Shown here piece after piece: positions 1-64,000 of a DNA stretch of 64,000 bases (its first letter is position 1; every line of letters begins with the position of its first letter). A program made the translations under genes and the position numbers. This stretch comes from Pantoea phytobeneficialis (GTDB taxonomy: Bacteria; Pseudomonadota; Gammaproteobacteria; Enterobacterales; Enterobacteriaceae): assembly GCF_009728735.1 (NCBI RefSeq), contig NZ_CP024639.1, forward strand, positions 124,001 to 188,000, in the 5' to 3' direction. The notes beneath the pieces are model-generated. The model had not been told where the DNA came from, made no database searches, and saw nothing but the letters and a program-made list of their open reading frames with translations.

Positions 1-207
1 ATTGCTCCCAGTCGCGCTGAAGAGGGATGTATTCATTATGACGTTTATAAGAATACGGAAGATGAGAATATCTTTCTGATCCACGAAAAATGGAAAGGCG
101 AACCGGCGATTCAATTTCACTTCGAGCAAACCCATTTTAAACGTTTGCTTGCTGATACTGATCCATTACTTGCTGCCGTACCCGATATTAAAAGCATCGA
201 TTTATAA
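1..207 (+). CDS. Antibiotic-biosynthesis-monooxygenase (ABM) domain protein, 3' end only
   Basis: The first 68 codons in frame 1 run open from the window edge to TAA at 205-207, so this is the C-terminal part of a gene that starts upstream. The stretch with HEKWKGEPAIQFHFEQ, followed by THFKRLL, resembles the C-terminal half of ABM/YgiN-like dimeric alpha-beta barrel proteins, in which a Trp and a downstream His are typical. Family members are small cofactor-free quinol monooxygenases or are of unknown substrate. It is followed after 21 bases by the PEBP gene, suggesting one operon with the next three genes. The assignment rests on a partial protein. Confidence 0.6.
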   Translation: MAPSRAEEGCIHYDVYKNTEDENIFLIHEKWKGEPAIQFHFEQTHFKRLLADTDPLLAAVPDIKSIDL

Positions 208-228
208 TTCAGAAGAAAGGAGAAAGCC

Positions 229-777
229 GTGTTATCACGCGTTCATACAGGATTATTTGCAGGCCTGATGTTATGTTCTGCCGGCGCGTTGGCTGCGCCC
301 TTTACGCTGCACTCAACCCAGTTCCACAATGCAGGGAAATTACCGGTTGCGATGGGCGGCGGTGGCCAGTGTCCTGGGCAAAACGTTTCACCGCAGCTGA
401 GCTGGAGTGGCGCACCGGCCAACACCAAAAGTTATGTGCTGCTGATTGAAGATCCACAGGGGGCCAACGGCCTGGGCATGACACATTTCCTTGGTTACGG
501 CATCGACAGCAGTCGTCACCAATTTGCTAAAGGGGATCTGACCGGTGTTGTTGGCTATACCCCAGGCACCAATGGGAAGAATGTTCAGGATTATTCCGGT
601 CCTTGCCCTCCGGTGAATGGTGATATTCACAACTATAACTTCACCTTAATTGCTACCGATTATGCTCCTGATGCGCTGCAAAAAGGGCTGGCAAGAGAGG
701 CTGTCATGTCGCAACTGAAAGGTCATGTTCTGGCATCAGCAGGTCTGGTCGGTCAGTTTATTATGCCTAAGAAATAA
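229..777 (+). CDS. Exported YbhB/YbcL-family PEBP (Raf-kinase-inhibitor-like) protein
   Basis: A 182-residue protein with a GTG start preceded by a strong AAGGAG. Residues 1-22 form a Sec signal peptide ending in Ala-Leu-Ala-Ala. The mature part has PEBP features: a Pro-Gln-Leu-Ser-Trp segment, an IEDPQG segment, and a GPCPP segment near residues 124-128. Bacterial YbhB/YbcL proteins bind anionic ligands and have no agreed enzymatic role; the signal peptide makes this one periplasmic. The gene lies between an ABM monooxygenase and a tautomerase, the latter nine bases downstream, so it is probably co-transcribed in a small stress or detoxification operon. The family call is firm, the function open. 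Confidence 0.88.
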   Translation: MLSRVHTGLFAGLMLCSAGALAAPFTLHSTQFHNAGKLPVAMGGGGQCPGQNVSPQLSWSGAPANTKSYVLLIEDPQGANGLGMTHFLGYGIDSSRHQFAKGDLTGVVGYTPGTNGKNVQDYSGPCPPVNGDIHNYNFTLIATDYAPDALQKGLAREAVMSQLKGHVLASAGLVGQFIMPKK

Positions 778-786
778 GGTGAAAAG

Positions 787-972
787 ATGCCAGAAATTAT
801 TGTGCACATGGTGAGCGGCCGCACAGCTGACCAAAAGAAAAAACTGATGGATGGAATTTATCAGGCAGTGAAAGACGCCTTACCGGTTAAAGAGGAATAC
901 ATTGTTATTTCGCTGATTGAAACGGACAAAGAACACAAGTCCCGCGGCGGTATTTTATTTAAAGATCTTTAA
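787..972 (+). CDS. 4-oxalocrotonate-tautomerase family protein
   Basis: A 61-residue protein of the length usual for monomers of 4-oxalocrotonate tautomerase. It begins Met-Pro, so removal of Met would expose the catalytic amino-terminal proline. The GILFKDL tail is also family-like. The enzyme class moves protons between enol and keto forms of small 2-oxo acids. It starts nine bases after the PEBP gene and ends 17 bases before an SDR dehydrogenase. Substrate is unknown; the neighbourhood suggests carbonyl or quinone detoxification rather than a meta-cleavage pathway, because no such pathway enzymes are adjacent. Confidence 0.88.
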   Translation: MPEIIVHMVSGRTADQKKKLMDGIYQAVKDALPVKEEYIVISLIETDKEHKSRGGILFKDL

Positions 973-989
973 TTACCAGGATAGTTATC

Positions 990-1739
990 ATGCTTATTCT
1001 TATTACCGGAGCCACGGCCGGATTCGGCTGGGATTTGGCGCTGCGTTATGCGCAACATGGACATCGGGTGATCGCCACCGGGCGGCGGCAGGAACGTCTT
1101 GATGATCTTAAAGCCATAGCCGGAGACAACATTTTCACCCTCAAGCTGGATGTGAGTGATTCACTGGCGGTTGATAGCCTGCTGGAACAACTGCCGCTGA
1201 ACTGGCGGGACATTGATGTATTGATTAATAACGCCGGTCTGGCTTTGGGGCTGGAGCCTGCTCAGCAGGCCAGCATGGACGACTGGAACCAGATGATTGA
1301 CGTCAACATCAAAGGTCTGGTGCATGTGACAAGGGTGGTTTTACCGGGGATGGTTGCACGCAATCGCGGCCATATTATCAATCTCGGCTCGACGGCGGGC
1401 AGCTGGCCTTATGCGGGCGGCAACGTCTATGGCGCGTCAAAAGCTTTCGTGCGGCAGTTCAGCCTGAATTTACGCACCGATTTAGCGGGTACCGCAGTAC
1501 GTGTTACCAATATCGAACCGGGACTGGTCGGTGGGACAGAGTTCTCCAGCGTGCGGTTCAAGGGAGATGCCGGGCGCGTTGATCAGACGTATGCCAATAC
1601 GCAACCCCTGTTGCCGGAAGATATCACCGAAGCCATTTGGTGGGTCAGCAGTCTGCCTGCGCATGTGAATATCAACACGTTGGAAATGATGCCAGTTTGC
1701 CAGTCATATGGCGGATTGCGCGTGATTAAAGGCGAGTAA
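990..1739 (+). CDS. YdfG-like short-chain dehydrogenase
   Basis: A 249-residue classical SDR. The cofactor motif TGATAGFG is at residues 6-13, an Arg-Arg pair after the second strand points to NADP(H), NNAG follows near 80, and the catalytic Ser (GSTAGSWPY) and Tyr-x3-Lys (YGASK) lie near 134-155. Its long stretches resemble E. coli YdfG (3-hydroxy acid/serine/malonic semialdehyde reductase), including VRFKGD and INTLEMMPV at the C-terminus. It may be YdfG itself or a paralogue. It is the last gene of the small operon and runs into a strong terminator. Confidence 0.9.
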   Translation: MLILITGATAGFGWDLALRYAQHGHRVIATGRRQERLDDLKAIAGDNIFTLKLDVSDSLAVDSLLEQLPLNWRDIDVLINNAGLALGLEPAQQASMDDWNQMIDVNIKGLVHVTRVVLPGMVARNRGHIINLGSTAGSWPYAGGNVYGASKAFVRQFSLNLRTDLAGTAVRVTNIEPGLVGGTEFSSVRFKGDAGRVDQTYANTQPLLPEDITEAIWWVSSLPAHVNINTLEMMPVCQSYGGLRVIKGE

Positions 1740-1745
1740 AAAAAA

Positions 1746-1818
1746 CGTAGCGGCGCGATTTATCGCGCGTTTTTTCCGGCAACATGCACGGAATTGCGCG
1801 ATAAATCGCACCGCTACG
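1746..1818. terminator. Bidirectional terminator built from a 22-bp inverted repeat
   Basis: Arms at 1747-1768 and 1796-1817 are reverse complements with one mismatch and are extended by a C/G pair at 1746/1818. On the plus strand the left arm folds by itself (GCGCGA, loop TTTA, TCGCGC) and is followed by six T, giving an intrinsic terminator for the SDR gene. On the minus strand the full inverted repeat is followed by a run of T (the A run at 1738-1745), giving a terminator for the cytochrome c gene. The AT core flanked by GC-rich arms looks like a dispersed intergenic repeat, but no second copy was noticed here. Confidence 0.8.
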
Positions 1819-1827
1819 CGGATTACA

Positions 1828-3090
1828 TTAAGGTTTAGCCAGACTTTCCCGTACTTTTGTCACCTCTTTTGGCGTGACAGCCGGTGCGTTGTTACTCCAG
1901 CCACTACGCACAAATGTTGCCAGTTGCGCTACTTGTTCATCACTCAGTCGGGAAGCAAAGCCCGGCATCGCCATCACAGACGGTGCTTTCGGTGTCGAAG
2001 GGGTCTGTGCCCCTTGCAGGATGATGTTGATTAACCCGGTTGGGTTATCCGCGATCACCACATCACCGCCGTTCAGGCGCGGGAATATTCCTTTGGCCCC
2101 GTTGCCGTCGGTCCAGTGACAGGCTTCACAGTTGTTCATGTACAGCATCTGCCCGGCATTCAGATTATGCCCCTGGGTCAGGTAATCAGCGGTTTTCTTC
2201 GTCTCCTGCTCTGCATCGGCGCGGCGATTGATCACCGGGGTATCCGCAGGCAATGACTTGAGATACGCCGCGATCGCGTGCAGGTCCTGATCATTCATAT
2301 GCTGCATACTGTGCTCAACGACACCGGTCATTTCTCCGCCCACGGAGGCAAAGTCATTACGGCCTGTGGCGAGGTAATCGGTAATGTTCTGGATACTCCA
2401 GGTTGGCATACCGCGCAGTGAAGGCACAGGCCAGCCATTTAGCTCCCCACCGGCGAGATACTTGTCGCTGGATTCATTCAGTGCCTTCTCCTGCATGCCG
2501 ATGCCCCTGGGGGTATGGCAACTGCCGCAGTGCCCGAGTGTTTCCACCAGATATTTACCGCGATTGATATCGTCAGGCACGGAATGGCGCGGTGCAAACG
2601 GCTTATCCTCGGTGAACGCAACATTCCAGAACCACATGCCCCAGCGCTGGCTGAAAGGGAACATTAACGACGTTTCCGGTGCTTTTTCAGCTACCGGTTT
2701 TACGCCTTTCATAAAATAGACATACAAGGCATGAATATCTTCATCGGTAATCCCACGATAATCCGGGTAGGGCATCGCCGGATAGAGATGCTTACCATCG
2801 CGACGAATACCTTTGCGCACCGCGTCAGCAAACTCCTGTTCGGTGTACTTGCCGATACCGGCTTCGGGATCAGGTGAAATGTTGGTGGAGTAGATCACCC
2901 CCATCGGGCTGGCAATCGCCAGGCCACCACCAAACTCTTTTCCACCGGCAATGGAGTGGCAGGCGGTGCAATCCCCGGCGCGTGCCAGATATTCCCCTTT
3001 GGCAATCAACGTAGCATCCTGATTGTCAGCCGCCTGCACGGCTGTGCTCACCAGGCCCGCCATCAGCAGATAACGAAGTTGCAGTTTCAT
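1828..3090 (-). CDS. Triheme cytochrome c subunit of a gluconate-2-dehydrogenase type enzyme
   Basis: A 420-residue protein with a Sec signal peptide (about residues 1-20) and three heme c motifs: CTACH near 41, CGSCH near 188 and CEACH near 321. This arrangement is that of the membrane-anchored triheme subunit which passes electrons from the FAD subunit to ubiquinone in gluconate, 2-ketogluconate, sorbitol and alcohol dehydrogenases. The ATG at 3090 is chosen because AGGAG lies about seven bases before it; the in-frame ATG at 3096 directly abuts that AGGAG. The gene lies ten bases after the flavoprotein gene and is third in a small-large-cytochrome operon. It acts on the periplasmic side. 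Confidence 0.9.
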   Translation of the reverse strand: MKLQLRYLLMAGLVSTAVQAADNQDATLIAKGEYLARAGDCTACHSIAGGKEFGGGLAIASPMGVIYSTNISPDPEAGIGKYTEQEFADAVRKGIRRDGKHLYPAMPYPDYRGITDEDIHALYVYFMKGVKPVAEKAPETSLMFPFSQRWGMWFWNVAFTEDKPFAPRHSVPDDINRGKYLVETLGHCGSCHTPRGIGMQEKALNESSDKYLAGGELNGWPVPSLRGMPTWSIQNITDYLATGRNDFASVGGEMTGVVEHSMQHMNDQDLHAIAAYLKSLPADTPVINRRADAEQETKKTADYLTQGHNLNAGQMLYMNNCEACHWTDGNGAKGIFPRLNGGDVVIADNPTGLINIILQGAQTPSTPKAPSVMAMPGFASRLSDEQVAQLATFVRSGWSNNAPAVTPKEVTKVRESLAKP

Positions 3091-3100
3091 GGTCATCTCC

Positions 3101-4870
3101 TTATGCCTGCACCAATGGGCCGGGGTTTTTCAGATATTGTTCGCGAATCGCTTTTGCTGACCAGTACGCCAGTCCGGCAACCATCGCCGAGGGGTTGGCA
3201 TAGAAGTTTTGCGGGAAGGCATTAGCCCCCATCACGAAAAGGTTGTGAACGTCCCAGCTTTGCAGATAACGGTTAAGCGCAGAGGTGCGAGGGTTATCGC
3301 CCATAATCGCGCCACCGGCGTTATGCGTGTTGACATAGTTCGGCGAGCTGGCGAAATGGCTGTCCATCTTCAGAATGTTATGCGAGTACTGCGTTGGATT
3401 GAGGTGTTTGGTAATCGCCTCCATCTTCTCTTTCATGTACTGCAACATACGCAGATCGTTTTGCACGTAATCGTAAGTCACACGCAGCAGCGGCATACCA
3501 AAACGATCTTTATATACCGGGTCGAGATCGAGGTAGTTACCGCGCGTGGCCATATTGCTGCCTTCAAGCTTCACGCCCATCGAATGGCCATAACTTTCTT
3601 TCAGCGCTTTTTTCCAGCCGCTGCCCCATGATGGCGCGCCTTTCTTTATTGCGGCTGCCATCGGCGTACCGGTCGGTTGTGAACTGTAGATCTTGGCTCC
3701 ACCAATAAAACCAAGCTGGGCCGTCTCGACATTGCCGGTGCCGTAGTCGCTGATGACGGTGCCGGTCGGTCCTGCCGTGGCGAACGGGTTGAACTCAAGG
3801 TTATCGAAGAACAGGGTAAATCCACCGCCATACTGGTGGGTGTAGTTACGACCAATCACACCTTCTTCCGTGATGGGGTTGTAAGGCTTACCGATTGAGG
3901 AGTTGAGTAACAGGCGAACATTGTTCAGGCCAAAGGTAGACAGAATCACGATGCTGGCGGGCTGGAACACCTCGTCGCCATTTTCATCAATGTAAGTCAC
4001 ACCCGTCGCTGTTTTACCATCGGCATGTTTTTCCACGCGAATCACGTTGGCGCGGGTTTTATAGTCGAAGTTATTAAACTGCTTCAGTCGGTCGAGGATG
4101 GCAGTTTGCGGCGATGCCTTTGAATAATTCAGGCATGAGTAGAACTGACAAAAGCCGCAGTAGTTACAGGGGGCAATCTGCTGACCATAAGGGTTGGTAT
4201 AAGGCACCGAAACCGCCGCCGAAGGCATGGAGTACGGGTGAAGTCCCATCTCCTGGGTGGCCTGACGAAACAGGGTTGCGTTAAGGCTATCTTCCAGCGG
4301 TTTATTGGGGAAGGGGTTGGAGCGCGCACCCTCAAAAGGATCGCCGCCCTGCTGGATCACGCCTCGCAGGTTGCCCGTCTCGCCGGAGGAGCCACACACT
4401 TTATCGAAGAAATCCATATGCGGCTCGATCTCTTCCCAGCTGACCGGGAAATCGGCGATACGCAGTTCTTCATCCAGTTCACCTCGTTTGAAGTGTTCGT
4501 CGGCGTAAGTTTTCATTTTAAGGTCGACAGGCGTTGGACGGGTGATCATCCCGGTCCAGTGCAGACCCGCACCACCCACGCCATCGCCCAGACGGAAGGC
4601 ACCCAATTCACGCATGGGCAAGGCGGTTTCTGAGGCGTTGTGACGAATGGTAAAAGCCGCATCATGCGGGCTTTGCATGATTTTATGGCGTTTGGTAAAG
4701 GCCAGTTCATCAGCCGGTTTGGGATAAGCATAATCGCTGTTCAGGCGGTCTTCTCCACGCTCCAGCGCGCGCACTTTTAATCCGGCCTGCGCCAGCTCAA
4801 TACCCATAATCGAGCCAGCCCAACCTAAACCGACGATGATGACATCGACGGCGTCATTGATCTTTTTCAT
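3101..4870 (-). CDS. FAD-containing GMC-family large subunit, gluconate 2-dehydrogenase type
   Basis: A 589-residue flavoprotein with the ADP-binding motif GLGWAG near residues 14-19 and the C-terminal GMC block with NTHNAGG and GANAFPQN containing the expected active-site His and Asn. A cysteine cluster (PCNYCGFCQFYSC, near residue 240) resembles the segment that holds a 3Fe-4S cluster in the related fructose and glucose dehydrogenases. No signal peptide is visible; in this family the protein is exported with the small subunit. The substrate could be D-gluconate or 2-keto-D-gluconate; the length and cysteine spacing differ clearly from the second copy at 32999-34603, suggesting different substrates. 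Confidence 0.87.
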   Translation of the reverse strand: MKKINDAVDVIIVGLGWAGSIMGIELAQAGLKVRALERGEDRLNSDYAYPKPADELAFTKRHKIMQSPHDAAFTIRHNASETALPMRELGAFRLGDGVGGAGLHWTGMITRPTPVDLKMKTYADEHFKRGELDEELRIADFPVSWEEIEPHMDFFDKVCGSSGETGNLRGVIQQGGDPFEGARSNPFPNKPLEDSLNATLFRQATQEMGLHPYSMPSAAVSVPYTNPYGQQIAPCNYCGFCQFYSCLNYSKASPQTAILDRLKQFNNFDYKTRANVIRVEKHADGKTATGVTYIDENGDEVFQPASIVILSTFGLNNVRLLLNSSIGKPYNPITEEGVIGRNYTHQYGGGFTLFFDNLEFNPFATAGPTGTVISDYGTGNVETAQLGFIGGAKIYSSQPTGTPMAAAIKKGAPSWGSGWKKALKESYGHSMGVKLEGSNMATRGNYLDLDPVYKDRFGMPLLRVTYDYVQNDLRMLQYMKEKMEAITKHLNPTQYSHNILKMDSHFASSPNYVNTHNAGGAIMGDNPRTSALNRYLQSWDVHNLFVMGANAFPQNFYANPSAMVAGLAYWSAKAIREQYLKNPGPLVQA

Positions 4871-4887
4871 TTATTTTCCAGGAAGAA

Positions 4888-5616
4888 TCAGGCTTGCTCG
4901 CCGCTGAGAGAGACCGGGCCAAGGGGATATTTAACGTTATGGATCTTTATCCATTGCGGGAAACTGGCGCGTGCACCGGGGAAATTAATCATCTTCCATG
5001 CCGCCATATTCTTATTCCCGCCGTACTGCGGATCGGCCAGATAGCCTTCTTTGGTATTTTCCAGCAGTCGGGTAAAGAAATAACCGGCATTCAGGTCGGC
5101 TTCGCCAAACTGGGAAAAATCGGCGACATTCTTTTGCAGATCGGTTAACACCGCATCTTTCATTCTGGCTGGCAGGTCGCAGAAATTTTGATTGTATTTG
5201 ATGCGCGAGTATTGATTGGTCAGTGAAATGCCTTTGCGGTACAGCACCTGCAACGGGAAGGGCATCTGATAGCCGAACAGCAGGCTGGCATGGCTGTCGA
5301 ACGGACCTTCCATATACCAGTCTTCACCCTTGCCATAAGGGGTCAGCATCTGCTTATCAATAAAGACCGGAACATGGGTATCTAATGCCCCCGGACCTTC
5401 TCTGTCCGACGGGATCAGGCGGTCACAGGCGGCCAGCATAAATTGCCACTCTTCTGCGGTGAAAAATACCGGTTGATATTGTTTTAGCTCGTCCGCAGTG
5501 GAGGGAACGGCGGCAAAAACACTACTCACACCGCCTTTCATCCCGAGTGAGGCGATGCCAATCAGCGACCCAATAATAAAAGGACGCCTTCCAATACGAC
5601 AGGGTTCATTTGCCAT
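4888..5616 (-). CDS. Gluconate 2-dehydrogenase subunit 3 family protein (small subunit)
   Basis: A 242-residue protein. The N-terminus carries an Arg-Arg pair (GRRPFIIG, residues 9-16) before a hydrophobic stretch ending in Val-Phe-Ala, consistent with a Tat signal that would export the folded FAD subunit in a piggy-back complex. The body contains EEWQFMLAACDRLIPSD, which is the family signature. First gene of a three-gene operon, 17 bases ahead of the large subunit. The small subunit is needed for maturation and export and has no known cofactor. Confidence 0.87.
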   Translation of the reverse strand: MANEPCRIGRRPFIIGSLIGIASLGMKGGVSSVFAAVPSTADELKQYQPVFFTAEEWQFMLAACDRLIPSDREGPGALDTHVPVFIDKQMLTPYGKGEDWYMEGPFDSHASLLFGYQMPFPLQVLYRKGISLTNQYSRIKYNQNFCDLPARMKDAVLTDLQKNVADFSQFGEADLNAGYFFTRLLENTKEGYLADPQYGGNKNMAAWKMINFPGARASFPQWIKIHNVKYPLGPVSLSGEQA

Positions 5617-5789
5617 TTGCTTTCAGTTTCTCGTTATCGTGCGAAAATCATTCACTTGCCTGGTGGGAATACAACGCTTCATTACTGTTAACGAATCGAC
5701 GTTAATATTTAAATAGCCTTAGAAATACTGTTGCCATTTTGTAACGGCGCATCATAGGCGCATTGGTAGCACATGATCACGTTATCTGG

Positions 5790-5812
5790 TTTATATAAAC
5801 TATTTAAATAAT
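5790..5812. promoter_or_regulatory. AT-rich block shared with the tartrate regulator region
   Basis: This 23-base block matches 9821-9843 at 20 positions. Both contain TTATATAAA followed by an ATTT-x-AATAAT segment, and TTAATGTAC occurs nearby in both regions. It lies about 175-200 bases upstream of the dehydrogenase small-subunit start. It may be a binding site for a shared regulator such as the LysR protein at 9861, but low complexity makes chance similarity possible. Confidence 0.35.
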
Positions 5813-5852
5813 CCATCTCGTCCTTGTTATATGATTTATAGGAAAAAACCTT

Positions 5853-5872
5853 AATGTACCTCATGGTACATT
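5853..5872. promoter_or_regulatory. Perfect palindrome, possible operator
   Basis: AATGTACC and GGTACATT are exact reverse complements separated by TCAT. The site lies about 240 bases upstream of the leftward dehydrogenase operon, in a region with no genes. It looks like a dimer binding site; the regulator is unknown. Confidence 0.35.
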
Positions 5873-6010
5873 TACACTTTGTTTTATCTTCACAACCTTG
5901 TGAAATGTTTTAGCTCATTAGTTATCCAGGCATCCGAGATAGCGCCGTTAACAATTGGCTTTTTTTTGATCTCACAATATTTAATAAATCACGCTGGTGA
6001 TTACAGAAAT

Positions 6011-6042
6011 AACAGCTTTCCCGGATGTCCGGGAAAGCTGTT
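6011..6042 (-). terminator. Hairpin after ttuD
   Basis: AACAGCTTTCCCGGA and TCCGGGAAAGCTGTT form a perfect 15-base inverted repeat around TG, nine bases beyond the stop codon of the leftward ttuD gene. The following T-tract is short (TTATTTCTG on the minus strand), so termination may be partial or the hairpin may protect the 3' end. Confidence 0.65.
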
Positions 6043-6050
6043 CAGGAGGG

Positions 6051-7310
6051 TCAGGCAATTAATATGGCGCGAATATCATTCACGTTGGTGAGGGTGGGGC
6101 CGGTCATCACCAGGTCGCCAATGGAGTGGAAATAACTGTAGCTGTCATGTCCATCCAGATACGTGGCGGCATTCAGACCATTCAGCTTCCCGCGTGTCAG
6201 CGTGTCCGGCGAGATCATGGCACCGGCTGCATCTTCCGTACCGTCGATACCATCCGTATCACCGGCAATCGCCCAGATACCGGCTTCCCCCTGTAAAACA
6301 CAGGCCAGACTGAGCAGAAATTCAGTATTACGCCCGCCTTTACCCGCGCGGCCATTGGTCACCGTGACGGTGGTTTCGCCCCCTGACAGCAACACCGCTG
6401 GCCCTTTAACGGGATGACCATACTGTTTCACCGATCGGGCGATACCCGCCATCACGACAGCAACCTGGCGGCTCTCTCCTTCGATGGCGTCACCGAGGAT
6501 CAACGGAGTTAAGCCGAGCTTACGTACCTCTGCGGCGGCAGCTGCAAGGGCTAATGCCGGGGTAGCAATCAGCCTGGTTTCAGCATATCCGGTCTGCGGT
6601 GGTACTTGCTGGGGATGAGTCAGCACATAACGCACTGGCTCTGCGATGGGAATGCTATAGCGTTCCAGCACTTTCAACGCATCCCCCGGAGAACTGTTAT
6701 CGGCAACCGTTGGACCAGAGGCCACGTCGGTTGGGTTGTCACCCGGAACATCGCTGATAATCAGAGAAACCAGCCGTGCCGGTTGTGCCAGCAGCGCCAG
6801 TTTGCCCCCTTTAACCGCTGACAGATGGCGACGTACCAGATTCATCTCCCTGATATTGGCCCCGCTGTGCAACAACGCGCGGGTAATCGCCTGCTTATCA
6901 GCCAGAGTCAGCCCCGGAGCAGGGAGTGCCATCAGCGCCGAACCACCACCGGAAATCAACGCCAGCACCAGATCATCCGGGGTCAGTCCACGCAGCGACT
7001 CCACGATCAACATCGCGGCGGTTTCGCTCATGGCATCGGACACCGGATGGGCCGCTTCCAGAATACGAATGCGACCGGCAGGGACGGCGTGACCATAGCG
7101 AGTCACCACGACGCCACTGACATCCACATCCGGCCAGGCCGCGTCTACCGCTGCGGCCATCGCGGCAGAGGCTTTACCCGCGCCAATTACCACACAACGG
7201 CCTTTCGGTTTTTCAGGCAGTGCCGGGGGAATGACAGGCCCGGGACGGGCACTGTCAACAGCACGCTGAAAGATATCTTGCAGAATCTCTGCGGCCTGTT
7301 CATTTCTCAT
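6051..7310 (-). CDS. ttuD: Glycerate 2-kinase (MOFRL family, TtuD/GckA type)
   Basis: A 419-residue protein with the two-domain DUF4147-MOFRL architecture. Near the start is GAGKASAAMA, then ISGGGSALMALPAPG near 120, ISDVPGDNPTDVASGPT near 190, and in the C-terminal domain LSGGETTVTV, GKGGRNTEF and DGIDGTEDAAGA. These are hallmarks of the family first called hydroxypyruvate reductase TtuD and later shown to be ATP-dependent glycerate 2-kinase. It would convert D-glycerate from tartrate to 2-phosphoglycerate. Its start lies two bases after the stop of ttuC, so the two are translationally close in the MFS-ttuC-ttuD operon. Confidence 0.9.
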   Translation of the reverse strand: MRNEQAAEILQDIFQRAVDSARPGPVIPPALPEKPKGRCVVIGAGKASAAMAAAVDAAWPDVDVSGVVVTRYGHAVPAGRIRILEAAHPVSDAMSETAAMLIVESLRGLTPDDLVLALISGGGSALMALPAPGLTLADKQAITRALLHSGANIREMNLVRRHLSAVKGGKLALLAQPARLVSLIISDVPGDNPTDVASGPTVADNSSPGDALKVLERYSIPIAEPVRYVLTHPQQVPPQTGYAETRLIATPALALAAAAAEVRKLGLTPLILGDAIEGESRQVAVVMAGIARSVKQYGHPVKGPAVLLSGGETTVTVTNGRAGKGGRNTEFLLSLACVLQGEAGIWAIAGDTDGIDGTEDAAGAMISPDTLTRGKLNGLNAATYLDGHDSYSYFHSIGDLVMTGPTLTNVNDIRAILIA

Positions 7311-7312
7311 CG

Positions 7313-8401
7313 TTATGCGGTCTCAGCTACGGTGGCTTTCGAGGTGATAAATTCAACCACGGCTTTGGTCACATCCGCAGTTTTTGCCGTACCGCCCACG
7401 TCCGGCGTCAGAATGCCTTTGGTGCAGGCATACTCGATACCTTCCATCACCAGCGCGGCGGCATCATGTTCGCCGAGATGTTCCAGCATTTGCACCGCCG
7501 TCCAGAAGGTGGCGATCGGGTTCGCGATGCCTTTGCCGGTGATGTCAAAGGCTGAACCGTGGATCGGTTCGAACATCGACGGGAAACGATGCTCAGGGTC
7601 GATATTGGCGGTCGGGGCGACACCCAGGCTGCCTGCCAGCGCACCGGCCAGGTCGGAGAGGATATCGGCATGCAGGTTAGTCGCGACAATGGTGTCCAGA
7701 CTCTGCGGATGCACGGTCATGCGATGTGTCATGGCATCGACCAGCATCTTGTCCCATTTCACATCCGGGAACTCCTGTGCCACTTCTGCGGCGATCTCAT
7801 CCCACATCACCATACCGTGACGTTGGGCGTTGGATTTGGTGACCACGGTCAGCAGCTTACGCGGGCGAGACTGCGCCAGTTTAAAGGCATAACGCATGAT
7901 GCGGGTTACACCCACACGGGTGAAGATTGCCACTTCAGTACCAACCTCTTCAGGCAGGCCACGGTGTGCACGACCGCCGTTCCCGGAGTATTCCCCTTCA
8001 GAGTTTTCACGCACGATCACCCAATCCAGGTCGCCAGGACCGCGATTACGCAGCGGCGAGGTGACGCCCGGCAGGATTTTGGTCGGACGTACGTTAGCGT
8101 ACTGGTCAAAACCCTGGCAGATCGGCAGGCGCAGGCCCCACAGCGTGATGTGATCCGGCACATCTGGCGCGCCCACGGCACCGAAGTAGATCGCGTCGAA
8201 TTTCTTCAGCGTTTGCAGGCCGTCTTCCGGCATCATCACACCGTGTTTTTTGTAGTAATCCGAACCCCAGTCAAAAGTTTCGATATCAAATTTCAGCTGT
8301 GGATTCTGGCGTTCCAGCGCATGGAGCACCTCAACACCGGCAGAGATCACTTCAGGGCCGATACCGTCCGCAGGGATAGCGGCAATTGAGTAGTTACGCA
8401 T
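7313..8401 (-). CDS. ttuC: Tartrate dehydrogenase/decarboxylase or D-malate dehydrogenase (TtuC/DmlA family)
   Basis: A 362-residue beta-decarboxylating dehydrogenase. It shows AIPADGIGPEV at the N-terminus, IVRENSEGEYSG near 130, the metal-binding DAMTHRM segment, and NLHADILSDLAGALAGSLG near 244-262, all as in the isocitrate/isopropylmalate dehydrogenase superfamily and closest to TtuC/YeaU (DmlA). The enzyme uses NAD and a divalent metal to oxidize tartrate (to glycerate after decarboxylation) or D-malate (to pyruvate). Pairing with a glycerate kinase favours tartrate. It lies between the transporter (18 bases upstream) and ttuD. Confidence 0.9.
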   Translation of the reverse strand: MRNYSIAAIPADGIGPEVISAGVEVLHALERQNPQLKFDIETFDWGSDYYKKHGVMMPEDGLQTLKKFDAIYFGAVGAPDVPDHITLWGLRLPICQGFDQYANVRPTKILPGVTSPLRNRGPGDLDWVIVRENSEGEYSGNGGRAHRGLPEEVGTEVAIFTRVGVTRIMRYAFKLAQSRPRKLLTVVTKSNAQRHGMVMWDEIAAEVAQEFPDVKWDKMLVDAMTHRMTVHPQSLDTIVATNLHADILSDLAGALAGSLGVAPTANIDPEHRFPSMFEPIHGSAFDITGKGIANPIATFWTAVQMLEHLGEHDAAALVMEGIEYACTKGILTPDVGGTAKTADVTKAVVEFITSKATVAETA

Positions 8402-8419
8402 GTTATTTCTCCTGTTAAA

Positions 8420-9730
8420 TCAATGTGTATGAGGATGTGGAATATCGACTGTCTGCGGTTTATTCGCCTGGGCAGACAGAATCAAAACAATCAGGGCCGA
8501 CAGGGCGAGCAAGCCCGCAACGAAGTAAAGCCCCCAGGTGTAGCTGCCGGTTTGTTGGCGGATCACGCCGATCATCATCGGACCGACGAATCCACCCAGG
8601 TTGCCAATCGAGTTGATGGTGGCGATACCGGCGGCAGCGGCCGGGCCACTGAGAAACAGCGTTGGCATGCTCCACAGCGGGGGTTTAGAGGCGCTGATGC
8701 CGACCGTCACTAAGGTCAGTGCGAGAATCACCGTCAGCAGGGTGCTGACATTACCGGCGTAAATCAGCCCGGCCGCCGCGAGCAGGCAGGCACCAATCAC
8801 ATGCCAACTGCGTTCGTTTTTGCGGTCGGAATGGCGCGCCCACAGAATCATGGCGATAACGCCAATCACCGCCGGGAAGGCATTCAGGAAACCAATTTCC
8901 AGCGATGTTGCACCGAAGCTATGGATGATTTGCGGCGACCAGATCCCAAGTGTGTAGAGGCCAGCCGAGGTGCCGAAATAAACCAGCGCCAGCGCTAACA
9001 CACGCCTATCAGCCAGCCCGCGCCAGGCGCTGGTGTGACTCTGTTTTGCTGCACGCGCCAGTTCTTCGGCCTGCATGGTATTTTGCAGCCACTCACGCTC
9101 TTCATCGGTCAACCATTTGGCTTTCGCCGGGCGGTCGGTCAGGAAGAACAGCACCACGATGCCAAACACCACGGCAGGAATGGCTTCCAGCACAAACATC
9201 CACTGCCAACCGGCGAAGCCCATCAGGCCGTGCATCTCGAGCAATGCGGCGGAGATCGGTGATCCCAGCGCGGTGGAGAGGGGGGCCGCCGCCATAAAGA
9301 TCGCCGTGACCTGGGCGCGTTTCGCCGCCGGGAACCAGAAACTGAGATACAGAATGATGCCGGGGAAGAAACCTGCTTCCGCGACACCGAGCAGAAAGCG
9401 CAGCACGTAGAAGCTGGTGGTGCCCTGGACAAATGCCATGCAGCCAGACACCAGACCCCAGGTGATCATCACGCGGGCGATCCAGATGCGGGCGCCCACC
9501 TTATGCAGTATTAAGTTGGATGGGACTTCGAAGAGAAAATAGCCGAGGAAAAAGATCCCAGCACCCAGCCCAAATACGGTGGGGGAGAAACCTAAATCCT
9601 GATTCATGGTTAATGCGGCAAAACCAATGTTTACGCGATCGAGAAATGCGATGAAGTAGAGCAGCATGATGAAAGGGACAATGCGCAACGTCACTTTACG
9701 CATCACCCTTTTTTCGAGGTGATTATTCAT
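8420..9730 (-). CDS. MFS transporter, anion:cation symporter family (tartrate transporter TtuB-like)
   Basis: A 436-residue membrane protein with about twelve hydrophobic segments. The family signature YFIAFLDRVNIGFAAL follows helix 1, and FLLGVAEAGFFPGIILYLS is typical of the ACS branch that includes TtuB, phthalate and glucarate carriers. First gene of the leftward ttuC-ttuD operon, so tartrate or D-malate is the likely substrate. It is clearly paralogous to the transporter at 11153-12448; both share the N-terminal DRVNIGFAALTMNQDLGF-type segment. The C-terminus is His-rich (HPHTH). Confidence 0.85.
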   Translation of the reverse strand: MNNHLEKRVMRKVTLRIVPFIMLLYFIAFLDRVNIGFAALTMNQDLGFSPTVFGLGAGIFFLGYFLFEVPSNLILHKVGARIWIARVMITWGLVSGCMAFVQGTTSFYVLRFLLGVAEAGFFPGIILYLSFWFPAAKRAQVTAIFMAAAPLSTALGSPISAALLEMHGLMGFAGWQWMFVLEAIPAVVFGIVVLFFLTDRPAKAKWLTDEEREWLQNTMQAEELARAAKQSHTSAWRGLADRRVLALALVYFGTSAGLYTLGIWSPQIIHSFGATSLEIGFLNAFPAVIGVIAMILWARHSDRKNERSWHVIGACLLAAAGLIYAGNVSTLLTVILALTLVTVGISASKPPLWSMPTLFLSGPAAAAGIATINSIGNLGGFVGPMMIGVIRQQTGSYTWGLYFVAGLLALSALIVLILSAQANKPQTVDIPHPHTH

Positions 9731-9820
9731 ATTAAAGTGCTCCAGATTGTGTAGGGGTGTGTTATTTTTTTGTAATCAAGTTCAGTATGCAGTTTTGGAT
9801 TAGCAGATCATTAATGTACG

Positions 9821-9843
9821 ATTATATAAATTATTTGAATAAT
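9821..9843. promoter_or_regulatory. AT-rich block upstream of the tartrate LysR gene
   Basis: Copy of the block at 5790-5812 (20 of 23 identical). It lies 17-40 bases before the LysR start and about 100 bases before the divergent transporter, where an autoregulatory LysR site is expected. TTAATGTAC abuts it at 9811-9819. A related element in opposite orientation (TTTATATAA at 11039-11047) precedes the second tartrate operon. Confidence 0.4.
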
Positions 9844-9860
9844 GCTTTGGCGAGGAAAAT

Positions 9861-10769
9861 GTGGATATAAATCAATTGCGTTGTTTTGTCGCCGTGGGCA
9901 AAGAGTTACATTTCGGTCGCGCAGCCCAAAGAATGGAAATGATGCCTGCGTCACTTTCTCGCTTCATTCGATTACTCGAAGAGGATCTGGGCGTCCGACT
10001 TTTAAATCGATCAACACGTAATGTTTCGCTCACCGCGGAGGGCGCGATTTTTTTTGACGAAGCTAACAAACTCATCGATCAATTTGATGCGCTGGCACTA
10101 CGATTTAAAGGTGGGTTAAAAGATGAGCGTCGCACCTTAAGGATTGGTGCGATTGACAGTGCGGCACGCGGATTAGTCCCGGCGTTACTCAATCGCTTTG
10201 TTCCGACGCACCCTAATACGGATATTCATATCATTGAAGATAAAACCATCAACCTGCTGCCGAAATTAAAATCAGGCTGGCTGGATATGATTTTTTTTCG
10301 CGCGCCACAAATCATTGATGCATCCATTTCCGTACGTTTTATTACGCGCGAAAGTTGTGTCCTGGCAGTACCGGCGAGCCACCCGCTGGCTGAACGTAAC
10401 GAAGTTTCATTAGATGATTTCAAACATGAAGCGATGATTATCCCGGAAAGACGTACTCGCCCACATAGCCATGACCTGACCATGAGCATCTACAAACTGG
10501 CGGGACTCACGCCGGTGATTGCGCAATTTGCTGAAGAAAAACAGACCATTTTAAGCCTGGTGGCAGCCGGTCTTGGCCTGGCGGTGGTGCCAGCATCCTA
10601 TCGCAACATGAACAGCGAGAATGTCGCCTATATCGACCTGCAATTAAATGAACATATTAAAGGTTTGCCGTTGAGTATTGCCTGGCAGAAGGGCAACGAA
10701 GATGAATATTTAAGGGATATGTTGAAGTTATTAACCGATCACAAGAGCGAACTTACCGGAAAGTTGTGA
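9861..10769 (+). CDS. LysR-family regulator of tartrate genes
   Basis: A 302-residue LysR-type regulator with a GTG start preceded by GAGGAAAAT. The N-terminal winged helix (MDINQLRCFVAVGKELHFGRAAQRM, given in part) spans residues 1-60 and a periplasmic-binding-like effector domain follows from about 90. It is divergent from the MFS-ttuC-ttuD operon and upstream of MFS-ttdAB-FAH, so it probably senses tartrate or malate and controls one or both. The effector is inferred from context only. Confidence 0.85.
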   Translation: MDINQLRCFVAVGKELHFGRAAQRMEMMPASLSRFIRLLEEDLGVRLLNRSTRNVSLTAEGAIFFDEANKLIDQFDALALRFKGGLKDERRTLRIGAIDSAARGLVPALLNRFVPTHPNTDIHIIEDKTINLLPKLKSGWLDMIFFRAPQIIDASISVRFITRESCVLAVPASHPLAERNEVSLDDFKHEAMIIPERRTRPHSHDLTMSIYKLAGLTPVIAQFAEEKQTILSLVAAGLGLAVVPASYRNMNSENVAYIDLQLNEHIKGLPLSIAWQKGNEDEYLRDMLKLLTDHKSELTGKL

Positions 10770-11152
10770 TGTTTTGCGGGTGCAGACGGGGTGTTGCTCG
10801 TCTGCAAAAGTATTGAAGTAATGAGAATCACTGTTATTCCATCCTGTTTGCATCCCCCTCCTGCCTGGCAATAATTTGAATTCGATCACATTTCTGTATA
10901 TTGGTTTTTCGGTCAATTGTTTCTTAATCGTGTAATTAAGTTTGTCTCGCTGTAAAAATAAATCATTATCAGCTGAATTAAGTGATCCAGGTCAATCAAA
11001 AGGACCTGGTGGGTTTTTTCTGTGGATTGTGTGAATTATTTATATAACCAGGGCGCAATGATTGCCTGAGTTTAATTCATTATAGTTTTCCCAGTGCAAT
11101 GTAAACATCAGTCCAAAACGTACCCCTGATAATACTTAAAAGGCTGGAAAAT
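10770..11152. other. Intergenic region upstream of the ttdAB operon
   Basis: 383 bases without a credible gene. It contains a hairpin with a T-tract at 10987-11020, an element TTTATATAA (11039-11047) related to the blocks at 5790 and 9821, and the promoter region of the transporter gene. The long spacing from the LysR stop suggests an untranslated leader for the transporter or a distal LysR terminator. Confidence 0.6.
10987..11020 (+). terminator. Intrinsic terminator-like hairpin between LysR and MFS genes
   Basis: CCAGGTC (10987-10993) pairs with GACCTGG (11003-11009), followed after TGGG by six T. It lies about 220 bases beyond the LysR stop and 130 bases before the transporter start, so it either ends LysR transcription or works as a leader terminator for the downstream operon. 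Confidence 0.6.
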
Positions 11153-12448
11153 ATGAATAATGATATTGAACGCATCACGTTACGAAAAATAACGTGGCGC
11201 ATCGTCCCTTTTGTTATGTTTGCCTATTTTATTGCTTTTTTTGATCGAATAAATATTGGCTTTGCGGCATTAACCATGAATCAGGATTTAGGATTTTCTT
11301 CATCGGTTTTTGGTCTTGGCGCTGGGCTGTTTTTTGTGGGTTATTTTATTACCGATGTCCCCTCAAATGTTATTTTGCAAAAAGTTGGCCCACGTATCTG
11401 GCTGGCGCGCATTATGATCAGCTGGGGGGTGATTGCTGCCTGCATGATGTTTGTCAAAAGCGCCAGCGGATTCTATCTGTTGCGTTTTCTGCTGGGGGTG
11501 GCGGAAGCGGGTTTCTTCTCCGGCATCATCCTCTATCTCAGTACCTGGTTTCCAATTAAACGCCGTGCTCAAGTGATTGCCTTTTTTATGGCGGCAGCGC
11601 CTATCTCGGCGATGTTAGGTTCACCGTTAGCCGCCACCATCCTCAGCATGCACGGCGCCCTGGGTCTGAAAGGTTGGCAGTTGATGTTTCTGCTGGACGC
11701 CATTGCCGCTGTCATCCTCGGTATTTTTACCTTCTTCTACCTGAATGATCGTCCGGAAAAAAACAGCTGGCTGAATAAGAGTGAGACGGCATGGTTAATT
11801 AGCACCCTTGAGCAGGAAGGCAAGAATAAAGCACCGGGTGAAAAAACCAGCCTGTGGAAAGGACTCTCTGATATCCGCGTATTGACGCTGGCAATCGTCT
11901 ATTTTGGCACCTCAGCCGGGCTGTATTCTCTGAATATCTGGTCGCCGCAGTTCCTGAAATCCTTTGGCCTGACCACCCTGCAAACCGGTTTTATTAATGC
12001 GTTACCGGCAGCGCTGTCGGTAATTGCGATGATCAGCTGGGCAAAACACTCCGATAAAACCCATGAACGTACCTGGCATGTGGTGTCTGCCTGTTTGCTG
12101 GCGTGCGTCGGTTTCATTCTGGCCGGTTCGGTGCACAGCTTAACGCTGGCGGTGGTGGCGCTGGTGATGGCCAGTGTCGGCATCTCTTCCTGCAAGCCTC
12201 CCCTGTGGAGCATTCCGTCGCTGTTCCTGAAAGGCCCGGCGGCCGCCGCCGGACTGGCGGCAATCAACTCAATCGGCAATCTGGGTGGTTTTGCCGGTCC
12301 GGCGATCATTGGCTGGCTAAAAGAAACCACCGGCAGCTTCTCTCTGGCGATGTATTGCGTGGCGGGAATGTTACTGCTGTCGGCCATCCTGACCCTCTCT
12401 ATTCAAATTAACCGCAAACGGGAAGCGGTGAACAATTCCCTTGCCTGA
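11153..12448 (+). CDS. MFS transporter, anion:cation symporter family (second tartrate-type carrier)
   Basis: A 431-residue, roughly twelve-helix carrier of the ACS family. It keeps the FDRINIGFAALTM segment and FLLGVAEAGFFSGIILYLS. It is a paralogue of the carrier at 8420-9730, sharing domain order and many blocks, including KPPLWS and GPAAAAG near the C-terminus. It precedes ttdA by 20 bases, so L-tartrate uptake is the natural reading. E. coli uses an unrelated DASS-type antiporter (TtdT) for the same job, so this is a different transporter solution. Confidence 0.86.
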   Translation: MNNDIERITLRKITWRIVPFVMFAYFIAFFDRINIGFAALTMNQDLGFSSSVFGLGAGLFFVGYFITDVPSNVILQKVGPRIWLARIMISWGVIAACMMFVKSASGFYLLRFLLGVAEAGFFSGIILYLSTWFPIKRRAQVIAFFMAAAPISAMLGSPLAATILSMHGALGLKGWQLMFLLDAIAAVILGIFTFFYLNDRPEKNSWLNKSETAWLISTLEQEGKNKAPGEKTSLWKGLSDIRVLTLAIVYFGTSAGLYSLNIWSPQFLKSFGLTTLQTGFINALPAALSVIAMISWAKHSDKTHERTWHVVSACLLACVGFILAGSVHSLTLAVVALVMASVGISSCKPPLWSIPSLFLKGPAAAAGLAAINSIGNLGGFAGPAIIGWLKETTGSFSLAMYCVAGMLLLSAILTLSIQINRKREAVNNSLA

Positions 12449-12468
12449 TTTAATGCTGGAGAACCCTT

Positions 12469-13368
12469 GTGAGCACATTAACTGCTGTTGAAAACCTGAC
12501 GGACATAATGACCCGATTTACGGGCTACGTCGGTAAACGTCTGCCAACGGACGTGATGAAAAAACTGGAAGCGCTGCGCGAGCAGGAGACTGCCCCATTA
12601 GCCTGCGCTGTTTATGACTCGATGTTTGAAAACCAGAAACGCGCCGATGAACTGGATCGCCCCTCCTGCCAGGACACCGGCGTGATCCAGTACTTCATTA
12701 CGGCGGGTGCACGTTTCCCTTACCTCGGCGAACTTGAAGACGTGCTGCGCAATGCCACGCTGGAAGCCACACGCAAGGCGCCTTTACGCCACAACGCGGT
12801 GGAAACTTTTGTCGAGAAGAACACCGGCACCAATACCGGCTCGCGTGTGCCCTGGCTGGACTGGGAGATCATTCCCGATGACGACGGTTGCACCATTGAA
12901 GTGTATATGGCCGGTGGTGGCTGCTCGTTACCTGGCGCGGCTAAGGTGCTGATGCCAGGTCAGGGCTATGAAGGCGTTAACCAGTTTGTGTTCGATGTGA
13001 TCACCTCCTATGGCGTCAACGCCTGCCCGCCGTTACTGGTGGGAGTCGGGGTATCCACCTCGGTTGAGACGGCGGCACGGTTGTCGAAAAAGGCCATCCT
13101 GCGCCCGGTCGATTCACGCCATCCCAATGCGGATGCGGCGAAAATGGAGGAACTCCTCGAATCGGGCCTCAATCAGGTGGGACTGGGGCCGCAGGGCTTG
13201 GGCGGCAATGCTTCGGTGATGGGCGTCAATATTGAATCGTCGGCGCGCCATCCCTCCACCATCGGGGTGGCGGTGTCTACCGGCTGCTGGGCGCACCGCC
13301 GTGGAGCTATCCGTTTCTCTGCTGATTTGTCGTATGAAATTCTGTCTCACAAGGGGGCGGTACTGTGA
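12469..13368 (+). CDS. ttdA: L(+)-tartrate dehydratase alpha subunit
   Basis: A 299-residue protein with a GTG start preceded by GGAG. It aligns by eye with E. coli TtdA over the whole length: [57 protein letters not shown]. Cysteines in [14 protein letters not shown] and STGCWAH fit the three ligands of the class-I hydratase 4Fe-4S cluster. With TtdB it dehydrates L-tartrate to oxaloacetate. The last four bases overlap the GTG start of ttdB, indicating translational coupling. Confidence 0.94.
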
Positions 13369-13973
13369 AAAAAATCCTGACAACACCGATTAAAGATGAA
13401 GACTTACTGGCGCTGAAACCGGGTGAAGTGGTTTATCTGACCGGAACCCTGGTGACGTGCCGTGACGTGGCGCACCGCCGCCTGATTGAATTGGGTCGTG
13501 AACTTCCGGTGGATTTGCGTGGTCTGGCTATTTTCCATGCTGGCCCAATCGTCGTCGAGCAGGGGGATAACCAGTTCCAGATGATCTCGATTGGACCGAC
13601 GACCAGCATGCGCATGGAGAAATTCGAAAAAGAGTTTATCGAACGAACCGGGGTGAAGCTGATTGTTGGCAAAGGCGGTATGGGGCCAAATACCGAAGAA
13701 GGTTGCCGTCAGCATAAAGCGGTACACGCCATCTTTCCCGGTGGTTGCGCGGTATTAGCCGCAACCTGCGTAGAAGAAATTGAGGATGCCCAGTGGCGGG
13801 ATTTAGGAATGCCGGAGACATTGTGGGTATGCCGGGTTAAAGAGTTTGGCCCGTTAATCATCTCTATCGATACCGAAGGTAACAACCTGATTGAAGGGAA
13901 TAAGCAGGTTTATAATCAGCGCAAGCTACCGGTGATTGAAGAGATTAACCAACAGGTCAAATTCATTAAATAG
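13365..13973 (+). CDS. ttdB: L(+)-tartrate dehydratase beta subunit
   Basis: A 202-residue protein with a GTG start overlapping the ttdA stop (GTGA). It opens [10 protein letters not shown] and contains [63 protein letters not shown] and [16 protein letters not shown] segments matching E. coli TtdB. This is the fumarase C-terminal (beta) swivel domain that completes the active site with TtdA. Oxygen sensitivity of the iron-sulfur enzyme is known for the family. Confidence 0.94.
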
Positions 13974-13993
13974 CCTGATGGCTGAGGGTTTAT

Positions 13994-14848
13994 ATGAAAC
14001 TACTGAGTTTTATTCATCCCAACACCGGAAAACGAACGTGGGGATATCATCAAAATGATCAAGTGGTTGATTTAGGCGGTCATTACCCGGATTTAAAGTC
14101 AGCGCTAATGAGTGATTTTTTAAGCGATATTCTCCCGGTGGGTGAGCAATTTCCGACGTTCTCACTGGACGAAATCACCTTTCTGCCCGTGATCGACAAT
14201 CCGGATAAAATATTCTGCGTGGGGATGAACTATCAGGATAAACGTATCGAGTTTGAACAAACCATTGATGCGCCGACGTTGTTTGTCCGTTTCCCTGATT
14301 CGCTAACGGCGCACAGCGCGGAGCTGTGCAAACCGGAAAGCAGTAATGAATTTGATTATGAAGGTGAGCTGGCGGTGATTATTGGTAAGCACGCCAGTAA
14401 CGTAAGCTGCGATAACGCGCTGCAATATGTGGCAGGTTATAGCTGTTTTATGGATGGTTCTGTGCGGGATATGCAGTACACCTGGTTTACGTCAGGTAAA
14501 AACTGGCAGAGAACCGGCGCATTTGGCCCCTGGATGGTCACCCGCGATGAGATTGAAAATCCGCAGACGCTATCCATCAACACCTGGTTGAACGGGCAAC
14601 GGGTACAGCATGATTCCACGCAAAACATGGTCCGTTCGGTTGCGGAGCTGATTGCTTATATTTCCCGCTTCAGCCCGCTCAACCCAGGGGATGTGATTAT
14701 TACCGGGTCACCCGGCGGTGTGGGTAAAAAAAGAACCCCACCGTTATTTATGCAGGAGGGTGACACTATCGAAGTTGAAATCAGCGGGATCGGGCGTTTA
14801 TCTAATCGCGTGGCGGGTTTGAGAGTGATTGAGTCACTTCATTCGTAG
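13994..14848 (+). CDS. Fumarylacetoacetate-hydrolase family protein (possible oxaloacetate decarboxylase)
   Basis: A 284-residue FAH-fold protein. The metal-ligand set is visible: DYEGELAV (two Glu, near residues 118-120) and FMDGSVRD (Asp, near 149), with the C-terminal ITGSPGGVG segment where most relatives have a TGTPxGVG segment. The family cleaves carbon-carbon bonds of, or decarboxylates, 2-oxo acids using a divalent metal. It follows ttdAB by 20 bases, whose product is oxaloacetate, so decarboxylation to pyruvate or oxaloacetate tautomerization is a reasonable inference, not shown by sequence. It closes the operon. Confidence 0.85.
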   Translation: MKLLSFIHPNTGKRTWGYHQNDQVVDLGGHYPDLKSALMSDFLSDILPVGEQFPTFSLDEITFLPVIDNPDKIFCVGMNYQDKRIEFEQTIDAPTLFVRFPDSLTAHSAELCKPESSNEFDYEGELAVIIGKHASNVSCDNALQYVAGYSCFMDGSVRDMQYTWFTSGKNWQRTGAFGPWMVTRDEIENPQTLSINTWLNGQRVQHDSTQNMVRSVAELIAYISRFSPLNPGDVIITGSPGGVGKKRTPPLFMQEGDTIEVEISGIGRLSNRVAGLRVIESLHS

Positions 14849-14864
14849 TCATCATCAACATCGT

Positions 14865-14902
14865 GACGAACTCACGTTAACTCAGAAGGGTGTGAGTTCG
14901 TC
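14865..14902 (+). terminator. Hairpin after the tartrate dehydratase operon
   Basis: GACGAACTCAC and GTGAGTTCGTC form an 11-base perfect inverted repeat with a 16-base loop, 17 bases past the FAH gene. No real T-tract follows, so termination efficiency is uncertain; it also lies downstream of the convergent LacI gene. Confidence 0.5.
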
Positions 14903-14969
14903 GTTATTGGCCGAAAAGAGCAGCGGATGATGGCTGAACTTACACGCGACTACGACCAAAATGGAAAAT

Positions 14970-15980
14970 TTAATCTGATTCCCGAATGATCAGCATCGCT
15001 TTTTGTAAGTGGTGAAATTCTGACTCACTTCGCTGATACAGATGGCGGCTAAAAAACATCCCCAACTGTTTACCATTCTCTTTAGGAAAGGGATCCATCG
15101 TGGTAAGGGGCGGGCTGGCATAAGTCGCCCCCGGCGTATTACCGTAACCAATCAGGGAGATGTCTTTTCCCGGCTGTAAACCCATGAGACGACAGGCAGC
15201 CATCGCCCCAATCGCAATATCATCTGTGGCACAGACAATTGCCGTGGGCCGTGGCTGAACTTTCAACAAACGACTGGCAAGTACATACCCGTCCATTTCG
15301 GTCAGTCCTCCCATCATCTGCCATTCGTTACGATAGATAAGCTGATGATCCTGCAAACATTGCCGGTATCCTTCATGCCGCAACCGGGCATAATTGAACT
15401 CAGTGGAGGTATTTATAAAGGCAATGTGCTTATGGCCGCGGGCAATCTGTCGGGCAGTGGCCTGATAAAAGGCATCGAAGTGATCGACATCGACCCATGC
15501 ATAGGGTTGCTGTGACTGTGTCCGGCCAAACGTGATAAATGACAGGTTGTTATTTTGCGCATACTCGACGCGCGGATCATTAACGCGGGTTCTCAGGATC
15601 AGAATGGCATCAACCAAATTCTGCTGCACCATATCCTGATAGCTGCGGACATCCTCATCACTTTCGTTGCTATATTGATTGGTGATCAGCAGCTTCAGCC
15701 CGGCGGCCTGGAGTTCAAACACCAGTGTGCCGAGCATTGAAGAATAGAAAGGCTCCACCAACATGCCATTCATCAGCGGAGGGGGGAGAACCACGCCAAT
15801 CATGTTTGTTCGTCCGCCCTTAAGTCTTCTTGCTACGGGATTCGGTATGTAGCCCAGTTCAATCGCCCGTTGCATGACGCGCTGTCGCGTATCATAAGCC
15901 ACATCGCTGTAGCCGTTGAGTGCCCGTGACACTGTTGATTTGGATAATTTAAGGTCTCTGGCAAGTTCAGAAAGCGACAT
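14970..15980 (-). CDS. LacI-family transcriptional regulator
   Basis: A 336-residue regulator with an N-terminal LacI helix-turn-helix (LSELARDLKLSKSTVSRALN) followed by the hinge NPVARRLKGG and a type-1 periplasmic-binding-like sensor domain. AGGAAAAG precedes the ATG. It lies 36 bases downstream of metY on the same strand, so the two are probably co-transcribed, and is convergent with the tartrate operon. The effector is unknown; LacI proteins usually sense sugars, so linkage to metY is odd. It may control the tartrate genes or the divergent block at 17610. Confidence 0.88.
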   Translation of the reverse strand: MSLSELARDLKLSKSTVSRALNGYSDVAYDTRQRVMQRAIELGYIPNPVARRLKGGRTNMIGVVLPPPLMNGMLVEPFYSSMLGTLVFELQAAGLKLLITNQYSNESDEDVRSYQDMVQQNLVDAILILRTRVNDPRVEYAQNNNLSFITFGRTQSQQPYAWVDVDHFDAFYQATARQIARGHKHIAFINTSTEFNYARLRHEGYRQCLQDHQLIYRNEWQMMGGLTEMDGYVLASRLLKVQPRPTAIVCATDDIAIGAMAACRLMGLQPGKDISLIGYGNTPGATYASPPLTTMDPFPKENGKQLGMFFSRHLYQRSESEFHHLQKAMLIIRESD

Positions 15981-16016
15981 GTCTTTTCCTGGTATTGATA
16001 ACTGGGCTTGTATGCC

Positions 16017-17291
16017 TTAAGCGGTGTGTTCCAAAGCCTGAATCAGGTCATTCAGGATATCTTCAATATCTTCTATTCCGACAGACAGACGGATCATTTC
16101 CGGTGAAACACCCGCAGCGAGCAACTCGGCGTCGTTCAGTTGCCGGTGGGTTGTCGATGCCGGATGACAGGCGAGTGAACGTGCATCACCAATGTTTACC
16201 AGGCGCTTAAACAGGTTGAGTGCATCATAAAATGCCTCTCCTGCGGCAAATCCCCCTTTTAACCCAAAGGACAATATGCCTGACGGGCGGCCCTGCATAT
16301 ACTTAATCGCGAGCTCGTGATGGCGATGACCGGGCAATCCCGCATAATTGACCCATGAAACGGCGGGATGGTTTTGAAGAAATTCAGCGACCTTGAGGGT
16401 GTTTTCTACATGCGCCTTCATACGTAAAGTTAGCGTCTCCAGGCCCTGGAGGATAAGAAATGCATTCATTGGAGATAATGCCGCGCCTGTATTTCTGAGG
16501 GGAACCGTGCGCGCTCTGGCGATAAAGGCCGCATCACCAAAAGTTTCTGTGTAAACAACACCATGATAAGCAGGTTCAGGTGAGGTGAGGCAAGCGAATT
16601 TTTCCGGATGCAAATGCCAGGGAAATTTTCCCGCATCGACGATGACGCCACCCAGTGAGTTACCATGTCCTCCAACATATTTGGTCAATGAGTGGACCAC
16701 GATGTCTGCACCATGTTGGATAGGCTTGCATAAAACGGGTGAGGCGACGGTGTTATCCACCATCAATGGGATGTGGTGCCGATGCGCAACCTCTGCCAGA
16801 CCGGCAATGTCGATAATGTTACCCGCTGGATTACCAATACTTTCACAGAAAACGATTTTAGTATTTTGGTCGATCGCCTTTTCAATTGCCTCGGGTGTGT
16901 CATTCTCGGCAAAAGTCACCTTTATCCCCAGCCCCGGTAACATATGGGCTAAAAGCGTATAGGTACCGCCGTACAATTGCGGTGTTGCAACGATGTTGTC
17001 CCCTGAGCGAGCGAGCGCCAATATTGCAGCGGTAATAGCGGCACTCCCTGAAGATAATACCAAAGCGGCAATCCCTCCCTCGAGGGCTGCCATTCGTTTC
17101 TCCAGCACATCATTTGTCGGGTTCATTATGCGGCTGTAAATGTTACCCGGTACTTCCAGATTAAACAGATCGGCGGCATGCTGTGCACTGTCAAATTCAT
17201 AAGCCACGTTTTGATAAATAGGAACCGCGACACTTTTTGTGACGGGGTCGCACTGAAATCCGGCATGAATGGCAAGCGTGGCATCTTTCAT
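16017..17291 (-). CDS. metY: O-acetylhomoserine sulfhydrylase (aminocarboxypropyltransferase)
   Basis: A 424-residue PLP enzyme of the Cys/Met metabolism family. The start at 17291 (Met-Lys-Asp-Ala-Thr-Leu) has GGAGAG before it; an open frame extends 48 codons upstream but lacks family similarity. Recognizable blocks are LSSGSAAITAA, NPAGNIIDI, VDNTVASP and the PLP lysine segment HSLTKYVGGHG. The enzyme makes homocysteine from O-acetylhomoserine and sulfide, and relatives accept methanethiol to give methionine directly. It is divergent from the putative ergothioneine operon across a 318-base region, suggesting recapture of released sulfur. Most enterics use O-succinylhomoserine and MetB, so its presence is noteworthy. 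Confidence 0.9.
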   Translation of the reverse strand: MKDATLAIHAGFQCDPVTKSVAVPIYQNVAYEFDSAQHAADLFNLEVPGNIYSRIMNPTNDVLEKRMAALEGGIAALVLSSGSAAITAAILALARSGDNIVATPQLYGGTYTLLAHMLPGLGIKVTFAENDTPEAIEKAIDQNTKIVFCESIGNPAGNIIDIAGLAEVAHRHHIPLMVDNTVASPVLCKPIQHGADIVVHSLTKYVGGHGNSLGGVIVDAGKFPWHLHPEKFACLTSPEPAYHGVVYTETFGDAAFIARARTVPLRNTGAALSPMNAFLILQGLETLTLRMKAHVENTLKVAEFLQNHPAVSWVNYAGLPGHRHHELAIKYMQGRPSGILSFGLKGGFAAGEAFYDALNLFKRLVNIGDARSLACHPASTTHRQLNDAELLAAGVSPEMIRLSVGIEDIEDILNDLIQALEHTA

Positions 17292-17342
17292 TATTCTCTC
17301 CTTAAAATGTGTAATGAATGGCGTAGCGGAATAAGTAAATTG

Positions 17343-17360
17343 TGCATTAGATGTAATGCA
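17343..17360. promoter_or_regulatory. Palindrome in front of metY
   Basis: TGCATTA and TAATGCA are exact reverse complements around GATG, centred about 60 bases upstream of the metY start. A further TAATGCAC half site is at 17447-17454. Likely a dimer binding site; it does not resemble a MetJ box. The adjacent LacI protein is one candidate binder. Confidence 0.4.
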
Positions 17361-17430
17361 TCTCTGGAATGACTTCAATCCCTCCTGTTTTACATATCCA
17401 GGATAAAAATTATGTTGCGATCCATGCTGG

Positions 17431-17447
17431 TGCACTAAAATGGTGCT
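17431..17447. promoter_or_regulatory. NtrC (NR-I) binding site
   Basis: The 17-base element reads TGCAC-TAAAAT-GGTGC-T, matching the two-fold symmetric NtrC consensus TGCAC(C)-N-(G)GTGCA and closely resembling the glnA enhancer sites. Its centre lies about 105 bases upstream of the transcription start predicted from the sigma-54 promoter at 17519-17534, the spacing seen for the glnA site. Partly overlapping half sites (TGGTGCAC before it, GTGCTAATGCAC after it) may add a second weak site. Confidence 0.75.
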
Positions 17448-17518
17448 AATGCACGTTATTTGATCGAGTTATTTAGGTAATACAGGGTAAAAACGCGAAC
17501 AAAAACGGTTTTGTTAAC

Positions 17519-17534
17519 TGGCATTTTGCTTGCA
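17519..17534 (+). promoter_or_regulatory. Sigma-54 (-24/-12) promoter
   Basis: TGGCA-TTTTGC-TTGCA matches the sigma-54 consensus TGGCAC-N5-TTGCA/T, with GG and GC exactly ten bases apart. The predicted start near 17545 leaves a leader of about 65 bases before the DUF917 ATG at 17610. Together with the upstream NtrC box this predicts activation under nitrogen limitation. Confidence 0.75.
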
Positions 17535-17609
17535 GCTAACTATAAATATCGACTTATTTTATTTTTAAATAAGCTTATTAATAAATTGTACTGTCATGGT
17601 GATTGATAA

Positions 17610-18689
17610 ATGAGAGACCTTAGTGTTAAAGATGTCCTCCCGGCAATGTATGGTGGCTTGCTGCTCTCCGCCGGTGGAAGTGGTGTTAATAACTCGTTAG
17701 AAAAACACGATTTGGCTGCTGAAGTGGCTCTCGGTCTTAACACCATCCGTCTTGCAAAACTTGATGAAATAGACGATGAAGGGTATGTGTTAATTTCGAC
17801 ATCAGTGGGTGCACCAGGTTTTGCAAAACCTGAATTGGTGTTAAAAGATCATATTAGTGCCGCAGATTCATTAATTGAAAAACTCGGTAGTAAACCTGTC
17901 GGTATCATGTGTGGACATGTACCGGGATTTAATGGCTGGCTTGTCGCCGCGGCATTAGATGTCCCCTATATTGATGCAGCGGCAAATGGTCGTGGTCACC
18001 CGACAGTGAAAATGGGTGGGATGGGGTTAGCATCCCGACCGGATATTTCAATTGTGCAGGTTGCTCAGGCAGGATATGCCTCAACAGGATCAAAAATCTC
18101 CGTGGTCGCGGAAGGGAATTTGGTTAAAACATCCCAGGTGATGCGACATTGCGCCACAATAAGCGGGGGACTGGTTGCCTCCGCCAGAGGGCCATATAAA
18201 CCTGATTTTATTGCAGAAAATGGTGCTTCTGGTGCTATTTCATTTCAAATTGAGCTGGGAGAAGCCATGTTGTCAGCGGAGCCGGGTCTGAACCGTGCCA
18301 CGGCAGCAGCCTCATTTATGGGAGGCGAAGTGATTATCAGCGGCAGAGTAATAAAAAATGATGTGGATTATAAAGACGGATTCGACATCGGTTATGTCAC
18401 GGTCAGTAATGGCAGTGAAACTCTCACTCTGGGTGTCTATAACGAATTTATGACGGCGGATAAAGAAGGGACTCGCGTGGCGACTTTTCCAGACATGATT
18501 GGTTCAGTTGATGCTCGCACGGGTGACCCGATTGCTATTTCAACGATGTCGGAAGGACAGGAAGTCAGCATTATTATTGCGCATCATTCTCAGTTTCCGC
18601 TTGGCAAAGGTGCTATTGACCCGGTTGTATTTACAGAAATAGAACAGGGACTTGGTGTTGAACTTTATTCTTATATTAAATCGAATTAA
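17610..18689 (+). CDS. DUF917 / S-methyl-thiohydantoin desulfurase family protein
   Basis: A 359-residue protein recognized as DUF917, a family whose characterized members remove sulfur from (S-methyl-)thiohydantoins. It opens with a glycine-rich LLLSAGGSGVNNS segment, has PYIDAAANGRGHPTVKMGGMG near 120-140, and a separate C-terminal beta domain from about 220 (VIISGRVIKN onward). It has no signal peptide and is predicted cytoplasmic. It is the first gene after the NtrC/sigma-54 signals and leads an eleven-gene block that also encodes a urocanase homologue and a hydantoinase. In that setting the likely reaction is conversion of the (S-methyl)thiohydantoin propionate to hydantoin propionate with release of sulfide or methanethiol. 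Family confident, substrate inferred. Confidence 0.8.
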   Translation: MRDLSVKDVLPAMYGGLLLSAGGSGVNNSLEKHDLAAEVALGLNTIRLAKLDEIDDEGYVLISTSVGAPGFAKPELVLKDHISAADSLIEKLGSKPVGIMCGHVPGFNGWLVAAALDVPYIDAAANGRGHPTVKMGGMGLASRPDISIVQVAQAGYASTGSKISVVAEGNLVKTSQVMRHCATISGGLVASARGPYKPDFIAENGASGAISFQIELGEAMLSAEPGLNRATAAASFMGGEVIISGRVIKNDVDYKDGFDIGYVTVSNGSETLTLGVYNEFMTADKEGTRVATFPDMIGSVDARTGDPIAISTMSEGQEVSIIIAHHSQFPLGKGAIDPVVFTEIEQGLGVELYSYIKSN

Positions 18690-18700
18690 TAGGGCGTTTT

Positions 18701-19303
18701 ATGATCAAGTTGTATGACAGCAAACTTTCAGGCAATGCATGGAAAATTAGATTGATGCTGAACTTTTTACAGATCCCTTATGTAAGGGAAACGCTTAATC
18801 TGGCCGAAGGAAAGCATAAAGAAGACGCCTTTAAAAAAATTAACCCCTTTGCTCGCATTCCCGCTGTGGAGCTTGCAGACGGACGCTTCCTGAATGAGTC
18901 TAACGCCATACTGCTCTATTTTGCCGAGGGCACTTCTTTATTACCTGTCGATCCCGTATTACGGTGCAAAATCAATGCATGGTTGTTCTTCGAACAAGCG
19001 GATTTGCTGCGCTTTTTGGCGTACCCACGCTTTTATACCATGATCAATCAACGTGAAAAGCACCAGGATATTATTTCTCATTATATGGAATTAGGTAAAC
19101 CCGCCCTTACCCATGTAGATAAGTGTCTCGAAAAGAATACCTGGATTGCGGGTGAAAGCCTGAGTGTGGCCGATTTTAGCCTCTATCCTTATATTTCGAT
19201 GGCTGAAGAAGGTGGATATGTATTAAATGAGTGGCCATCGATCCAGCGCTGGTTGAAAGATTTTAAAGATATCCCTGGTTACGAAAATATTGTGAACGCC
19301 TGA
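18701..19303 (+). CDS. Glutathione S-transferase family protein
   Basis: A 200-residue GST. The N-terminal thioredoxin-like domain starts IKLYDSKLSGNAWKIRL, has the cis-Pro ARIPAVEL segment near residue 52 and NESNAILLYFA near 66; the alpha-helical C-terminal domain contains the conserved SVADFSLYPYI segment. A Ser or Asn in SGNAWK could be the glutathione-activating residue. It begins 11 bases after the DUF917 gene and precedes the urocanase homologue by 74 bases. In this operon it might carry out a glutathione-dependent step on a thione, disulfide or oxidized intermediate, but nothing in the sequence proves that. Confidence 0.86.
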   Translation: MIKLYDSKLSGNAWKIRLMLNFLQIPYVRETLNLAEGKHKEDAFKKINPFARIPAVELADGRFLNESNAILLYFAEGTSLLPVDPVLRCKINAWLFFEQADLLRFLAYPRFYTMINQREKHQDIISHYMELGKPALTHVDKCLEKNTWIAGESLSVADFSLYPYISMAEEGGYVLNEWPSIQRWLKDFKDIPGYENIVNA

Positions 19304-19377
19304 TGCTTATTCTGCGTCATTACTTTTTCATCAGGTAGTTAATGGGTTAACTTTTTCGATTGTTCAGGATATTAATT

Positions 19378-21009
19378 ATGTCACGTAAGATTACTGCCCA
19401 GCGGGGTAGCGAACTCCGGTGTAAAGGATGGCGCCAGGAAGCCATTCTCAGAATGCTGGAAAATAATCTTGAGAATGCTGAGAACCCCGATCAACTGGTG
19501 ATCTACATGGCCTGGGCGAAAGCGGCACGAGACTGGGTGAGTTTTGACCAGACGGTCGATGCGCTTAAGCGTCTCGAAAGCAACCAGACCCTGGTGATGC
19601 AATCGGGTAAACCTGTGGGGATTTTTCCATCACAAAACACCACGCCTGTCGTGTTAATGGCTAACGGCAATGTGGTTGGCGGATGGGCGGGGGACGATGA
19701 TTATCGCAAGCTTGAGCGGGCGGGACTCACCGTTATGCCGGGGATGACGGCTGCCGCCTGGCAATATATTGGTAGCCAGGGCATTTTGCAGGGCACCTAT
19801 GAGACATTCATGTCTGCGGCGCGTGAACATTTCTCGGGCAGTCTGGCGGGGCGGCTGATTGTTACAGGAGGATGTGGCGGCATGAGTGGTGCGCAACCCC
19901 TTGCCGGACAGCTCGCCGGTGCGGCCACCCTGGTGGTTGAGGTTGACGAAAACAAAATCCAGCGTCGGCTGGACAGCGGTTATTGCCAGGTCCTGACATA
20001 TGAGCTGGATGAAGCGCTTGCTCTGTGCGCCAATGCTCAACGTGCAGGAAAAGGCATCTCAGTAGGGCTGGTTGGAAATATTGCTGAAGTTTTAACTGTG
20101 CTGGTTGAACGCGGTCTGACACCGGATATCGTCACCGATCAGACGATTGCTGAACCGGTAAACGGCTATTTCCCGCTTGGCGTGACAAAAGAAGACGTCG
20201 TGAGCTTACGCCAATCGGATCCTGAAAAACTGAAGGCTTTGTCCTACGCAACCATCAGGCAGCATGTTTCAGCGATGCTGACGTTGCAGGAACGTGGAGC
20301 CATCGTTTTTGAGTACGGGAATAATCTCCGAAAATATGCGAGTGAAGCCGGGGTCAGTGCGGCCTTTGAAATTCGTTCGTTTATTGAAATGTTTATCCGT
20401 CCACTTTTCTGTCAGGGGATTGGCCCCTTCCGTTGGATTGCAGTAAGTGGCGATCCTCAGGACATTTATAAAATTGATGGTCTGGTGCTGGAATTGTTTC
20501 CGGGCAACCAGCGGATTGTCGACTGGATAAAAACCGCCAGAGATAACGTTCAGTTCACCGGCCTGCCAGCGCGTATCGGCTGGATGGGATATGGCGAACG
20601 CAAGAAACTGGCGCTGGCCGTCAATCAACTGGTGGCGGAGGGTAAGATTGGACCGATTGCCTTCACGCGTGATCATCTTGATTCTGGATCTGCCACCTTG
20701 CCGCACCGTGAAACTGAAAATATGTCTGACGGTTCGGATGCGATTGCCGACTGGCCAATCCTGAATGCCTTACTGAACTGCGGGTCAGGTGCCGATCTGG
20801 TGGCCGTTCACTCTTTAGGTAACTGGGGGGTCTCGGCAGGAGTGACCACGGTAGCGACCGGGGATCAGGATGCGGCGGAGCGGTTATCGCGGGTGATGGA
20901 TAATGATACCGGCATCGGTATTCTGCGTCACGCCAGTGCCGGGTATGAAACTGCGGTAGACCTTGCCCGCGAGTCGGGGCTGGGTATCTCTGCGCAGTTT
21001 AAGGATTAA
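19378..21009 (+). CDS. Urocanase-family hydratase, probable (S-methyl-)thiourocanate hydratase
   Basis: A 543-residue urocanase homologue of usual family length. ATG 19378 is preferred because AGGA lies eight bases upstream; a TTG six codons earlier lacks such a site. The NAD-binding loop is kept (GGCGGMSGAQPLAG, from about 164), as is GLPARI near 395. Urocanase hallmarks are altered: the GLPAR(I)CW cysteine is Gly at about 401, the usual TSAHDPLNGY reads TIAEPVNGYF near 256, and the HHGGGVG loop reads HSLGNWGVS near 478. These changes in the substrate pocket argue against plain urocanate. With the MIO-less lyase and DUF917 protein nearby, thiourocanate or S-methyl-thiourocanate is the best candidate substrate. 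It lies five bases before the molybdoenzyme gene. Confidence 0.82.
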   Translation: MSRKITAQRGSELRCKGWRQEAILRMLENNLENAENPDQLVIYMAWAKAARDWVSFDQTVDALKRLESNQTLVMQSGKPVGIFPSQNTTPVVLMANGNVVGGWAGDDDYRKLERAGLTVMPGMTAAAWQYIGSQGILQGTYETFMSAAREHFSGSLAGRLIVTGGCGGMSGAQPLAGQLAGAATLVVEVDENKIQRRLDSGYCQVLTYELDEALALCANAQRAGKGISVGLVGNIAEVLTVLVERGLTPDIVTDQTIAEPVNGYFPLGVTKEDVVSLRQSDPEKLKALSYATIRQHVSAMLTLQERGAIVFEYGNNLRKYASEAGVSAAFEIRSFIEMFIRPLFCQGIGPFRWIAVSGDPQDIYKIDGLVLELFPGNQRIVDWIKTARDNVQFTGLPARIGWMGYGERKKLALAVNQLVAEGKIGPIAFTRDHLDSGSATLPHRETENMSDGSDAIADWPILNALLNCGSGADLVAVHSLGNWGVSAGVTTVATGDQDAAERLSRVMDNDTGIGILRHASAGYETAVDLARESGLGISAQFKD

Positions 21010-21014
21010 CGGTC

Positions 21015-23336
21015 ATGTCACTCTCGCCAGAACGTAAAATCCTGACTTCAACCCACTGGGGTATTTACGAGCTTCATATTGAGAATTCGGCCCTCGTTGC
21101 GGTTAAACCGTGGGCGGAAGACCCGGAACCTTCACCAATTGGTCAATCACTGCCAGGGGCGATCGACGGGCCGGTGCGTATCGCCCGTCCTTTGATTCGT
21201 AAAGGGTGGCTGGATAAGACATCCAGAGAAGCTACCCCGCGCGGCAGAGATGCGTTTATTGAGGTTTCCTGGGATGAGGCGCTGGGGATCGTGGCAGCCG
21301 AACTGGATCGGGTACGGCAACAATATGGGAATCAGGCTATTTATGCGGGTTCCTATGGCTGGGCAAGCGCAGGGCGTTTTCACCATGCGCAAAGCCAGAT
21401 TCATCGCTTTCTGAATCTGATCGGCGGGTACACGAGTTCAGAGAACACCTATTCGTCAGCGGCGGGTGAAGTGGTGCTGCCGTATATCATTGGCAACCAA
21501 TATGGTCTGGTCAGCCACTACACCACCTGGGAACAGATCGCCAGTCACGGTGAGCTGGTGCTGGCGTTTGGCGGTCTACCAGGGCGTAACAGTCAGATTC
21601 AGGGGGGGGGCGTTGGCAGACATCTGCACAATGCATCCCTGCAACGTGCTGTGGAGCAGGGCGTGCGATTTATTAATCTCTCCCCCTGTCGCGATGATAT
21701 GCCAGAGAACATCCCTTCTGAGTGGTTACCGCTGCGACCCACCACGGATAGCGCATTACTCCTGGCATTGTGCTACGAGCTGATTCAGCAGCAACGTTAC
21801 GATAAGGCGTTTATCGAGCGATTCACCGTCGGATTTGAGCAGATTTCAGCTTATTTGCGGGGTGATAACGATGGCATTGTGAAAGACGCCGCATGGGCGG
21901 CGGCTATCTGCCAGATCCCGGAAGCCAAAATTAGAGAACTGGCCGATCTAATCGCCTCGCACCGTACGATGGTCATGGTTAATTGGGCGATTCAGCGAGC
22001 AGAGTTCGGCGAGCAACCTTACTGGGCGGCTGTCACCCTGGCAGCGCTATCCGGTGATATTGGGCTGCCAGGGGGGGGATTCGGCTTTGGTTATGCCTGT
22101 CTGAATGGCGTCGGACAAAATGAGCTGGGTTATCGTTGGCCCAGTCTGCCTCAGGGTAAAAATCCGGTTGCTGAAAGCATCCCGGTTGCGCGTCTGGCAG
22201 ACATGCTTCTGGCTCCGGGTGATGAGTATGACTTCAACGGCATGACCCGGCGTTATCCGGACATCCGACTGGTGTACTGGGCCGGTGGCAATCCTTTTCA
22301 CCACCATCAGGATCTCAATCGGCTGGTTAAGGCGTGGCAACAGCCGGAAACCATCATTGTTCAGGAGCCGTTCTGGAACGCGACCGCTCGGCATGGCGAT
22401 ATCATCCTGCCCGTCACGACTTCATTTGAACGCAATGACATCGCGCTGGTAAATCGTGATAACACGATTGTTGCCATGAAAAAAGCGCTCCCTGCCTTCA
22501 GGGAAGCGCGTGATGATTATCATATTTTTCAATCTATTGCGCAGCAACTCGGCATAGAAGAAAACTTTACCCTGGGCCGGACCGCTGAGGAGTGGGTGGA
22601 GGATTTGTATGAACAATCCCGTAAAAGGAATCCCCTTCTGCCGCCGTTTGACCAGTTCTGGCAGGAAGAGGTGGTGACCTTTGCCCAGCCAGCAAGCCAT
22701 TACAATCTTCTGGAGGATTTCAGGGCAGATCCTGCGCGTTGCCCCCTGATGACAGCATCAGGACGTATTGAACTCTATTCACAACCGGTTGCCGATTATG
22801 GCTATACGGAGTGCCCTGGGCATGCGGTCTGGCGGGAACCCGAGGAGTGGTTGGGGGCGCCGCTGGCGCGCACCTATCCGATTCATCTGTTGTCGCCGCA
22901 GCCAGCGGATAAATTGCACAGTCAATACGACCACGGCAAGGTGAGCCAGTCAGCAAAAATCCACGGAAGAAACCGGCTGTTGATGCATCCGCTGGATGCG
23001 CAGCACAGAGGGATTGTTGCGGGTGATGTTGTGCGGATTTTTAACTCCCGTGGGCAGTGCCTGGCCGGTGTAAAACTCAGTGATGCCATGATGCCGGGTG
23101 TAGCGCAGCTCCCGACAGGTGCCTGGTTTGATCCTTTATATCAGGATGGGGAGTGTCTGGATAAACAGGGTAATCCCAATGTACTGACACAGGACAAGGG
23201 AAGCTCCCGACTTTCACAGGGGCCGAGTTGTAATTCTTTGTTGGTTGAGATTGAGCGTTATATTTCGCGATTGCCAGAAATCACCGCGTTCACGCCACCA
23301 CAGATATTAAGGCGATGTCAGAATGTTAAAGAATAA
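21015..23336 (+). CDS. BisC/TorZ-like molybdopterin oxidoreductase, cytoplasmic
   Basis: A 773-residue member of the DMSO reductase family, similar along its whole length to biotin sulfoxide reductase BisC: THWGIYEL near 13, RPLIRKGWL, AGSYGWASAGRFHHAQ near 111, YSSAAGE near 146 (Ser147 as the likely Mo ligand), WAIQRAEFGEQPYW, WAGGNPFHHHQDLNRL and a C-terminal cofactor-clamping domain. No N-terminal cysteine cluster for Fe-S and no Tat signal, as in BisC, so it is cytoplasmic with bis-MGD as sole expected cofactor. It starts five bases after the urocanase homologue. Known relatives reduce S-oxides and N-oxides. Here it could repair a sulfoxide of ergothioneine or of an intermediate, or act on trimethylamine oxide; the reaction is unknown. 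Confidence 0.85.
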   Translation: MSLSPERKILTSTHWGIYELHIENSALVAVKPWAEDPEPSPIGQSLPGAIDGPVRIARPLIRKGWLDKTSREATPRGRDAFIEVSWDEALGIVAAELDRVRQQYGNQAIYAGSYGWASAGRFHHAQSQIHRFLNLIGGYTSSENTYSSAAGEVVLPYIIGNQYGLVSHYTTWEQIASHGELVLAFGGLPGRNSQIQGGGVGRHLHNASLQRAVEQGVRFINLSPCRDDMPENIPSEWLPLRPTTDSALLLALCYELIQQQRYDKAFIERFTVGFEQISAYLRGDNDGIVKDAAWAAAICQIPEAKIRELADLIASHRTMVMVNWAIQRAEFGEQPYWAAVTLAALSGDIGLPGGGFGFGYACLNGVGQNELGYRWPSLPQGKNPVAESIPVARLADMLLAPGDEYDFNGMTRRYPDIRLVYWAGGNPFHHHQDLNRLVKAWQQPETIIVQEPFWNATARHGDIILPVTTSFERNDIALVNRDNTIVAMKKALPAFREARDDYHIFQSIAQQLGIEENFTLGRTAEEWVEDLYEQSRKRNPLLPPFDQFWQEEVVTFAQPASHYNLLEDFRADPARCPLMTASGRIELYSQPVADYGYTECPGHAVWREPEEWLGAPLARTYPIHLLSPQPADKLHSQYDHGKVSQSAKIHGRNRLLMHPLDAQHRGIVAGDVVRIFNSRGQCLAGVKLSDAMMPGVAQLPTGAWFDPLYQDGECLDKQGNPNVLTQDKGSSRLSQGPSCNSLLVEIERYISRLPEITAFTPPQILRRCQNVKE

Positions 23337-23492
23337 ATGTTCCTGCGAATTTCCATGATCTTTTTATGAGGAATTAGCCAGAGCGGGTTATTGAAACTTC
23401 AGGTTGCCCGACTACTTATAATCTTCCACTGCAATATCTTGTCCGAGGTGCAGGGAGTGATGTTTATTTAATTTACTACAGGTAAGATTAAT

Positions 23493-24890
23493 ATGTCTTT
23501 GAATGACTTTGCATGTGAAAAAATCATTTTAGGTACTGTGGTTCTTTCCGATAAAATTATTGAAGATGGCTTTGTCGCGATCAGCAATGGCCTGGTGGTT
23601 GCGGTAGGTGAAAGGGGGCAATCATTGCCCCAAACCAATGATCTCATCGATTACCGTGGCAGTTATATTTTTCCGGGTGCGATTGATGCTCAGGTTCATA
23701 GTCGTAGCCAGAAAGGCAATGAGGATTTTATCTGGTCAACCAAGGCGGCTGCCGCTGGTGGTGTGACCACCATTGTCGATATGCCATATGATGCAGGTCG
23801 ACTTATCTGTAATGAAGAGCTATTCAACCTCAAAAGAAAAGAAGCAGAAGAGCAGGTAAGAGTTGATTTTGCGTTGTATGGCACTGTGCATCCGGAGGAA
23901 GGGAAGCAGCACCTGGAAGCCATGGCTCAGGCTGGCGCGATAGGCTTCAAATTCTCAAGTTTTGGTACGGATGCCCAGCGTTTTCCACGTATTGCTCCTC
24001 ATATGTTGTATGAGTGTTTTAGTGAAATAGCTAAACTCGGCTTGATTGCTGGTGTGCATAATGAGAATGATGAATCCGTAAAATATCTAATTGAAAAATT
24101 AAAGCAGGAAAATATCACCGACTATCGTGCGCATAATCTTTCACGTCCACGTTACACTGAAAATATTGCCAGTGCGGAAGTGTATGAATTAGGCGCGGAA
24201 ACGGGGTGTCGTGCGCATATTGTCCATTGCTCTAATGGTCGTGGTATTGAATTATGCAAAAGCTATCGCGATCTGGGGTACGACGTGACGGTCGAAACCT
24301 GCCTGCATTATTTAACTCTGAGTGAAGAAGAGGATGTGGCCCGGTTGGTGGGGAAAGCAAAAATTAATCCCCCGGTGCGGCAAAAGGCAGAACGTGAAGC
24401 GCTGTGGCAGCATCTCGAAAAAGGGAATATTACGGTCCTTTCGACCGACCACGTAAGTTGGTCACTGGAGCGTAAAAACTCTGCGAATATGTTCGAGAAT
24501 GCTTCCGGTGCGTCAGGGCTGGAATTACTGGTAACCCTGGCACTTACCGGTGCTGAACAGCGCAATATCGCTTTCCATCATCTGGCCAAAGTCCTCAGCT
24601 ACAATGCTGCCCGGCTGTTCCGGCTGGACAATTGTAAAGGCGCGCTGGAATCTGGCAAAGATGCCGATCTGATCATCATCAAACGCGATCCCTATATCTA
24701 CTCAGCAGCTGAAAGTGGCAACAACTTCTCTCCGTGGTCACCCTATGACGGGCGCGAAATCTATTATCGCGTTGAACGAACCATGCTGAGAGGTGAGTGG
24801 ATTTATGCCGACAATGCCGTGACGGCTGAGCCGGGTAATGGCCAGTTCGTCTCTCCACATTGTCGCCGTGAGGTGGCGGAAAAATGCTAA
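23493..24890 (+). CDS. Hydantoinase/allantoinase-like amidohydrolase
   Basis: A 465-residue cyclic amidohydrolase. Visible elements are PGAIDAQVHSRS near 56 (first metal-site segment, with Gln in place of the usual first His of DxHxH), GFKFSSFG near 155 (candidate carboxylated Lys), GVHNEND near 187, IVHCSNG near 246 and STDHVSW near 317 (metal Asp). It would open a hydantoin ring, most likely 5-hydantoin propionate to N-carbamoylglutamate. Its last seven bases overlap the N-carbamoylase gene. A 156-base gap separates it from the molybdoenzyme; TATAAT at 23417-23422 hints at an internal promoter, but the nearest TTGAAA is 20 bases away, longer than ideal. Allantoinase is the main alternative. 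Confidence 0.85.
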   Translation: MSLNDFACEKIILGTVVLSDKIIEDGFVAISNGLVVAVGERGQSLPQTNDLIDYRGSYIFPGAIDAQVHSRSQKGNEDFIWSTKAAAAGGVTTIVDMPYDAGRLICNEELFNLKRKEAEEQVRVDFALYGTVHPEEGKQHLEAMAQAGAIGFKFSSFGTDAQRFPRIAPHMLYECFSEIAKLGLIAGVHNENDESVKYLIEKLKQENITDYRAHNLSRPRYTENIASAEVYELGAETGCRAHIVHCSNGRGIELCKSYRDLGYDVTVETCLHYLTLSEEEDVARLVGKAKINPPVRQKAEREALWQHLEKGNITVLSTDHVSWSLERKNSANMFENASGASGLELLVTLALTGAEQRNIAFHHLAKVLSYNAARLFRLDNCKGALESGKDADLIIIKRDPYIYSAAESGNNFSPWSPYDGREIYYRVERTMLRGEWIYADNAVTAEPGNGQFVSPHCRREVAEKC

Positions 24891-26149
24891 TTAATGATTC
24901 CCGTATGTGGCATTGGCTGCTGACGCTGGGTCAATATACCGATCCTGCACAACCCTATACCCGACGTTCATTCAGCGAACACTTTCTAGCAGGCAGAAAT
25001 TGGCTGACGCAACAGATGAAAATGCTGGGTCTGGATACGCACATTGACAGCGCAGGCAATCTAATCGGTCGTATCAATGGTACCGAACCTGATGCCGGAA
25101 CCCTGGTGATTGGTTCTCACAGCGATACGGTTCCGGGCGGCGGTCGCTTTGATGGTATTGCTGGAGTCATTGCCGGTCTCGAATGCATTGCCACGATGAA
25201 GCACGCCAGTTATCGCCCCCGGCATAGCATTGAGATCATTGACTATCTGGCTGAAGAACCCAGTGAGTGGGGTATTTCCTGCGTCGGTAGCCGGGGGATT
25301 AGTGGCTTTCTGAATGAGGCCCTGCTGAAAACGCTTCATCCTGAAACCGGTGAGTCGTTACGTGATGCAATCCGCAGAATGGGGGGGAAACCAGACCAAC
25401 TCAGCATCAGAAAGGACATCAAAGCCAGCTTCGAACTGCATATTGAGCAGGGACAGATCCTGGAGCAACACCATGAAGATATTGGGATCGTCAGTGGCAT
25501 CGTAGGGATTTTACGTCTGTCGCTAACGCTGGTGGGTCAGGCTGCACACGCAGGGACGACGCCGATGAATATGCGACAGGATGCCCTGGTTGCCGCTGCA
25601 AATACGATTCAGCGGGCAGATAAGCTTGCTCGTGAGGTATCAGCTGCTGGCGAGCATCATATCACGGTGACCTGCGGACAAATTTTTTCTTCTCCCAATG
25701 CCAGTAATGTGGTGCCTGGTGAAGTTCGGCTGGTGTTTGATATTCGTTCTGACAGCCATCAGGTGATGGAGGATTATGCTGATGCGCTCAGGAATATTAC
25801 CGGGCAGGTAACGCAGGAGTTCGGCGTTTCATTACAGGATTTCGCCATCCTTACGGATACGCAACCCACACTCTGTAACGCGCAGTTGATGTCGCTGATC
25901 CAGCAGTCATCTCAGCAGCGGGGATGGTTGTCCCGCGTTATGCCCAGTGGTGCAGGGCATGACAGCGCCTTCCTGGCGACGCTCGCACCCGCAGCAATGC
26001 TTTTTGTCCCCAGTTTACTGGGGAAAAGCCACTGCCCGGAGGAATGGACGTCGCAGGAGCAACTGGCTCGTGGCATCAGTGTCCTGCTTGATACAGTCCT
26101 CGCATTTGACAGGCAGGGATTCGAACCATCGGTACGCAACGTTTCCTGA
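24884..26149 (+). CDS. N-carbamoyl-L-amino acid hydrolase (M20/HyuC family)
   Basis: A 421-residue M20-type metalloamidase. Metal and substrate motifs are plain: GSHSDTVPGGGRFDG near 77-91, a Glu-Glu pair in LAEEPSEWG near 125, HIEQGQ near 187, HAGTTPMNMRQDA near 222 and the C-terminal SGAGHDSAFLA. HyuC and allantoate amidohydrolase share this layout. It starts inside the end of the hydantoinase gene, so the two are translationally coupled and probably act in sequence, releasing an amino acid (glutamate in the proposed route), CO2 and ammonia. Confidence 0.88.
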   Translation: MLINDSRMWHWLLTLGQYTDPAQPYTRRSFSEHFLAGRNWLTQQMKMLGLDTHIDSAGNLIGRINGTEPDAGTLVIGSHSDTVPGGGRFDGIAGVIAGLECIATMKHASYRPRHSIEIIDYLAEEPSEWGISCVGSRGISGFLNEALLKTLHPETGESLRDAIRRMGGKPDQLSIRKDIKASFELHIEQGQILEQHHEDIGIVSGIVGILRLSLTLVGQAAHAGTTPMNMRQDALVAAANTIQRADKLAREVSAAGEHHITVTCGQIFSSPNASNVVPGEVRLVFDIRSDSHQVMEDYADALRNITGQVTQEFGVSLQDFAILTDTQPTLCNAQLMSLIQQSSQQRGWLSRVMPSGAGHDSAFLATLAPAAMLFVPSLLGKSHCPEEWTSQEQLARGISVLLDTVLAFDRQGFEPSVRNVS

Positions 26150-26161
26150 ATATCAGACAGT

Positions 26162-26189
26162 GCCCCTCTGAAAGCATGAGTTGAGGGGC
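26162..26189 (+). promoter_or_regulatory. Intercistronic hairpin before the ABC importer genes
   Basis: GCCCCTC and GAGGGGC (7-base stem, 14-base loop) lie between the carbamoylase stop and the ATPase start. Only A residues follow on the plus strand, so it is not an intrinsic terminator in this direction. It may stabilize or separate transcript segments. Confidence 0.4.
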
Positions 26190-26218
26190 TGCTCAAAAAA
26201 TAAGGCAGTAGGCTAATC

Positions 26219-27322
26219 ATGATTTCGTTCGAGAACGTCACAAAACATTATGAAGATGGGACCCTGGTTGTGGACCGTCTTTCTTTTACTGCGCCTACGG
26301 GGAAGTTGACTATTCTTGTCGGCCCTTCGGGATGCGGAAAGACGACAACATTGCGCATGATCAATCGTTTGATTGAGCACTCATCAGGGAAAATTTTACT
26401 TAATGATCAGTCGATTGAAGAATTGGATGTCGTCAAATTAAGAAGAAAAATTGGTTACGTTATTCAAAATGCCGGGCTTTTCCCGCATAAAAACATCGTT
26501 GATAACATTGCAGTGACCGCCATGCTTAATGGTGCAACGCGCCACGCGGCGCGTAAAACTGCCATGGAATTGCTGGAGCGTGTTGGCCTGTCTGCATCGC
26601 TGGCAAATCGCTATCCCTGGCAACTTTCCGGTGGGCAACAGCAGCGGGTCGGGGTTGCCCGCGCTCTGGCGTCCGATCCTGAATTTATGCTGATGGATGA
26701 ACCCTTTAGCGCGGTTGATCCTGTTGTGCGCGAGCAGCTTCAGGATGAGTTTTTGCGTCTGCAAAGGGAAATTGGCAAAACCATTATCATGGTCACGCAT
26801 GATATTGATGAAGCGATGAAGTTGGGTGACCAGGTTGCCGTTCTCATGCCAGGGGGACGACTGGCACAAGTTGCCTCACCGGCTGAACTCCTGACCTCAC
26901 CGAAGAGTCCGTTTGTCGCCGATTTTATCGGCAGGGATCGCGGGTATCGTCGTTTAACCTTTAGCCCATTGCAGCCTCAATTACCCCTGCAAACAGAACC
27001 CACCGTTGATCTGGGTGAGAGCGTCATGCGGGCCAGAGCTGTGGCTCAGGGACGCTGGATACTGGTCACTGGACAGAATAAACCACTGGGATGGTTTGAT
27101 CTGGAACTGGCCACTGAGTCAACGATTGAACTCAGTGATATCAATCTGGGGAGCACTTTTTCGCCTCTTTCCGGCAATTTGCGTCAGCTGACAGATGCGG
27201 TACTCAGTTCACCCTGCCAGCGTGGTGTCATTGTTGATGACGAGCAGCAACTGATGGGAACGCTGGGGTTTGATGATGTGCTGGACGTTCTGCGCGCCAG
27301 CAACAAGGCGGTGGGGCTATGA
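26219..27322 (+). CDS. Betaine/choline-type ABC importer ATPase (OpuCA/OsmV-like)
   Basis: A 367-residue ATPase. Walker A is GPSGCGKTT near 38, the Q-loop is IQNAGLFPHK, the signature LSGGQQQRV near 139, Walker B FMLMDEPFSAVDP and the H-loop VTHDIDEA. A C-terminal region of about 110 residues (from about 255) is CBS-like, as in OpuCA-type quaternary-amine importers. Its stop overlaps the first permease start by four bases. In this operon the likely cargo is a betaine such as ergothioneine (a trimethylated thiohistidine) or hercynine rather than an osmolyte. Confidence 0.87.
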   Translation: MISFENVTKHYEDGTLVVDRLSFTAPTGKLTILVGPSGCGKTTTLRMINRLIEHSSGKILLNDQSIEELDVVKLRRKIGYVIQNAGLFPHKNIVDNIAVTAMLNGATRHAARKTAMELLERVGLSASLANRYPWQLSGGQQQRVGVARALASDPEFMLMDEPFSAVDPVVREQLQDEFLRLQREIGKTIIMVTHDIDEAMKLGDQVAVLMPGGRLAQVASPAELLTSPKSPFVADFIGRDRGYRRLTFSPLQPQLPLQTEPTVDLGESVMRARAVAQGRWILVTGQNKPLGWFDLELATESTIELSDINLGSTFSPLSGNLRQLTDAVLSSPCQRGVIVDDEQQLMGTLGFDDVLDVLRASNKAVGL

Positions 27323-27969
27323 GATTTGACTGGCTTTTACGGCAAAGCGATCAGATAGCCCAGTTGTTTCTCTGGCATCTCTGGTTATCCGTGTTACCAG
27401 TGGTCATCGGCCTGGCACTGGCGCTCCCGGCTGGCGGACTGATTCAGCGACTACCCCGTCTGAAAGCGGTACTGCTTAACCTGTTGGGGTTGTTATATAC
27501 CATTCCTTCCCTTGCGTTATTTATTTTACTCCCCGGCATTCTGGGCACACGCATTCTGGATACGGTTAATGTGATGGTCGCTCTGGTGATTTATGCCTTT
27601 GCACTGCTGGTGCGTACGGTATGCGATGGGCTGGATTCCGTATCACCAGATACTCGTCAGGCTGCCATCGCATTGGGATACAAGCCCTTTCATCAGTTTC
27701 TCACGATCGACCTTCCCGTCGCGATCCCTGTTATAGCCGCTGGATTTCGGGTAGCGGTGGTCTCGAACGTGAGCATTGTATCGATTGCAGCCCTGGTGGG
27801 AACGCCGCAGCTTGGCAGCCTGTTTACACAAGGGTTTCAGCTACAGTTCCTGACGCCGATCATCGCGGGTGTGGTTTTGTGTGTCCTGCTGGCGTTGTTG
27901 CTCGACAGCCTGGTGGTGTATGGCACGCACAAGCTGGTGGTATGGCAACCGGCAAGGAGAAAATCATGA
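27319..27969 (+). CDS. Betaine/choline-type ABC importer permease (OpuCB-like)
   Basis: A 216-residue inner-membrane permease with about five to six hydrophobic segments and the binding-protein-dependent transport EAA-like loop in ALGYKPFHQFLTIDLPVAIPVI. It overlaps both neighbours by ATGA junctions, typical of OpuC/OsmVWXY operons with two separate small permeases. It would form the membrane channel with the product of 27966-28685. Confidence 0.87.
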   Translation: MRFDWLLRQSDQIAQLFLWHLWLSVLPVVIGLALALPAGGLIQRLPRLKAVLLNLLGLLYTIPSLALFILLPGILGTRILDTVNVMVALVIYAFALLVRTVCDGLDSVSPDTRQAAIALGYKPFHQFLTIDLPVAIPVIAAGFRVAVVSNVSIVSIAALVGTPQLGSLFTQGFQLQFLTPIIAGVVLCVLLALLLDSLVVYGTHKLVVWQPARRKS

Positions 27970-28685
27970 TTGCATGGTTTGCTGACAGTTCACACTGGCT
28001 GGGAGATGACGGCTTGCTGCTCCTGATTTGGCAGCATCTGCTTTACAGTGCGGTTGCTCTGGTGTGCACATTGCTGGTGGCTTTTCCGATTGGTTGTTAT
28101 TGCGGGCACACCGGGAAAGGTGAACGCGTGTTGATAGGGTGCGCGAACGCGCTCAGGGCTTTACCGTCTTTTGGTCTGATCATTATTCTGGTGATTATCT
28201 TAGGCCCGGTTTTCACCTCGGATTTGGCTTTCATTATACCCAGCCTGATTGTCTTAATCGTACTGGCGTTACCATCAGTTATGCTCGGAGTATGGTCTGG
28301 TATCACCAGCATCGACCGTACCGTTATTGATGCGGCCAGAGGAATGGGCTATTCCCCGTGGCGTTTACTGTTAACGGTGGAATTACCTTGTGCGTTACCT
28401 TTAATTATCTCCGGTATTCGAAGTGCGACGCTACAGATCATCTCTACGGCGACCATTGCTGCTTATGTCTCTTTAGGTGGCTTAGGACGATTGATTATTG
28501 ATGGGCGTGCGCAGAGTGATTACCAGCAAATGATCGCAGGTGCATTGTTAGTGGCTGTTTTAGCGTTATTAGTTGACTTTATATTTTCATTATTAATCAG
28601 GGTAGTGGTTTCGCCCGGTATTTTACGGCGTGAAACATCACAAAAATCTTCCGTTCCATCTATTCTTACACGCAACCGGAGTTAA
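27966..28685 (+). CDS. Betaine/choline-type ABC importer permease (OpuCD-like)
   Basis: A 239-residue permease. The start at 27966 forms an ATGA overlap with the previous stop and has AGGAGA upstream; a longer open frame to 27621 lies inside the first permease gene and is ignored. It shows hydrophobic segments from about residue 19 and the EAA-like loop AARGMGYSPWRLLLTVELPC near 120, followed by ISTATIAAYVSLGGLG. Paralogue and partner of the preceding permease. Confidence 0.87.
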   Translation: MIAWFADSSHWLGDDGLLLLIWQHLLYSAVALVCTLLVAFPIGCYCGHTGKGERVLIGCANALRALPSFGLIIILVIILGPVFTSDLAFIIPSLIVLIVLALPSVMLGVWSGITSIDRTVIDAARGMGYSPWRLLLTVELPCALPLIISGIRSATLQIISTATIAAYVSLGGLGRLIIDGRAQSDYQQMIAGALLVAVLALLVDFIFSLLIRVVVSPGILRRETSQKSSVPSILTRNRS

Positions 28686-28690
28686 CTTAA

Positions 28691-29566
28691 ATGAAATTGA
28701 GTCATTTATTTGCGGCATCTCTGTTATCGCTCGCTTTTTGCCAGGTCACCCATGCAGCAGAAGCGTCAGAAACGATTATTATTGGTTCAGCAGACTTCCC
28801 TGAGAGTCAGGTCCTGGCAACTATTTATGCGGATGCACTGGCGGCAAAAAATATTCATGTAGAAAGAAAAATGAATATTGGGAGTCGCGAAGTCTATATG
28901 CCCGCGCTGATTGACGGGTCGGTCAATCTTATGCCTGAGTACACCGGTGCCGCGCTGCAATATTTTGATAAAAAATCACAGGCCAAAACGACCGAGCAGG
29001 TGGCCGGTGACCTTGTAAAAGCGCTGCCCAAAGGCATCACCATGCTGACACCGTCGCAAGCTCAGGACGTGGTGACACTGGCAGTGACCGAAAAAACAGC
29101 GGAAAAGTTTAAGCTGAAAGATATTGGTGACCTGAAAACGCACAGTCAAAGTATGACACTGGGCGGCCCGGCTGAATGGAAAACGCGTCCCGAAGGGTTG
29201 CCGGGACTGAAATCTGTCTATGGTCTTGAGTTCAAATCCTATAAAACGCTGGATGTTTGTGGCCCACTGACATTATCGGCGCTGGTGAACGGTCAGGTTA
29301 ATGTTGCCTGTGTATTCTCAACCGATCCCTCGATTAAGACCAGAAATTTAGTTTCTCTTAACGACACGCAGAATTTAAATCCGGTGCAGAACGTTGTCCC
29401 TCTTATTTCTTCGGCTAAGGTCAATAGCACGGTAACTGACACGTTGAATGCCATCTCACAGGCATTAACGACACAGGATCTGATTGCGATGAATGCGCGT
29501 CTCGATAATCATGATGATTACGATGTTATTGCTTCTGACTGGCTCAAAGCACACAAATTAAATTAA
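28691..29566 (+). CDS. Periplasmic quaternary-amine binding protein (OsmF/OpuCC/EgtU-like)
   Basis: A 291-residue protein with a signal peptide cleaved near residue 22 (THA-AEA). The mature part has ADFPESQVLATIYADAL and PEYTGAALQYF, typical of glycine-betaine/choline binding proteins of the OpuC class, and a C-terminal DYDVIASDWLKAHKLN helix. EgtU, the ergothioneine-binding domain found in some bacteria, belongs to the same class. Six bases separate it from the permease gene. Location directly before the MIO-less lyase supports a trimethylammonium-histidine ligand, but specificity cannot be read safely from sequence alone. Confidence 0.85.
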   Translation: MKLSHLFAASLLSLAFCQVTHAAEASETIIIGSADFPESQVLATIYADALAAKNIHVERKMNIGSREVYMPALIDGSVNLMPEYTGAALQYFDKKSQAKTTEQVAGDLVKALPKGITMLTPSQAQDVVTLAVTEKTAEKFKLKDIGDLKTHSQSMTLGGPAEWKTRPEGLPGLKSVYGLEFKSYKTLDVCGPLTLSALVNGQVNVACVFSTDPSIKTRNLVSLNDTQNLNPVQNVVPLISSAKVNSTVTDTLNAISQALTTQDLIAMNARLDNHDDYDVIASDWLKAHKLN

Positions 29567-29573
29567 TGCCGCC

Positions 29574-29610
29574 GCAGGTGGGGAGCGCGTTTCTCCACCT
29601 GCATATTTTT
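29574..29610 (+). terminator. Attenuator-like hairpin between binding protein and lyase genes
   Basis: GCAGGTGG (29574 onward) pairs with CCACCTGC (ending 29602), with part of the intervening bases also able to pair, and ATATTTTT follows immediately. It looks like an intrinsic terminator that may allow only partial read-through into the lyase gene, which starts at 29621. Confidence 0.6.
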
Positions 29611-29620
29611 GGATAAAAAA

Positions 29621-31168
29621 ATGAAAGATTTCATGCATGCTGTGCTGAAGAAAAAAGAGATGATAACTCTCAGTGAGCAAGGGTGTACGGTTGAGGATAT
29701 TGTTGCCATTGCCGCCGGTGCAAAAGTGATGCTTGCCCCATGTTCTCTGGAAAATATGAGAAAAACGCAGCAGCTAATGCAGGATGCAATTACCAGTGGC
29801 ATTCCCATATATGGCCTGACGACTGGCGTTGGTGACCTGTACAGTGTCAAACTTTCTCCCGAAGAAATCAGACAAACACAACTCAACATGTTACGCAGTC
29901 ATGCCAGCGGCGTGGGCACCCCACTGGATAGCTGGAATGTTCGCGCCATTATGGCCACGATTATTGTCGCCATGCTGAAAGGTGCGAGCGGTGTTTCACC
30001 CGAATTGCTGGAAACAATGGCCGCCATGTTAAACAAAGGCGTGACACCGCGGGCACCATTAGGTGGATCTGTGGGCTATCTGATCGCGACAGCACATATC
30101 GGACTGAGTGTCTTTGGTTATGGAGAGTCATGGTTTGAGGGTGAATGGCTATCGGGCGCTGAAGCCATGCAACGCGCGGGTATTACGATTCGCGAACCCG
30201 GCCCAAGGGAAGGACATGCATTAATCAGCGGCACCTATGAGATCTCCGGACTCGGTGCTATCGCGTTGGTGCGGTGCGAAGCGCTGATCGCGCTTGCCGA
30301 CCTTGCGGGGGCAATGAGTTTAGAATCTATGCGCGGAAATGTAAGTGGATTCGATCCCCGACTGCACCGTTTTCGCCCGCATCCCGGCCAACTGGAAACC
30401 GCGGATCGGCTTCTGAAGCTTTTAGCCGACAGTGAAATTCTTGATGCACATCGGCATTACCGTCTACAGGATGCACTGAGTTTACGCTGTATTCCTCAGG
30501 TCCACGGCGCAGTTCGGGATGCAATCACGTATTGCAGGAAAGTGCTGACTACCGAGCTCAATTCACTGACAGACAATCCTATTTTCATTGTGGAAGATGA
30601 TGAGCTGGTCGCGTTACCTGGGGGCAATGGACACGGGGCACCTGTTGCGCTGGCACTGGATAATCTGGCGATTGCGGTTGCCACATTATCTACGATTTCT
30701 CAGGCCAGAAGTGACCGGCTTGTGAATCAGCACCTGAGCGGATTGCCTGCATTTCTCTCGGGCCGTGAGGGCGGAGGGTCTGCATTTTCTATCTCACCTT
30801 GTATTGCTGCTGCGCTCTCGGCGGAGAATCGTGCGCTTGCCGCACCAGCCTCCGTGCATACCCTGTCCACAGTGGCCGGACAGGAAGATCATATTTCTCA
30901 AGGCGCGTTGGCAGCGCGTAAGGTGCAGACTGCGATTGAAAATCTGGCGGATTTATTGAGTGTCGAATTGCTCTGCGCGGCACAGGCGCTGGATTTCCAT
31001 AAACCGTTGCGTCCGGGAAAAGCGACAGTGGCTGCGTGGGAATTAATAAGAACTAAAGTCACCTTCCGCGTCAGTGATCGTGAAATGTACCCGGACCTTG
31101 CCGATGTGCGCCGTTTTATTGATGATGGCAGTTTGAATCATATTGTGGATAACGTACTCAGCGGTTGA
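29621..31168 (+). CDS. HAL-family lyase lacking the MIO triad, probable ergothionase (trimethylamine lyase)
   Basis: A 515-residue member of the aromatic amino acid lyase family of typical length. ATG 29621 has GGA seven bases upstream; a TTG four codons earlier is an alternative. YGLTTGVGDLYS (near 64) replaces YGxNTGFG and keeps the catalytic Tyr, and the family's SLTDNPI-type segment and C-terminal AAQALDF helices are present. The cofactor segment GSVGASGDLAPLAH is replaced by GSVGYLIATAHIG (about 149-161), so the Ala-Ser-Gly precursor of the MIO cofactor is absent. Elimination of trimethylamine from a quaternary betaine would not need MIO. With a betaine importer upstream, ergothioneine to thiourocanate, or hercynine to urocanate, is the inferred reaction. 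Confidence 0.82.
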   Translation: MKDFMHAVLKKKEMITLSEQGCTVEDIVAIAAGAKVMLAPCSLENMRKTQQLMQDAITSGIPIYGLTTGVGDLYSVKLSPEEIRQTQLNMLRSHASGVGTPLDSWNVRAIMATIIVAMLKGASGVSPELLETMAAMLNKGVTPRAPLGGSVGYLIATAHIGLSVFGYGESWFEGEWLSGAEAMQRAGITIREPGPREGHALISGTYEISGLGAIALVRCEALIALADLAGAMSLESMRGNVSGFDPRLHRFRPHPGQLETADRLLKLLADSEILDAHRHYRLQDALSLRCIPQVHGAVRDAITYCRKVLTTELNSLTDNPIFIVEDDELVALPGGNGHGAPVALALDNLAIAVATLSTISQARSDRLVNQHLSGLPAFLSGREGGGSAFSISPCIAAALSAENRALAAPASVHTLSTVAGQEDHISQGALAARKVQTAIENLADLLSVELLCAAQALDFHKPLRPGKATVAAWELIRTKVTFRVSDREMYPDLADVRRFIDDGSLNHIVDNVLSG

Positions 31169-31177
31169 CAGGCTGAT

Positions 31178-31234
31178 ATGGCCAGTATGTTTAGCCTCCT
31201 GTTATCCGGGAACCATTGGGCTAGAACTGGCCAT
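31178..31234. terminator. Long inverted repeat between convergent genes
   Basis: ATGGCCAGT (31178-31186) and ACTGGCCAT (31226-31234) are exact reverse complements enclosing a 39-base loop with a further partial pairing (TTTAGCC with GGGCTAGA). It lies between the lyase stop and the convergent LysR stop and may end transcription from both sides, although no T-tract is present. Confidence 0.45.
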
Positions 31235-31248
31235 TTCGTGGCAGAGTA

Positions 31249-32148
31249 TTATTTTGTCGAGTAGTTTCTGAAAAAATCAGTCATTAACTTCTGCACAGGA
31301 TTGGTTTGATCATGATTCCAGACAAAAATTAGCTGAGTCAATGCGTTAGCATCCTCCAGCGGGCGAAAAACCACATTCCCAATACTATAGGAAATAATGT
31401 TTTCCGGAACCAGGCTGACAGCCATCCACGCATTGACCAGGCCAAGGCTATTATTTACCGCTGATACTCGCCATTCTATTCTTGGATTAAATCCGGCCTG
31501 ATGGGAAAGTTGGATTAACGAGCCGCTTATGCCCTGAATATCCGGTTCCTGATAACTCACAAAGGATTCGTTTTCCAGATCCTTCATTGACAATGATTGT
31601 CGTGAGGCGAGGGGATGATTAGGTGACATCGCCACACAAAGCCTTTGCGCCGAGAATGTGCAATTGAGCGTTCCTTCCGGTAATAAAGGATAAGGCCCAC
31701 GAATGATTGCCAAATCCACTTTTTGCTTACGAAGCAAGGTAAGTTGCTCTGGCATGGCGAGTTCGATCAGTTGTATTTCAATCGCCGGATAATGACTACG
31801 GAAGTCTTTTAAAAGATTGAGAAACTTCTCATCCAGCAGGGCCGTCCCCACATGACTTATCGTGACCTTTCCCATCTCTCCGGATGCGGCTTTTTTGGCC
31901 TTTTCAATGGCAAGTTTGTGATTCTCAAGTAACTCAATAACGCTCTGGTGATAATGTCTGCCCGCCGCAGAGAGACATATCCCCCTTCCGGCCGGTTGAA
32001 ACAGGCGAAATCCCACTTCCAGCTCAAGTGCTTTTATTTGCTGACTGAGTGCTGATTGAGCAATTCCAAGTTTCTCAGCTGCCTTGCCATAATGTTCAAT
32101 TTCGGCAAGACAGGTGAAATATTCTAATCTTTTTAACGTATCAGCCAT
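31249..32148 (-). CDS. LysR-family regulator
   Basis: A 299-residue LysR regulator with the N-terminal helix-turn-helix containing AEIEHYGKAAEKLGIAQSALSQQI and an effector domain from about 90. GAGAAAAAG precedes the ATG. It is divergent from the dehydrogenase cluster at 32451, the usual arrangement for a local activator, and convergent with the lyase gene. It could therefore regulate the dehydrogenase, the ergothioneine-type operon, or both; the divergent target is the simpler guess. Effector unknown. Confidence 0.88.
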   Translation of the reverse strand: MADTLKRLEYFTCLAEIEHYGKAAEKLGIAQSALSQQIKALELEVGFRLFQPAGRGICLSAAGRHYHQSVIELLENHKLAIEKAKKAASGEMGKVTISHVGTALLDEKFLNLLKDFRSHYPAIEIQLIELAMPEQLTLLRKQKVDLAIIRGPYPLLPEGTLNCTFSAQRLCVAMSPNHPLASRQSLSMKDLENESFVSYQEPDIQGISGSLIQLSHQAGFNPRIEWRVSAVNNSLGLVNAWMAVSLVPENIISYSIGNVVFRPLEDANALTQLIFVWNHDQTNPVQKLMTDFFRNYSTK

Positions 32149-32450
32149 CTTTTTCTCATAAGCATTTGCTTATCAAATTAACATTGTAGTTATCTGGATC
32201 ACATTTTTTTATCAAATCATAATACTACCCACATGAAGACTAAGGGGACCATTTTGCATGAATGTGTCTGCCTGACCGACGTTGTGGGATGAAAACAATG
32301 CAATAACCAAATCAAAGCAATGTAACTTTAAGTGTCTGTTTTTTAGTTGTTTGTTCTGAATATGGACATTTATTGCTGCTCCTACAGCACATTACAATAT
32401 TCAATAGATGCAAAAAGGCAAGTCTAAAAATTTAAGCAAGGCAAATTAAT
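32149..32450. other. Divergent control region, LysR / dehydrogenase cluster
   Basis: 302 bases without a gene. Next to the LysR start there is a perfect dyad at 32158-32173 (ATAAGCA-TT-TGCTTAT), a candidate autoregulatory site. The rest is AT-rich and should contain the promoter of the rightward dehydrogenase operon; no clear -35/-10 pair stood out. Confidence 0.55.
32158..32173. promoter_or_regulatory. Perfect dyad next to the LysR start
   Basis: ATAAGCA and TGCTTAT are exact reverse complements around TT. The site ends ten bases upstream of the LysR ATG, so a bound dimer would cover its ribosome-binding region and promoter. Plausible LysR or other dimer site. Confidence 0.4.
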
Positions 32451-32987
32451 ATGAGTATGTCGACTGACGTCAGTCCCGCTGGAAGAAGGCGATTCATCAA
32501 GCTTTTGGCAACAACCACGGTACTCGGTGCAACCAGCAGTTTACTTCCCGGACAGATGGCCTGGGCAATAGATGCTGGCATGCGTTCAAACCCCGTTTTT
32601 ACCGCTTTTATGACCGTCTCTGAGATTATTTGCGGCTATCCCGAACTGGATAACGCACTTGGGCAGCGCATTTTTACCTTGATGCAAAGTCGCAATGCAG
32701 AATTAAAAAACCAGTTAGTGACACTTAATAAAATTCTGAATGCAGACATGCGTTCTGTTGATATGCAAAAGGCTTTACAGGGTGTTGATCAGAATACCCA
32801 GACGTTGTTCACCGATATTTTACGCGCCTGGCAATTAGGGATTGTGGGTAGCGGTAAAGAGGCGAAAGTGGTCGCGTATGAATATGCGCTGATGTACACC
32901 CCCATTGCCGATGTTGTGGTACTCCCGACCTACGCCAGAGGTGAACCGCATTACTGGGCCAAGCCGCCTGTCATTAAAAGCCTGTAA
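32451..32987 (+). CDS. Small subunit of a fructose/2-ketogluconate/sorbitol dehydrogenase type enzyme
   Basis: A 178-residue protein with a Tat-like signal: AGRRRFIKLLATTTVLG at about residues 10-26 followed by a hydrophobic stretch and Ala-Trp-Ala cleavage region. Length and the C-terminal YTPIADVVVLPTYARGEPHYWAKPP segment fit the small subunit of FAD dehydrogenases such as FdhS or KgdS. It is needed for Tat export and maturation of the flavoprotein. The large subunit starts 11 bases downstream. Confidence 0.83.
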   Translation: MSMSTDVSPAGRRRFIKLLATTTVLGATSSLLPGQMAWAIDAGMRSNPVFTAFMTVSEIICGYPELDNALGQRIFTLMQSRNAELKNQLVTLNKILNADMRSVDMQKALQGVDQNTQTLFTDILRAWQLGIVGSGKEAKVVAYEYALMYTPIADVVVLPTYARGEPHYWAKPPVIKSL

Positions 32988-32998
32988 GAGAATAATTG

Positions 32999-34603
32999 AT
33001 GAAAACAACGCATTCAGCCACCGTCGTCATCGTTGGCTCGGGGATTGCTGGCTCTCAGATCGCCCAAAAGTTACAGAAAGCGGGGATTGATACCCTGATG
33101 CTGGAAGCGGGCCCGCGTATCGAAAGATGGAAAATCGTAGAAAACTACCGTAATTCTCCGTTCAAAGGCGATTTTCAGTCACCTTATCCACCGACGCAAC
33201 ATGCACCTCACCCGCAATATTCACCCCAGGATAACGACTATTTTATTCAGTATGGTCCGGAGCCTTACAAGGCGGGATACCTGCGTGTCGCGGGCGGTAC
33301 CACCTGGCACTGGTCGGCTCAGGCATGGCGTTTATTGCCCAATGATATGAAGCTCAAAACACTTTATGGTGTCGGGCGCGACTGGCCAATCAGCTACGAT
33401 GATCTGGAACCCTATTACTACGAGTCAGAAGTTGAGATGGGCGTTGGTGGTCCCGACGATACCGGATCCCCGCGCAGTAAACCTTATCCGCAGCCCCCGC
33501 TGCCGTTGTCTGACTTTGACAAGGCCTTCAAGAAGGTGGTCGATCAGAATGGCTATCACCTGATCACCGAACCGGCTGCGCGTAACACCCAACCGTTTGA
33601 TGGCCGTCCTGCCTGCTGCGGTAACAGTAACTGCATGCCCATCTGCCCGATTGAAGCGCAATACACCGGCGAGACGGCTTTGCGTAAAGCAGAACGTGCT
33701 GGCTCGCTGTTGGTGCCGAACGCGGTGGTTTATAAAATCGAGCACGATGAAAAGGGCAATATCACCTCGGTGCTGTACAAAGATCCGAACGGTGAAAGCT
33801 TCCGCGTCACCGGGAAAATTTTCGTGCTGGCCGCCAATGCCATCGAAACCCCGAAATTGATGCTGATCTCCAAAAGTGACAAGTACCCGAACGGCATCGG
33901 CAACACCACCGATAACGTCGGACGTCATCTGATGGACCATCCGGGGACATCCGTTTACTTCCTCAGCAAAGAGCCGATGTGGCCGGGACGTGGCCCGATG
34001 CGTCTTAGCTGCATTAACAACCTGCGCGACGGTGCGTTCCGTTCTGAATACTCCGCCATGAAGATTAACCTGGGTAACTACTCTCCGATGCTGGCCGTCA
34101 GTAATTATCTGTTAAGCAAGGGAATCTCAGGTAAAGAGCTGCCCGCTATGGTGCGCGACTATGCATCGCGTTGGGTCGCAGTGAATACCTTTTTCGATAT
34201 TCTGCCAGACCGAAATAACCGAATTGTGGCGGTTGAGGACAGAAAAGATGCCCTCGGTATTCCAAAACCGGGCGTGCATTATTTTATCAACGATTACATC
34301 AATAAAGCCCGTGATGTCGCGCATCAGCACTTCGATCACATTGCCAGCCTGTTTGGTGGCACAGAAGTTCGCCACGATGATAAGTATTTCAATAACAACC
34401 ATATTATGGGGACGCTGATCATGGGCAATGATGCAAATGATTCAGTCGTTGATGCGGATTTACGTACACACGATCACCAGAATCTGTTTGTCGCTTCCAG
34501 TGGTGTGATGGCAAGCGCCGGCACCGTCAACTGTACGCTGACACTCTCCGCTCTGGCGATGAGACTGGCGGATAAACTGATCGAGGAGTGTAAACACGTA
34601 TGA
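32999..34603 (+). CDS. FAD-containing GMC-family large subunit, fructose/2-ketogluconate dehydrogenase type
   Basis: A 534-residue flavoprotein. ATG 32999 is taken in preference to the TTG just before it. The FAD motif GSGIAG is near residue 13; LRVAGGTTWHWSAQ near 97 and the C-terminal NHIMGTLIMG and GVMASAGTVNCTL segments are GMC-like. The cysteine segment ACCGNSNCMPICPIEAQ near 202 matches the 3Fe-4S site of fructose dehydrogenase. No own signal peptide; export would depend on the small subunit. Acts in the periplasm and feeds electrons to the triheme subunit. Candidate substrates are 2-keto-D-gluconate, fructose, sorbitol or gluconate; a link to the first enzyme (1828-5616) as consecutive oxidation steps is attractive. 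Confidence 0.86.
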   Translation: MKTTHSATVVIVGSGIAGSQIAQKLQKAGIDTLMLEAGPRIERWKIVENYRNSPFKGDFQSPYPPTQHAPHPQYSPQDNDYFIQYGPEPYKAGYLRVAGGTTWHWSAQAWRLLPNDMKLKTLYGVGRDWPISYDDLEPYYYESEVEMGVGGPDDTGSPRSKPYPQPPLPLSDFDKAFKKVVDQNGYHLITEPAARNTQPFDGRPACCGNSNCMPICPIEAQYTGETALRKAERAGSLLVPNAVVYKIEHDEKGNITSVLYKDPNGESFRVTGKIFVLAANAIETPKLMLISKSDKYPNGIGNTTDNVGRHLMDHPGTSVYFLSKEPMWPGRGPMRLSCINNLRDGAFRSEYSAMKINLGNYSPMLAVSNYLLSKGISGKELPAMVRDYASRWVAVNTFFDILPDRNNRIVAVEDRKDALGIPKPGVHYFINDYINKARDVAHQHFDHIASLFGGTEVRHDDKYFNNNHIMGTLIMGNDANDSVVDADLRTHDHQNLFVASSGVMASAGTVNCTLTLSALAMRLADKLIEECKHV

Positions 34604-35988
34604 TGCGCTTATCACTCAGAGCATCGTTACTGATGGCTCCCCTGGCTGGCCTGTTTTTCTGTTCTGCAAGTTTTGCCGCTGGCGCGCCGCAGGATTTAAT
34701 CCGGCAGGGCGAATATCTCAGCAAAGCGTCTGACTGTGAGGTATGCCATACCGCACCCGGTGGGACGACGTTTGCCGGTGGGTTAGCGTTCAAAACCCCG
34801 TTTGGCGTGATTTACTCTTCGAATATCACCCCGGACAAAAGCACCGGTATTGGTCGCTGGACGGAACAACAGTTCAGCAATGTACTGAAACACGGGATCC
34901 GCGCCGACGGGAAAAATCTCTATCCGGCCATGCCTTACACGTCATACTCGAAGCTGACTGACGCTGATATTCATGCGATGTATGCGTATTTTATGGCGAT
35001 CCAGGGGGTTAACCATAATCCGCCGGAAAACGAAATGGGCTTCCCGTATAACCAGCGTCTGGCGCTCAAGGGGTGGAATTTAATCAATTTCCACTACAAA
35101 CCTTTTGAAGACGATCCGCAGCAATCTGCCGAATGGAACCGCGGGAAATACGTCGCTACGGCGCTTGGACATTGTGAGGAGTGCCATACACCACGTAACC
35201 TCGCAATGGGACTGAGTAACAAAGCCTACGCCGGGGCGATGGTCGATGGCTGGGAGGCGTTTAACATCTCATCAGATAAAGTGTCGGGCATTGGCAACTG
35301 GAGCCATGACGATCTGATGCAATATCTACGTACCGGGGCACTGCCCGGCAAGGCTACCACCGGCGGCGGTATGGCTGATGTTATCTCGCACAGCTTGCGT
35401 TTCCTGACCCCGGAAGATATGAGCGCGCTGGCGACCTATATCAAAAGTGTGCCGGCACAGCAGACATCCTCCCGCAACCGCTCGGCTGCCGGTCAGGATG
35501 CGCAAAGCAATATCACACAGGATGTGCGTGGTATGCCGATTGATGATGCTGCGCCTTCTGGTGCAATGTTATATAACGGTAACTGTGCGAGCTGCCACGG
35601 TACTGCCGGGCAGGGTATTGGCGAAAATAGATACTACCCCTCATTGTCGCAAAACAGTGTTGTTGGTTCCGATAAGCCGAACAATCTGGTGCAGGTGATA
35701 CTGCATGGGATAGACCGTGAGAATGGGGCAGGGGATCACATTGTCATGCCGGGATTCGGTGACAATCTGACCGATGCACAGATCGCCACGTTAACCAACT
35801 ATGTGCGCAATCAATACGGCAACGGCGGAGATAATGTTGACGCTGCTGCGGTGAAAACCTTGCGTGACAATAATGTCACCGTTATCCCGGGTTATTTGCT
35901 GATCGCGGGTGGCGGAGTGGGCGCACTGATCGTTATTGCCCTTGTTGTTTATTTCCGTCGCAGAGGAAAACTGCGCCAGATAAGTTAA
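34600..35988 (+). CDS. Triheme cytochrome c subunit with C-terminal membrane anchor
   Basis: A 462-residue protein overlapping the large-subunit stop by four bases (ATGA). It has an N-terminal signal peptide, three heme motifs (CEVCH, CEECH and CASCH) and a C-terminal hydrophobic helix followed by Arg-Arg-Arg-Gly-Lys, as in FdhC-type anchors. It would pass electrons from the FAD subunit to ubiquinone. The first cluster's cytochrome (1828-3090) lacks an equally clear C-terminal helix. Last gene of its operon, followed by a strong terminator. Confidence 0.9.
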   Translation: MMRLSLRASLLMAPLAGLFFCSASFAAGAPQDLIRQGEYLSKASDCEVCHTAPGGTTFAGGLAFKTPFGVIYSSNITPDKSTGIGRWTEQQFSNVLKHGIRADGKNLYPAMPYTSYSKLTDADIHAMYAYFMAIQGVNHNPPENEMGFPYNQRLALKGWNLINFHYKPFEDDPQQSAEWNRGKYVATALGHCEECHTPRNLAMGLSNKAYAGAMVDGWEAFNISSDKVSGIGNWSHDDLMQYLRTGALPGKATTGGGMADVISHSLRFLTPEDMSALATYIKSVPAQQTSSRNRSAAGQDAQSNITQDVRGMPIDDAAPSGAMLYNGNCASCHGTAGQGIGENRYYPSLSQNSVVGSDKPNNLVQVILHGIDRENGAGDHIVMPGFGDNLTDAQIATLTNYVRNQYGNGGDNVDAAAVKTLRDNNVTVIPGYLLIAGGGVGALIVIALVVYFRRRGKLRQIS

Positions 35989-36026
35989 TTTATCAAAATA
36001 GACGTAGCAGGTAATTGCTCACGTTA

Positions 36027-36059
36027 ATGGGTCAGTGATATTCACTGGCCCATTTTTTT
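36027..36059 (+). terminator. Intrinsic terminator after the dehydrogenase operon
   Basis: ATGGGTCAGTGA and TCACTGGCCCAT pair with a T-G wobble region around TAT, followed by seven T. It lies about 40 bases past the cytochrome stop. Confidence 0.88.
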
Positions 36060-36206
36060 GTTCAGGAAGCGCATCTCCTCTGCGGATCAATTTAACCTGA
36101 CTAAATATTTATGATGCAATATTCTTTTTTCCCAGGTTATGCTTCCTCACAGCGTCAAATGGGTATTCTTCGCTCATTTCTAAACATTCATCCATGCTGG
36201 TAAAAA

Positions 36207-37154
36207 ATGAAACAGGATTTGCAGGCGTTAGATTTTAATCTTCTCAAAGCCCTGAACGCGCTGCTGGAACAGCGCAGTGTGACACGGGCGGCAGAACAGT
36301 TATCGCTTTCGCAGCCTGCTGTGAGCCTGATGCTGACAAGGTTACGTGAATACTTCGGCGACCCGCTTTTTGTCAGGGGGCAACGGGGAATGATCCCCAC
36401 CAACAGAGCGATGGAACTCGCTTTGCCTGTCAGTCAGATTCTGTCGAATATCGCGCTTTTATCGCAGCCCGCAGAGTTCGATACCGACACCGCGAAAATG
36501 GATATCACCGTGGCAGCAACAGATTACGCGTTGAAAGCCGTGGTTTTACCCTTTATGTCAGTATTGAAAAAGCGCGCACCAGGCATTCGCCTGGCTGTCA
36601 TTCCGGTTGATGCAGAACGAATGTCCGGTCAGTTTGAGCGGGGTGATATCGACATTGCGCTCGTCAGACATGATGCAACCCCAGAGGAGCTACATTTCAG
36701 AACATTATATCAGGAACGCTATGTCTGCATGATGCGAGCGGATCATCCGGTCGCCACCAAAAACGCGCTGACACTGGATGATTTCTGCGAACCTGAACAT
36801 GTCATCGTGTCTTCGACCGGGCAATTCCAGGATGACATTGATCAACGGTTGGCTGAAAAAGGATACCACCGCCGGATCGGTATGGCGGTAAACAGCTATG
36901 TCGTGCTACCCGAGGTGTTACGCACGACGGATATGATTGCTGTTGTCCCTTACCGCCTGACCTGTGCTTATGACTTTCTTGCCCGGTTTGAGTTACCGTT
37001 AGACGTGCCGGGGTTCAATCTTACGATGGCCTGGCATGAACGTTCTCACCGCGATGTGGCCCATCAGTGGATTCGCGCCTTATTGTTTGAGGTTGGCCAA
37101 AGGCCGAATATCTTATCCCTGACGTCTGAACCCCACCTGGTTTCTGGCGTGTAG
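36207..37154 (+). CDS. LysR-family regulator
   Basis: A 315-residue LysR protein of the NodD/PecT-like branch, with the helix-turn-helix NALLEQRSVTRAAEQLSLSQ near residues 17-36 and GDPLFVRGQRGMIPT near 52. The effector domain follows from about 90. It lies on the same strand and 108 bases before the flavin reductase gene, and probably controls that gene and the two DJ-1 family genes beyond. Electrophile or quinone sensing is a guess from the neighbours. Confidence 0.87.
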   Translation: MKQDLQALDFNLLKALNALLEQRSVTRAAEQLSLSQPAVSLMLTRLREYFGDPLFVRGQRGMIPTNRAMELALPVSQILSNIALLSQPAEFDTDTAKMDITVAATDYALKAVVLPFMSVLKKRAPGIRLAVIPVDAERMSGQFERGDIDIALVRHDATPEELHFRTLYQERYVCMMRADHPVATKNALTLDDFCEPEHVIVSSTGQFQDDIDQRLAEKGYHRRIGMAVNSYVVLPEVLRTTDMIAVVPYRLTCAYDFLARFELPLDVPGFNLTMAWHERSHRDVAHQWIRALLFEVGQRPNILSLTSEPHLVSGV

Positions 37155-37274
37155 TCGAAAATCCCCGTTCTGATATAAGTTATCAATATAGTCGTTATAG
37201 AGAATACGATGTTTTACATATAGCAAACTCTCGCTATTCTCCTGGTCTTTCCAACTCAGAAGATGGAAACACTA

Positions 37275-38390
37275 ATGACAAGTCTTTTTGATGGCTACCA
37301 GTTAGCGGGGAATACCCTTAAAAACCGGGCGGTCATGGCTCCCATGACCCGCGCTCGTGCGCCGGGCAATATACCGACCGAAGCGACAGCACGTTACTAT
37401 GCACAACGCACCGATGCTGGATTGATTGTGACGGAAGGAACGCCGATCTCCCAGGAGGGCAATGGCTTTGTCGATTGTCCCGGTATCTGGAACGATGAGC
37501 AAATTGCCGGCTGGCAACAGGTTACGCAGCGTGTTCATGACGGTGGCAGCCTGATTTTTACGCAAATCTGGCACGTCGGTCGCATCAGTCATACTTCTCT
37601 TCAGAAGAATGGTCAGCCCCCTGTCAGCTCCACGGCGGTCCAGGCGGCGAAGAGTTCAGCCTTTGGATTTAATGATGCCGGAGAGCCGGATTTTGTTATT
37701 GCCAGCAAACCCCATGCACTCACCACGGAAGAAGTGAAACGGGTGGTTAAAGATTTCGCCCACGCCGCTGTCAACGCAGTAAAAGCTGGATTTGATGGTG
37801 TCGAAATTCACGGTGCAAATGGTTATTTGGTTGAGCAGTTTCTGAATGGTGCGGTGAATGATCGCCAGGATCGTTATGGTTCTGACACGCTGGAGAACCG
37901 CCTGCGATTTGCGCTTGAAGTTGTTGACGCCTGTATAGCCAAAATCGGTGCTGACCGCGTGGGTATCCGGCTATCACCCTTTGGGCGTTTGCATGAGCTG
38001 GGGGATTTTGCCGAAGAAGAAGAAACGTTTTTGGCACTGGCGCATGAACTCAGTCATCGCAATATCGCCTATATCCATATTATGGATCAAGCCAGCCGTG
38101 GCGCACCTGCGATGCCCGATGGTTTTCTTGAAAAATTCCGTCAGGCTTATAATGGAACATTAATCCTTGCGGGGGGTATGGACCTGAATAAAGCCAACGA
38201 GATGATTAATAATAATATTATTGATCTGGCTGCATTCGGTGCGAAATATATCTCCAATCCCGATTTGGTTGAACGTTATCGTCATGGCTGGCCAGTGAGT
38301 GAACCCGACCATAAATATTATTATGGTGGAGCGGAGCAGGGATATACAGATTATCCCACCTTCAGTGGTGCAACGACTATTAAGCTGTAA
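37275..38390 (+). CDS. Old Yellow Enzyme family alkene reductase (NemA-like)
   Basis: A flavin (FMN) oxidoreductase of about 371 residues. The start at 37275 (Met-Thr-Ser-Leu-Phe-Asp) fits the family N-terminus; an ATG four codons earlier at 37263 is possible. Visible are NRAVMAPMTRARA near 19, QIWHVGRISH near 97, HGANGYLVEQFLN near 180 (the His-x-x-Asn that binds the ring substrate) and the C-terminal LAGGMDLNKA and AFGAKYISNPD phosphate-binding segments. NemA reduces N-ethylmaleimide, nitro compounds and other electrophiles. It heads a detoxification group with two DJ-1 proteins. Confidence 0.92.
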   Translation: MTSLFDGYQLAGNTLKNRAVMAPMTRARAPGNIPTEATARYYAQRTDAGLIVTEGTPISQEGNGFVDCPGIWNDEQIAGWQQVTQRVHDGGSLIFTQIWHVGRISHTSLQKNGQPPVSSTAVQAAKSSAFGFNDAGEPDFVIASKPHALTTEEVKRVVKDFAHAAVNAVKAGFDGVEIHGANGYLVEQFLNGAVNDRQDRYGSDTLENRLRFALEVVDACIAKIGADRVGIRLSPFGRLHELGDFAEEEETFLALAHELSHRNIAYIHIMDQASRGAPAMPDGFLEKFRQAYNGTLILAGGMDLNKANEMINNNIIDLAAFGAKYISNPDLVERYRHGWPVSEPDHKYYYGGAEQGYTDYPTFSGATTIKL

Positions 38391-38439
38391 CCTGATATCA
38401 CACCGATTTAAATTAATTAATGACGTAATGGAGTAAACC

Positions 38440-39123
38440 ATGTCAGCTATTAAACCCGTATTATTTGTTTTGACCAGCCACAAAGATCTGGGAAAAGGCC
38501 ACGACGATTCCGGATTCTATCTGCCTGAATTAACCCACCCGCTTCATGTGCTTGATGAGGCCGGGATCGCCACCGAGTTTGCTTCAATCCTGGGGGGAGA
38601 ACCGCCGGTTTATGGCATCGACCTCGAAGACAAAATCAATAAACATTACTGGGAAAACCCGGCATTCCGGGAAAATATCCGCAACACTCTCACCCTGGAT
38701 AAAGCGGACAGCAGCAAATATAGCGCCATCATGTACGTTGGCGGTCATGGTGTGATGTGGGACTTCCCGGATAGCAACGCGGTTAAACATATTACAAAAG
38801 AGATGTATGAGAATGGCCAGATCGTCGCCGCCGTTTGTCATGGCCCGGCTGCTCTGGTGAATGTGAAACTCAGCGATGGCTCGTACCTTGTAGCGGGTAA
38901 AAATGTAGCGGCCTTTACCGATACCGAAGAGCAGGAAGTCGGCATGGCGGATACGGTTCCTTTTCTGCTGGAATCTACTTTGAAACAGCGTGGTGCACAT
39001 CATCACGGTGTGGCGAACTGGCACGAAAAAGTGGTGGTGGACGGAAACCTGATTACAGGCCAGAACCCGCAGTCGGCAACAGGTGTGGGTAAAGCCATTC
39101 TCAACGCCTTGAAGGGTAACTGA
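38440..39123 (+). CDS. DJ-1/PfpI family protein, cytoplasmic (Hsp31-like glyoxalase III type)
   Basis: A 227-residue protein. The nucleophile elbow AVCHGPAAL holds the catalytic Cys near residue 131, a Glu lies early in the fold, and YVGGHGVMWD precedes it. The long insert between strands (GIDLEDKINKHYW) is typical of the Hsp31/YDR533C-type subgroup, whose members act as glutathione-independent glyoxalases or deglycases. It follows the flavin reductase by 49 bases and precedes a secreted paralogue by 12. Confidence 0.88.
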   Translation: MSAIKPVLFVLTSHKDLGKGHDDSGFYLPELTHPLHVLDEAGIATEFASILGGEPPVYGIDLEDKINKHYWENPAFRENIRNTLTLDKADSSKYSAIMYVGGHGVMWDFPDSNAVKHITKEMYENGQIVAAVCHGPAALVNVKLSDGSYLVAGKNVAAFTDTEEQEVGMADTVPFLLESTLKQRGAHHHGVANWHEKVVVDGNLITGQNPQSATGVGKAILNALKGN

Positions 39124-39135
39124 GATTTAATCGTT

Positions 39136-39990
39136 ATGATGAAGAAAATGCTGCTGGCTGTGGCATTAACCACGGCCAGTTCCTGGGCTTCTGCTGCTCA
39201 TGTCCTTGTCGTGCTTTCAGATGCAGATCAGCTTGAACTGCAAGGTGGAAAAGTTCATCCGACGGGATTCTTTCTTAATGAGCTGATGCAGCCGGTCAAA
39301 CTGCTGCTTGACGCCGGGGATACTTTGACATTTGCAACGCCCTTAGGGAAAGCGCCAACTATGGACAAAGTCTCCGTCAATGCGAAAGATTTTGGCGGGG
39401 ATGAAAAGGCACTGGAGACACACCTCAAGCTGCTCGACAGTCTTAAGCTGACCGATCCGGTGCACTCGCCTGTGATCAGCTTATCCCGGGTTGAGCAGAT
39501 TGGTTATAGCCACTTTGATGCGGTATTTGTTCCTGGCGGTCATGCGCCAATGCAGGATCTGCCTGGCAGCCCGGAAATGGGTAAGCTGTTACGTGCTTTC
39601 CATCAGGCGGGTAAACCGACCGTGCTGCTCTGTCATGGACCTGTCGCACTGATTTCCGCATTACCTGAGGCGAAGAGTTACCTTCAGCGCCTGGAAAAGC
39701 ATTCGGGGGCAAAAGCGCAAGGCTGGATTTATTCCGGATATCGGATGACGTCATTCACTAACGCGGAAGAAGATGCCAGTGCCGCGGTGCTTGAGGAGGG
39801 GAAAATGAAATTTACCCCGCAGACAGCACTGACCAATGCCGGGGCAATATTTATCTCTGCTCCGCAAAAATGGCAAAGTCATGTTGTGGAAGACAGGGAG
39901 CTGATTACGGGTCAAAACCCGGCATCTGCACTTGAACTGGGCAAGCGCCTGGTTGCAAAACTTTCTGATGTGAAAGATCAGAAACGGTAA
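39136..39990 (+). CDS. DJ-1/PfpI family protein with signal peptide
   Basis: A 284-residue paralogue of the preceding gene, with an added Sec signal peptide (about residues 1-20, ending Ser-Ala-Ala). The elbow VLLCHGPVAL keeps the catalytic Cys and FVPGGHAPMQDLPG corresponds to the preceding strand. A periplasmic DJ-1 protein is uncommon and would handle methylglyoxal or damaged thiols outside the cytoplasm. Adjacent tandem placement suggests duplication with relocation. Confidence 0.87.
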   Translation: MMKKMLLAVALTTASSWASAAHVLVVLSDADQLELQGGKVHPTGFFLNELMQPVKLLLDAGDTLTFATPLGKAPTMDKVSVNAKDFGGDEKALETHLKLLDSLKLTDPVHSPVISLSRVEQIGYSHFDAVFVPGGHAPMQDLPGSPEMGKLLRAFHQAGKPTVLLCHGPVALISALPEAKSYLQRLEKHSGAKAQGWIYSGYRMTSFTNAEEDASAAVLEEGKMKFTPQTALTNAGAIFISAPQKWQSHVVEDRELITGQNPASALELGKRLVAKLSDVKDQKR

Positions 39991-40190
39991 ATCTCTCACT
40001 CATGGCACTGACATAGCCAAAAATTGAAAGCGTCCTCTCTCACCGTATCATTTTTCCCGGTATGAGAGGGGCGTTCTGCGACTGACGCACATTTCACCGG
40101 TTTCGCCCCCTCCTGAGCATCTGACCACCTTGCTGTTCCCCGCATAAAAAATCGCCATCACGATCACATTTATCACAAGTTGTTCACAAA

Positions 40191-40216
40191 TTGACTTGCC
40201 TGATATATCAGATTTG
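40191..40216 (+). promoter_or_regulatory. Promoter region with embedded palindrome CTGATATATCAG
   Basis: TTGACT at 40191-40196 is a good -35 for the lactonase operon; a weak -10 (TTGATA or TGATAC) lies 17-18 bases downstream. The spacer contains the perfect palindrome CTGATATATCAG (40200-40211), followed by ATTT. A 16-base near-copy (15 identical) begins at 47832, upstream of the GntR gene at the end of the same cluster. The palindrome is therefore a good candidate operator for that regulator. Confidence 0.55.
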
Positions 40217-40260
40217 ATACTTACTATATCTAACATGTCACCTGATCGGATAATTTAGCG

Positions 40261-41148
40261 ATGCAACTTACCGAGTCACCTCAAGTCATTCTTGACTGCC
40301 AAAACGTGTTGGGTGAAAGCATCCTCTGGGATGACCGAACCAACCAGCTTTGGTGGACGAATATTCATGCCCGTGAAGTGTGGTGCTGGGCACCCGGACA
40401 GCAAATATCTCCACGTATCTATGCTATGCAACAGCGGGTTGGGGCCATTGCGTTATGTGAAGGACCGGGGATTGCGCTGGCGCTGGAAAAAGGGTTTGGG
40501 ATGATGGATACCGCTACTGGCGCGGTTGAATGGTGCGCGGATGTTGAGTCTGCCGTGCCTGACACCCGGCTCAATGATGGTCGGGTGGATCCCGCCGGAC
40601 GTTTTCTCTGCGGCGGGATGCATGAAGGCTCACCACAGTTGCCGCATTCCGCGCTTTGGCGCTGGGAAGGCAACAACCAGGTCAGCCTGTGTTTGCCACA
40701 TGTGTCATGTGCAAACTCACTTTGCTGGAGCCCGGATGGTAAAACCCTGTATTTCACCGATATGCCGGAGGGCACCATCAACGCCTATCCCTATAACCCG
40801 GACACCGGTGAAGTCGGTGAACCACGCCTGTTTGCCGACCTTGCCGAACAGCCTGGTCTGGCTGATGGATCAGTGGTGGATGAAGAAGGGTACTTGTGGA
40901 ATGCGCAATGGGGTGGGGCGCGTATCGTGCGTTATTCGCCGGACGGTGCCATCGATCGCATTGTCTCTCTCCCGATCGACAACCCGACCTGCCTGACATT
41001 CGGTGGCCCCCAGCGGGATGTGTTGTTTATTACTTCCGCCTGGTGGGGGCTAACCGAGGATCAGCGCCAGCAGCAGCCCTTCGCTGGCAGTGTCTTTGCT
41101 TTCAGGCCTGGCGTCCGGGGGCAGCGAGAACACCGGTTTCATCGTTAA
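40261..41148 (+). CDS. SMP-30/gluconolactonase family sugar lactonase
   Basis: A 295-residue six-bladed propeller lactonase. It shows LGESILWDD near 15 (metal Glu), TRLNDGRVDPAGRF near 100 (Asn), NSLCWSPDGKTLYFTD near 148 and LADGSVVDEEGYLWNAQWGG near 200 (Asp), the expected metal ligands. It would hydrolyse an aldonolactone formed by a sugar dehydrogenase. First gene of a cluster with an enolase-superfamily enzyme, an SDR and a sugar ABC importer. No signal peptide, so it acts in the cytoplasm. Confidence 0.88.
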   Translation: MQLTESPQVILDCQNVLGESILWDDRTNQLWWTNIHAREVWCWAPGQQISPRIYAMQQRVGAIALCEGPGIALALEKGFGMMDTATGAVEWCADVESAVPDTRLNDGRVDPAGRFLCGGMHEGSPQLPHSALWRWEGNNQVSLCLPHVSCANSLCWSPDGKTLYFTDMPEGTINAYPYNPDTGEVGEPRLFADLAEQPGLADGSVVDEEGYLWNAQWGGARIVRYSPDGAIDRIVSLPIDNPTCLTFGGPQRDVLFITSAWWGLTEDQRQQQPFAGSVFAFRPGVRGQREHRFHR

Positions 41149-41184
41149 CGCGCTGCACCGCGCAGCGTTCTGCCACTTTCCTTC

Positions 41185-42366
41185 ATGAGTAACTTATCAA
41201 TGAAAATAACATCAGTGACGTCTCATCTTTTGCGTGTGCCGCTGGGCGATAAAACGTTCTATTCATCGCAGGCGGCCTTTCCGGAAAGAAACAGCTATCT
41301 GGTGCGGATCGAAACCGATACCGGGTTAGTCGGCTGGGGAGAAGGGGGACAATATGGGCCAGCGCAACCGGTCGCCGCAGTGGTTGACCACGTTTTCACC
41401 CCACGGATCCTCGGGCGCGATCCCTGCGAGCCGGTACGTATCTGGGAGGAGCTGTACGCCTTTTCACGGGATTTCGGTCAGCGAGGCACCTATATAGAAG
41501 CGCTTTCTGCCATTGATATCGCGCTGTGGGATATCGCCGGGCAGGCGGCAGGGTTGCCGGTGTGGAAATTACTGGGTGGGCGCTTTCGCGACAAAATCAC
41601 CGCCTACGCCACCGGGTGTTATTACCCGGAAAGTTTCCATGATTTGCCCTCAATTTTAACCTCCTTGCAGGCTGAGGCCGCAGGCTATGCCAATGCCGGA
41701 TTCGGTTTGCTAAAGGTCAAGATTGGGTTGCTATCGCTGGAAGATGACATTGCCCGGCTGCGTACCATCAGAGAAGCGGTTGGCCCGCATATTGGTTTGC
41801 TTGTGGATGCTAATCACGCCTACAACGCGGCGACCGCCGTGCGTATGGGACGGATGATGCAGGAACTGGGGGTCTTGTTTTTTGAAGAACCCGTGGTGCC
41901 CGAGGATCGCGACGGTTACCGCAAGGTACGCGCTGAAAACCCGATTGCGGTAGCAGGTGGAGAGTGTGAATTCACCCGTTATGGCTTCCGTGATTTTATC
42001 GCGGGTGGTTGTGTGGACATTGTTCAACCCGATCTGGCCGTCTGCGGCGGCTTCACCGCCTTCACGCAAATCCTGGCGCTGGCTAACAGTTGGGGCGTAG
42101 CCACCGTGCCGCATGTGTGGGGTTCAGGTATCGCCGTCGCTGCCGCGTTGCAGGCTGTCGCAATTATTCCGCCTTTCCCGTTTACCGCGAATGGACTCCC
42201 TCTACTAAATCAGCCTGTGATTGAGTTCGATCGTAAACATAACCCGTTGCGTGATGACCTGCTTCACCAGCGTTTTGAGCTGGTTGATGGTTGTCTGGCC
42301 GTGCCTGATGCGCCAGGACTGGGCGTCACGGTGCGCAACGACATTCTTAGCCAGTTTTCATATTGA
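41185..42366 (+). CDS. Enolase-superfamily enzyme, D-galactarolactone-cycloisomerase-like
   Basis: A 393-residue mandelate racemase/muconate lactonizing family protein; a start five codons later (41200, MKITSVTSHLL) is equally possible. KVKIG carries the K-x-K catalytic pair near 175, metal ligands are in LVDANHAY, FFEEPVVP and AGGECE, and the catalytic His is in PHVWGSG near 311. Several blocks (FEEPVVPE, VDIVQPDL-CGGF, EFDRKHNP near the C-terminus) recall Agrobacterium Gci, which opens galactarolactone to a 3-deoxy-2-keto sugar acid. Substrate could equally be another aldonate or lactone from the adjacent lactonase and SDR. Confidence 0.85.
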   Translation: MSNLSMKITSVTSHLLRVPLGDKTFYSSQAAFPERNSYLVRIETDTGLVGWGEGGQYGPAQPVAAVVDHVFTPRILGRDPCEPVRIWEELYAFSRDFGQRGTYIEALSAIDIALWDIAGQAAGLPVWKLLGGRFRDKITAYATGCYYPESFHDLPSILTSLQAEAAGYANAGFGLLKVKIGLLSLEDDIARLRTIREAVGPHIGLLVDANHAYNAATAVRMGRMMQELGVLFFEEPVVPEDRDGYRKVRAENPIAVAGGECEFTRYGFRDFIAGGCVDIVQPDLAVCGGFTAFTQILALANSWGVATVPHVWGSGIAVAAALQAVAIIPPFPFTANGLPLLNQPVIEFDRKHNPLRDDLLHQRFELVDGCLAVPDAPGLGVTVRNDILSQFSY

Positions 42367-42377
42367 GGAGATCAACC

Positions 42378-43154
42378 ATGAGATATCAGGGAAAAAACGT
42401 GCTTATCACCGGTGCCGCCGCCGGGTTGGGTCAGGTTATCGCCACCTCCTATGCGCGCGAAGGGGCCAGCATTGCCATTATCGATTTTGCCGATGCCAGT
42501 GATTCCGTGGCAAAAGTGCAGGCACTGGGTCAGAAAGCCGTGGCGTTTCAGGCCGATGTTCGTGACCAGGCTGCCGTTCAGGACGTAATGCAACAGGCGG
42601 CCGCATTCTTTGAAGGACGTATTGATGTGCTGATTAACAATGCCGGTTTTAACGGGCATTACAATCTGGTGGAAAACATGCCGTTGGCACAATGGCGTGA
42701 AACGCTGGATATCAATCTTACCGGCACCATGCTGGTGACGCAGGCGGTAATCCCGCATATGCGAGCCAGCGGTGGTGGGGCTATTGGTATCACCGCCTCT
42801 AATGTGGCTCGCCGGGGATTACCTTATCGTGCCGACTACGTCTGTTCAAAATGGGCACTGCTGGGGCTGAATCAAACGCTCGCACTGGAGTTGGTCAATG
42901 ACCACATCCGCGTCAACGCTGTCTGTCCAGGGCCGATTGAAGGTGATCGCATTGAAGACGTGATGGTGCGTCAGGCCGAAGCCGAAGGTAAGAGCCTGAG
43001 TGACATGCGTAAAGCCTGGGAGGATGCGGCCCCGATGAAGCGCTTTGTCACTGCTGATGAAGTGACGGCCGCCATGATGTTTCTCACCAGCGACGCCGCC
43101 AGTGCGATGACCGGTCAGGCATTAAATGTCACCGGTGGATTCTTGATGACCTGA
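42378..43154 (+). CDS. Short-chain dehydrogenase, sugar-acid type
   Basis: A 258-residue classical SDR. The ATG at 42378 has GAGGAG seven bases before it; the frame opens at a TTG within that signal. The cofactor motif is TGAAAGLG near 11, an acidic IDFAD after strand 2 points to NAD, NNAG lies near 85, and the catalytic Ser (TASNVARRG) and Tyr-x3-Lys (YVCSK) follow. It overlaps no neighbour but starts 11 bases after the dehydratase. It may oxidize the incoming sugar or the deoxy-keto acid product. Confidence 0.88.
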   Translation: MRYQGKNVLITGAAAGLGQVIATSYAREGASIAIIDFADASDSVAKVQALGQKAVAFQADVRDQAAVQDVMQQAAAFFEGRIDVLINNAGFNGHYNLVENMPLAQWRETLDINLTGTMLVTQAVIPHMRASGGGAIGITASNVARRGLPYRADYVCSKWALLGLNQTLALELVNDHIRVNAVCPGPIEGDRIEDVMVRQAEAEGKSLSDMRKAWEDAAPMKRFVTADEVTAAMMFLTSDAASAMTGQALNVTGGFLMT

Positions 43155-43201
43155 GAACAACTTCCCAACACCAAACCTACCCTACACCCGAGGAAGTCAA
43201 A

Positions 43202-44206
43202 ATGAAAAATACAACAACATACGCCCTCGCTGGCGCAATGACGCTCGCCCTGCTTTCAGCTTCTGCTGCCAGTTGGGCAAAAGAACTGGTGGCGTTTTCC
43301 CAGGCTGGTATGGAAAACGAATGGCGCGTCATGGACACCAAAGATATGGAAAAAACCTTCAAGGATGCGGGTTACGACTTTGTCTGGACCAACGCAAATT
43401 CCGATCCCGCCAAACAGATCTCCGATATTGAAGATTTGCTGGCGCGCAAACCGGCGTTGTTAATCGTGGCCCCTATCGAGTATGAGCCGCTGGCACCGGT
43501 GCCGGATATGGCCACCAAGGCAGATGTGCCATTGATTGTGGTGGACAGGGCACTTCCCGGAGAACCCGGTAAAGGCAAGTGGCTCGCGCTCCTCACCACC
43601 AATTTTGTCGATACCGGTGAGCTGGTGGCGAAAGACGTGGTGAAAGGATTGACCGAGAAGAACGGCGCACCCAAAGGCAACTTGCTGCATATCACCGGCA
43701 ACAAAGGCGCATCGCCGGTGGTTGACGAACAAAAAGGGCTGGATAACGTCCTGAGTAAGTATCCCGATATTAAATTCGTCGCCAGCTGCGACGGACTTTA
43801 TTCGCGAGAACCCGGGCGCAAGTGTGTGGAAGACCTGTTCCAGGCTTTCCCGAAAGGCAAAATTGACGGCATCGTGTTTGACAGTGATGACATGATGATT
43901 GGCGGTATCCAGGCCATCAAAGCGGCAGGCCGAAACGAGTTACTGGGCTATCTGTGGGGCAAAGATGGCACGGTTGATGGCCTGCAAGCCATGATCAACG
44001 GTGAGGCGCGTTTTAGCGTACAAACGCCGCCGTTCTTTGGCGAAAAAGCTCTGGAGGTCTTCAAGCTGTTCCGTGCGGGCAAACCGATTGAACCGAAGAC
44101 GCAATACGTGCCTAAAGAGATTTTCCAGCGCGATACCGATCAACATCGGGCGCGTTTACCGCTGCGTATCCAGGAGTTGAAGGCAATGGGTGTCGGCTGC
44201 TGCTGA
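43202..44206 (+). CDS. Periplasmic sugar-binding protein of ABC importer
   Basis: A 334-residue binding protein of the type-1 (RbsB/XylF) class with a signal peptide cleaved after Ser-Trp-Ala near residue 26. The ligand-domain segments ANSDPAKQISDIEDLLARKP and DSDDMMIGGIQAIKAAG are class-typical. GAGGAAG precedes the start. First gene of a complete importer with an ATPase and two permeases. The C-terminal Cys-Cys is unusual but the protein is otherwise ordinary. Confidence 0.88.
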   Translation: MKNTTTYALAGAMTLALLSASAASWAKELVAFSQAGMENEWRVMDTKDMEKTFKDAGYDFVWTNANSDPAKQISDIEDLLARKPALLIVAPIEYEPLAPVPDMATKADVPLIVVDRALPGEPGKGKWLALLTTNFVDTGELVAKDVVKGLTEKNGAPKGNLLHITGNKGASPVVDEQKGLDNVLSKYPDIKFVASCDGLYSREPGRKCVEDLFQAFPKGKIDGIVFDSDDMMIGGIQAIKAAGRNELLGYLWGKDGTVDGLQAMINGEARFSVQTPPFFGEKALEVFKLFRAGKPIEPKTQYVPKEIFQRDTDQHRARLPLRIQELKAMGVGCC

Positions 44207-44276
44207 CCCCGTTAATGGCAGGTAGCCAAGTGGGCTGCCTGCTTTCCTCATTGGCGACAACACCTGGAACTGCACT

Positions 44277-45797
44277 ATGCAACCTCACATGCAACCACTG
44301 GCCAGACTTGAAGCTATAAAAAAGACCTATCCTGGCGTGAAAGCGTTAAGTGGAATCAATTTTGACGTTTTAGCGGGCGAGATCCATTGTCTGGTGGGCG
44401 AGAACGGCGCGGGTAAATCGACGCTGATGCGCGTTCTGACCGGCGCAACACAACCGGACAGTGGCACCATCTTTATTGACGAGAAACCTACCGTTCTGGA
44501 TGCCAAAACCCGGCTCGATCACGGGATTGGTATTGTCTGGCAGGAGCTGGACCTGATCCCTGCCATGAGCGTGGCGGAAAACATCTATATCGGCCATGAA
44601 CCGATGCTGAGTATGGGGCGCGTTGATCATGCCGCCTTACGCGACAACACCCGGAAACTGCTGAGCAATTTTGACCTTAACGTGTCCCCCGATACGCGGG
44701 TGGATCGCCTGGCTCCGGCCCAGCAGCAACTGGTGCAGATTGCCAAAGCGCTCAGCCATAATAACCGTATCCTGATCCTCGATGAGCCAACCGCTTCGCT
44801 CACCGACAATGAGGTCGCGAACCTGTTTGTGCTGTTACGTAAGTTGCGGCAACAGGGATTGGGGATTGTTTATATCTCTCACCGGCTGGAAGAGCTGACC
44901 GCAATTGGCGACCGTCTCACCGTGCTGCGCGACGGACATTACATTTTGACGGCCGATGTTGCCGCGCTCAGTCACAGCGACATCATTAAAGCGATGGTTG
45001 GACGACCGCTGGCCGAGCAGTTCCCCCGAGGTTCCCGTAAAACGGCGGAGGTCGGATTACAGGTCTCCGGGTTGGGGCGCCACGGTGAATTTGCAGAGAT
45101 AAACTTCAGCGTTAATAAAGGCGAAGTGCTGGCTATCGCGGGGATTATTGGTGCCGGACGTAGTGAGCTACTCGAAACCCTGTTTGGCCTGCGTAAGGCG
45201 GATAACGGCAGCATTGCCATCGACGGTAAGCCGGTCAATATACGCCATCCACGGGACGCGGTCCGGCTGGGCCTGGGACTGGTGCCAGAGGAACGCCGCG
45301 AAAGTGGTCTTGTCCTCAACCGCGCCATCAACGACAACCTTATCTATCCCATCATCAATCGGTTGGGCAATGTCCTGCATTTCAGCCGCAGCCAAATGCG
45401 CGCGGTCAGCGATCGCCTTATCAAGCAGTTAGCCATTAAAGCCCCTTCAGGGCAGGCGAAGGCGGGGAGCTTATCTGGCGGTAATCAGCAAAAAATCGTC
45501 ATCGGTAAATGGCTGGCAGCCGGTGTGAAGGTGTTATTGCTGGACGAGCCGACGCGCGGGGTAGATGTGAATGCCAAAGCCGAAATCTACCGTCTGATTG
45601 ACGAACTGGCGCAAACCGGCGTCACCGTGGTGGTGGTGTCCTCTGAATTACCCGAGGTACTGGGCATTTCCGATCGCGTCCTGGTGATTGCGCAAGGTCG
45701 TCAGACGGCGCTACTCAACACCGCGGAAACCAGTCAGGAAGAGATTATGTCTTTTGCGGTGGCTGCCACCAGCATGCCGCAACCGGAGGAAGCATGA
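44277..45797 (+). CDS. Sugar ABC importer ATPase, tandem domain (RbsA/XylG type)
   Basis: A 506-residue protein with two nucleotide-binding domains. The first has Walker A GENGAGKST near 43, a degenerate signature (LAPAQQQLVQIAKAL) and Walker B ILILDEPTASL; the second has IIGAGRSELLE in place of Walker A, signature LSGGNQQKIVIGKWL and VLLLDEPTRGVDV. This pairing of a sound and a degenerate site is usual for carbohydrate-uptake ATPases of this class. Stop overlaps the next permease start by four bases. Confidence 0.93.
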   Translation: MQPHMQPLARLEAIKKTYPGVKALSGINFDVLAGEIHCLVGENGAGKSTLMRVLTGATQPDSGTIFIDEKPTVLDAKTRLDHGIGIVWQELDLIPAMSVAENIYIGHEPMLSMGRVDHAALRDNTRKLLSNFDLNVSPDTRVDRLAPAQQQLVQIAKALSHNNRILILDEPTASLTDNEVANLFVLLRKLRQQGLGIVYISHRLEELTAIGDRLTVLRDGHYILTADVAALSHSDIIKAMVGRPLAEQFPRGSRKTAEVGLQVSGLGRHGEFAEINFSVNKGEVLAIAGIIGAGRSELLETLFGLRKADNGSIAIDGKPVNIRHPRDAVRLGLGLVPEERRESGLVLNRAINDNLIYPIINRLGNVLHFSRSQMRAVSDRLIKQLAIKAPSGQAKAGSLSGGNQQKIVIGKWLAAGVKVLLLDEPTRGVDVNAKAEIYRLIDELAQTGVTVVVVSSELPEVLGISDRVLVIAQGRQTALLNTAETSQEEIMSFAVAATSMPQPEEA

Positions 45798-46774
45798 ATT
45801 CGACGACCTTTAACAAAAAGGAGACGCTGACCCTGGAACGTCTCCCCGGTGAAAGTATACTCAGGAAGTTGTTTTCTGCCTGGGCGCTGGTGTTTATCTG
45901 GGTGGCAATGGCGATTGTGGCTTCGATCATCTCGCCGGTTTTTCTCACCAGTATCAACCTCAGTAACATTCTCAACCAGGCGTCGATACTCGGCATTCTG
46001 GCGTGCGCCCAGTTTCTGGTGGTGCTGGTCGGCGGTTTCGATCTTTCCGTCGCGGCCATTCTGGCGCTCTCCTCGGTGATCTTTGCCAGTACGGTTCCGG
46101 TTTCAACCGGGTTGGGCATGATGTCAGGCTGCCTGGCTGGCGCAGCGTTGGGTCTGCTCAGTGGTATTGCTGTCACATGGGGCCGTGTGCCGCCAATGAT
46201 TGCCACCCTGAGCGTAATGGGTATTGCGCGCGGTCTGGCATTCGTGGTGTCGGAGAAAAGCGTTGCGGTGCCGATGGCTAAACTGGCCGCTTACAAATTC
46301 AGTTTTTCCGTGCTTTCCCTGCCGGTGCTGACCTGGCTGATAGCGGCGTGCTTACTTTACTGGATGCTGCGGTCACTGCGGTTTGGCCGAAATCTGTATG
46401 CCATTGGTGGCAATGAACGTGCCGCCAGTCTGGCGGGGATCGGTGTGCGAACCCATAAAATCATTGTTTACACCCTGGCCGGTGCGCTCTCCGCGCTGGC
46501 CGGGCTGATGCTGGTGGTGCGCACTTCATCCGGGGTTCCCCATGTGGGACAAGGCTGGGAGCTGGATTCGATCGCGGCGATCGTCATCGGTGGCACACGC
46601 TTGTTTGGTGGTGAAGGCAATATCCTCAAGGCGATGATGGGGGTGATTATTTATCAAACCATCGCCAATGTGATGAACCTGGCGAGCCTCGATCCCTTCT
46701 ATCAGGACATTGTGAAAGCGCTGGTCATTATCACCGTGGTCGGCGCGACGGTCATGCGTGCAGAAAAGGTGTAG
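45794..46774 (+). CDS. Sugar ABC importer permease (RbsC type) 1
   Basis: A 326-residue membrane protein with eight or more hydrophobic segments, the conserved GGFDLSVAAILALS near 75 and GGTRLFGGEGNILKAMMG near 260. Such permeases form homo- or heterodimers; a second permease directly follows. ATGA overlap with the ATPase gene. Confidence 0.92.
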   Translation: MNSTTFNKKETLTLERLPGESILRKLFSAWALVFIWVAMAIVASIISPVFLTSINLSNILNQASILGILACAQFLVVLVGGFDLSVAAILALSSVIFASTVPVSTGLGMMSGCLAGAALGLLSGIAVTWGRVPPMIATLSVMGIARGLAFVVSEKSVAVPMAKLAAYKFSFSVLSLPVLTWLIAACLLYWMLRSLRFGRNLYAIGGNERAASLAGIGVRTHKIIVYTLAGALSALAGLMLVVRTSSGVPHVGQGWELDSIAAIVIGGTRLFGGEGNILKAMMGVIIYQTIANVMNLASLDPFYQDIVKALVIITVVGATVMRAEKV

Positions 46775-46780
46775 GAGAAG

Positions 46781-47788
46781 ATGATGACAACGCAAACGGC
46801 GAAAACGGGCCTGAATCTGCGCAATCCGGCCTTCTGGCAAGACAACGGCACGGTGGTGGTATTGATCGCTTTTATCATCCTGGCGACTGCGGTATCCGGG
46901 GGCGTTTTTATCCGGCCCGATAACTTAATCACCATTGCTTACCAGGCATCGATTGTGGGTGTGCTGGTTCTGGGACAATCATTGGTGGTGATCTCTGGCG
47001 GCCTGGATCTCTCTATGGTCGGCATTTTGATCCTATCAGCGGTGATCATGGGCGGAGCCGGCTCGGAACAACAATCGATGATGCTGCTGGGCGGCTTGCC
47101 TTATATCGGTTTATGGCCAGCGATTATCGCCGGATTTCTGACGGCCTTACTGTTTGGTTTGCTGAACGGGCTGATGGTCACGCGGCTGCATATTCCTGCG
47201 TTCATTGCCACACTGGCCAGCACATTGCTGCTGGGAGGCATCATTCTGCTCACCACCGGCGGAGCGCCGATTTATTACCCTGATCCTTTTTTCACCCACT
47301 TCGGCAATAGCATTTGGCTTGGGCTACCTGCACCCATTTATCTGTTTATCGCCATGACGCTGATAACCTGGTGGATGCTGAATCGCACCCGTTTTGGCAG
47401 AAAACTTTACGCTATCGGCGCGAATGCGCGTGCCAGCCATTACTCAGGCGTGGCCGTGAACAACGTGCGGCTGTGCGTGTATATGCTGAGCGGGCTGGCG
47501 GCTGGGGTGGCGGGCTTCATGTTCCTGAGTCGTACCGGGTATATTGCCGCCGCGTCGGGCGGGGATATGCTGATGACCACCATCGCCTCGCTGGTGGTGG
47601 GCGGCATCAGTTTGTCTGGCGGCTTTGGTGGCATCAAACATGCGATTTCGGGTGTTCTGCTACTGGCTGCGCTCAGTAATTTAATGAATATCCTGCTGAT
47701 TTCGCCCTATGTGCAAAATGCGATCAACGGCTTTGTTATTCTTATCGCGGTGTCGGTGTACAGCCATATCCACCACGACCGCGCGTAA
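46781..47788 (+). CDS. Sugar ABC importer permease (RbsC type) 2
   Basis: A 335-residue permease, paralogue of the previous gene, with SGGLDLSMVGILILS near 70 and GGISLSGGFGGIKHAISG near the C-terminus. AGGAG precedes an ATG-ATG start (46781 or 46784). The two different permeases imply a heterodimeric channel. Stop lies 110 bases before the regulator gene. Confidence 0.92.
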   Translation: MMTTQTAKTGLNLRNPAFWQDNGTVVVLIAFIILATAVSGGVFIRPDNLITIAYQASIVGVLVLGQSLVVISGGLDLSMVGILILSAVIMGGAGSEQQSMMLLGGLPYIGLWPAIIAGFLTALLFGLLNGLMVTRLHIPAFIATLASTLLLGGIILLTTGGAPIYYPDPFFTHFGNSIWLGLPAPIYLFIAMTLITWWMLNRTRFGRKLYAIGANARASHYSGVAVNNVRLCVYMLSGLAAGVAGFMFLSRTGYIAAASGGDMLMTTIASLVVGGISLSGGFGGIKHAISGVLLLAALSNLMNILLISPYVQNAINGFVILIAVSVYSHIHHDRA

Positions 47789-47831
47789 CAGAAAATGGGT
47801 GGACTTGTTTCACCCAGAATCGCTACGTAGA

Positions 47832-47847
47832 CTGATATATAAGATTT
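47832..47847. promoter_or_regulatory. Near-copy of the CTGATATATCAG element upstream of the GntR gene
   Basis: CTGATATATAAGATTT differs at one base from 40200-40215. It lies about 50-65 bases before the likely GntR start, where an autoregulatory operator would be expected. A third partial copy, CTGATATATCA, occurs at 49060-49070. Confidence 0.5.
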
Positions 47848-47898
47848 CAGCCGGTTTGACGGTAAGCCGCTTAATGAGCGATGTATTGGATGACAATA

Positions 47899-48582
47899 AT
47901 GACAAAAACGCAAACTGATGCGCTTCCCGCGATTTCTCTGGAAACGCTCGGCAATCAAATTGTCGATGCACTGAGTCAGGAGATTATCTCTGGCCGATTA
48001 ACCCCCGGACAGCGTGTTGATCTCGGTTACTACGCGACGCAATGGAACATCAGTATCACACCGGTACGCGATGCGGCGCGAAAATTAGAAGCGTTGGGGT
48101 TAATGGAGATCTTCCCTCGTCGCGGTGTGTTTGTGGCAACGCTGAATGCCAGAGATGTCAAAGAGTTGTTTGATGTGCGTATTGCGCTGGAGAGTGCCAC
48201 CATTCGCCTGGCGACGCCCAATATTCCGCGTGCAGAGGCCGAGCAAACGCGCGCCCTCTATCTCCAGGCGGGGGAACAACTGCATCAACAGAACGTTGAG
48301 CAATCGCTGCCAGCAGTAGATCTGTTGATCCATAAGCTGGCATTACAATATTGCGACAATGCCCGATTAACCCGGATGATGCAGGAGATGTGGAGCCAGA
48401 TTGAGTGGTGTCAGAATACCATCGCCTCACAATTGCAGGAGCCTTTCCTCACCACGTTACCTGAACATATTGCGATATGTGATGCCGTTATAGCAGGAGA
48501 TGCGGAGGCGGCTTCGCAGGCCATGTATCGTCATCTCACGCTGACTGCTGAGCGTATTCAACACTTATTGATGCAAATGTAA
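47899..48582 (+). CDS. GntR-family regulator, FadR/FCD subfamily
   Basis: A protein of about 227 residues (start at 47899 with TTGGA eight bases upstream; ATGs at 47881 and 47890 are in frame). The winged helix contains ISGRLTPGQRVDLGYYATQW and ITPVRDAARKLEALGL, and the C-terminal FCD domain begins near LFDVRIALESATIRLA and keeps a metal-binding His set (IHKLAL, PEHIAI, MYRHL). FCD regulators sense sugar acids and other organic acids, fitting the lactonase/dehydratase cluster upstream. Strand and position suggest it is transcribed with or just after the importer. Confidence 0.86.
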   Translation: MTKTQTDALPAISLETLGNQIVDALSQEIISGRLTPGQRVDLGYYATQWNISITPVRDAARKLEALGLMEIFPRRGVFVATLNARDVKELFDVRIALESATIRLATPNIPRAEAEQTRALYLQAGEQLHQQNVEQSLPAVDLLIHKLALQYCDNARLTRMMQEMWSQIEWCQNTIASQLQEPFLTTLPEHIAICDAVIAGDAEAASQAMYRHLTLTAERIQHLLMQM

Positions 48583-49240
48583 GGGGCTGGAGGACGACGT
48601 TGAGCGGTCTGGATCGGAAAAGGTTCATTTGGCAGAACCTTTTTCGGCAATGGCATGCTGCCCGGAGCTGTAAACAACGCTCACGCACAACGTCTTATGT
48701 TGGGTATAAATGGATTCAGCCTTGTTAATTTAATGTCAGTCGTTTGGTGTGACAAGATGCTTAATGGCTGATATCTCACTCAGCAAGCCGATGAAAGGCT
48801 TTCGTTAGCGGTTCGCTTTAAATAAATTTCCCTCAGAAAAATTTTTCCTACCCCCAACTCTGCATTGGTACTGATTTTATATTTATCTCTAAGTCTGGGC
48901 GATAATTATATGACTGAAAAATAAGTAAATGCACAAATAATGGCAGTGGCAGGCTCAGTGTAACCAGGTAAATCTATTTTCAGGGAAACAACGCAAGAAA
49001 ATGCCACTGCATTATTTGATTTTATTTTAACAGGTGATGAAAGCGCAATTTATGCCAGGCTGATATATCATTGGATGTCGACATTTTTAATTTCACCGGG
49101 CATTAACAGCACTAAGGCTATTTATTCCCGAAACCAGACCGAATAACGCCGTGTAAATCAGGTATGAAGTGGTGACTCCCTCTGCGAGAGGATGAGTCAG
49201 GCTTGCCTGAAATGATACATTTCAACCTTGCAAGGAGTAC
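48583..49240. other. Intergenic region, GntR to carbonic anhydrase
   Basis: 658 bases with no convincing gene. It begins with the hairpin terminator at 48616-48648 and contains CTGATATATCA at 49060-49070, which matches the operator candidate at 40200. The final 90 bases should hold the carbonic anhydrase promoter. Otherwise AT-rich and unassigned. Confidence 0.6.
48616..48648 (+). terminator. Terminator after GntR gene
   Basis: CGGAAAAGGTTC (48616-48627) pairs with GAACCTTTTTCGG (48636-48648; one T bulged) around an 8-base loop. The T run lies inside the right arm, so the same hairpin could serve both strands. Confidence 0.6.
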
Positions 49241-49984
49241 ATGATGAGCCATAACCCCCTGAATCAATCATCACGTCGGATATTATTGAAACATACCCTT
49301 GCTGTATCCGCTCTCTCGATCACTGGACTGGCAGGTTTATTAGTGCCCACTATCAGCCTGGCAGCATCGCTTAGCAAAGCAGAACGCGATGCGATGACGC
49401 CTGATCAGGTTATTGAGCATTTCAGGCAGGGCAATGCGCGTTTCAGGGAAAACCGTCCTGCAAAACATGATTTTCTGGCGCAGAAACGCAGCAGCGCTGC
49501 GGGTCAATATCCGGCAGCAGTGATCCTCAGTTGCATTGACTCGCGCGCACCGGCTGAGATTTTGCTGGATGCCGGGATAGGGGAGACGTTTAATGCTCGC
49601 GTTGCGGGCAATATCAGCAACCGGGACATTTTGGGTAGCATGGAATTTGCTTGTGCAGTTGCCGGAGCGAAGTTAGTACTGGTTATGGGCCACACCAGCT
49701 GCGGTGCTGTTCGGGGCGCAATTGATAATGCAGAGTTAGGCAATCTGACGGGGTTGCTCGATGAAATTAAACCCGCAATTGAAAAAACAAAATACAGTGG
49801 CGAGCGTAAAGGCAGTAATTACGATTTTGTTGATGCGGTTGCCAGGCAAAATGTCGAAATGACGATTTTAAATATTCGAAAAAATAGCTCGGTGCTGAAA
49901 AGTCTGGAAGACGAGAAAAAGATTAAAATTGTTGGCAGCATGTATCACCTCGTGGGTGGCAAGGTTGATTTTTTTGAGGTGTAA
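49241..49984 (+). CDS. Beta-class carbonic anhydrase with Tat-like signal
   Basis: A 247-residue protein. The N-terminus QSSRRILLKHTLAVSALS with a following hydrophobic stretch and Leu-Ala-Ala looks like a Tat signal peptide. Zinc ligands of the beta class are present: Cys in LSCIDSR near 92, and His and Cys in GHTSCGAV near 147. AAGGAG precedes the ATG. It hydrates CO2; export as a folded zinc protein would place it in the periplasm, where most enteric carbonic anhydrases of this class are absent. It stands alone with long gaps on both sides. Confidence 0.9.
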   Translation: MMSHNPLNQSSRRILLKHTLAVSALSITGLAGLLVPTISLAASLSKAERDAMTPDQVIEHFRQGNARFRENRPAKHDFLAQKRSSAAGQYPAAVILSCIDSRAPAEILLDAGIGETFNARVAGNISNRDILGSMEFACAVAGAKLVLVMGHTSCGAVRGAIDNAELGNLTGLLDEIKPAIEKTKYSGERKGSNYDFVDAVARQNVEMTILNIRKNSSVLKSLEDEKKIKIVGSMYHLVGGKVDFFEV

Positions 49985-50013
49985 AATCTTGCGAGTAAAT
50001 TATTTTATTGGAA

Positions 50014-50050
50014 TTGCCCTGATGGCTCGGAGGCCATGACTTCAGGGCAA
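50014..50050 (+). terminator. Hairpin after carbonic anhydrase gene
   Basis: TTGCCCTGA pairs with TCAGGGCAA, and inner TGGC/GCCA extend the stem with a small bulge. It lies 30 bases beyond the stop codon. No T-tract follows. Confidence 0.5.
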
Positions 50051-50194
50051 GACCCGATGATATCTTGTTGGTGTTAAAAGATTCCCAATGGCTAAAATTT
50101 CAAACCTAAAACCTTCCGTACCTTCGCATCAAAAACTCTCTGTATGGTCGATTTTTAACGACAGCAGCCTTGGTAGCCGCGCAGCACAAGCCTG

Positions 50195-51175
50195 TCACTC
50201 TTCCAGTTGTTTCGGTGTTGGTGGTGTGCCATGAGTATGGAAAGTTTCGATCGTCTTCAGGCCCCATGCCTGTCCTTTTTTACGCTCGGTTTCCGTCCAG
50301 ACGACTGTCTGCCAGTCAGGAGCCAGAATCAGCCGTGCCCCAGAATTTGCCAGCTCAACACGGTTGCCAGCAGGTTCCCATACGTATAAGAAGAATGTGC
50401 CCTGAATGGCATGCTTATGCGGTCCGGTTTCGATATGTACACCATTTTCGAGAAAGATATCCGCGGCACGCAAAATATCTTCACGGGTATCTGTCGCATA
50501 GGTGACATGATGAAGACGAGCATTACCCCCACCATGCTCTTCGGTGCAGGCCAGATCGTATGTTTTATTATTGATCGTGAACCAGCAACCGCCGATGCGT
50601 CCGTTATCAAGCTGAATCATTTCGGTGACACGCGAGCCGAGGCAGGTTTCCATAAAGGTTTTAAACTCGCTCACATCGGCTGCCAGCAGGTTGAGATGAT
50701 CGAGACGACGTGGGCAAGCGCCGCGGCCATGATAGCGTTGCGCTAAGTTTTTTAATGAAGGGCGCTCAGCCGCATCTGCCTGATAACGTACCGTGTCGTA
50801 ATAGATTTCAAATACGTGTCCGAAGGGATCTGAGAAGCGAAAAGCACGTCCATGTCCAGGTTCATCATCAACCCAGCCAATAACATCATATTTACTGGCC
50901 TCGATCGCCGCCACCCGTCGCATCAACGCGGCCTCTGAACTGGCGCGGTAGGCGATATGGCCCACACCTGTCGTTGAGTGGCGCGTCAGTTTCAGGGTAT
51001 GGAATTCGTAGTCATCCCATGCCCTGAGCCAGGCATGGTTCTCATCCTGCGCAGAGACAGTGAGACCATACACGTTGACAAAGAAATCCAGGCTTTCCTC
51101 AAATTTATTTGAGAACATCTCAACATGTGCCAGGTGTGCAATATCATGACATGGCTCGGCTAAATGGTTTGTCAT
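50195..51175 (-). CDS. VOC-family extradiol dioxygenase-like protein (catechol 2,3-dioxygenase type)
   Basis: A 326-residue two-domain vicinal-oxygen-chelate protein. The N-terminal repeat begins IAHLAHVEMFS and the C-terminal repeat RRLDHLNLLAADV near 157. Metal ligands are likely His in LDHLNLL, His in LHHVTYATD near 225 and Glu in NRVELAN near 279, matching catechol 2,3-dioxygenases. GGAG precedes the ATG. No ring-cleavage pathway neighbours are present, so it is an orphan; substrate unknown. Confidence 0.84.
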   Translation of the reverse strand: MTNHLAEPCHDIAHLAHVEMFSNKFEESLDFFVNVYGLTVSAQDENHAWLRAWDDYEFHTLKLTRHSTTGVGHIAYRASSEAALMRRVAAIEASKYDVIGWVDDEPGHGRAFRFSDPFGHVFEIYYDTVRYQADAAERPSLKNLAQRYHGRGACPRRLDHLNLLAADVSEFKTFMETCLGSRVTEMIQLDNGRIGGCWFTINNKTYDLACTEEHGGGNARLHHVTYATDTREDILRAADIFLENGVHIETGPHKHAIQGTFFLYVWEPAGNRVELANSGARLILAPDWQTVVWTETERKKGQAWGLKTIETFHTHGTPPTPKQLEE

Positions 51176-51526
51176 TCGAGGCTCCCAAAATCTGATCGTA
51201 TCGTAGAGGTTTATTTATCCTTCGGTCAGGGTATCTTTAAGCGGCACTGGAAAGCAGGTGGCTTTCGCTTTTCAAGGTATGAGTTCCATTTATACTGTGA
51301 CGGATGTATCACCGGATAGGGGCAAAACGCGGCGGATCGGCGGGAAAATGCCAATAGCGTATAAATTTCATAAATTGATCAGGCAGAGTGGCTGGCGGCA
51401 AACTGAACAAAGCATGAGGGCATCTCATGGCCAGATTGACGGATTTCTAAAGAAATCCGTTCCAGATAGCGTTGATTCTGTCGGGTACTGAGATTGATGC
51501 TACAGATAATTAAAATGACTTTACCC
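51176..51526. other. Intergenic region between dioxygenase and YbaK-type genes
   Basis: 351 bases. A 77-codon open frame at 51258-51491 (+) lacks a ribosome site and recognizable features, so it is not called. The left end should contain the dioxygenase promoter (leftward). Nothing else recognized. Confidence 0.5.
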
Positions 51527-52009
51527 TTACCCGGGCAGTTTCTGGTTTACATCAACACTCAGGCTCACCCATTTGGCCCCGGTAATGCTGGCCAACTTTT
51601 CGGGTGAGATACGCACCCCTGAGCGTGCATTGCCGCCCGCAGGCAGCACTTCAGGATAACTGAGCAGGCTTTCATCACAGTAAATGTTAACTTCCGGGTT
51701 GATGCCGAATGGGCAGACACCACCCGGAGCAAAGCCCGTTTGCATCTCCACCTCATCGGCTGCCAGCATGCGCGCCTTCACACCAAAAAATTCTTTGTAT
51801 TTTCGGTTATCCAGTCGACGATCGCCCGCCATAACCACCAGCACGACCTGGTCATTAACCCGGAAGGACAACGATTTTGCGATTTGTCCATGTTCAACGC
51901 CAAATGCTTCGGCCGCCTGAATCACGGTTGCAGTTGGTGCTTCCAACTCGGTCACGGTAATTTCTGGTGCGTGTGTTTGCAGGAAGCTGCGAACGCGTTG
52001 AATCCCCAT
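51527..52009 (-). CDS. YbaK/EbsC-type aminoacyl-tRNA deacylase
   Basis: A 160-residue single-domain protein. ATG 52009 has GGAGAG six bases before it, so upstream in-frame ATGs at 52021 and 52066 are less likely. AEAFGVEHGQIAKSLSFRV holds the conserved Lys, GDRRLDNRKYKEFFG and GGVCPFGI are family hallmarks (the YbaK-type glycine-rich substrate site). These proteins clear mischarged Cys-, Ala- or other aminoacyl-tRNAs. It stands alone. Confidence 0.88.
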   Translation of the reverse strand: MGIQRVRSFLQTHAPEITVTELEAPTATVIQAAEAFGVEHGQIAKSLSFRVNDQVVLVVMAGDRRLDNRKYKEFFGVKARMLAADEVEMQTGFAPGGVCPFGINPEVNIYCDESLLSYPEVLPAGGNARSGVRISPEKLASITGAKWVSLSVDVNQKLPG

Positions 52010-52223
52010 ATTGCTCTCCATGTTGCTGATTTCAGCTCGACGATATGATGAAAGAAAGCTCATCATTGTTATGAAATCAGATCGTTTTCTGTTTTACCAG
52101 TCCGGCAACGGGATCTAACTTTCTCATTTCCTGCTATTTAGATTAATTGTGGTGGTGGAGGTATTCTCAAATCTTACGTGATGATCCCAACATCAGCGCG
52201 GTGTATAACGTTGCTGGTGTGAA

Positions 52224-53720
52224 TTAACGTGGATAGTTACCCACAGCACGATTCACCGCCGCCCATGCCGTCTTAAGATCCCGCTGGCTCATTGCCAATG
52301 CCTGACGTGCCTGAATATCGCTACGTTGGGCATCCAGGACATTAATAAAACTGGTTAATCCGCCGTTATAGCGTGCCTCAATCAAGGCCAGCGCCTGAGC
52401 AGAACTCTCAGCCCGCGTTCGTTGTTCAGCGAGTTTTTGTTGGGCTGCGCTATAGCGACTCAAAGCGTCATCAATTTCCTGCCACGCTCTCAGGACAGTT
52501 TTCTGATAATCGACAGCGGCCTGTTGCTGATCAGTCTCCCGCAATACGACAGTCGCTTTACGCCGTCCTCGATCGAAAATCGGTAAATTGAGGCTTGGGC
52601 CAACGGACCAACTGCGGCTGCCCCATTCACCGAAATTACCCGCGCTGTAGGTATCCATCCCAATTTGGGCACCGATTGTGATACTGGGGTAGAGTTCTGC
52701 TTCAGCCACGCCAATTCTGGCTGTGGCAGCATGAAGATGTGCTTCCGCAGCTTTGATGTCAGGTCGGTTTGACGCGACCTTTGAGGGGATACCTAACTGT
52801 AAAGGCGGCAGATTGCCTGCCTGTAAGCTGCCAGGTTTGAATTGCAGCAACGTTTTCAATGCACCAGGACGTTCATTCAGCAGCAGAAGAAGCTGATTTG
52901 TCGTCACACCCTCCTGTGCCTGTAATTCAATAAGATTTGCCCGCGTCGCTGCCAGTTCACTGCGTTGCCGTTCAAGATCCGTATTATCCTGTGCACCACT
53001 CAACGTTCGTGCTCGAATCAACGACAGACGTTCATCAAGTGCTCTTTCATCATCTTTTGCCAGGCTGATTTGCTGCTGAATCCCCCGCAAAGTCCAGTAA
53101 CTGTTAACCACGTCACCAACAATACTCAATCTGGCAAATTCAAGCTGTGCCTGCTGCGCGGCGCTGTCAGCTTCGGAAGCCTCAATGGCGCGACGGACGT
53201 GCCCCCAGAAGTCAATTTCCCAGCTAAAATCCAGTCCTCCCTGATACCAGTTGTAGGGATCGGTCATCAACGTGATGAGCTCATCCGGATTTGGCAGCAC
53301 CTCTTTTAACGCTCTGGTCGAAGGGCTGTTTTCGCTTTGCTGATTGCGGGTGATACTGGCTGTCGCATTGACATTTGGCGTTTGTTGCGACGACGTGATG
53401 TGTTGCTGTGCGCGTGCGCTGGCAAACCGAAGCGCGGCAGTTCTGATATCAGGACTGGCAGTTAAGGCCTTTTCAACCAGCACATTGAGCGTGGGGTCAT
53501 CGTATCTTTTCCACCACTGGTTATCCGCTACCGCAGCGGCACCGGGAACATTAAGCAACGCAGGATCAGCACTACGCCAGCTTGTCCAGTCAGCCGGAGC
53601 TTTCTGCTCTGGTTTTTTGAAATCAGGACCAACGGTACAACCGCTAACGAGTATCATCGTCAGCAACGTTGCCACGACGGACAACCCAGGACGATTTAAG
53701 TGGGAAACACTGAGATTCAT
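52224..53720 (-). CDS. Outer-membrane efflux channel lipoprotein (OprM/NodT family)
   Basis: A 498-residue protein. ATG 53720 has AGGA six bases upstream; the open frame reaches back to 53891 inside the permease gene. A lipobox (LVSGC) near residue 28 gives a lipid-anchored N-terminus, followed by TVGPDFKKPE. Two TolC-type repeats follow, with GLDFSWEIDFWG near 175 and NLPIFDRGRRKA near 380 as hallmarks. It starts 13 bases after the YbhR-like permease, adding a dedicated outer-membrane exit to the YbhGFSR-type exporter; E. coli lacks an OMF gene in that operon and relies on TolC. Confidence 0.9.
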   Translation of the reverse strand: MNLSVSHLNRPGLSVVATLLTMILVSGCTVGPDFKKPEQKAPADWTSWRSADPALLNVPGAAAVADNQWWKRYDDPTLNVLVEKALTASPDIRTAALRFASARAQQHITSSQQTPNVNATASITRNQQSENSPSTRALKEVLPNPDELITLMTDPYNWYQGGLDFSWEIDFWGHVRRAIEASEADSAAQQAQLEFARLSIVGDVVNSYWTLRGIQQQISLAKDDERALDERLSLIRARTLSGAQDNTDLERQRSELAATRANLIELQAQEGVTTNQLLLLLNERPGALKTLLQFKPGSLQAGNLPPLQLGIPSKVASNRPDIKAAEAHLHAATARIGVAEAELYPSITIGAQIGMDTYSAGNFGEWGSRSWSVGPSLNLPIFDRGRRKATVVLRETDQQQAAVDYQKTVLRAWQEIDDALSRYSAAQQKLAEQRTRAESSAQALALIEARYNGGLTSFINVLDAQRSDIQARQALAMSQRDLKTAWAAVNRAVGNYPR

Positions 53721-53733
53721 CTTCATTCCTGCA

Positions 53734-54849
53734 TCAGTACAGTCGGTTACGAAACAACCATGCAGCCAGCGGCATAGTGACAACAGCCAGGGCAAGCATT
53801 GGAATAAAATCAAAGGCGATATCAGCGAATCCGGCTCCCTCGAGATAGACCCGGCGCACCAGATCGATGGCAAAGCGCAAGGGGTTGGCATAGGTGAGGG
53901 TATTGAGCAGGTCAGGCATGGTTTGTACCGGTGTCAGCAGCCCGGAAAGCAGCATGAGCGGCATAATCAGCAAGAAGGTGTAAAGCATCGCCTGTTGCAT
54001 ATTGATGGAAACAGCCGAAATCGACAGCCCCAGACCAACCGCAGCAATGTTGAAGCACAACAGGCCGGTGTAGAGCACCAGAAACGAGCCGTTCATCGGT
54101 ATCCGGAACCAGAACAGAATGATCAGTAAAATTATCGTCGACTGTACCAGGCCCACCAATACAGGTGGTATGGCTTTGCCAACCAGTAACTGCATGGGTG
54201 TAAAAGGGGTCACAAGCAACTGATCAAATGTTCCCTGTTCCCGTTCTCTGGCGACAGACAGAGCAGAAAGTAACAGGGTTTGAATCATGCTGAGGGCCGC
54301 AATCAGAGTAGGCATTATTCCCCAGCGAGACTCAAAATTTGGGTTATACCAGGCTCTGACCACGACGTTCATGGCAGAAGGGCCAGCACTTCTCTGATTG
54401 AAGCCAGTGACTACCGCAGAGATATAACTCGCTGCGGCCCCGGCCGTTGAAGAGTTACGCCCATCCAAAATTACCTGCATGGGGGAGGCTAAGCCCTGGT
54501 TGAGTTTATCCTCAAAGTCGGGTGGGAAAGTCAGTACCATAAGCGCTTTACCGTCCATGACAGTCTGCGCTATCTGGGCAGATGAAGTCAGGGTCGCCGT
54601 ACGGTTAAAAACACCGGTGCCATCAAGATGCGACAGAATCTCGATGGAAGACTGACTTCTGCTTTGATCCAGGACGGCGTAGTCAACATGATTGACATCA
54701 TAGGTTGCGGCATAACCGAAGAGTACGGCCTGCAAAAATGCCGGTGCAATCAGGATCACCCGGTTGGCGGGTTCTTTGATGATCGTCAGCATTTCTTTTC
54801 TTATCAGAAAGCTGATATGTCGCAGCCACTGTATTAATGAATTCGTCAT
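53734..54849 (-). CDS. ybhR: ABC-2 type exporter permease, YbhR-like
   Basis: A 371-residue permease with an N-terminal helix near 27, a large extracytoplasmic domain (about 45-175) and five C-terminal helices. LSVAREREQGTFDQLLVTPF is the ABC-2 coupling signature. Fourth gene of a YbhG-F-S-R operon, following its paralogue by four bases. Forms a heterodimer with the YbhS-like protein in the exporter. In E. coli the system is linked to cefoperazone, chloramphenicol and Na+/Li+ tolerance. Confidence 0.88.
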   Translation of the reverse strand: MTNSLIQWLRHISFLIRKEMLTIIKEPANRVILIAPAFLQAVLFGYAATYDVNHVDYAVLDQSRSQSSIEILSHLDGTGVFNRTATLTSSAQIAQTVMDGKALMVLTFPPDFEDKLNQGLASPMQVILDGRNSSTAGAAASYISAVVTGFNQRSAGPSAMNVVVRAWYNPNFESRWGIMPTLIAALSMIQTLLLSALSVAREREQGTFDQLLVTPFTPMQLLVGKAIPPVLVGLVQSTIILLIILFWFRIPMNGSFLVLYTGLLCFNIAAVGLGLSISAVSINMQQAMLYTFLLIMPLMLLSGLLTPVQTMPDLLNTLTYANPLRFAIDLVRRVYLEGAGFADIAFDFIPMLALAVVTMPLAAWLFRNRLY

Positions 54850-54853
54850 CTTT

Positions 54854-55981
54854 TTATCTCAACCGTTTACGAAGTGAGATCCGCGAAGCGTTAATAAGCA
54901 GCACTGCGTAAAGCAAAAGAATGCCGCACTGGCGGAAAAACAATGGCCAGTCATTCCCCCCCAGGAAAAGCGTTTTTATCAGAGACATGAAATGTGTGGC
55001 AGGCAGGATCTGACTGACTACCTGGATTGCCACCGGCAAATTGCGAAGATCAAAGACAAATCCTGACAGCATCATGGCTGGCATAAAGCTCGCAATCAGT
55101 GCCACCTGACTTGCCATGAACTGACTCGGCGCAAACCCAGAAATTGCCAGCCCCATACCCAGTGCCACCAGCAGGTAGAGCAAAGAGGCGATGATGATAG
55201 CGAACAGAGAGCCACGGATGGGGACGTCGAAAAGATAATGTGCAGCCAGAAGGCACATCATCAGGTCAACCGTGCCTATCACCATATACGGGGCAAGCTT
55301 GGCGAGTACAAGTTCCAGTGGGCGAACCGGGGTGACAAACAACGCTTCCAGCGTTCCCCGTTCTCGCTCCCTGGCTATCAGTAACCCGGTAAGAAAAGCA
55401 CCAATGAGCGTCAGAATCAGGACAATGATCCCAGGAACGATGAACCAGGTGCTGTTGCTGGCTTCGTTAAACCACATACGCTGCTCGATGGAAACAGAAC
55501 CCACCACCGAGGGGGTATTTTGCCTGTCTGATTCAACGGCAGACTGCACGGCCAGTGCCCCGGTAATGTAATTCTGAGCGGCAGATGCGACGCTGGTCAC
55601 CGCCCCATTCAGGATTACCTGCAACTGTCCTGTGCCGACGCTACTACTCTGCGCATAATCTGAAGGAATACGGACAATGGCATCCGTTTTCCCCTGTTGC
55701 AGCGCCCTCTGCGCCGTAACGAAGTTTGGATACTCCTGCACTGACAGATAGCGACTTCCCTGCAATGCGCTAATCACCTGATGGCTTTGCGGAGTATGTT
55801 GTTCCTGAACGACAGCAACACGGGCATTGGCAAGGTCGAAAGAAATACCGTAACCAAATAAAAGAATTAGCACCACGGGTAACAGGAAACCCACGGCCAG
55901 ATTGCTTTTATCACGAACCAACTGGCGTGTCTCTTTCCGTGTCAGCGAGATAAGACGATGAACGAATGTGGAGTCATGCAT
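54854..55981 (-). CDS. ybhS: ABC-2 type exporter permease, YbhS-like
   Basis: A 375-residue permease with the same plan as the YbhR-like protein and the coupling segment LIARERERGTLEALFVTPV near 200. It overlaps the ATPase stop by eight bases, indicating translational coupling, and precedes its paralogue. Confidence 0.88.
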   Translation of the reverse strand: MHDSTFVHRLISLTRKETRQLVRDKSNLAVGFLLPVVLILLFGYGISFDLANARVAVVQEQHTPQSHQVISALQGSRYLSVQEYPNFVTAQRALQQGKTDAIVRIPSDYAQSSSVGTGQLQVILNGAVTSVASAAQNYITGALAVQSAVESDRQNTPSVVGSVSIEQRMWFNEASNSTWFIVPGIIVLILTLIGAFLTGLLIARERERGTLEALFVTPVRPLELVLAKLAPYMVIGTVDLMMCLLAAHYLFDVPIRGSLFAIIIASLLYLLVALGMGLAISGFAPSQFMASQVALIASFMPAMMLSGFVFDLRNLPVAIQVVSQILPATHFMSLIKTLFLGGNDWPLFFRQCGILLLYAVLLINASRISLRKRLR

Positions 55982-57761
55982 GTGATGACCCTCTCTCTAT
56001 GGCGTTGGCTCGTGCATTCTCGACAATCGCAATAAATGCCGTATTCATATCGACATCGTGATGCAACCCGGCAAACTGTCGTACTTCTCCTGGGGTACCC
56101 AGTGCCAGCATTTTTCCTGCATCCTGAATCGCTATGCGGTCGCAATACTCGGCTTCTTCCATAAAGTGAGTGGTGACAATGATGGTGATCCCCTTATCGG
56201 CCAGCTCTCCGATGGTGTACCAGAAAAGGCGTCTGGCCAGCGGGTCGATACCACTGGTGGGTTCATCAAGAAAGACGATTTCGGGTTGATGCAATAATGC
56301 GACAGCCATCGACAAACGTTGTTTAAACCCACCCGGCAATTCACCACTGATAGCATCAGGATTGAGTTTGAACTGTTTAAGAGAGGCTTCAATTTGTCGA
56401 GTTAACACGTCCCCGGACAAGCCATAAGCACCGCCAAAGAATGTCAGGTTTTCCCTGACGCTGAGATTGCCGTACAGAGCAAACTTTTGCGACACATAGC
56501 CAATGCGGGCACGCGCTTTTGCTCTTGCGGTTCGCAGATTCATTCCGGCGACTTCCAGCTGACCACTGGTCGCAGGCAGTAGTCCACACAGCATGCGAAA
56601 GGTAGTGGTCTTTCCAGCGCCGTTCGGTCCGAGAAGACCGAAAATCTCCCCACGTTTTACCCCAAAAGAGGTGCTGGCAACCGCAGTAAAATCACCAAAC
56701 TTACGGACCAGATCCTTTACAAGGATGACAGGGTTATCACTGTCATCTGCGGAATCACGGGATGACACCATTTCTGGCTTCACCGGGGCAGAGAATGTTG
56801 AGGGGTGTTCCTTCAATTGTGCACGATGCAGCAACAGCATGAAGCCGTCTTCAAGCTCAGGTTCGCGTGGTGTAGCGTTTATCCCGGCAGGGGTCGATGT
56901 GTCTTCAGGGGACTGACAAATAAACCTTACGGCATCCCCTTTAGGGACGGCGTCAGCAATCTTTTCCCGCTGTTCAAGTAAATGTGCCTGCAAGGTTCGT
57001 GATTTGATGCCTGATGCAGGAATTGCCTGCCATGTGCTGCCATTGGCGACCAGTCGAAGCTCGTCTGGTGTGCCAGAGGCGAGAATTTTACCCTGATCCA
57101 TAATGTAAACCTGAGCACATCGTTCAGCTTCATCCATGTAAGCTGTGCTGATGATAACGCTCAGATTTTCTTCCTGGACAAGTTGCTCAATAATCTTCCA
57201 TAAATCGCGACGGGAAAGCGGATCAACGCCGACACTGGGTTCATCCAACAACAATAAATCCGGGGAGCGCACCAGGGTACAGGCCAGACCCAGTTTCTGT
57301 TTCATACCGCCAGACAGCTTTCCTGCCGGGCGAGCGGTGAAACGTTCAAGGTCAGTAATAGCCAGCAAACGGGCAAAACGTGACTGCCTTTCCCCGGCTG
57401 GGACACCATGCAAGTCAGCATACAGGTCAAGATTCTCCTGCACGCTAAGATCCTCATAAAGACCAAATCGTTGCGGCATATAACTGATGCGGTTTTGCAC
57501 AGATTGCGGGTCAGCAACTACATCGGTCCCCAGAACTGTCAGGGTACCCGATGTGGGGGTATACAGTCCGGCGATCAGTCGTTGAAAGGTGGTTTTGCCA
57601 GCACCATCCGGCCCGACGAGCGCCGTCACTTCACCGGCACGAATCCTCAGCGTGAGTCCATCCAGCGCTCGCAGGTCTGGCATATTTTTCCCAGGGGCAG
57701 GAAACTCGCGCACTAAATCTTGAGCCACCACCACGTCCTGACGATCAGTGAGGGGCATCAT
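55974..57761 (-). CDS. ybhF: Tandem ABC exporter ATPase, YbhF-like
   Basis: A 595-residue protein (start 57761 or 57758, adjacent ATGs) with two ATPase domains. The first has GPDGAGKTTFQR and LSGGMKQKLGLACTL, the second GPNGAGKTTTFRMLCGLL and LPGGFKQRLSMAVALL; both Walker B motifs (LLLLDEPSVGVDP, IVFLDEPTSGIDP) are intact. The unusual GPDGAGKTT is also in E. coli YbhF. The start lies inside the end of the HlyD gene. An upstream extension to 57842 lies within ybhG and is not used. Confidence 0.92.
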   Translation of the reverse strand: MMPLTDRQDVVVAQDLVREFPAPGKNMPDLRALDGLTLRIRAGEVTALVGPDGAGKTTFQRLIAGLYTPTSGTLTVLGTDVVADPQSVQNRISYMPQRFGLYEDLSVQENLDLYADLHGVPAGERQSRFARLLAITDLERFTARPAGKLSGGMKQKLGLACTLVRSPDLLLLDEPSVGVDPLSRRDLWKIIEQLVQEENLSVIISTAYMDEAERCAQVYIMDQGKILASGTPDELRLVANGSTWQAIPASGIKSRTLQAHLLEQREKIADAVPKGDAVRFICQSPEDTSTPAGINATPREPELEDGFMLLLHRAQLKEHPSTFSAPVKPEMVSSRDSADDSDNPVILVKDLVRKFGDFTAVASTSFGVKRGEIFGLLGPNGAGKTTTFRMLCGLLPATSGQLEVAGMNLRTARAKARARIGYVSQKFALYGNLSVRENLTFFGGAYGLSGDVLTRQIEASLKQFKLNPDAISGELPGGFKQRLSMAVALLHQPEIVFLDEPTSGIDPLARRLFWYTIGELADKGITIIVTTHFMEEAEYCDRIAIQDAGKMLALGTPGEVRQFAGLHHDVDMNTAFIAIVENARANAIERGSSHA

Positions 57762-58773
57762 GTTGTTTCTCTGGTTGAGTGTTGATAGTGACCGTTGCAG
57801 GCTGTCCCATACGCAATACATCATTCGGGTCTTCAGCAACAATTCGCACTTCGTAAACCAGATTGGTTCGTAGCTCCTCGGTCTGAACCGATTTTGGGGT
57901 GAATTCGGCGACAGAAGAGATAAAGCCGACTTTGCCCTGCACGGGGTTATCAGGAAAGGAGTCTGTCCTGATCTGGGCGGGCATGCCTGACCTCACCCGG
58001 CCAAGATCATTTTGGCTCAGCCATACCCGAACCCATTTGGGTTCACTCAGTGCCAGAGTGAAGACGGCTTTCTGAGGTCCGGTCATGTCACCCGGCTCCT
58101 GAAGACGGGCACGTACCACAGCGTCGACAGGAGAACGTAACTCGGCCTGTGAAATGTGGTACTGCATCAGTGCCAGCTGGGCCTGCGTGGCGCGGACCTG
58201 AGCGACCGATGCCTCACGCTGCTCTTTTCGAACCCCTTTTTCCATTAACGTGAGGTTAGCCTGCCGCTCTTGCACACTCGCCTGTGCAATGAGCAGGGAA
58301 CTTCTGGCCATATCCAGTTCCTGCTTGCTGATACCTTTACCACCCGTGGTGGCTGAAATCCGCTGGATCCGGGTGATATCCTCAGTGGCTTTTTGCAGTT
58401 GTGCCTGAGCGGATGCCAGTTGCGCTTTCGCCTGTGCGATTTCTTCCGGACGCGCGCCCGCCTGCTGTTCACGAACGGTCTGCTTTTGAACATCCAACTG
58501 CGCCACAGCCTGTTGTTCCTGAATTTCCAGCGCTTTGGTATCCAGCGTAGCCAGAATCTGCCCGGCTTTGACGTGGTCACCTTCATCAACGGCAACCGTA
58601 CTGATACGGCCATTATTCTCAAATGCCAGTGAGACCTGACGGATGTCGACATTGCCATACAGTGTCAGTTGACCCGTATTCTGGTTGTTTCTGCCAAACA
58701 ACCAGAAAGCGCCTGCGACAACGATGAGAACCGCCACGATCCCTCCAGCGATGATTTTTTTGTTCATGGGCAT
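57745..58773 (-). CDS. ybhG: HlyD-type membrane fusion protein, YbhG-like
   Basis: A 342-residue periplasmic adaptor (start 58773 or two codons later). An N-terminal helix (IIAGGIVAVLIVVAGAFWLF, residues 7-26) anchors it; the lipoyl half motifs VDEGDHVKAGQILATLD and LRSPVDAVVRA flank a coiled coil (about 90-190), and a beta domain follows. It joins the inner-membrane exporter to an outer-membrane channel, here probably the OprM-type protein at the end of the operon. It is divergent from a TetR gene across a palindromic operator. Confidence 0.9.
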   Translation of the reverse strand: MPMNKKIIAGGIVAVLIVVAGAFWLFGRNNQNTGQLTLYGNVDIRQVSLAFENNGRISTVAVDEGDHVKAGQILATLDTKALEIQEQQAVAQLDVQKQTVREQQAGARPEEIAQAKAQLASAQAQLQKATEDITRIQRISATTGGKGISKQELDMARSSLLIAQASVQERQANLTLMEKGVRKEQREASVAQVRATQAQLALMQYHISQAELRSPVDAVVRARLQEPGDMTGPQKAVFTLALSEPKWVRVWLSQNDLGRVRSGMPAQIRTDSFPDNPVQGKVGFISSVAEFTPKSVQTEELRTNLVYEVRIVAEDPNDVLRMGQPATVTINTQPEKQHDAPH

Positions 58774-58799
58774 TGCGTCCTGACGCTCTTCGATGCTTA

Positions 58800-58818
58800 G
58801 TTTAAATTTAATTTAAAC
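58800..58818. promoter_or_regulatory. Palindromic operator between ybhG-like and TetR genes
   Basis: GTTTAAATT and AATTTAAAC are exact reverse complements around one T. The site lies 27 bases from the ybhG start and 62 from the TetR start, ideal for a TetR dimer repressing both directions. Confidence 0.7.
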
Positions 58819-58879
58819 TTTAATTGTGTGATAATAAACCCCTTATGGTCATAAATAACTTATCCGGGCATTTTGAATA

Positions 58880-59536
58880 ATGGGCAGAGCACGACGCAGC
58901 GATGGAGATATCACCCGCGAGAGCATTCTGGAGGCAGCAGGGGAATTGATTGCTGAGAAGGGGTTTGCTCAGACCACTAACAAAGAGGTCGCCAAAAAAG
59001 CCAATGTTGACCTGGCAGCGATCAACTATCACTTTGGCGGTAGAGATGGGCTATATCTGGCTGTGCTGACACTGGCTCATCATCATTACCTGGATGGTGA
59101 TCAGCTTGCTCAGTTAGCGGCATCAGACCTTCCCGCTGAAGATAAACTGGGTGTGTTTCTGGAAACGTTTCTGGCGAAACTCAGCAATCCGGATGACTGG
59201 CACGGACGCGTATTTGCACGAGAACTGTTGTCTCCTTCGGTACAACTCGGTGATTTTATCAACTCAGAAGGTGCAGGAAAAATTCAGTCAGTCAGGCGGA
59301 TTGTTGCGCAGGCAGCCGGTCTTGCAGAGGATGATCCCCGCCTGCTTCCCTGCATGCTCAGTGTCGTGGCACCCTGCATGATGCTGATGGTGGCCGGGAA
59401 CCGGATACCTGGCCCGGTGCAGGAAATTGTCGCGATGCAGACGCAAGCGCTGACTGCGCATTTCAAACTTTTTTCTCTGGCTGGGTTAAAGGCGATACGT
59501 GGCGAGAACAGCAGTGAATCGCCGCAAAAAAGTTAA
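58880..59536 (+). CDS. TetR-family regulator (CecR/YbiH-like)
   Basis: A 218-residue TetR protein. The helix-turn-helix spans about residues 10-55 (ILEAAGELIAEKGFAQTTNKEVAKK and AINYHFGGRDGLY in the usual places), and the C-terminal ligand domain is of the CerR/DUF1956 type. E. coli keeps the equivalent regulator (CecR) in the same orientation as ybhGFSR; here it is divergent, with a shared palindromic operator. Likely represses the exporter until a drug-like ligand binds. Confidence 0.86.
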   Translation: MGRARRSDGDITRESILEAAGELIAEKGFAQTTNKEVAKKANVDLAAINYHFGGRDGLYLAVLTLAHHHYLDGDQLAQLAASDLPAEDKLGVFLETFLAKLSNPDDWHGRVFARELLSPSVQLGDFINSEGAGKIQSVRRIVAQAAGLAEDDPRLLPCMLSVVAPCMMLMVAGNRIPGPVQEIVAMQTQALTAHFKLFSLAGLKAIRGENSSESPQKS

Positions 59537-59556
59537 CCGTCAGCTTAACCAGCGTT

Positions 59557-59964
59557 TCAGACACAGGCCTGTGCGACAGCGTAACTGTCTTCAAACAGCC
59601 GAAAACGCGTAATCAGGCCATCAGTCACCGTAAAATCAAGCACGAACTCGCTCTCGATCAGTTTTCCGGTTTTGTTCACCCGGGAGGCCAGCCTGCCGGG
59701 GATCATTACTCTGCCACCCAGCACCAACATCTCGCCGACTTCAAAGTGTTCCGAGCTAATCTGCTCGCGGATCTGCCGATAAAACTCGACGGCACCGGCT
59801 TTGCCGTGCTTGCGGCCAATCCACGGCACAACCGCCACATCTCCCGCCACGAACCAGTCAACCTCCTCGCTGACCAGCTCAGCAATGGTTGAAACATCTG
59901 GCGATGTTGCCGCACGTTGCAAAAATTCCTCAATAACCTCAACCGGTTGTCGTTCAGACATCAT
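59557..59964 (-). CDS. NTF2-like/SnoaL-like protein
   Basis: A 135-residue small alpha-beta cone protein. EEFLQRAATSP, LVSEEVDWFVAGD and EFVLDFTVTDGLITRFRLFEDSYAV match the NTF2-like fold and its C-terminal strand. An alternative start one codon later is possible. Divergent from a TetR gene 99 bases away, so it is probably that regulator's target. Members act as isomerases, cyclases or ligand binders; no specific role can be read. Confidence 0.78.
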   Translation of the reverse strand: MMSERQPVEVIEEFLQRAATSPDVSTIAELVSEEVDWFVAGDVAVVPWIGRKHGKAGAVEFYRQIREQISSEHFEVGEMLVLGGRVMIPGRLASRVNKTGKLIESEFVLDFTVTDGLITRFRLFEDSYAVAQACV

Positions 59965-60063
59965 GCGCCTTCTATTCTGTAGTCAAAAATATATAATTGG
60001 TTCTAACCCGGCTGGATGATGCAGTCAATAATTTTGTAGTGATATTTACAGAAATGGTGTGCT

Positions 60064-60669
60064 ATGACTTCTCGCGGAAGACCCCGCAGTTTTGACAGGC
60101 AAGCGGCTTTACAGGCGATGATGGAAGTCTTTTGGATTCGCGGCTATGAAGGCGCGCAACTCTCTGATTTAACTGCCGCAGCAGGTATTAACCCGCCCAG
60201 TTTTTACGCTGCATTTGGGTCCAAAGAAGCCGCATTTTGTGAGGCGGTGGATCATTACCTGGTGACAGTCGGAGAAGGGTCGCGGCTGGCGCTGGAGACG
60301 CCGCCAACGCTGCGGCAGGCGCTGCGTAATATGTTCCTGACCAGTATTGAGGCTGCGCTCGCCCATCAACCGGGCGGATGTATGCTGATCCTCGGTGTAG
60401 TGAATTGCCTGCCGGGTAATGAACAGGCAAGGCTGTACCTTAAGCAGGCACGGCACAAGATTGTTGAGGCGATTACCGCCCGTATTGAACGTGGACGTCA
60501 TGACGGCGACATTCCCGCAGAAACCGATATTGGGCAAATGGCGGCGTTTTTTTATGGCATAACCCAGGCGATTTCCTTGCAGGCGCGTGATGGATCATCC
60601 AGAGAAGAGCTTATCGCCATGATTGATTTTGCCCTTCGTGCGCTGGATACAGTGGTGGTTACAGGTTAA
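60064..60669 (+). CDS. TetR-family regulator
   Basis: A 201-residue TetR protein. The DNA-binding part begins RGRPRSFDRQAALQAMMEVFW and has LSDLTAAAGINPPSFYAAFGSKEAAF near 35-60. The ligand domain has CMLILGVVNCLP near 107. It is divergent from the NTF2-like gene and probably controls it and itself. Inducer unknown. Confidence 0.88.
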   Translation: MTSRGRPRSFDRQAALQAMMEVFWIRGYEGAQLSDLTAAAGINPPSFYAAFGSKEAAFCEAVDHYLVTVGEGSRLALETPPTLRQALRNMFLTSIEAALAHQPGGCMLILGVVNCLPGNEQARLYLKQARHKIVEAITARIERGRHDGDIPAETDIGQMAAFFYGITQAISLQARDGSSREELIAMIDFALRALDTVVVTG

Positions 60670-61181
60670 AGCGGTCAGATAAAGAAGAGAGAATGCTCTG
60701 CGCAGCCATCAGGGCAATGGAATATTTCCTGTCGAAATTTTACCGCAAGAGTAAATAGAAAAAATGTTAATGTCTGATGGCGACTTTAGTCACATGTGAA
60801 GGTTAAATATGCAGAACATGTCTGTGTATGGCGTGTTTTCAACTGTCGAAATTAATGTTTGTTTTATGTGATTTATATCACTCCATTGGTCTTTCTGGCC
60901 TTTAATTATTATCTCCTTATTAATGTAATTTACTTAACTTATTGATTTGTATTTTTTATTTTAGCGCATGAAAGAAAATATAATGATATGCAACGATCTA
61001 AGTTTATGCCCGGAATCATATAGTAAATACATATAAACGTCCTGTCTAGATCTTGTTATTTACTGTGAGTGATTACTCCTGTTGCATTTTTTCAATGTTT
61101 TTAATAATTGCTAATCATTAATTGCAGATGTATTCTCCTTGCTCCTTTTTCGTAATATAAATAACTATATAACGCAATGAT
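60670..61181. other. AT-rich region upstream of TonB receptor gene
   Basis: 512 bases with very high AT and no credible gene. A Fur-box candidate is at 61104-61122. The rest shows no clear structure. Confidence 0.55.
61104..61122. promoter_or_regulatory. Fur-box candidate
   Basis: ATAATTGCTAATCATTAAT matches the 19-base Fur consensus (GATAATGATAATCATTATC) at about 12 positions, best in the right half (TAATCATTA). It lies about 60-80 bases before the receptor start, a sensible place for iron repression. Confidence 0.5.
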
Positions 61182-63389
61182 ATGAACAAGAGATTAATCG
61201 CGATACTACTCGCCGGTTTGCCTGGGATGGTCGGTGCAGCAGTAACGAATGAACCTGTTGCGACAAAAGATAAAAGCACGTCGGCAAAAGAACCTACCCA
61301 TGATGAACAGATGGTGGTTAACGCAGTGCCCTCGGGGGACATTTATTCAGACAGTCAGGGTGGAGCAGGGTTTACCACGCCGGATGTCAACCTGGGTCCC
61401 ATTGGCAATAAGTCATGGACTGAAACGCCGTACTCGACCACGACCGTTACTCACCAGATGATTGATAATCAGCAGGCGAAAAGCGTCAGCGAATTATTGA
61501 AATATTCACCCAGTACGCAGATGCAGGCACGCGGTGGCATGGACGTTGGGCGGCCACAAAGCCGGGGGATGCAGGGTAGCGTGGTGGCAAACAGCCGTCT
61601 TGATGGTCTCAATATCGTTTCAACCACCGCATTTCCGGTAGAGATGTTAGAACGTCTTGATGTACTGAACAGTTTGACGGGAGCACTTTATGGCCCCGCC
61701 AGCCCGGCGGGTCAGTTTAATTTTGTTGCCAAACGTCCCACTGAACAACCGCTGCATCGGGTCACTTTGGGTTATCAAAGCCGCAATGCTTACAGTGGTC
61801 ACGTCGACCTGGGGGGGCATTTTGGCGATGACGATAAGTTTGGCTACCGGGTGAATCTTCTTAATGAAGAGGGTGAGGGTAACGTGAAGGACAGCACGTT
61901 ACGCCGCAAACTGGTCGCAGTCGCGTTTGACTGGAATATCCGACCGGGGACGCAGTTGCAACTTGATGCCAGCCATTATGAATTTATACAAAAAGGTTAT
62001 GTTGGTGGCTTCAGCTATGGTGAGAGCATAAATCTGCCGAAAGCACCTAATCCGAATAATAAAAACTATACGTTGCCGACATCAGGTAATGACCTGACCA
62101 CTGACACCATCAGCACCCACCTGATTCATTACCTGAACAGTAACTGGTCAGTAAATGCCGGGGTTGGCTTCCAGCAGGCTGACCGGGCAATGCGCACCGT
62201 ATCTAACACGATTACCGATAATTCGGGGACACTCAGTCGCTCCCTTTCTGATTCTGCGGCTGCGGGGCGATTCAGAGTATTAAGCAATACGCTGACGCTG
62301 AACGGACACGTCGATACGGGAAGTATCGGTCATGATCTGGCCTTCTCCACGGGAGGATATGTATGGTCTATCTGGACCGCTAAAGGCAGTACCCAACGTT
62401 ATAGTCTGGGAACGACTAACTATTATGATCCGTCGGCTATGCAGGAACCGGGTGATGGCAAAATTATCACTGATGGTGCGCGTTATAAATCGAGTGTGAC
62501 CACGCAACAAAATATCACCGTTGGCGATACCGTCACTTTCAATCCACAGTGGTCAGCGATGTTCTATCTCAGCCAGAGTTGGCTGGAGACCAGTAACTAC
62601 AGTAATGCGGGCCAGAAAACCGGGGTGGTTAGCCAGGATGGCTTAAGCCCGAATGTCGCGTTGATGTATTCGATCACCCCAGCCTTGATGGCATATATCA
62701 GCTATGCCGACTCGCTTGAACAGGGTGGCACGGCGGCAACAGGTGAAGGCATTAAAAATGAGGGGCAGACACTCGACCCTTACCGCAGCGAGCAATATGA
62801 AATTGGGCTGAAAGCGCAGGTTCAGGGGTTGAATCTGGGTGCCGCGCTGTTTCGCCTGAAACGTCCCTTTGCTTACGTTGACCCATCTGACATGGTCTAC
62901 AAAGAGCAGGGTGATCAACTCAATAAAGGACTCGAACTCACCGCCAGCGGAAATGTGTTTGACGGGCTGAATATCTATAGCGGCGCCACTTTCCTTGATC
63001 CGAAATTGAAAAACACCGTTTCGGAAGACACCAGTAATAAACGGGTGGTCGGCGTACCGAAAGTTCAGGGGAATGTGCTGGTGGAATACAACCTGCCTTC
63101 CATGCCAGAACTGGTGTACAGCGCCAATGTGCATTATACCGGCAAGCGTGCAGGTAATGACCTGAATACCACATGGGCAGACAGTTATACCACCCTGGAT
63201 CTCGGTACCCGCTACACCACGATGGTTGGAAATATCCCCACCACACTGCGCGTTGCGGTAAATAACGTGACGAATGAACACTACTGGGCGTCTATTTTCC
63301 CGGGTGATACCGACGGGAGTGGCAGCTCGGCAAGTGCCTTTGTCGGCAACGGCCGTGAAGTTCGCGCTTCAGTCACTTTCGATTTCTAA
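61182..63389 (+). CDS. TonB-dependent siderophore receptor
   Basis: A 735-residue outer-membrane receptor with a signal peptide cleaved near residue 19. The plug domain (about 75-210) has the GRPQSRGMQGSV, ERLDVLNSLTGALYGPASPAG and NFVAKRP segments of siderophore receptors, and the barrel ends in SVTFDF with terminal Phe. The region around residues 38-46 (DEQMVVNAV) serves as a TonB-box candidate. It is of the FhuA/FpvA-like siderophore-receptor class; ligand unknown. A periplasmic binding protein gene follows by 41 bases. Confidence 0.88.
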   Translation: MNKRLIAILLAGLPGMVGAAVTNEPVATKDKSTSAKEPTHDEQMVVNAVPSGDIYSDSQGGAGFTTPDVNLGPIGNKSWTETPYSTTTVTHQMIDNQQAKSVSELLKYSPSTQMQARGGMDVGRPQSRGMQGSVVANSRLDGLNIVSTTAFPVEMLERLDVLNSLTGALYGPASPAGQFNFVAKRPTEQPLHRVTLGYQSRNAYSGHVDLGGHFGDDDKFGYRVNLLNEEGEGNVKDSTLRRKLVAVAFDWNIRPGTQLQLDASHYEFIQKGYVGGFSYGESINLPKAPNPNNKNYTLPTSGNDLTTDTISTHLIHYLNSNWSVNAGVGFQQADRAMRTVSNTITDNSGTLSRSLSDSAAAGRFRVLSNTLTLNGHVDTGSIGHDLAFSTGGYVWSIWTAKGSTQRYSLGTTNYYDPSAMQEPGDGKIITDGARYKSSVTTQQNITVGDTVTFNPQWSAMFYLSQSWLETSNYSNAGQKTGVVSQDGLSPNVALMYSITPALMAYISYADSLEQGGTAATGEGIKNEGQTLDPYRSEQYEIGLKAQVQGLNLGAALFRLKRPFAYVDPSDMVYKEQGDQLNKGLELTASGNVFDGLNIYSGATFLDPKLKNTVSEDTSNKRVVGVPKVQGNVLVEYNLPSMPELVYSANVHYTGKRAGNDLNTTWADSYTTLDLGTRYTTMVGNIPTTLRVAVNNVTNEHYWASIFPGDTDGSGSSASAFVGNGREVRASVTFDF

Positions 63390-63430
63390 TATCTGGAGCG
63401 GTGTCTCCCGCCAGGAGGCACCGGGATTAT

Positions 63431-64000
63431 ATGGAAAACTTTATTCGTCGATTAACGACGGTTTTATTCGCCGCCCTGTTGGCCTGGCCGTTGTATGGTA
63501 ATGCTGCAAATGAGACGCACAGCGATATTCGTGTCGCGTCTCCCTGGCCTGCACAAAATACCATTATTGCCATGCTGGGTTATGGACCCAATATTGTTGG
63601 CACCTCAGAAATTGCCAAACGCATTCCTTTGTTTCGCCAGATCTATCCAGGCATCGAAAAAGTACCGGTCATTGGTGTGAACAGTGCGCATGAAATCAAT
63701 CCTGAGCAGGTTATCGCACTCAATGCTCAGCTACTGATCATTCCCGCCAATATGCATTTGTCACAACCTGAACTGTTATCTCAGGCCGGTGTTAAGACGC
63801 TGGAGCTGAAAGCGAATTCGATGGATGCCTTGCGTGAGCGGGTATCACTGACGGCGCAGGCACTGGGGCCATCTGCACAGGTTATTAACGATCGTTATCA
63901 GCACTATTTTGACCGCAATATCGCGCTGATAAAGCAACGACTGAACGGGCTGTCGGAAAGTGAACAGGTAACACTTTATCACAGCATGGGAAGCCCACTA
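63431..64000 (+). CDS. Fe-siderophore/cobalamin-type ABC substrate-binding protein, 5' end only
   Basis: The frame opens at ATG 63431 with AGGAGG 15-20 bases upstream and runs to the window edge (190 codons, no stop). It has a signal peptide (hydrophobic stretch about 10-22, ending Gly-Asn-Ala-Ala) and then RVASPWPAQNTIIAMLGYGPNIVGTSE and a VIALNAQLLIIPA segment typical of BtuF/FhuD-class binding proteins. It follows the receptor gene and should deliver the same ligand to an inner-membrane importer encoded to the right. Confidence 0.82.
   Translation, partial: MENFIRRLTTVLFAALLAWPLYGNAANETHSDIRVASPWPAQNTIIAMLGYGPNIVGTSEIAKRIPLFRQIYPGIEKVPVIGVNSAHEINPEQVIALNAQLLIIPANMHLSQPELLSQAGVKTLELKANSMDALRERVSLTAQALGPSAQVINDRYQHYFDRNIALIKQRLNGLSESEQVTLYHSMGSPL

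What the first reader, a model, noticed from the sequence alone, without database searches (positions are those of the whole stretch)
16017..31168. Putative ergothioneine uptake and breakdown locus in an enteric bacterium
Twelve genes fit one route: OpuC/EgtU-type betaine importer; HAL-like lyase without MIO triad; diverged urocanase; DUF917 (S-methyl-thiohydantoin desulfurase family); hydantoinase; N-carbamoyl-amino acid hydrolase; divergent metY. Established background, from memory: ergothionase, thiourocanate hydratase, thiohydantoin desulfurizing enzymes and hydantoin/carbamoyl hydrolysis are known from other bacteria, and EgtU-type importers bind ergothioneine. The combination with a molybdoenzyme, GST and NtrC/sigma-54 control is what seems new. 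Substrate remains an inference.
Basis: partly seen in the sequence, partly recalled or inferred. Interest (0 to 1): 0.95.

Follow-up and report, generated by a model that had tools for sequence, protein, structure and literature searches.

The report
S-methyl-ergothioneine salvage island in Pantoea
A 16-kilobase gene island in a Pantoea bacterium, likely on a plasmid and likely acquired from another lineage, carries genes predicted to import a sulfur-methylated form of the dietary antioxidant ergothioneine and break it down to glutamate, and would probably rescue the released sulfur as methionine.

Summary
In detail: the twelve genes at 16017-31168 are real and conserved in order. The interpretation needs one correction and some additions. 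Curated NCBIfam models place the DUF917 and urocanase-like proteins above cut-off as S-methyl thiohydantoin desulfurase and S-methyl thiourocanate hydratase and below cut-off for the non-methyl versions; the two hydrolases pass as ErtD and ErtE. The predicted substrate is S-methyl-ergothioneine: trimethylamine leaves first, methanethiol later, glutamate remains. A divergent metY could turn methanethiol into methionine. The core recurs in Agrobacterium, Bradyrhizobium and Chelativorans; a GST follows the desulfurase in 14 of 19 loci and a DMSO-reductase-type molybdoenzyme is near it in 5 of 19; their roles are unknown. Carriers are rare: 1 of 392 family genomes, 4 of 61 Pantoea genomes. Both flanks match a Pantoea sp. 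At-9b plasmid that shows no match to the island. A sigma-54-type promoter is conserved in three Pantoea lineages. A LacI gene belongs to the unit; the LysR gene does not. The importer-lyase cassette also occurs elsewhere, often beside urocanase genes. Core chemistry known, arrangement a new variant; nothing tested biochemically.

The parts
14970..15980 (-). LacI-family regulator; local regulator of the unit (inferred)
   Evidence: Pfam LacI + Peripla_BP; adjacent in all 4 Pantoea genomes found to carry the unit
16017..17291 (-). MetY, O-acylhomoserine sulfhydrylase; predicted methanethiol capture as methionine
   Evidence: TIGR01326 642 bits, cut-off 495.1; present in 3 of 4 Pantoea units; start moved to the ATG at 17291 from reading
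17431..17446 (+). NtrC-type palindrome TGCACTAAAATGGTGC
   Evidence: only exact match in the window; 2 matches at up to 1 mismatch against 0.75 expected; not kept exactly in L074/L075
17498..17515 (+). inverted repeat AACAAAAACGGTTTTGTT with central CG, LacI-operator-like
   Evidence: exact, and only match in the window at up to 3 mismatches, 0.27 expected; kept but for one base in the other lineages aligned
17519..17534 (+). sigma-54-type promoter TGGCATTTTGCTTGCA
   Evidence: one mismatch to the consensus; TGGCAT-N5-TTGCA kept in L035/L075 and L074
17610..18689 (+). S-methyl thiohydantoin desulfurase (DUF917)
   Evidence: NF058532 569.5 bits, cut-off 450
18701..19303 (+). glutathione S-transferase family protein, conserved partner, role unknown
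   Evidence: Pfam GST_N/GST_C; follows the desulfurase in 14 of 19 loci; SGN motif in 12 of 13 and ESxAI in 13 of 13 aligned GSTs
19378..21009 (+). S-methyl thiourocanate hydratase
   Evidence: NF058531 970.5 bits, cut-off 880; best solved relative 8q9v, E 1.9e-202
21015..23336 (+). MGD molybdoenzyme, S/N-oxide reductase type, probably cytoplasmic
   Evidence: best solved relative DMSO reductase 1eu1, E 9.2e-198; GSYGW and YSSAA regions; no signal peptide by eye
23493..24890 (+). ErtD, hydantoin-5-propionate amidohydrolase
   Evidence: NF058538 703.7 bits, cut-off 600
24884..26149 (+). ErtE, N-carbamoyl-L-glutamate amidohydrolase
   Evidence: NF058540 526.6 bits, cut-off 520
26219..27322 (+). 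betaine-type ABC importer, ATPase
   Evidence: best NCBIfam model proV TIGR01186, 282.4 bits, below its cut-off 326.6; cassette conserved
27319..27969 (+). betaine-type ABC importer, permease 1
   Evidence: ORF; in the cassette in 10 of 10 enteric loci fetched
27966..28685 (+). betaine-type ABC importer, permease 2
   Evidence: in-frame part of ORF 27621-28685; in the cassette in 10 of 10 enteric loci fetched
28691..29566 (+). separate substrate-binding protein, ProX/OpuC/EgtUC family
   Evidence: 1sw2 E 1.8e-23, EgtUC 9egj E 6.5e-19
29609..31168 (+). HAL-fold lyase without MIO; predicted trimethylamine lyase

Best explanation
The twelve genes at 16017-31168, with a LacI-type regulator gene at 14970-15980, form a likely horizontally acquired island that is predicted to import S-methyl-ergothioneine and break it down step by step to glutamate, trimethylamine and methanethiol. 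Predicted steps: (1) the ABC importer takes up the betaine; (2) the MIO-less lyase removes trimethylamine, giving S-methyl-thiourocanate; (3) the hydratase adds water, giving the S-methyl-thiohydantoin propionate; (4) the DUF917 desulfurase releases methanethiol, leaving hydantoin-5-propionate; (5) ErtD opens the ring to N-carbamoyl-glutamate; (6) ErtE yields glutamate, ammonia and CO2; (7) MetY would couple methanethiol, perhaps carried as a glutathione adduct with help of the GST, to O-succinylhomoserine to give methionine. The molybdoenzyme would most simply reduce an S-oxide form of the substrate back to the thioether. A sigma-54-type promoter upstream of the desulfurase gene would place the operon under nitrogen-type control, with LacI as substrate sensor. 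Shown by calls: gene content, family scores, conservation, motifs. Inferred: every reaction, the regulation and the origin.
For: Four enzymes pass curated cut-offs for this route, and the two sulfur-handling ones fail the non-methyl versions. The same holds for 4 of 4 DUF917 proteins (L033, L034, L047, L040) and 5 of 5 hydratases (L033, L034, L047, L040, L037) checked in other loci. Gene clustering recurs in Agrobacterium pAt, Lichenihabitans and loci (synteny). The lyase has lost the MIO triad, as published ergothionase lacks MIO (PMC13405746, passages). Its close relatives sit directly behind a betaine-type importer in 10 of 10 enteric loci fetched, 5 of them beside a urocanase gene, which is hutU in the 2 checked; this fits release of an amine from a histidine betaine. 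The O-acetylhomoserine sulfhydrylase of Rhodospirillum rubrum couples methanethiol as a glutathione adduct and also accepts O-succinylhomoserine (PMC4958253, passages); this genome has MetA over cut-off but no MetX over cut-off. S-methyl-ergothioneine occurs in mouse tissues and in human blood and urine (PMC5785509, passages). Sigma-54-type site conserved in 3 lineages; rpoN and ntrC present.
Against: No enzyme was tested. The lyase has no specific model and is closer in sequence and fold to HAL than to Treponema ergothionase; its relatives sit in at least two other kinds of gene neighbourhood, so its substrate is not fixed by family. The binding protein is only distantly EgtU-like. ErtE passes narrowly (526.6 against 520). 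The Chelativorans (L047) and Halioglobus (L051) loci hold lyases with another change at the MIO site, and the Lichenihabitans cluster has a HAL with the MIO triad. No methyltransferase was recognised in the unit, so the methylated compound would have to come from outside. MetY is missing in one of four Pantoea units (L074). The MetX cut-off was passed by none of 14 control genomes either, so absence of MetX rests on that and on the second model. Sigma-54-like sites with up to 2 mismatches are no more frequent in the window than in shuffles (38 against 46); the case rests on place and conservation. Roles of the GST and molybdoenzyme are guesses.
Confidence: 0.68

Rival explanations
1. The locus degrades plain ergothioneine, releasing sulfide; the S-methyl family labels reflect phylogeny rather than preference.
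For: Same reaction types; no methyltransferase recognised in the unit; MetY also uses sulfide (established for the family, recalled); the hydratase still scores 717.1 on the non-methyl model.
Against: Both non-methyl models fail their cut-offs by wide margins: 271.8 against 440 and 717.1 against 930; 9 of 9 further proteins checked behave the same.
Confidence: 0.15
2. The true substrate is another C2-sulfur derivative of a histidine betaine, for example an S-oxide, S-glutathionyl or other S-conjugate of ergothioneine, which the molybdoenzyme or GST first converts.
For: GST behind the desulfurase in 14 of 19 loci and a sulfoxide-reductase-type molybdoenzyme in 5 of 19; the molybdoenzymes of the Pantoea, Agrobacterium L033 and Bradyrhizobium L037 loci fall in one clade apart from three paralogues of the same genome.
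Against: The molybdoenzyme is not universal, for example not annotated within 16 kb of the Lichenihabitans gene; no direct evidence for such substrates; the same 51-member clade also holds 8 proteins named Mesorhizobium whose neighbourhood was not examined.
Confidence: 0.12
3. The genes degrade an ordinary hydantoin, allantoin or histidine compound and have no link to ergothioneine.
For: Fold families are shared with allantoinase, carbamoylases and the Hut enzymes; the urocanase-like protein also passes the broad hutU model (693.7, cut-off 375).
Against: Allantoinase and hutH models fail their cut-offs while ErtD and ErtE pass; MIO is lost; 2 of 2 hutU-type proteins checked from enterics score over 1000 on hutU and fail the S-methyl model, the reverse ranking of this protein.
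Confidence: 0.04

Closest known systems
S-methyl-ergothioneine branch of bacterial ergothioneine catabolism (NCBIfam NF058531, NF058532, NF058538, NF058540)
   Same: Hydratase, desulfurase, hydantoinase and carbamoylase pass the curated cut-offs.
   Different: Here with MetY, a conserved GST, a DMSO-reductase-type molybdoenzyme, an own importer-lyase cassette and a sigma-54-type promoter. The original biochemical papers are recalled, not read.
Agrobacterium tumefaciens Ach5 pAt cluster, NZ_CP011248.1 (L033)
   Same: DUF917, GST, ErtE, hydratase, molybdoenzyme, ErtD, a betaine-type importer, MIO-less lyase.
   Different: IclR regulator, an importer annotated as glycine betaine/proline type, another gene order, a lyase only 37% identical, no MetY within the 33 kb compared.
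Ergothionase of Treponema denticola (6s7j)
EgtU ergothioneine transporter
   Same: Same binding-protein family, E 6.5e-19 to EgtUC.
   Different: ProX proteins score higher; the binding protein is a separate polypeptide; specificity residues not shown to be kept. The EgtU paper states that S-methylated ergothioneine was not tested as ligand (PMC9732360, passages).
MTA-isoprenoid shunt of Rhodospirillum rubrum
   Same: Methanethiol released by one enzyme and captured by an O-acylhomoserine sulfhydrylase (PMC4958253, passages).
   Different: Different methylthio donor and different releasing enzyme.

Membership tests
S-methyl thiohydantoin desulfurase (NF058532) | score over curated cut-off 450 | tested here: met
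   569.5 bits
S-methyl thiourocanate hydratase (NF058531) | score over curated cut-off 880 | tested here: met
   970.5 bits
ErtD (NF058538) | score over curated cut-off 600 | tested here: met
   703.7 bits
ErtE (NF058540) | score over curated cut-off 520 | tested here: met
   526.6 bits, a narrow margin
Non-methyl ergothioneine route (NF058529, NF058530) | scores over cut-offs 440 and 930 | tested here: not met
   271.8 and 717.1 bits
Histidine ammonia-lyase (TIGR01225) | MIO-forming Ala-Ser-Gly and score over 539.15 | tested here: not met
   triad deleted; 478.2 bits
Ergothionase | HAL fold without MIO | tested here: met
   lack of MIO in ergothionase from PMC13405746, passages
Ergothionase | same branch as the characterised enzymes | tested here: inconclusive
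   HAL 7tqr ranks above 6s7j in sequence and fold; no residue alignment to 6s7j was obtained and the Burkholderia enzyme was not compared
Ergothionase | trimethylamine elimination from the betaine | not testable with these tools
   needs enzyme assay
EgtU | binding-protein family | tested here: met
   9egj E 6.5e-19
EgtU | aromatic cage and specificity residues given in PMC9732360 | tested here: inconclusive
   EgtUC was not aligned residue by residue; in the printed ProX alignment some cage positions, numbered from memory, are not aromatic here
BisC-type S/N-oxide reductase (TIGR00509) | score over 1017.55 | tested here: not met
   915.8 bits; the three own paralogues and the Agrobacterium protein also miss it
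DMSO-reductase-type catalysis | Tyr/Trp of GSYGW and serine ligand region | tested here: met
   aligned to 1eu1; motifs; roles of the residues recalled
O-acetylhomoserine sulfhydrylase MetY (TIGR01326) | score over 495.1 | tested here: met
   642 bits

The most novel reading that the evidence does not exclude
The island is a complete salvage system that strips nitrogen, carbon and sulfur from S-methyl-ergothioneine and its S-oxide: the molybdoenzyme reduces the S-oxide at entry, the GST hands methanethiol on as a glutathione adduct, and MetY makes methionine directly from it, so one dietary betaine yields glutamate and methionine under nitrogen control. The importer-lyase cassette is a swappable head that other enterics join to histidine breakdown or to a CoA route for other aromatic betaines.
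Probability: 0.25. Interest if true: 0.75.

Novelty: new variant of a known kind. Interest (0 to 1): 0.58.

Why it matters
S-methyl-ergothioneine is a metabolite of a dietary antioxidant, found in mouse tissues and in human blood and urine (PMC5785509, passages). A mobile, probably nitrogen-regulated operon for it in Pantoea, a genus with cultured strains, would make its microbial fate directly testable, and the conserved GST and molybdoenzyme would point to steps missing from the described route. If the inference holds that one importer-lyase cassette is joined to different downstream routes, it would also predict degraders of hercynine and other aromatic betaines in common enteric genera, each a possible trimethylamine source.

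Tried and rejected
Rejected: LysR (31249-32148) as regulator of the unit; it lies beside the GMC oxidoreductase genes in Pantoea sp. At-9b without the island and was not found beside the lyase in L074 or L075, whose stretches end 2-3 kb behind it. No match at near mode: the island in 'phages' and its part 17610-24000 in 'E. coli genomes'. Not found: a solved structure for the DUF917 protein by sequence; its AF2 model (pLDDT 87.1) has one match at E 0.001 or better, 2o3i, whose title names no function. Papers: the listings showed no paper on the enzymes of the S-methyl route; one search listed 25 of 4,250 papers, mostly unrelated hits of one short term, and the library lacks most subscription journals, so this does not show that nothing is in print. 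A phylum-wide sample found no further carrier (1 of 398, the window's own genome). A residue alignment to ergothionase 6s7j was not obtained because only top-ranked alignments are printed. A paper search for NtrC site sequences gave nothing. Base composition does not mark the island.

Caveats on my own counts: the sigma-54 pattern of the shuffle test (15 of 20000 shuffles match; NtrC pattern 1 of 20000; both 0 of 20000) was written after seeing the site. The contig-length coincidences used rows picked by eye: 32 of 120 listed DUF917 rows, 7 of 120 lyase rows, 11 of 120 molybdoenzyme rows. Of the 19 loci, 17 are all those returned (L033, L034) I chose from the 40 plasmid rows listed; many are cut at 10 kb flanks or contig ends, so counts of distant genes are lower bounds. 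The lyase tree used 116 of the 120 listed homologues (length filter) plus 15 others.
Full report
What is there. The window lies on contig C4 (290,617 bases) of a 5.7 Mb genome. The nearest named record is Pantoea sp. AS-PWVM4, whose locus L036 is 92-100% identical in the eleven proteins that it covers.

Which route. The decisive result is. The DUF917 protein scores 569.5 bits on NF058532, S-methyl thiohydantoin desulfurase (cut-off 450), and 271.8 on NF058529, the non-methyl enzyme (cut-off 440). The urocanase-like protein scores 970.5 on NF058531, S-methyl thiourocanate hydratase (cut-off 880), and 717.1 on NF058530, the non-methyl enzyme (cut-off 930). It also passes the broad hutU model (693.7, cut-off 375), but two hutU-type proteins from other enterics show the reverse ranking: 1016.5 and 1023.2 on hutU, 713.4 and 718.9 on NF058531 (2 of 2 checked). 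The hydantoinase passes ErtD (703.7, cut-off 600) and the carbamoylase passes ErtE narrowly (526.6, cut-off 520). In other loci, 4 of 4 DUF917 proteins and 5 of 5 hydratases checked also pass the S-methyl models and fail the non-methyl ones. The best solved relative of the hydratase is 8q9v, listed there only as urocanate hydratase; that it is a Variovorax S-methyl thiourocanate hydratase is recalled. Family labels are annotations, so the substrate stays a prediction.

A swappable head. Of 384 genomes of the family, 13 besides the window's have a lyase at 54% identity or more. I fetched 10 of the 13, and in all 10 the lyase directly follows the four importer genes. In 5 of 10 (L112-L116) the cassette is divergent from a urocanase gene; it is hutU in the two checked, with hutI and hutG behind it in L113 and an N-formylglutamate amidohydrolase in L115. 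In L111 and L113 a CaiB-type CoA-transferase, a 3-hydroxyacyl-CoA dehydrogenase and an enoyl-CoA hydratase follow the lyase; L108 and L109 show genes of similar size there, not scanned. I infer uptake of histidine or other aromatic betaines with loss of trimethylamine as the common function, and different downstream routes.

Conserved extra genes. Among 19 loci (L033-L051) with a DUF917 match, the GST follows it in 14, is absent there in 4 (L038, L039, L050, L051; the last two are only 38% and 35% identical in DUF917) and is cut off in 1 (L046). The molybdoenzyme at over 55% identity is in 5 of 19 (L033, L035, L036, L037, L047, the last cut by the end of the stretch). In a tree, those of Pantoea, Agrobacterium L033 and Bradyrhizobium L037 fall in one clade of 51 proteins with support 1.0, apart from three paralogues of the same genome; the clade also holds 8 proteins named Mesorhizobium, whose neighbourhood I did not see. 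The enzyme keeps the GSYGW and YSSAA regions of DMSO reductase and shows no signal peptide by eye, so a cytoplasmic S-oxide reductase is likely; its substrate is open. Contig lengths shared between protein lists suggest further co-location: 6 DUF917-molybdoenzyme pairs, and 5 DUF917-lyase pairs on 4 contig lengths, from rows picked by eye.

Methanethiol and MetY. Step four would release methanethiol. MetY passes its subfamily model (642, cut-off 495.1). The genome has MetA over cut-off and no MetX over cut-off; the two nearest proteins pass other models. None of the 14 control genomes passed the first MetX model either, so the second MetX model (134.1 against 331 for the nearest protein) matters here. 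O-succinylhomoserine is thus the likely partner. In Rhodospirillum rubrum such an enzyme takes methanethiol as a glutathione adduct and accepts both acyl-homoserines, kcat 3.5 and 1.3 per second (PMC4958253, passages). This is the best hint to a joint role of GST and MetY, but among the loci compared MetY was seen only in Pantoea and is missing from one of four units (L074).

Control. The 318-base gap between metY and the desulfurase gene holds TGGCAT-N5-TTGCA (17519-17534), kept with its 5' flank in L035/L053 and L054 although much of the gap has diverged. Matches of this quality are common: the window has 38 at up to 2 mismatches against 46 expected, so place and conservation carry the argument. 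An exact NtrC-type palindrome at 17431-17446 is unique in the window (2 matches at up to 1 mismatch, 0.75 expected); the other lineages keep only TGGTGC-N4-GCAC. Between them lies AACAAAAACGGTTTTGTT (17498-17515; 0.27 matches expected at up to 3 mismatches), LacI-operator-like by its central CG (recalled feature), conserved but for one base. RpoN and NtrC genes are present. Overall, sigma-54 control is supported by sequence, NtrC less so.

Mobility and rarity. Window 1-14907 and 31188-32200 match separate stretches of Pantoea sp. At-9b plasmid pPAT9B03 (88.6%; 96.4%); the near-mode search with 14900-32200 found nothing of the 16,280 bases between in that record (surroundings). GC is 50.3% inside, 52.2% and 51.2% outside. 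Carriers over cut-off: 1 of 392 genomes of the family, 4 of 61 of the genus, 1 of 398 of the phylum; the window's own genome is one of them in each sample. Outside Pantoea, the named hits over 60% identity are alphaproteobacteria, and 6 plasmid records of Agrobacterium and Lichenihabitans have one. I infer transfer from that group.

Verdict.

Noticed in passing
L112-L116 (unnamed enteric genomes): The same importer-lyase cassette sits divergent from a urocanase gene (hutU in L113 and L114, the two checked; hutI and hutG in L113); suggests uptake of hercynine and its conversion to urocanate and trimethylamine.
   Followed up: partly
L111, L113 (L108 and L109 by gene size): The cassette is followed by a CaiB-type CoA-transferase, a 3-hydroxyacyl-CoA dehydrogenase and an enoyl-CoA hydratase; suggests breakdown of another aromatic betaine through an acryloyl-CoA.
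   Followed up: partly
L034 15995-23787 (Lichenihabitans plasmid): S-methyl-type cluster with an ordinary MIO-bearing HAL and no molybdoenzyme or betaine-type importer annotated in the stretch; the substrate there may be a free amino acid such as an S-methyl thiohistidine.
   Followed up: no
window 28691-29566: Binding protein reads CVFSTD, as in L074 and L075, where the ten enteric cassettes begin this stretch with D (DMTSTD, DLTSTT, DLLSTT or DILSTT). Could mark a more hydrophobic pocket for an S-methyl group.
   Followed up: partly
window 17345-17362: CATTAGATGTAATGCATC is conserved in front of metY and, in L054, in front of the lacI-type gene; a possible second operator.
   Followed up: no
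window 1-14907: Tartrate and sugar-acid catabolic genes shared with Pantoea sp. At-9b pPAT9B03 at 88.6%.
   Followed up: partly
window 31249-35988: LysR gene beside a GMC-type dehydrogenase with small subunit and cytochrome c, also on pPAT9B03.
   Followed up: partly
G170, G258, G041, G188, G325 (L003-L007): Five family genomes have DUF917 proteins of 204-283 bits on the S-methyl model, below its cut-off of 450; other members of the family in other enterics.
   Followed up: no
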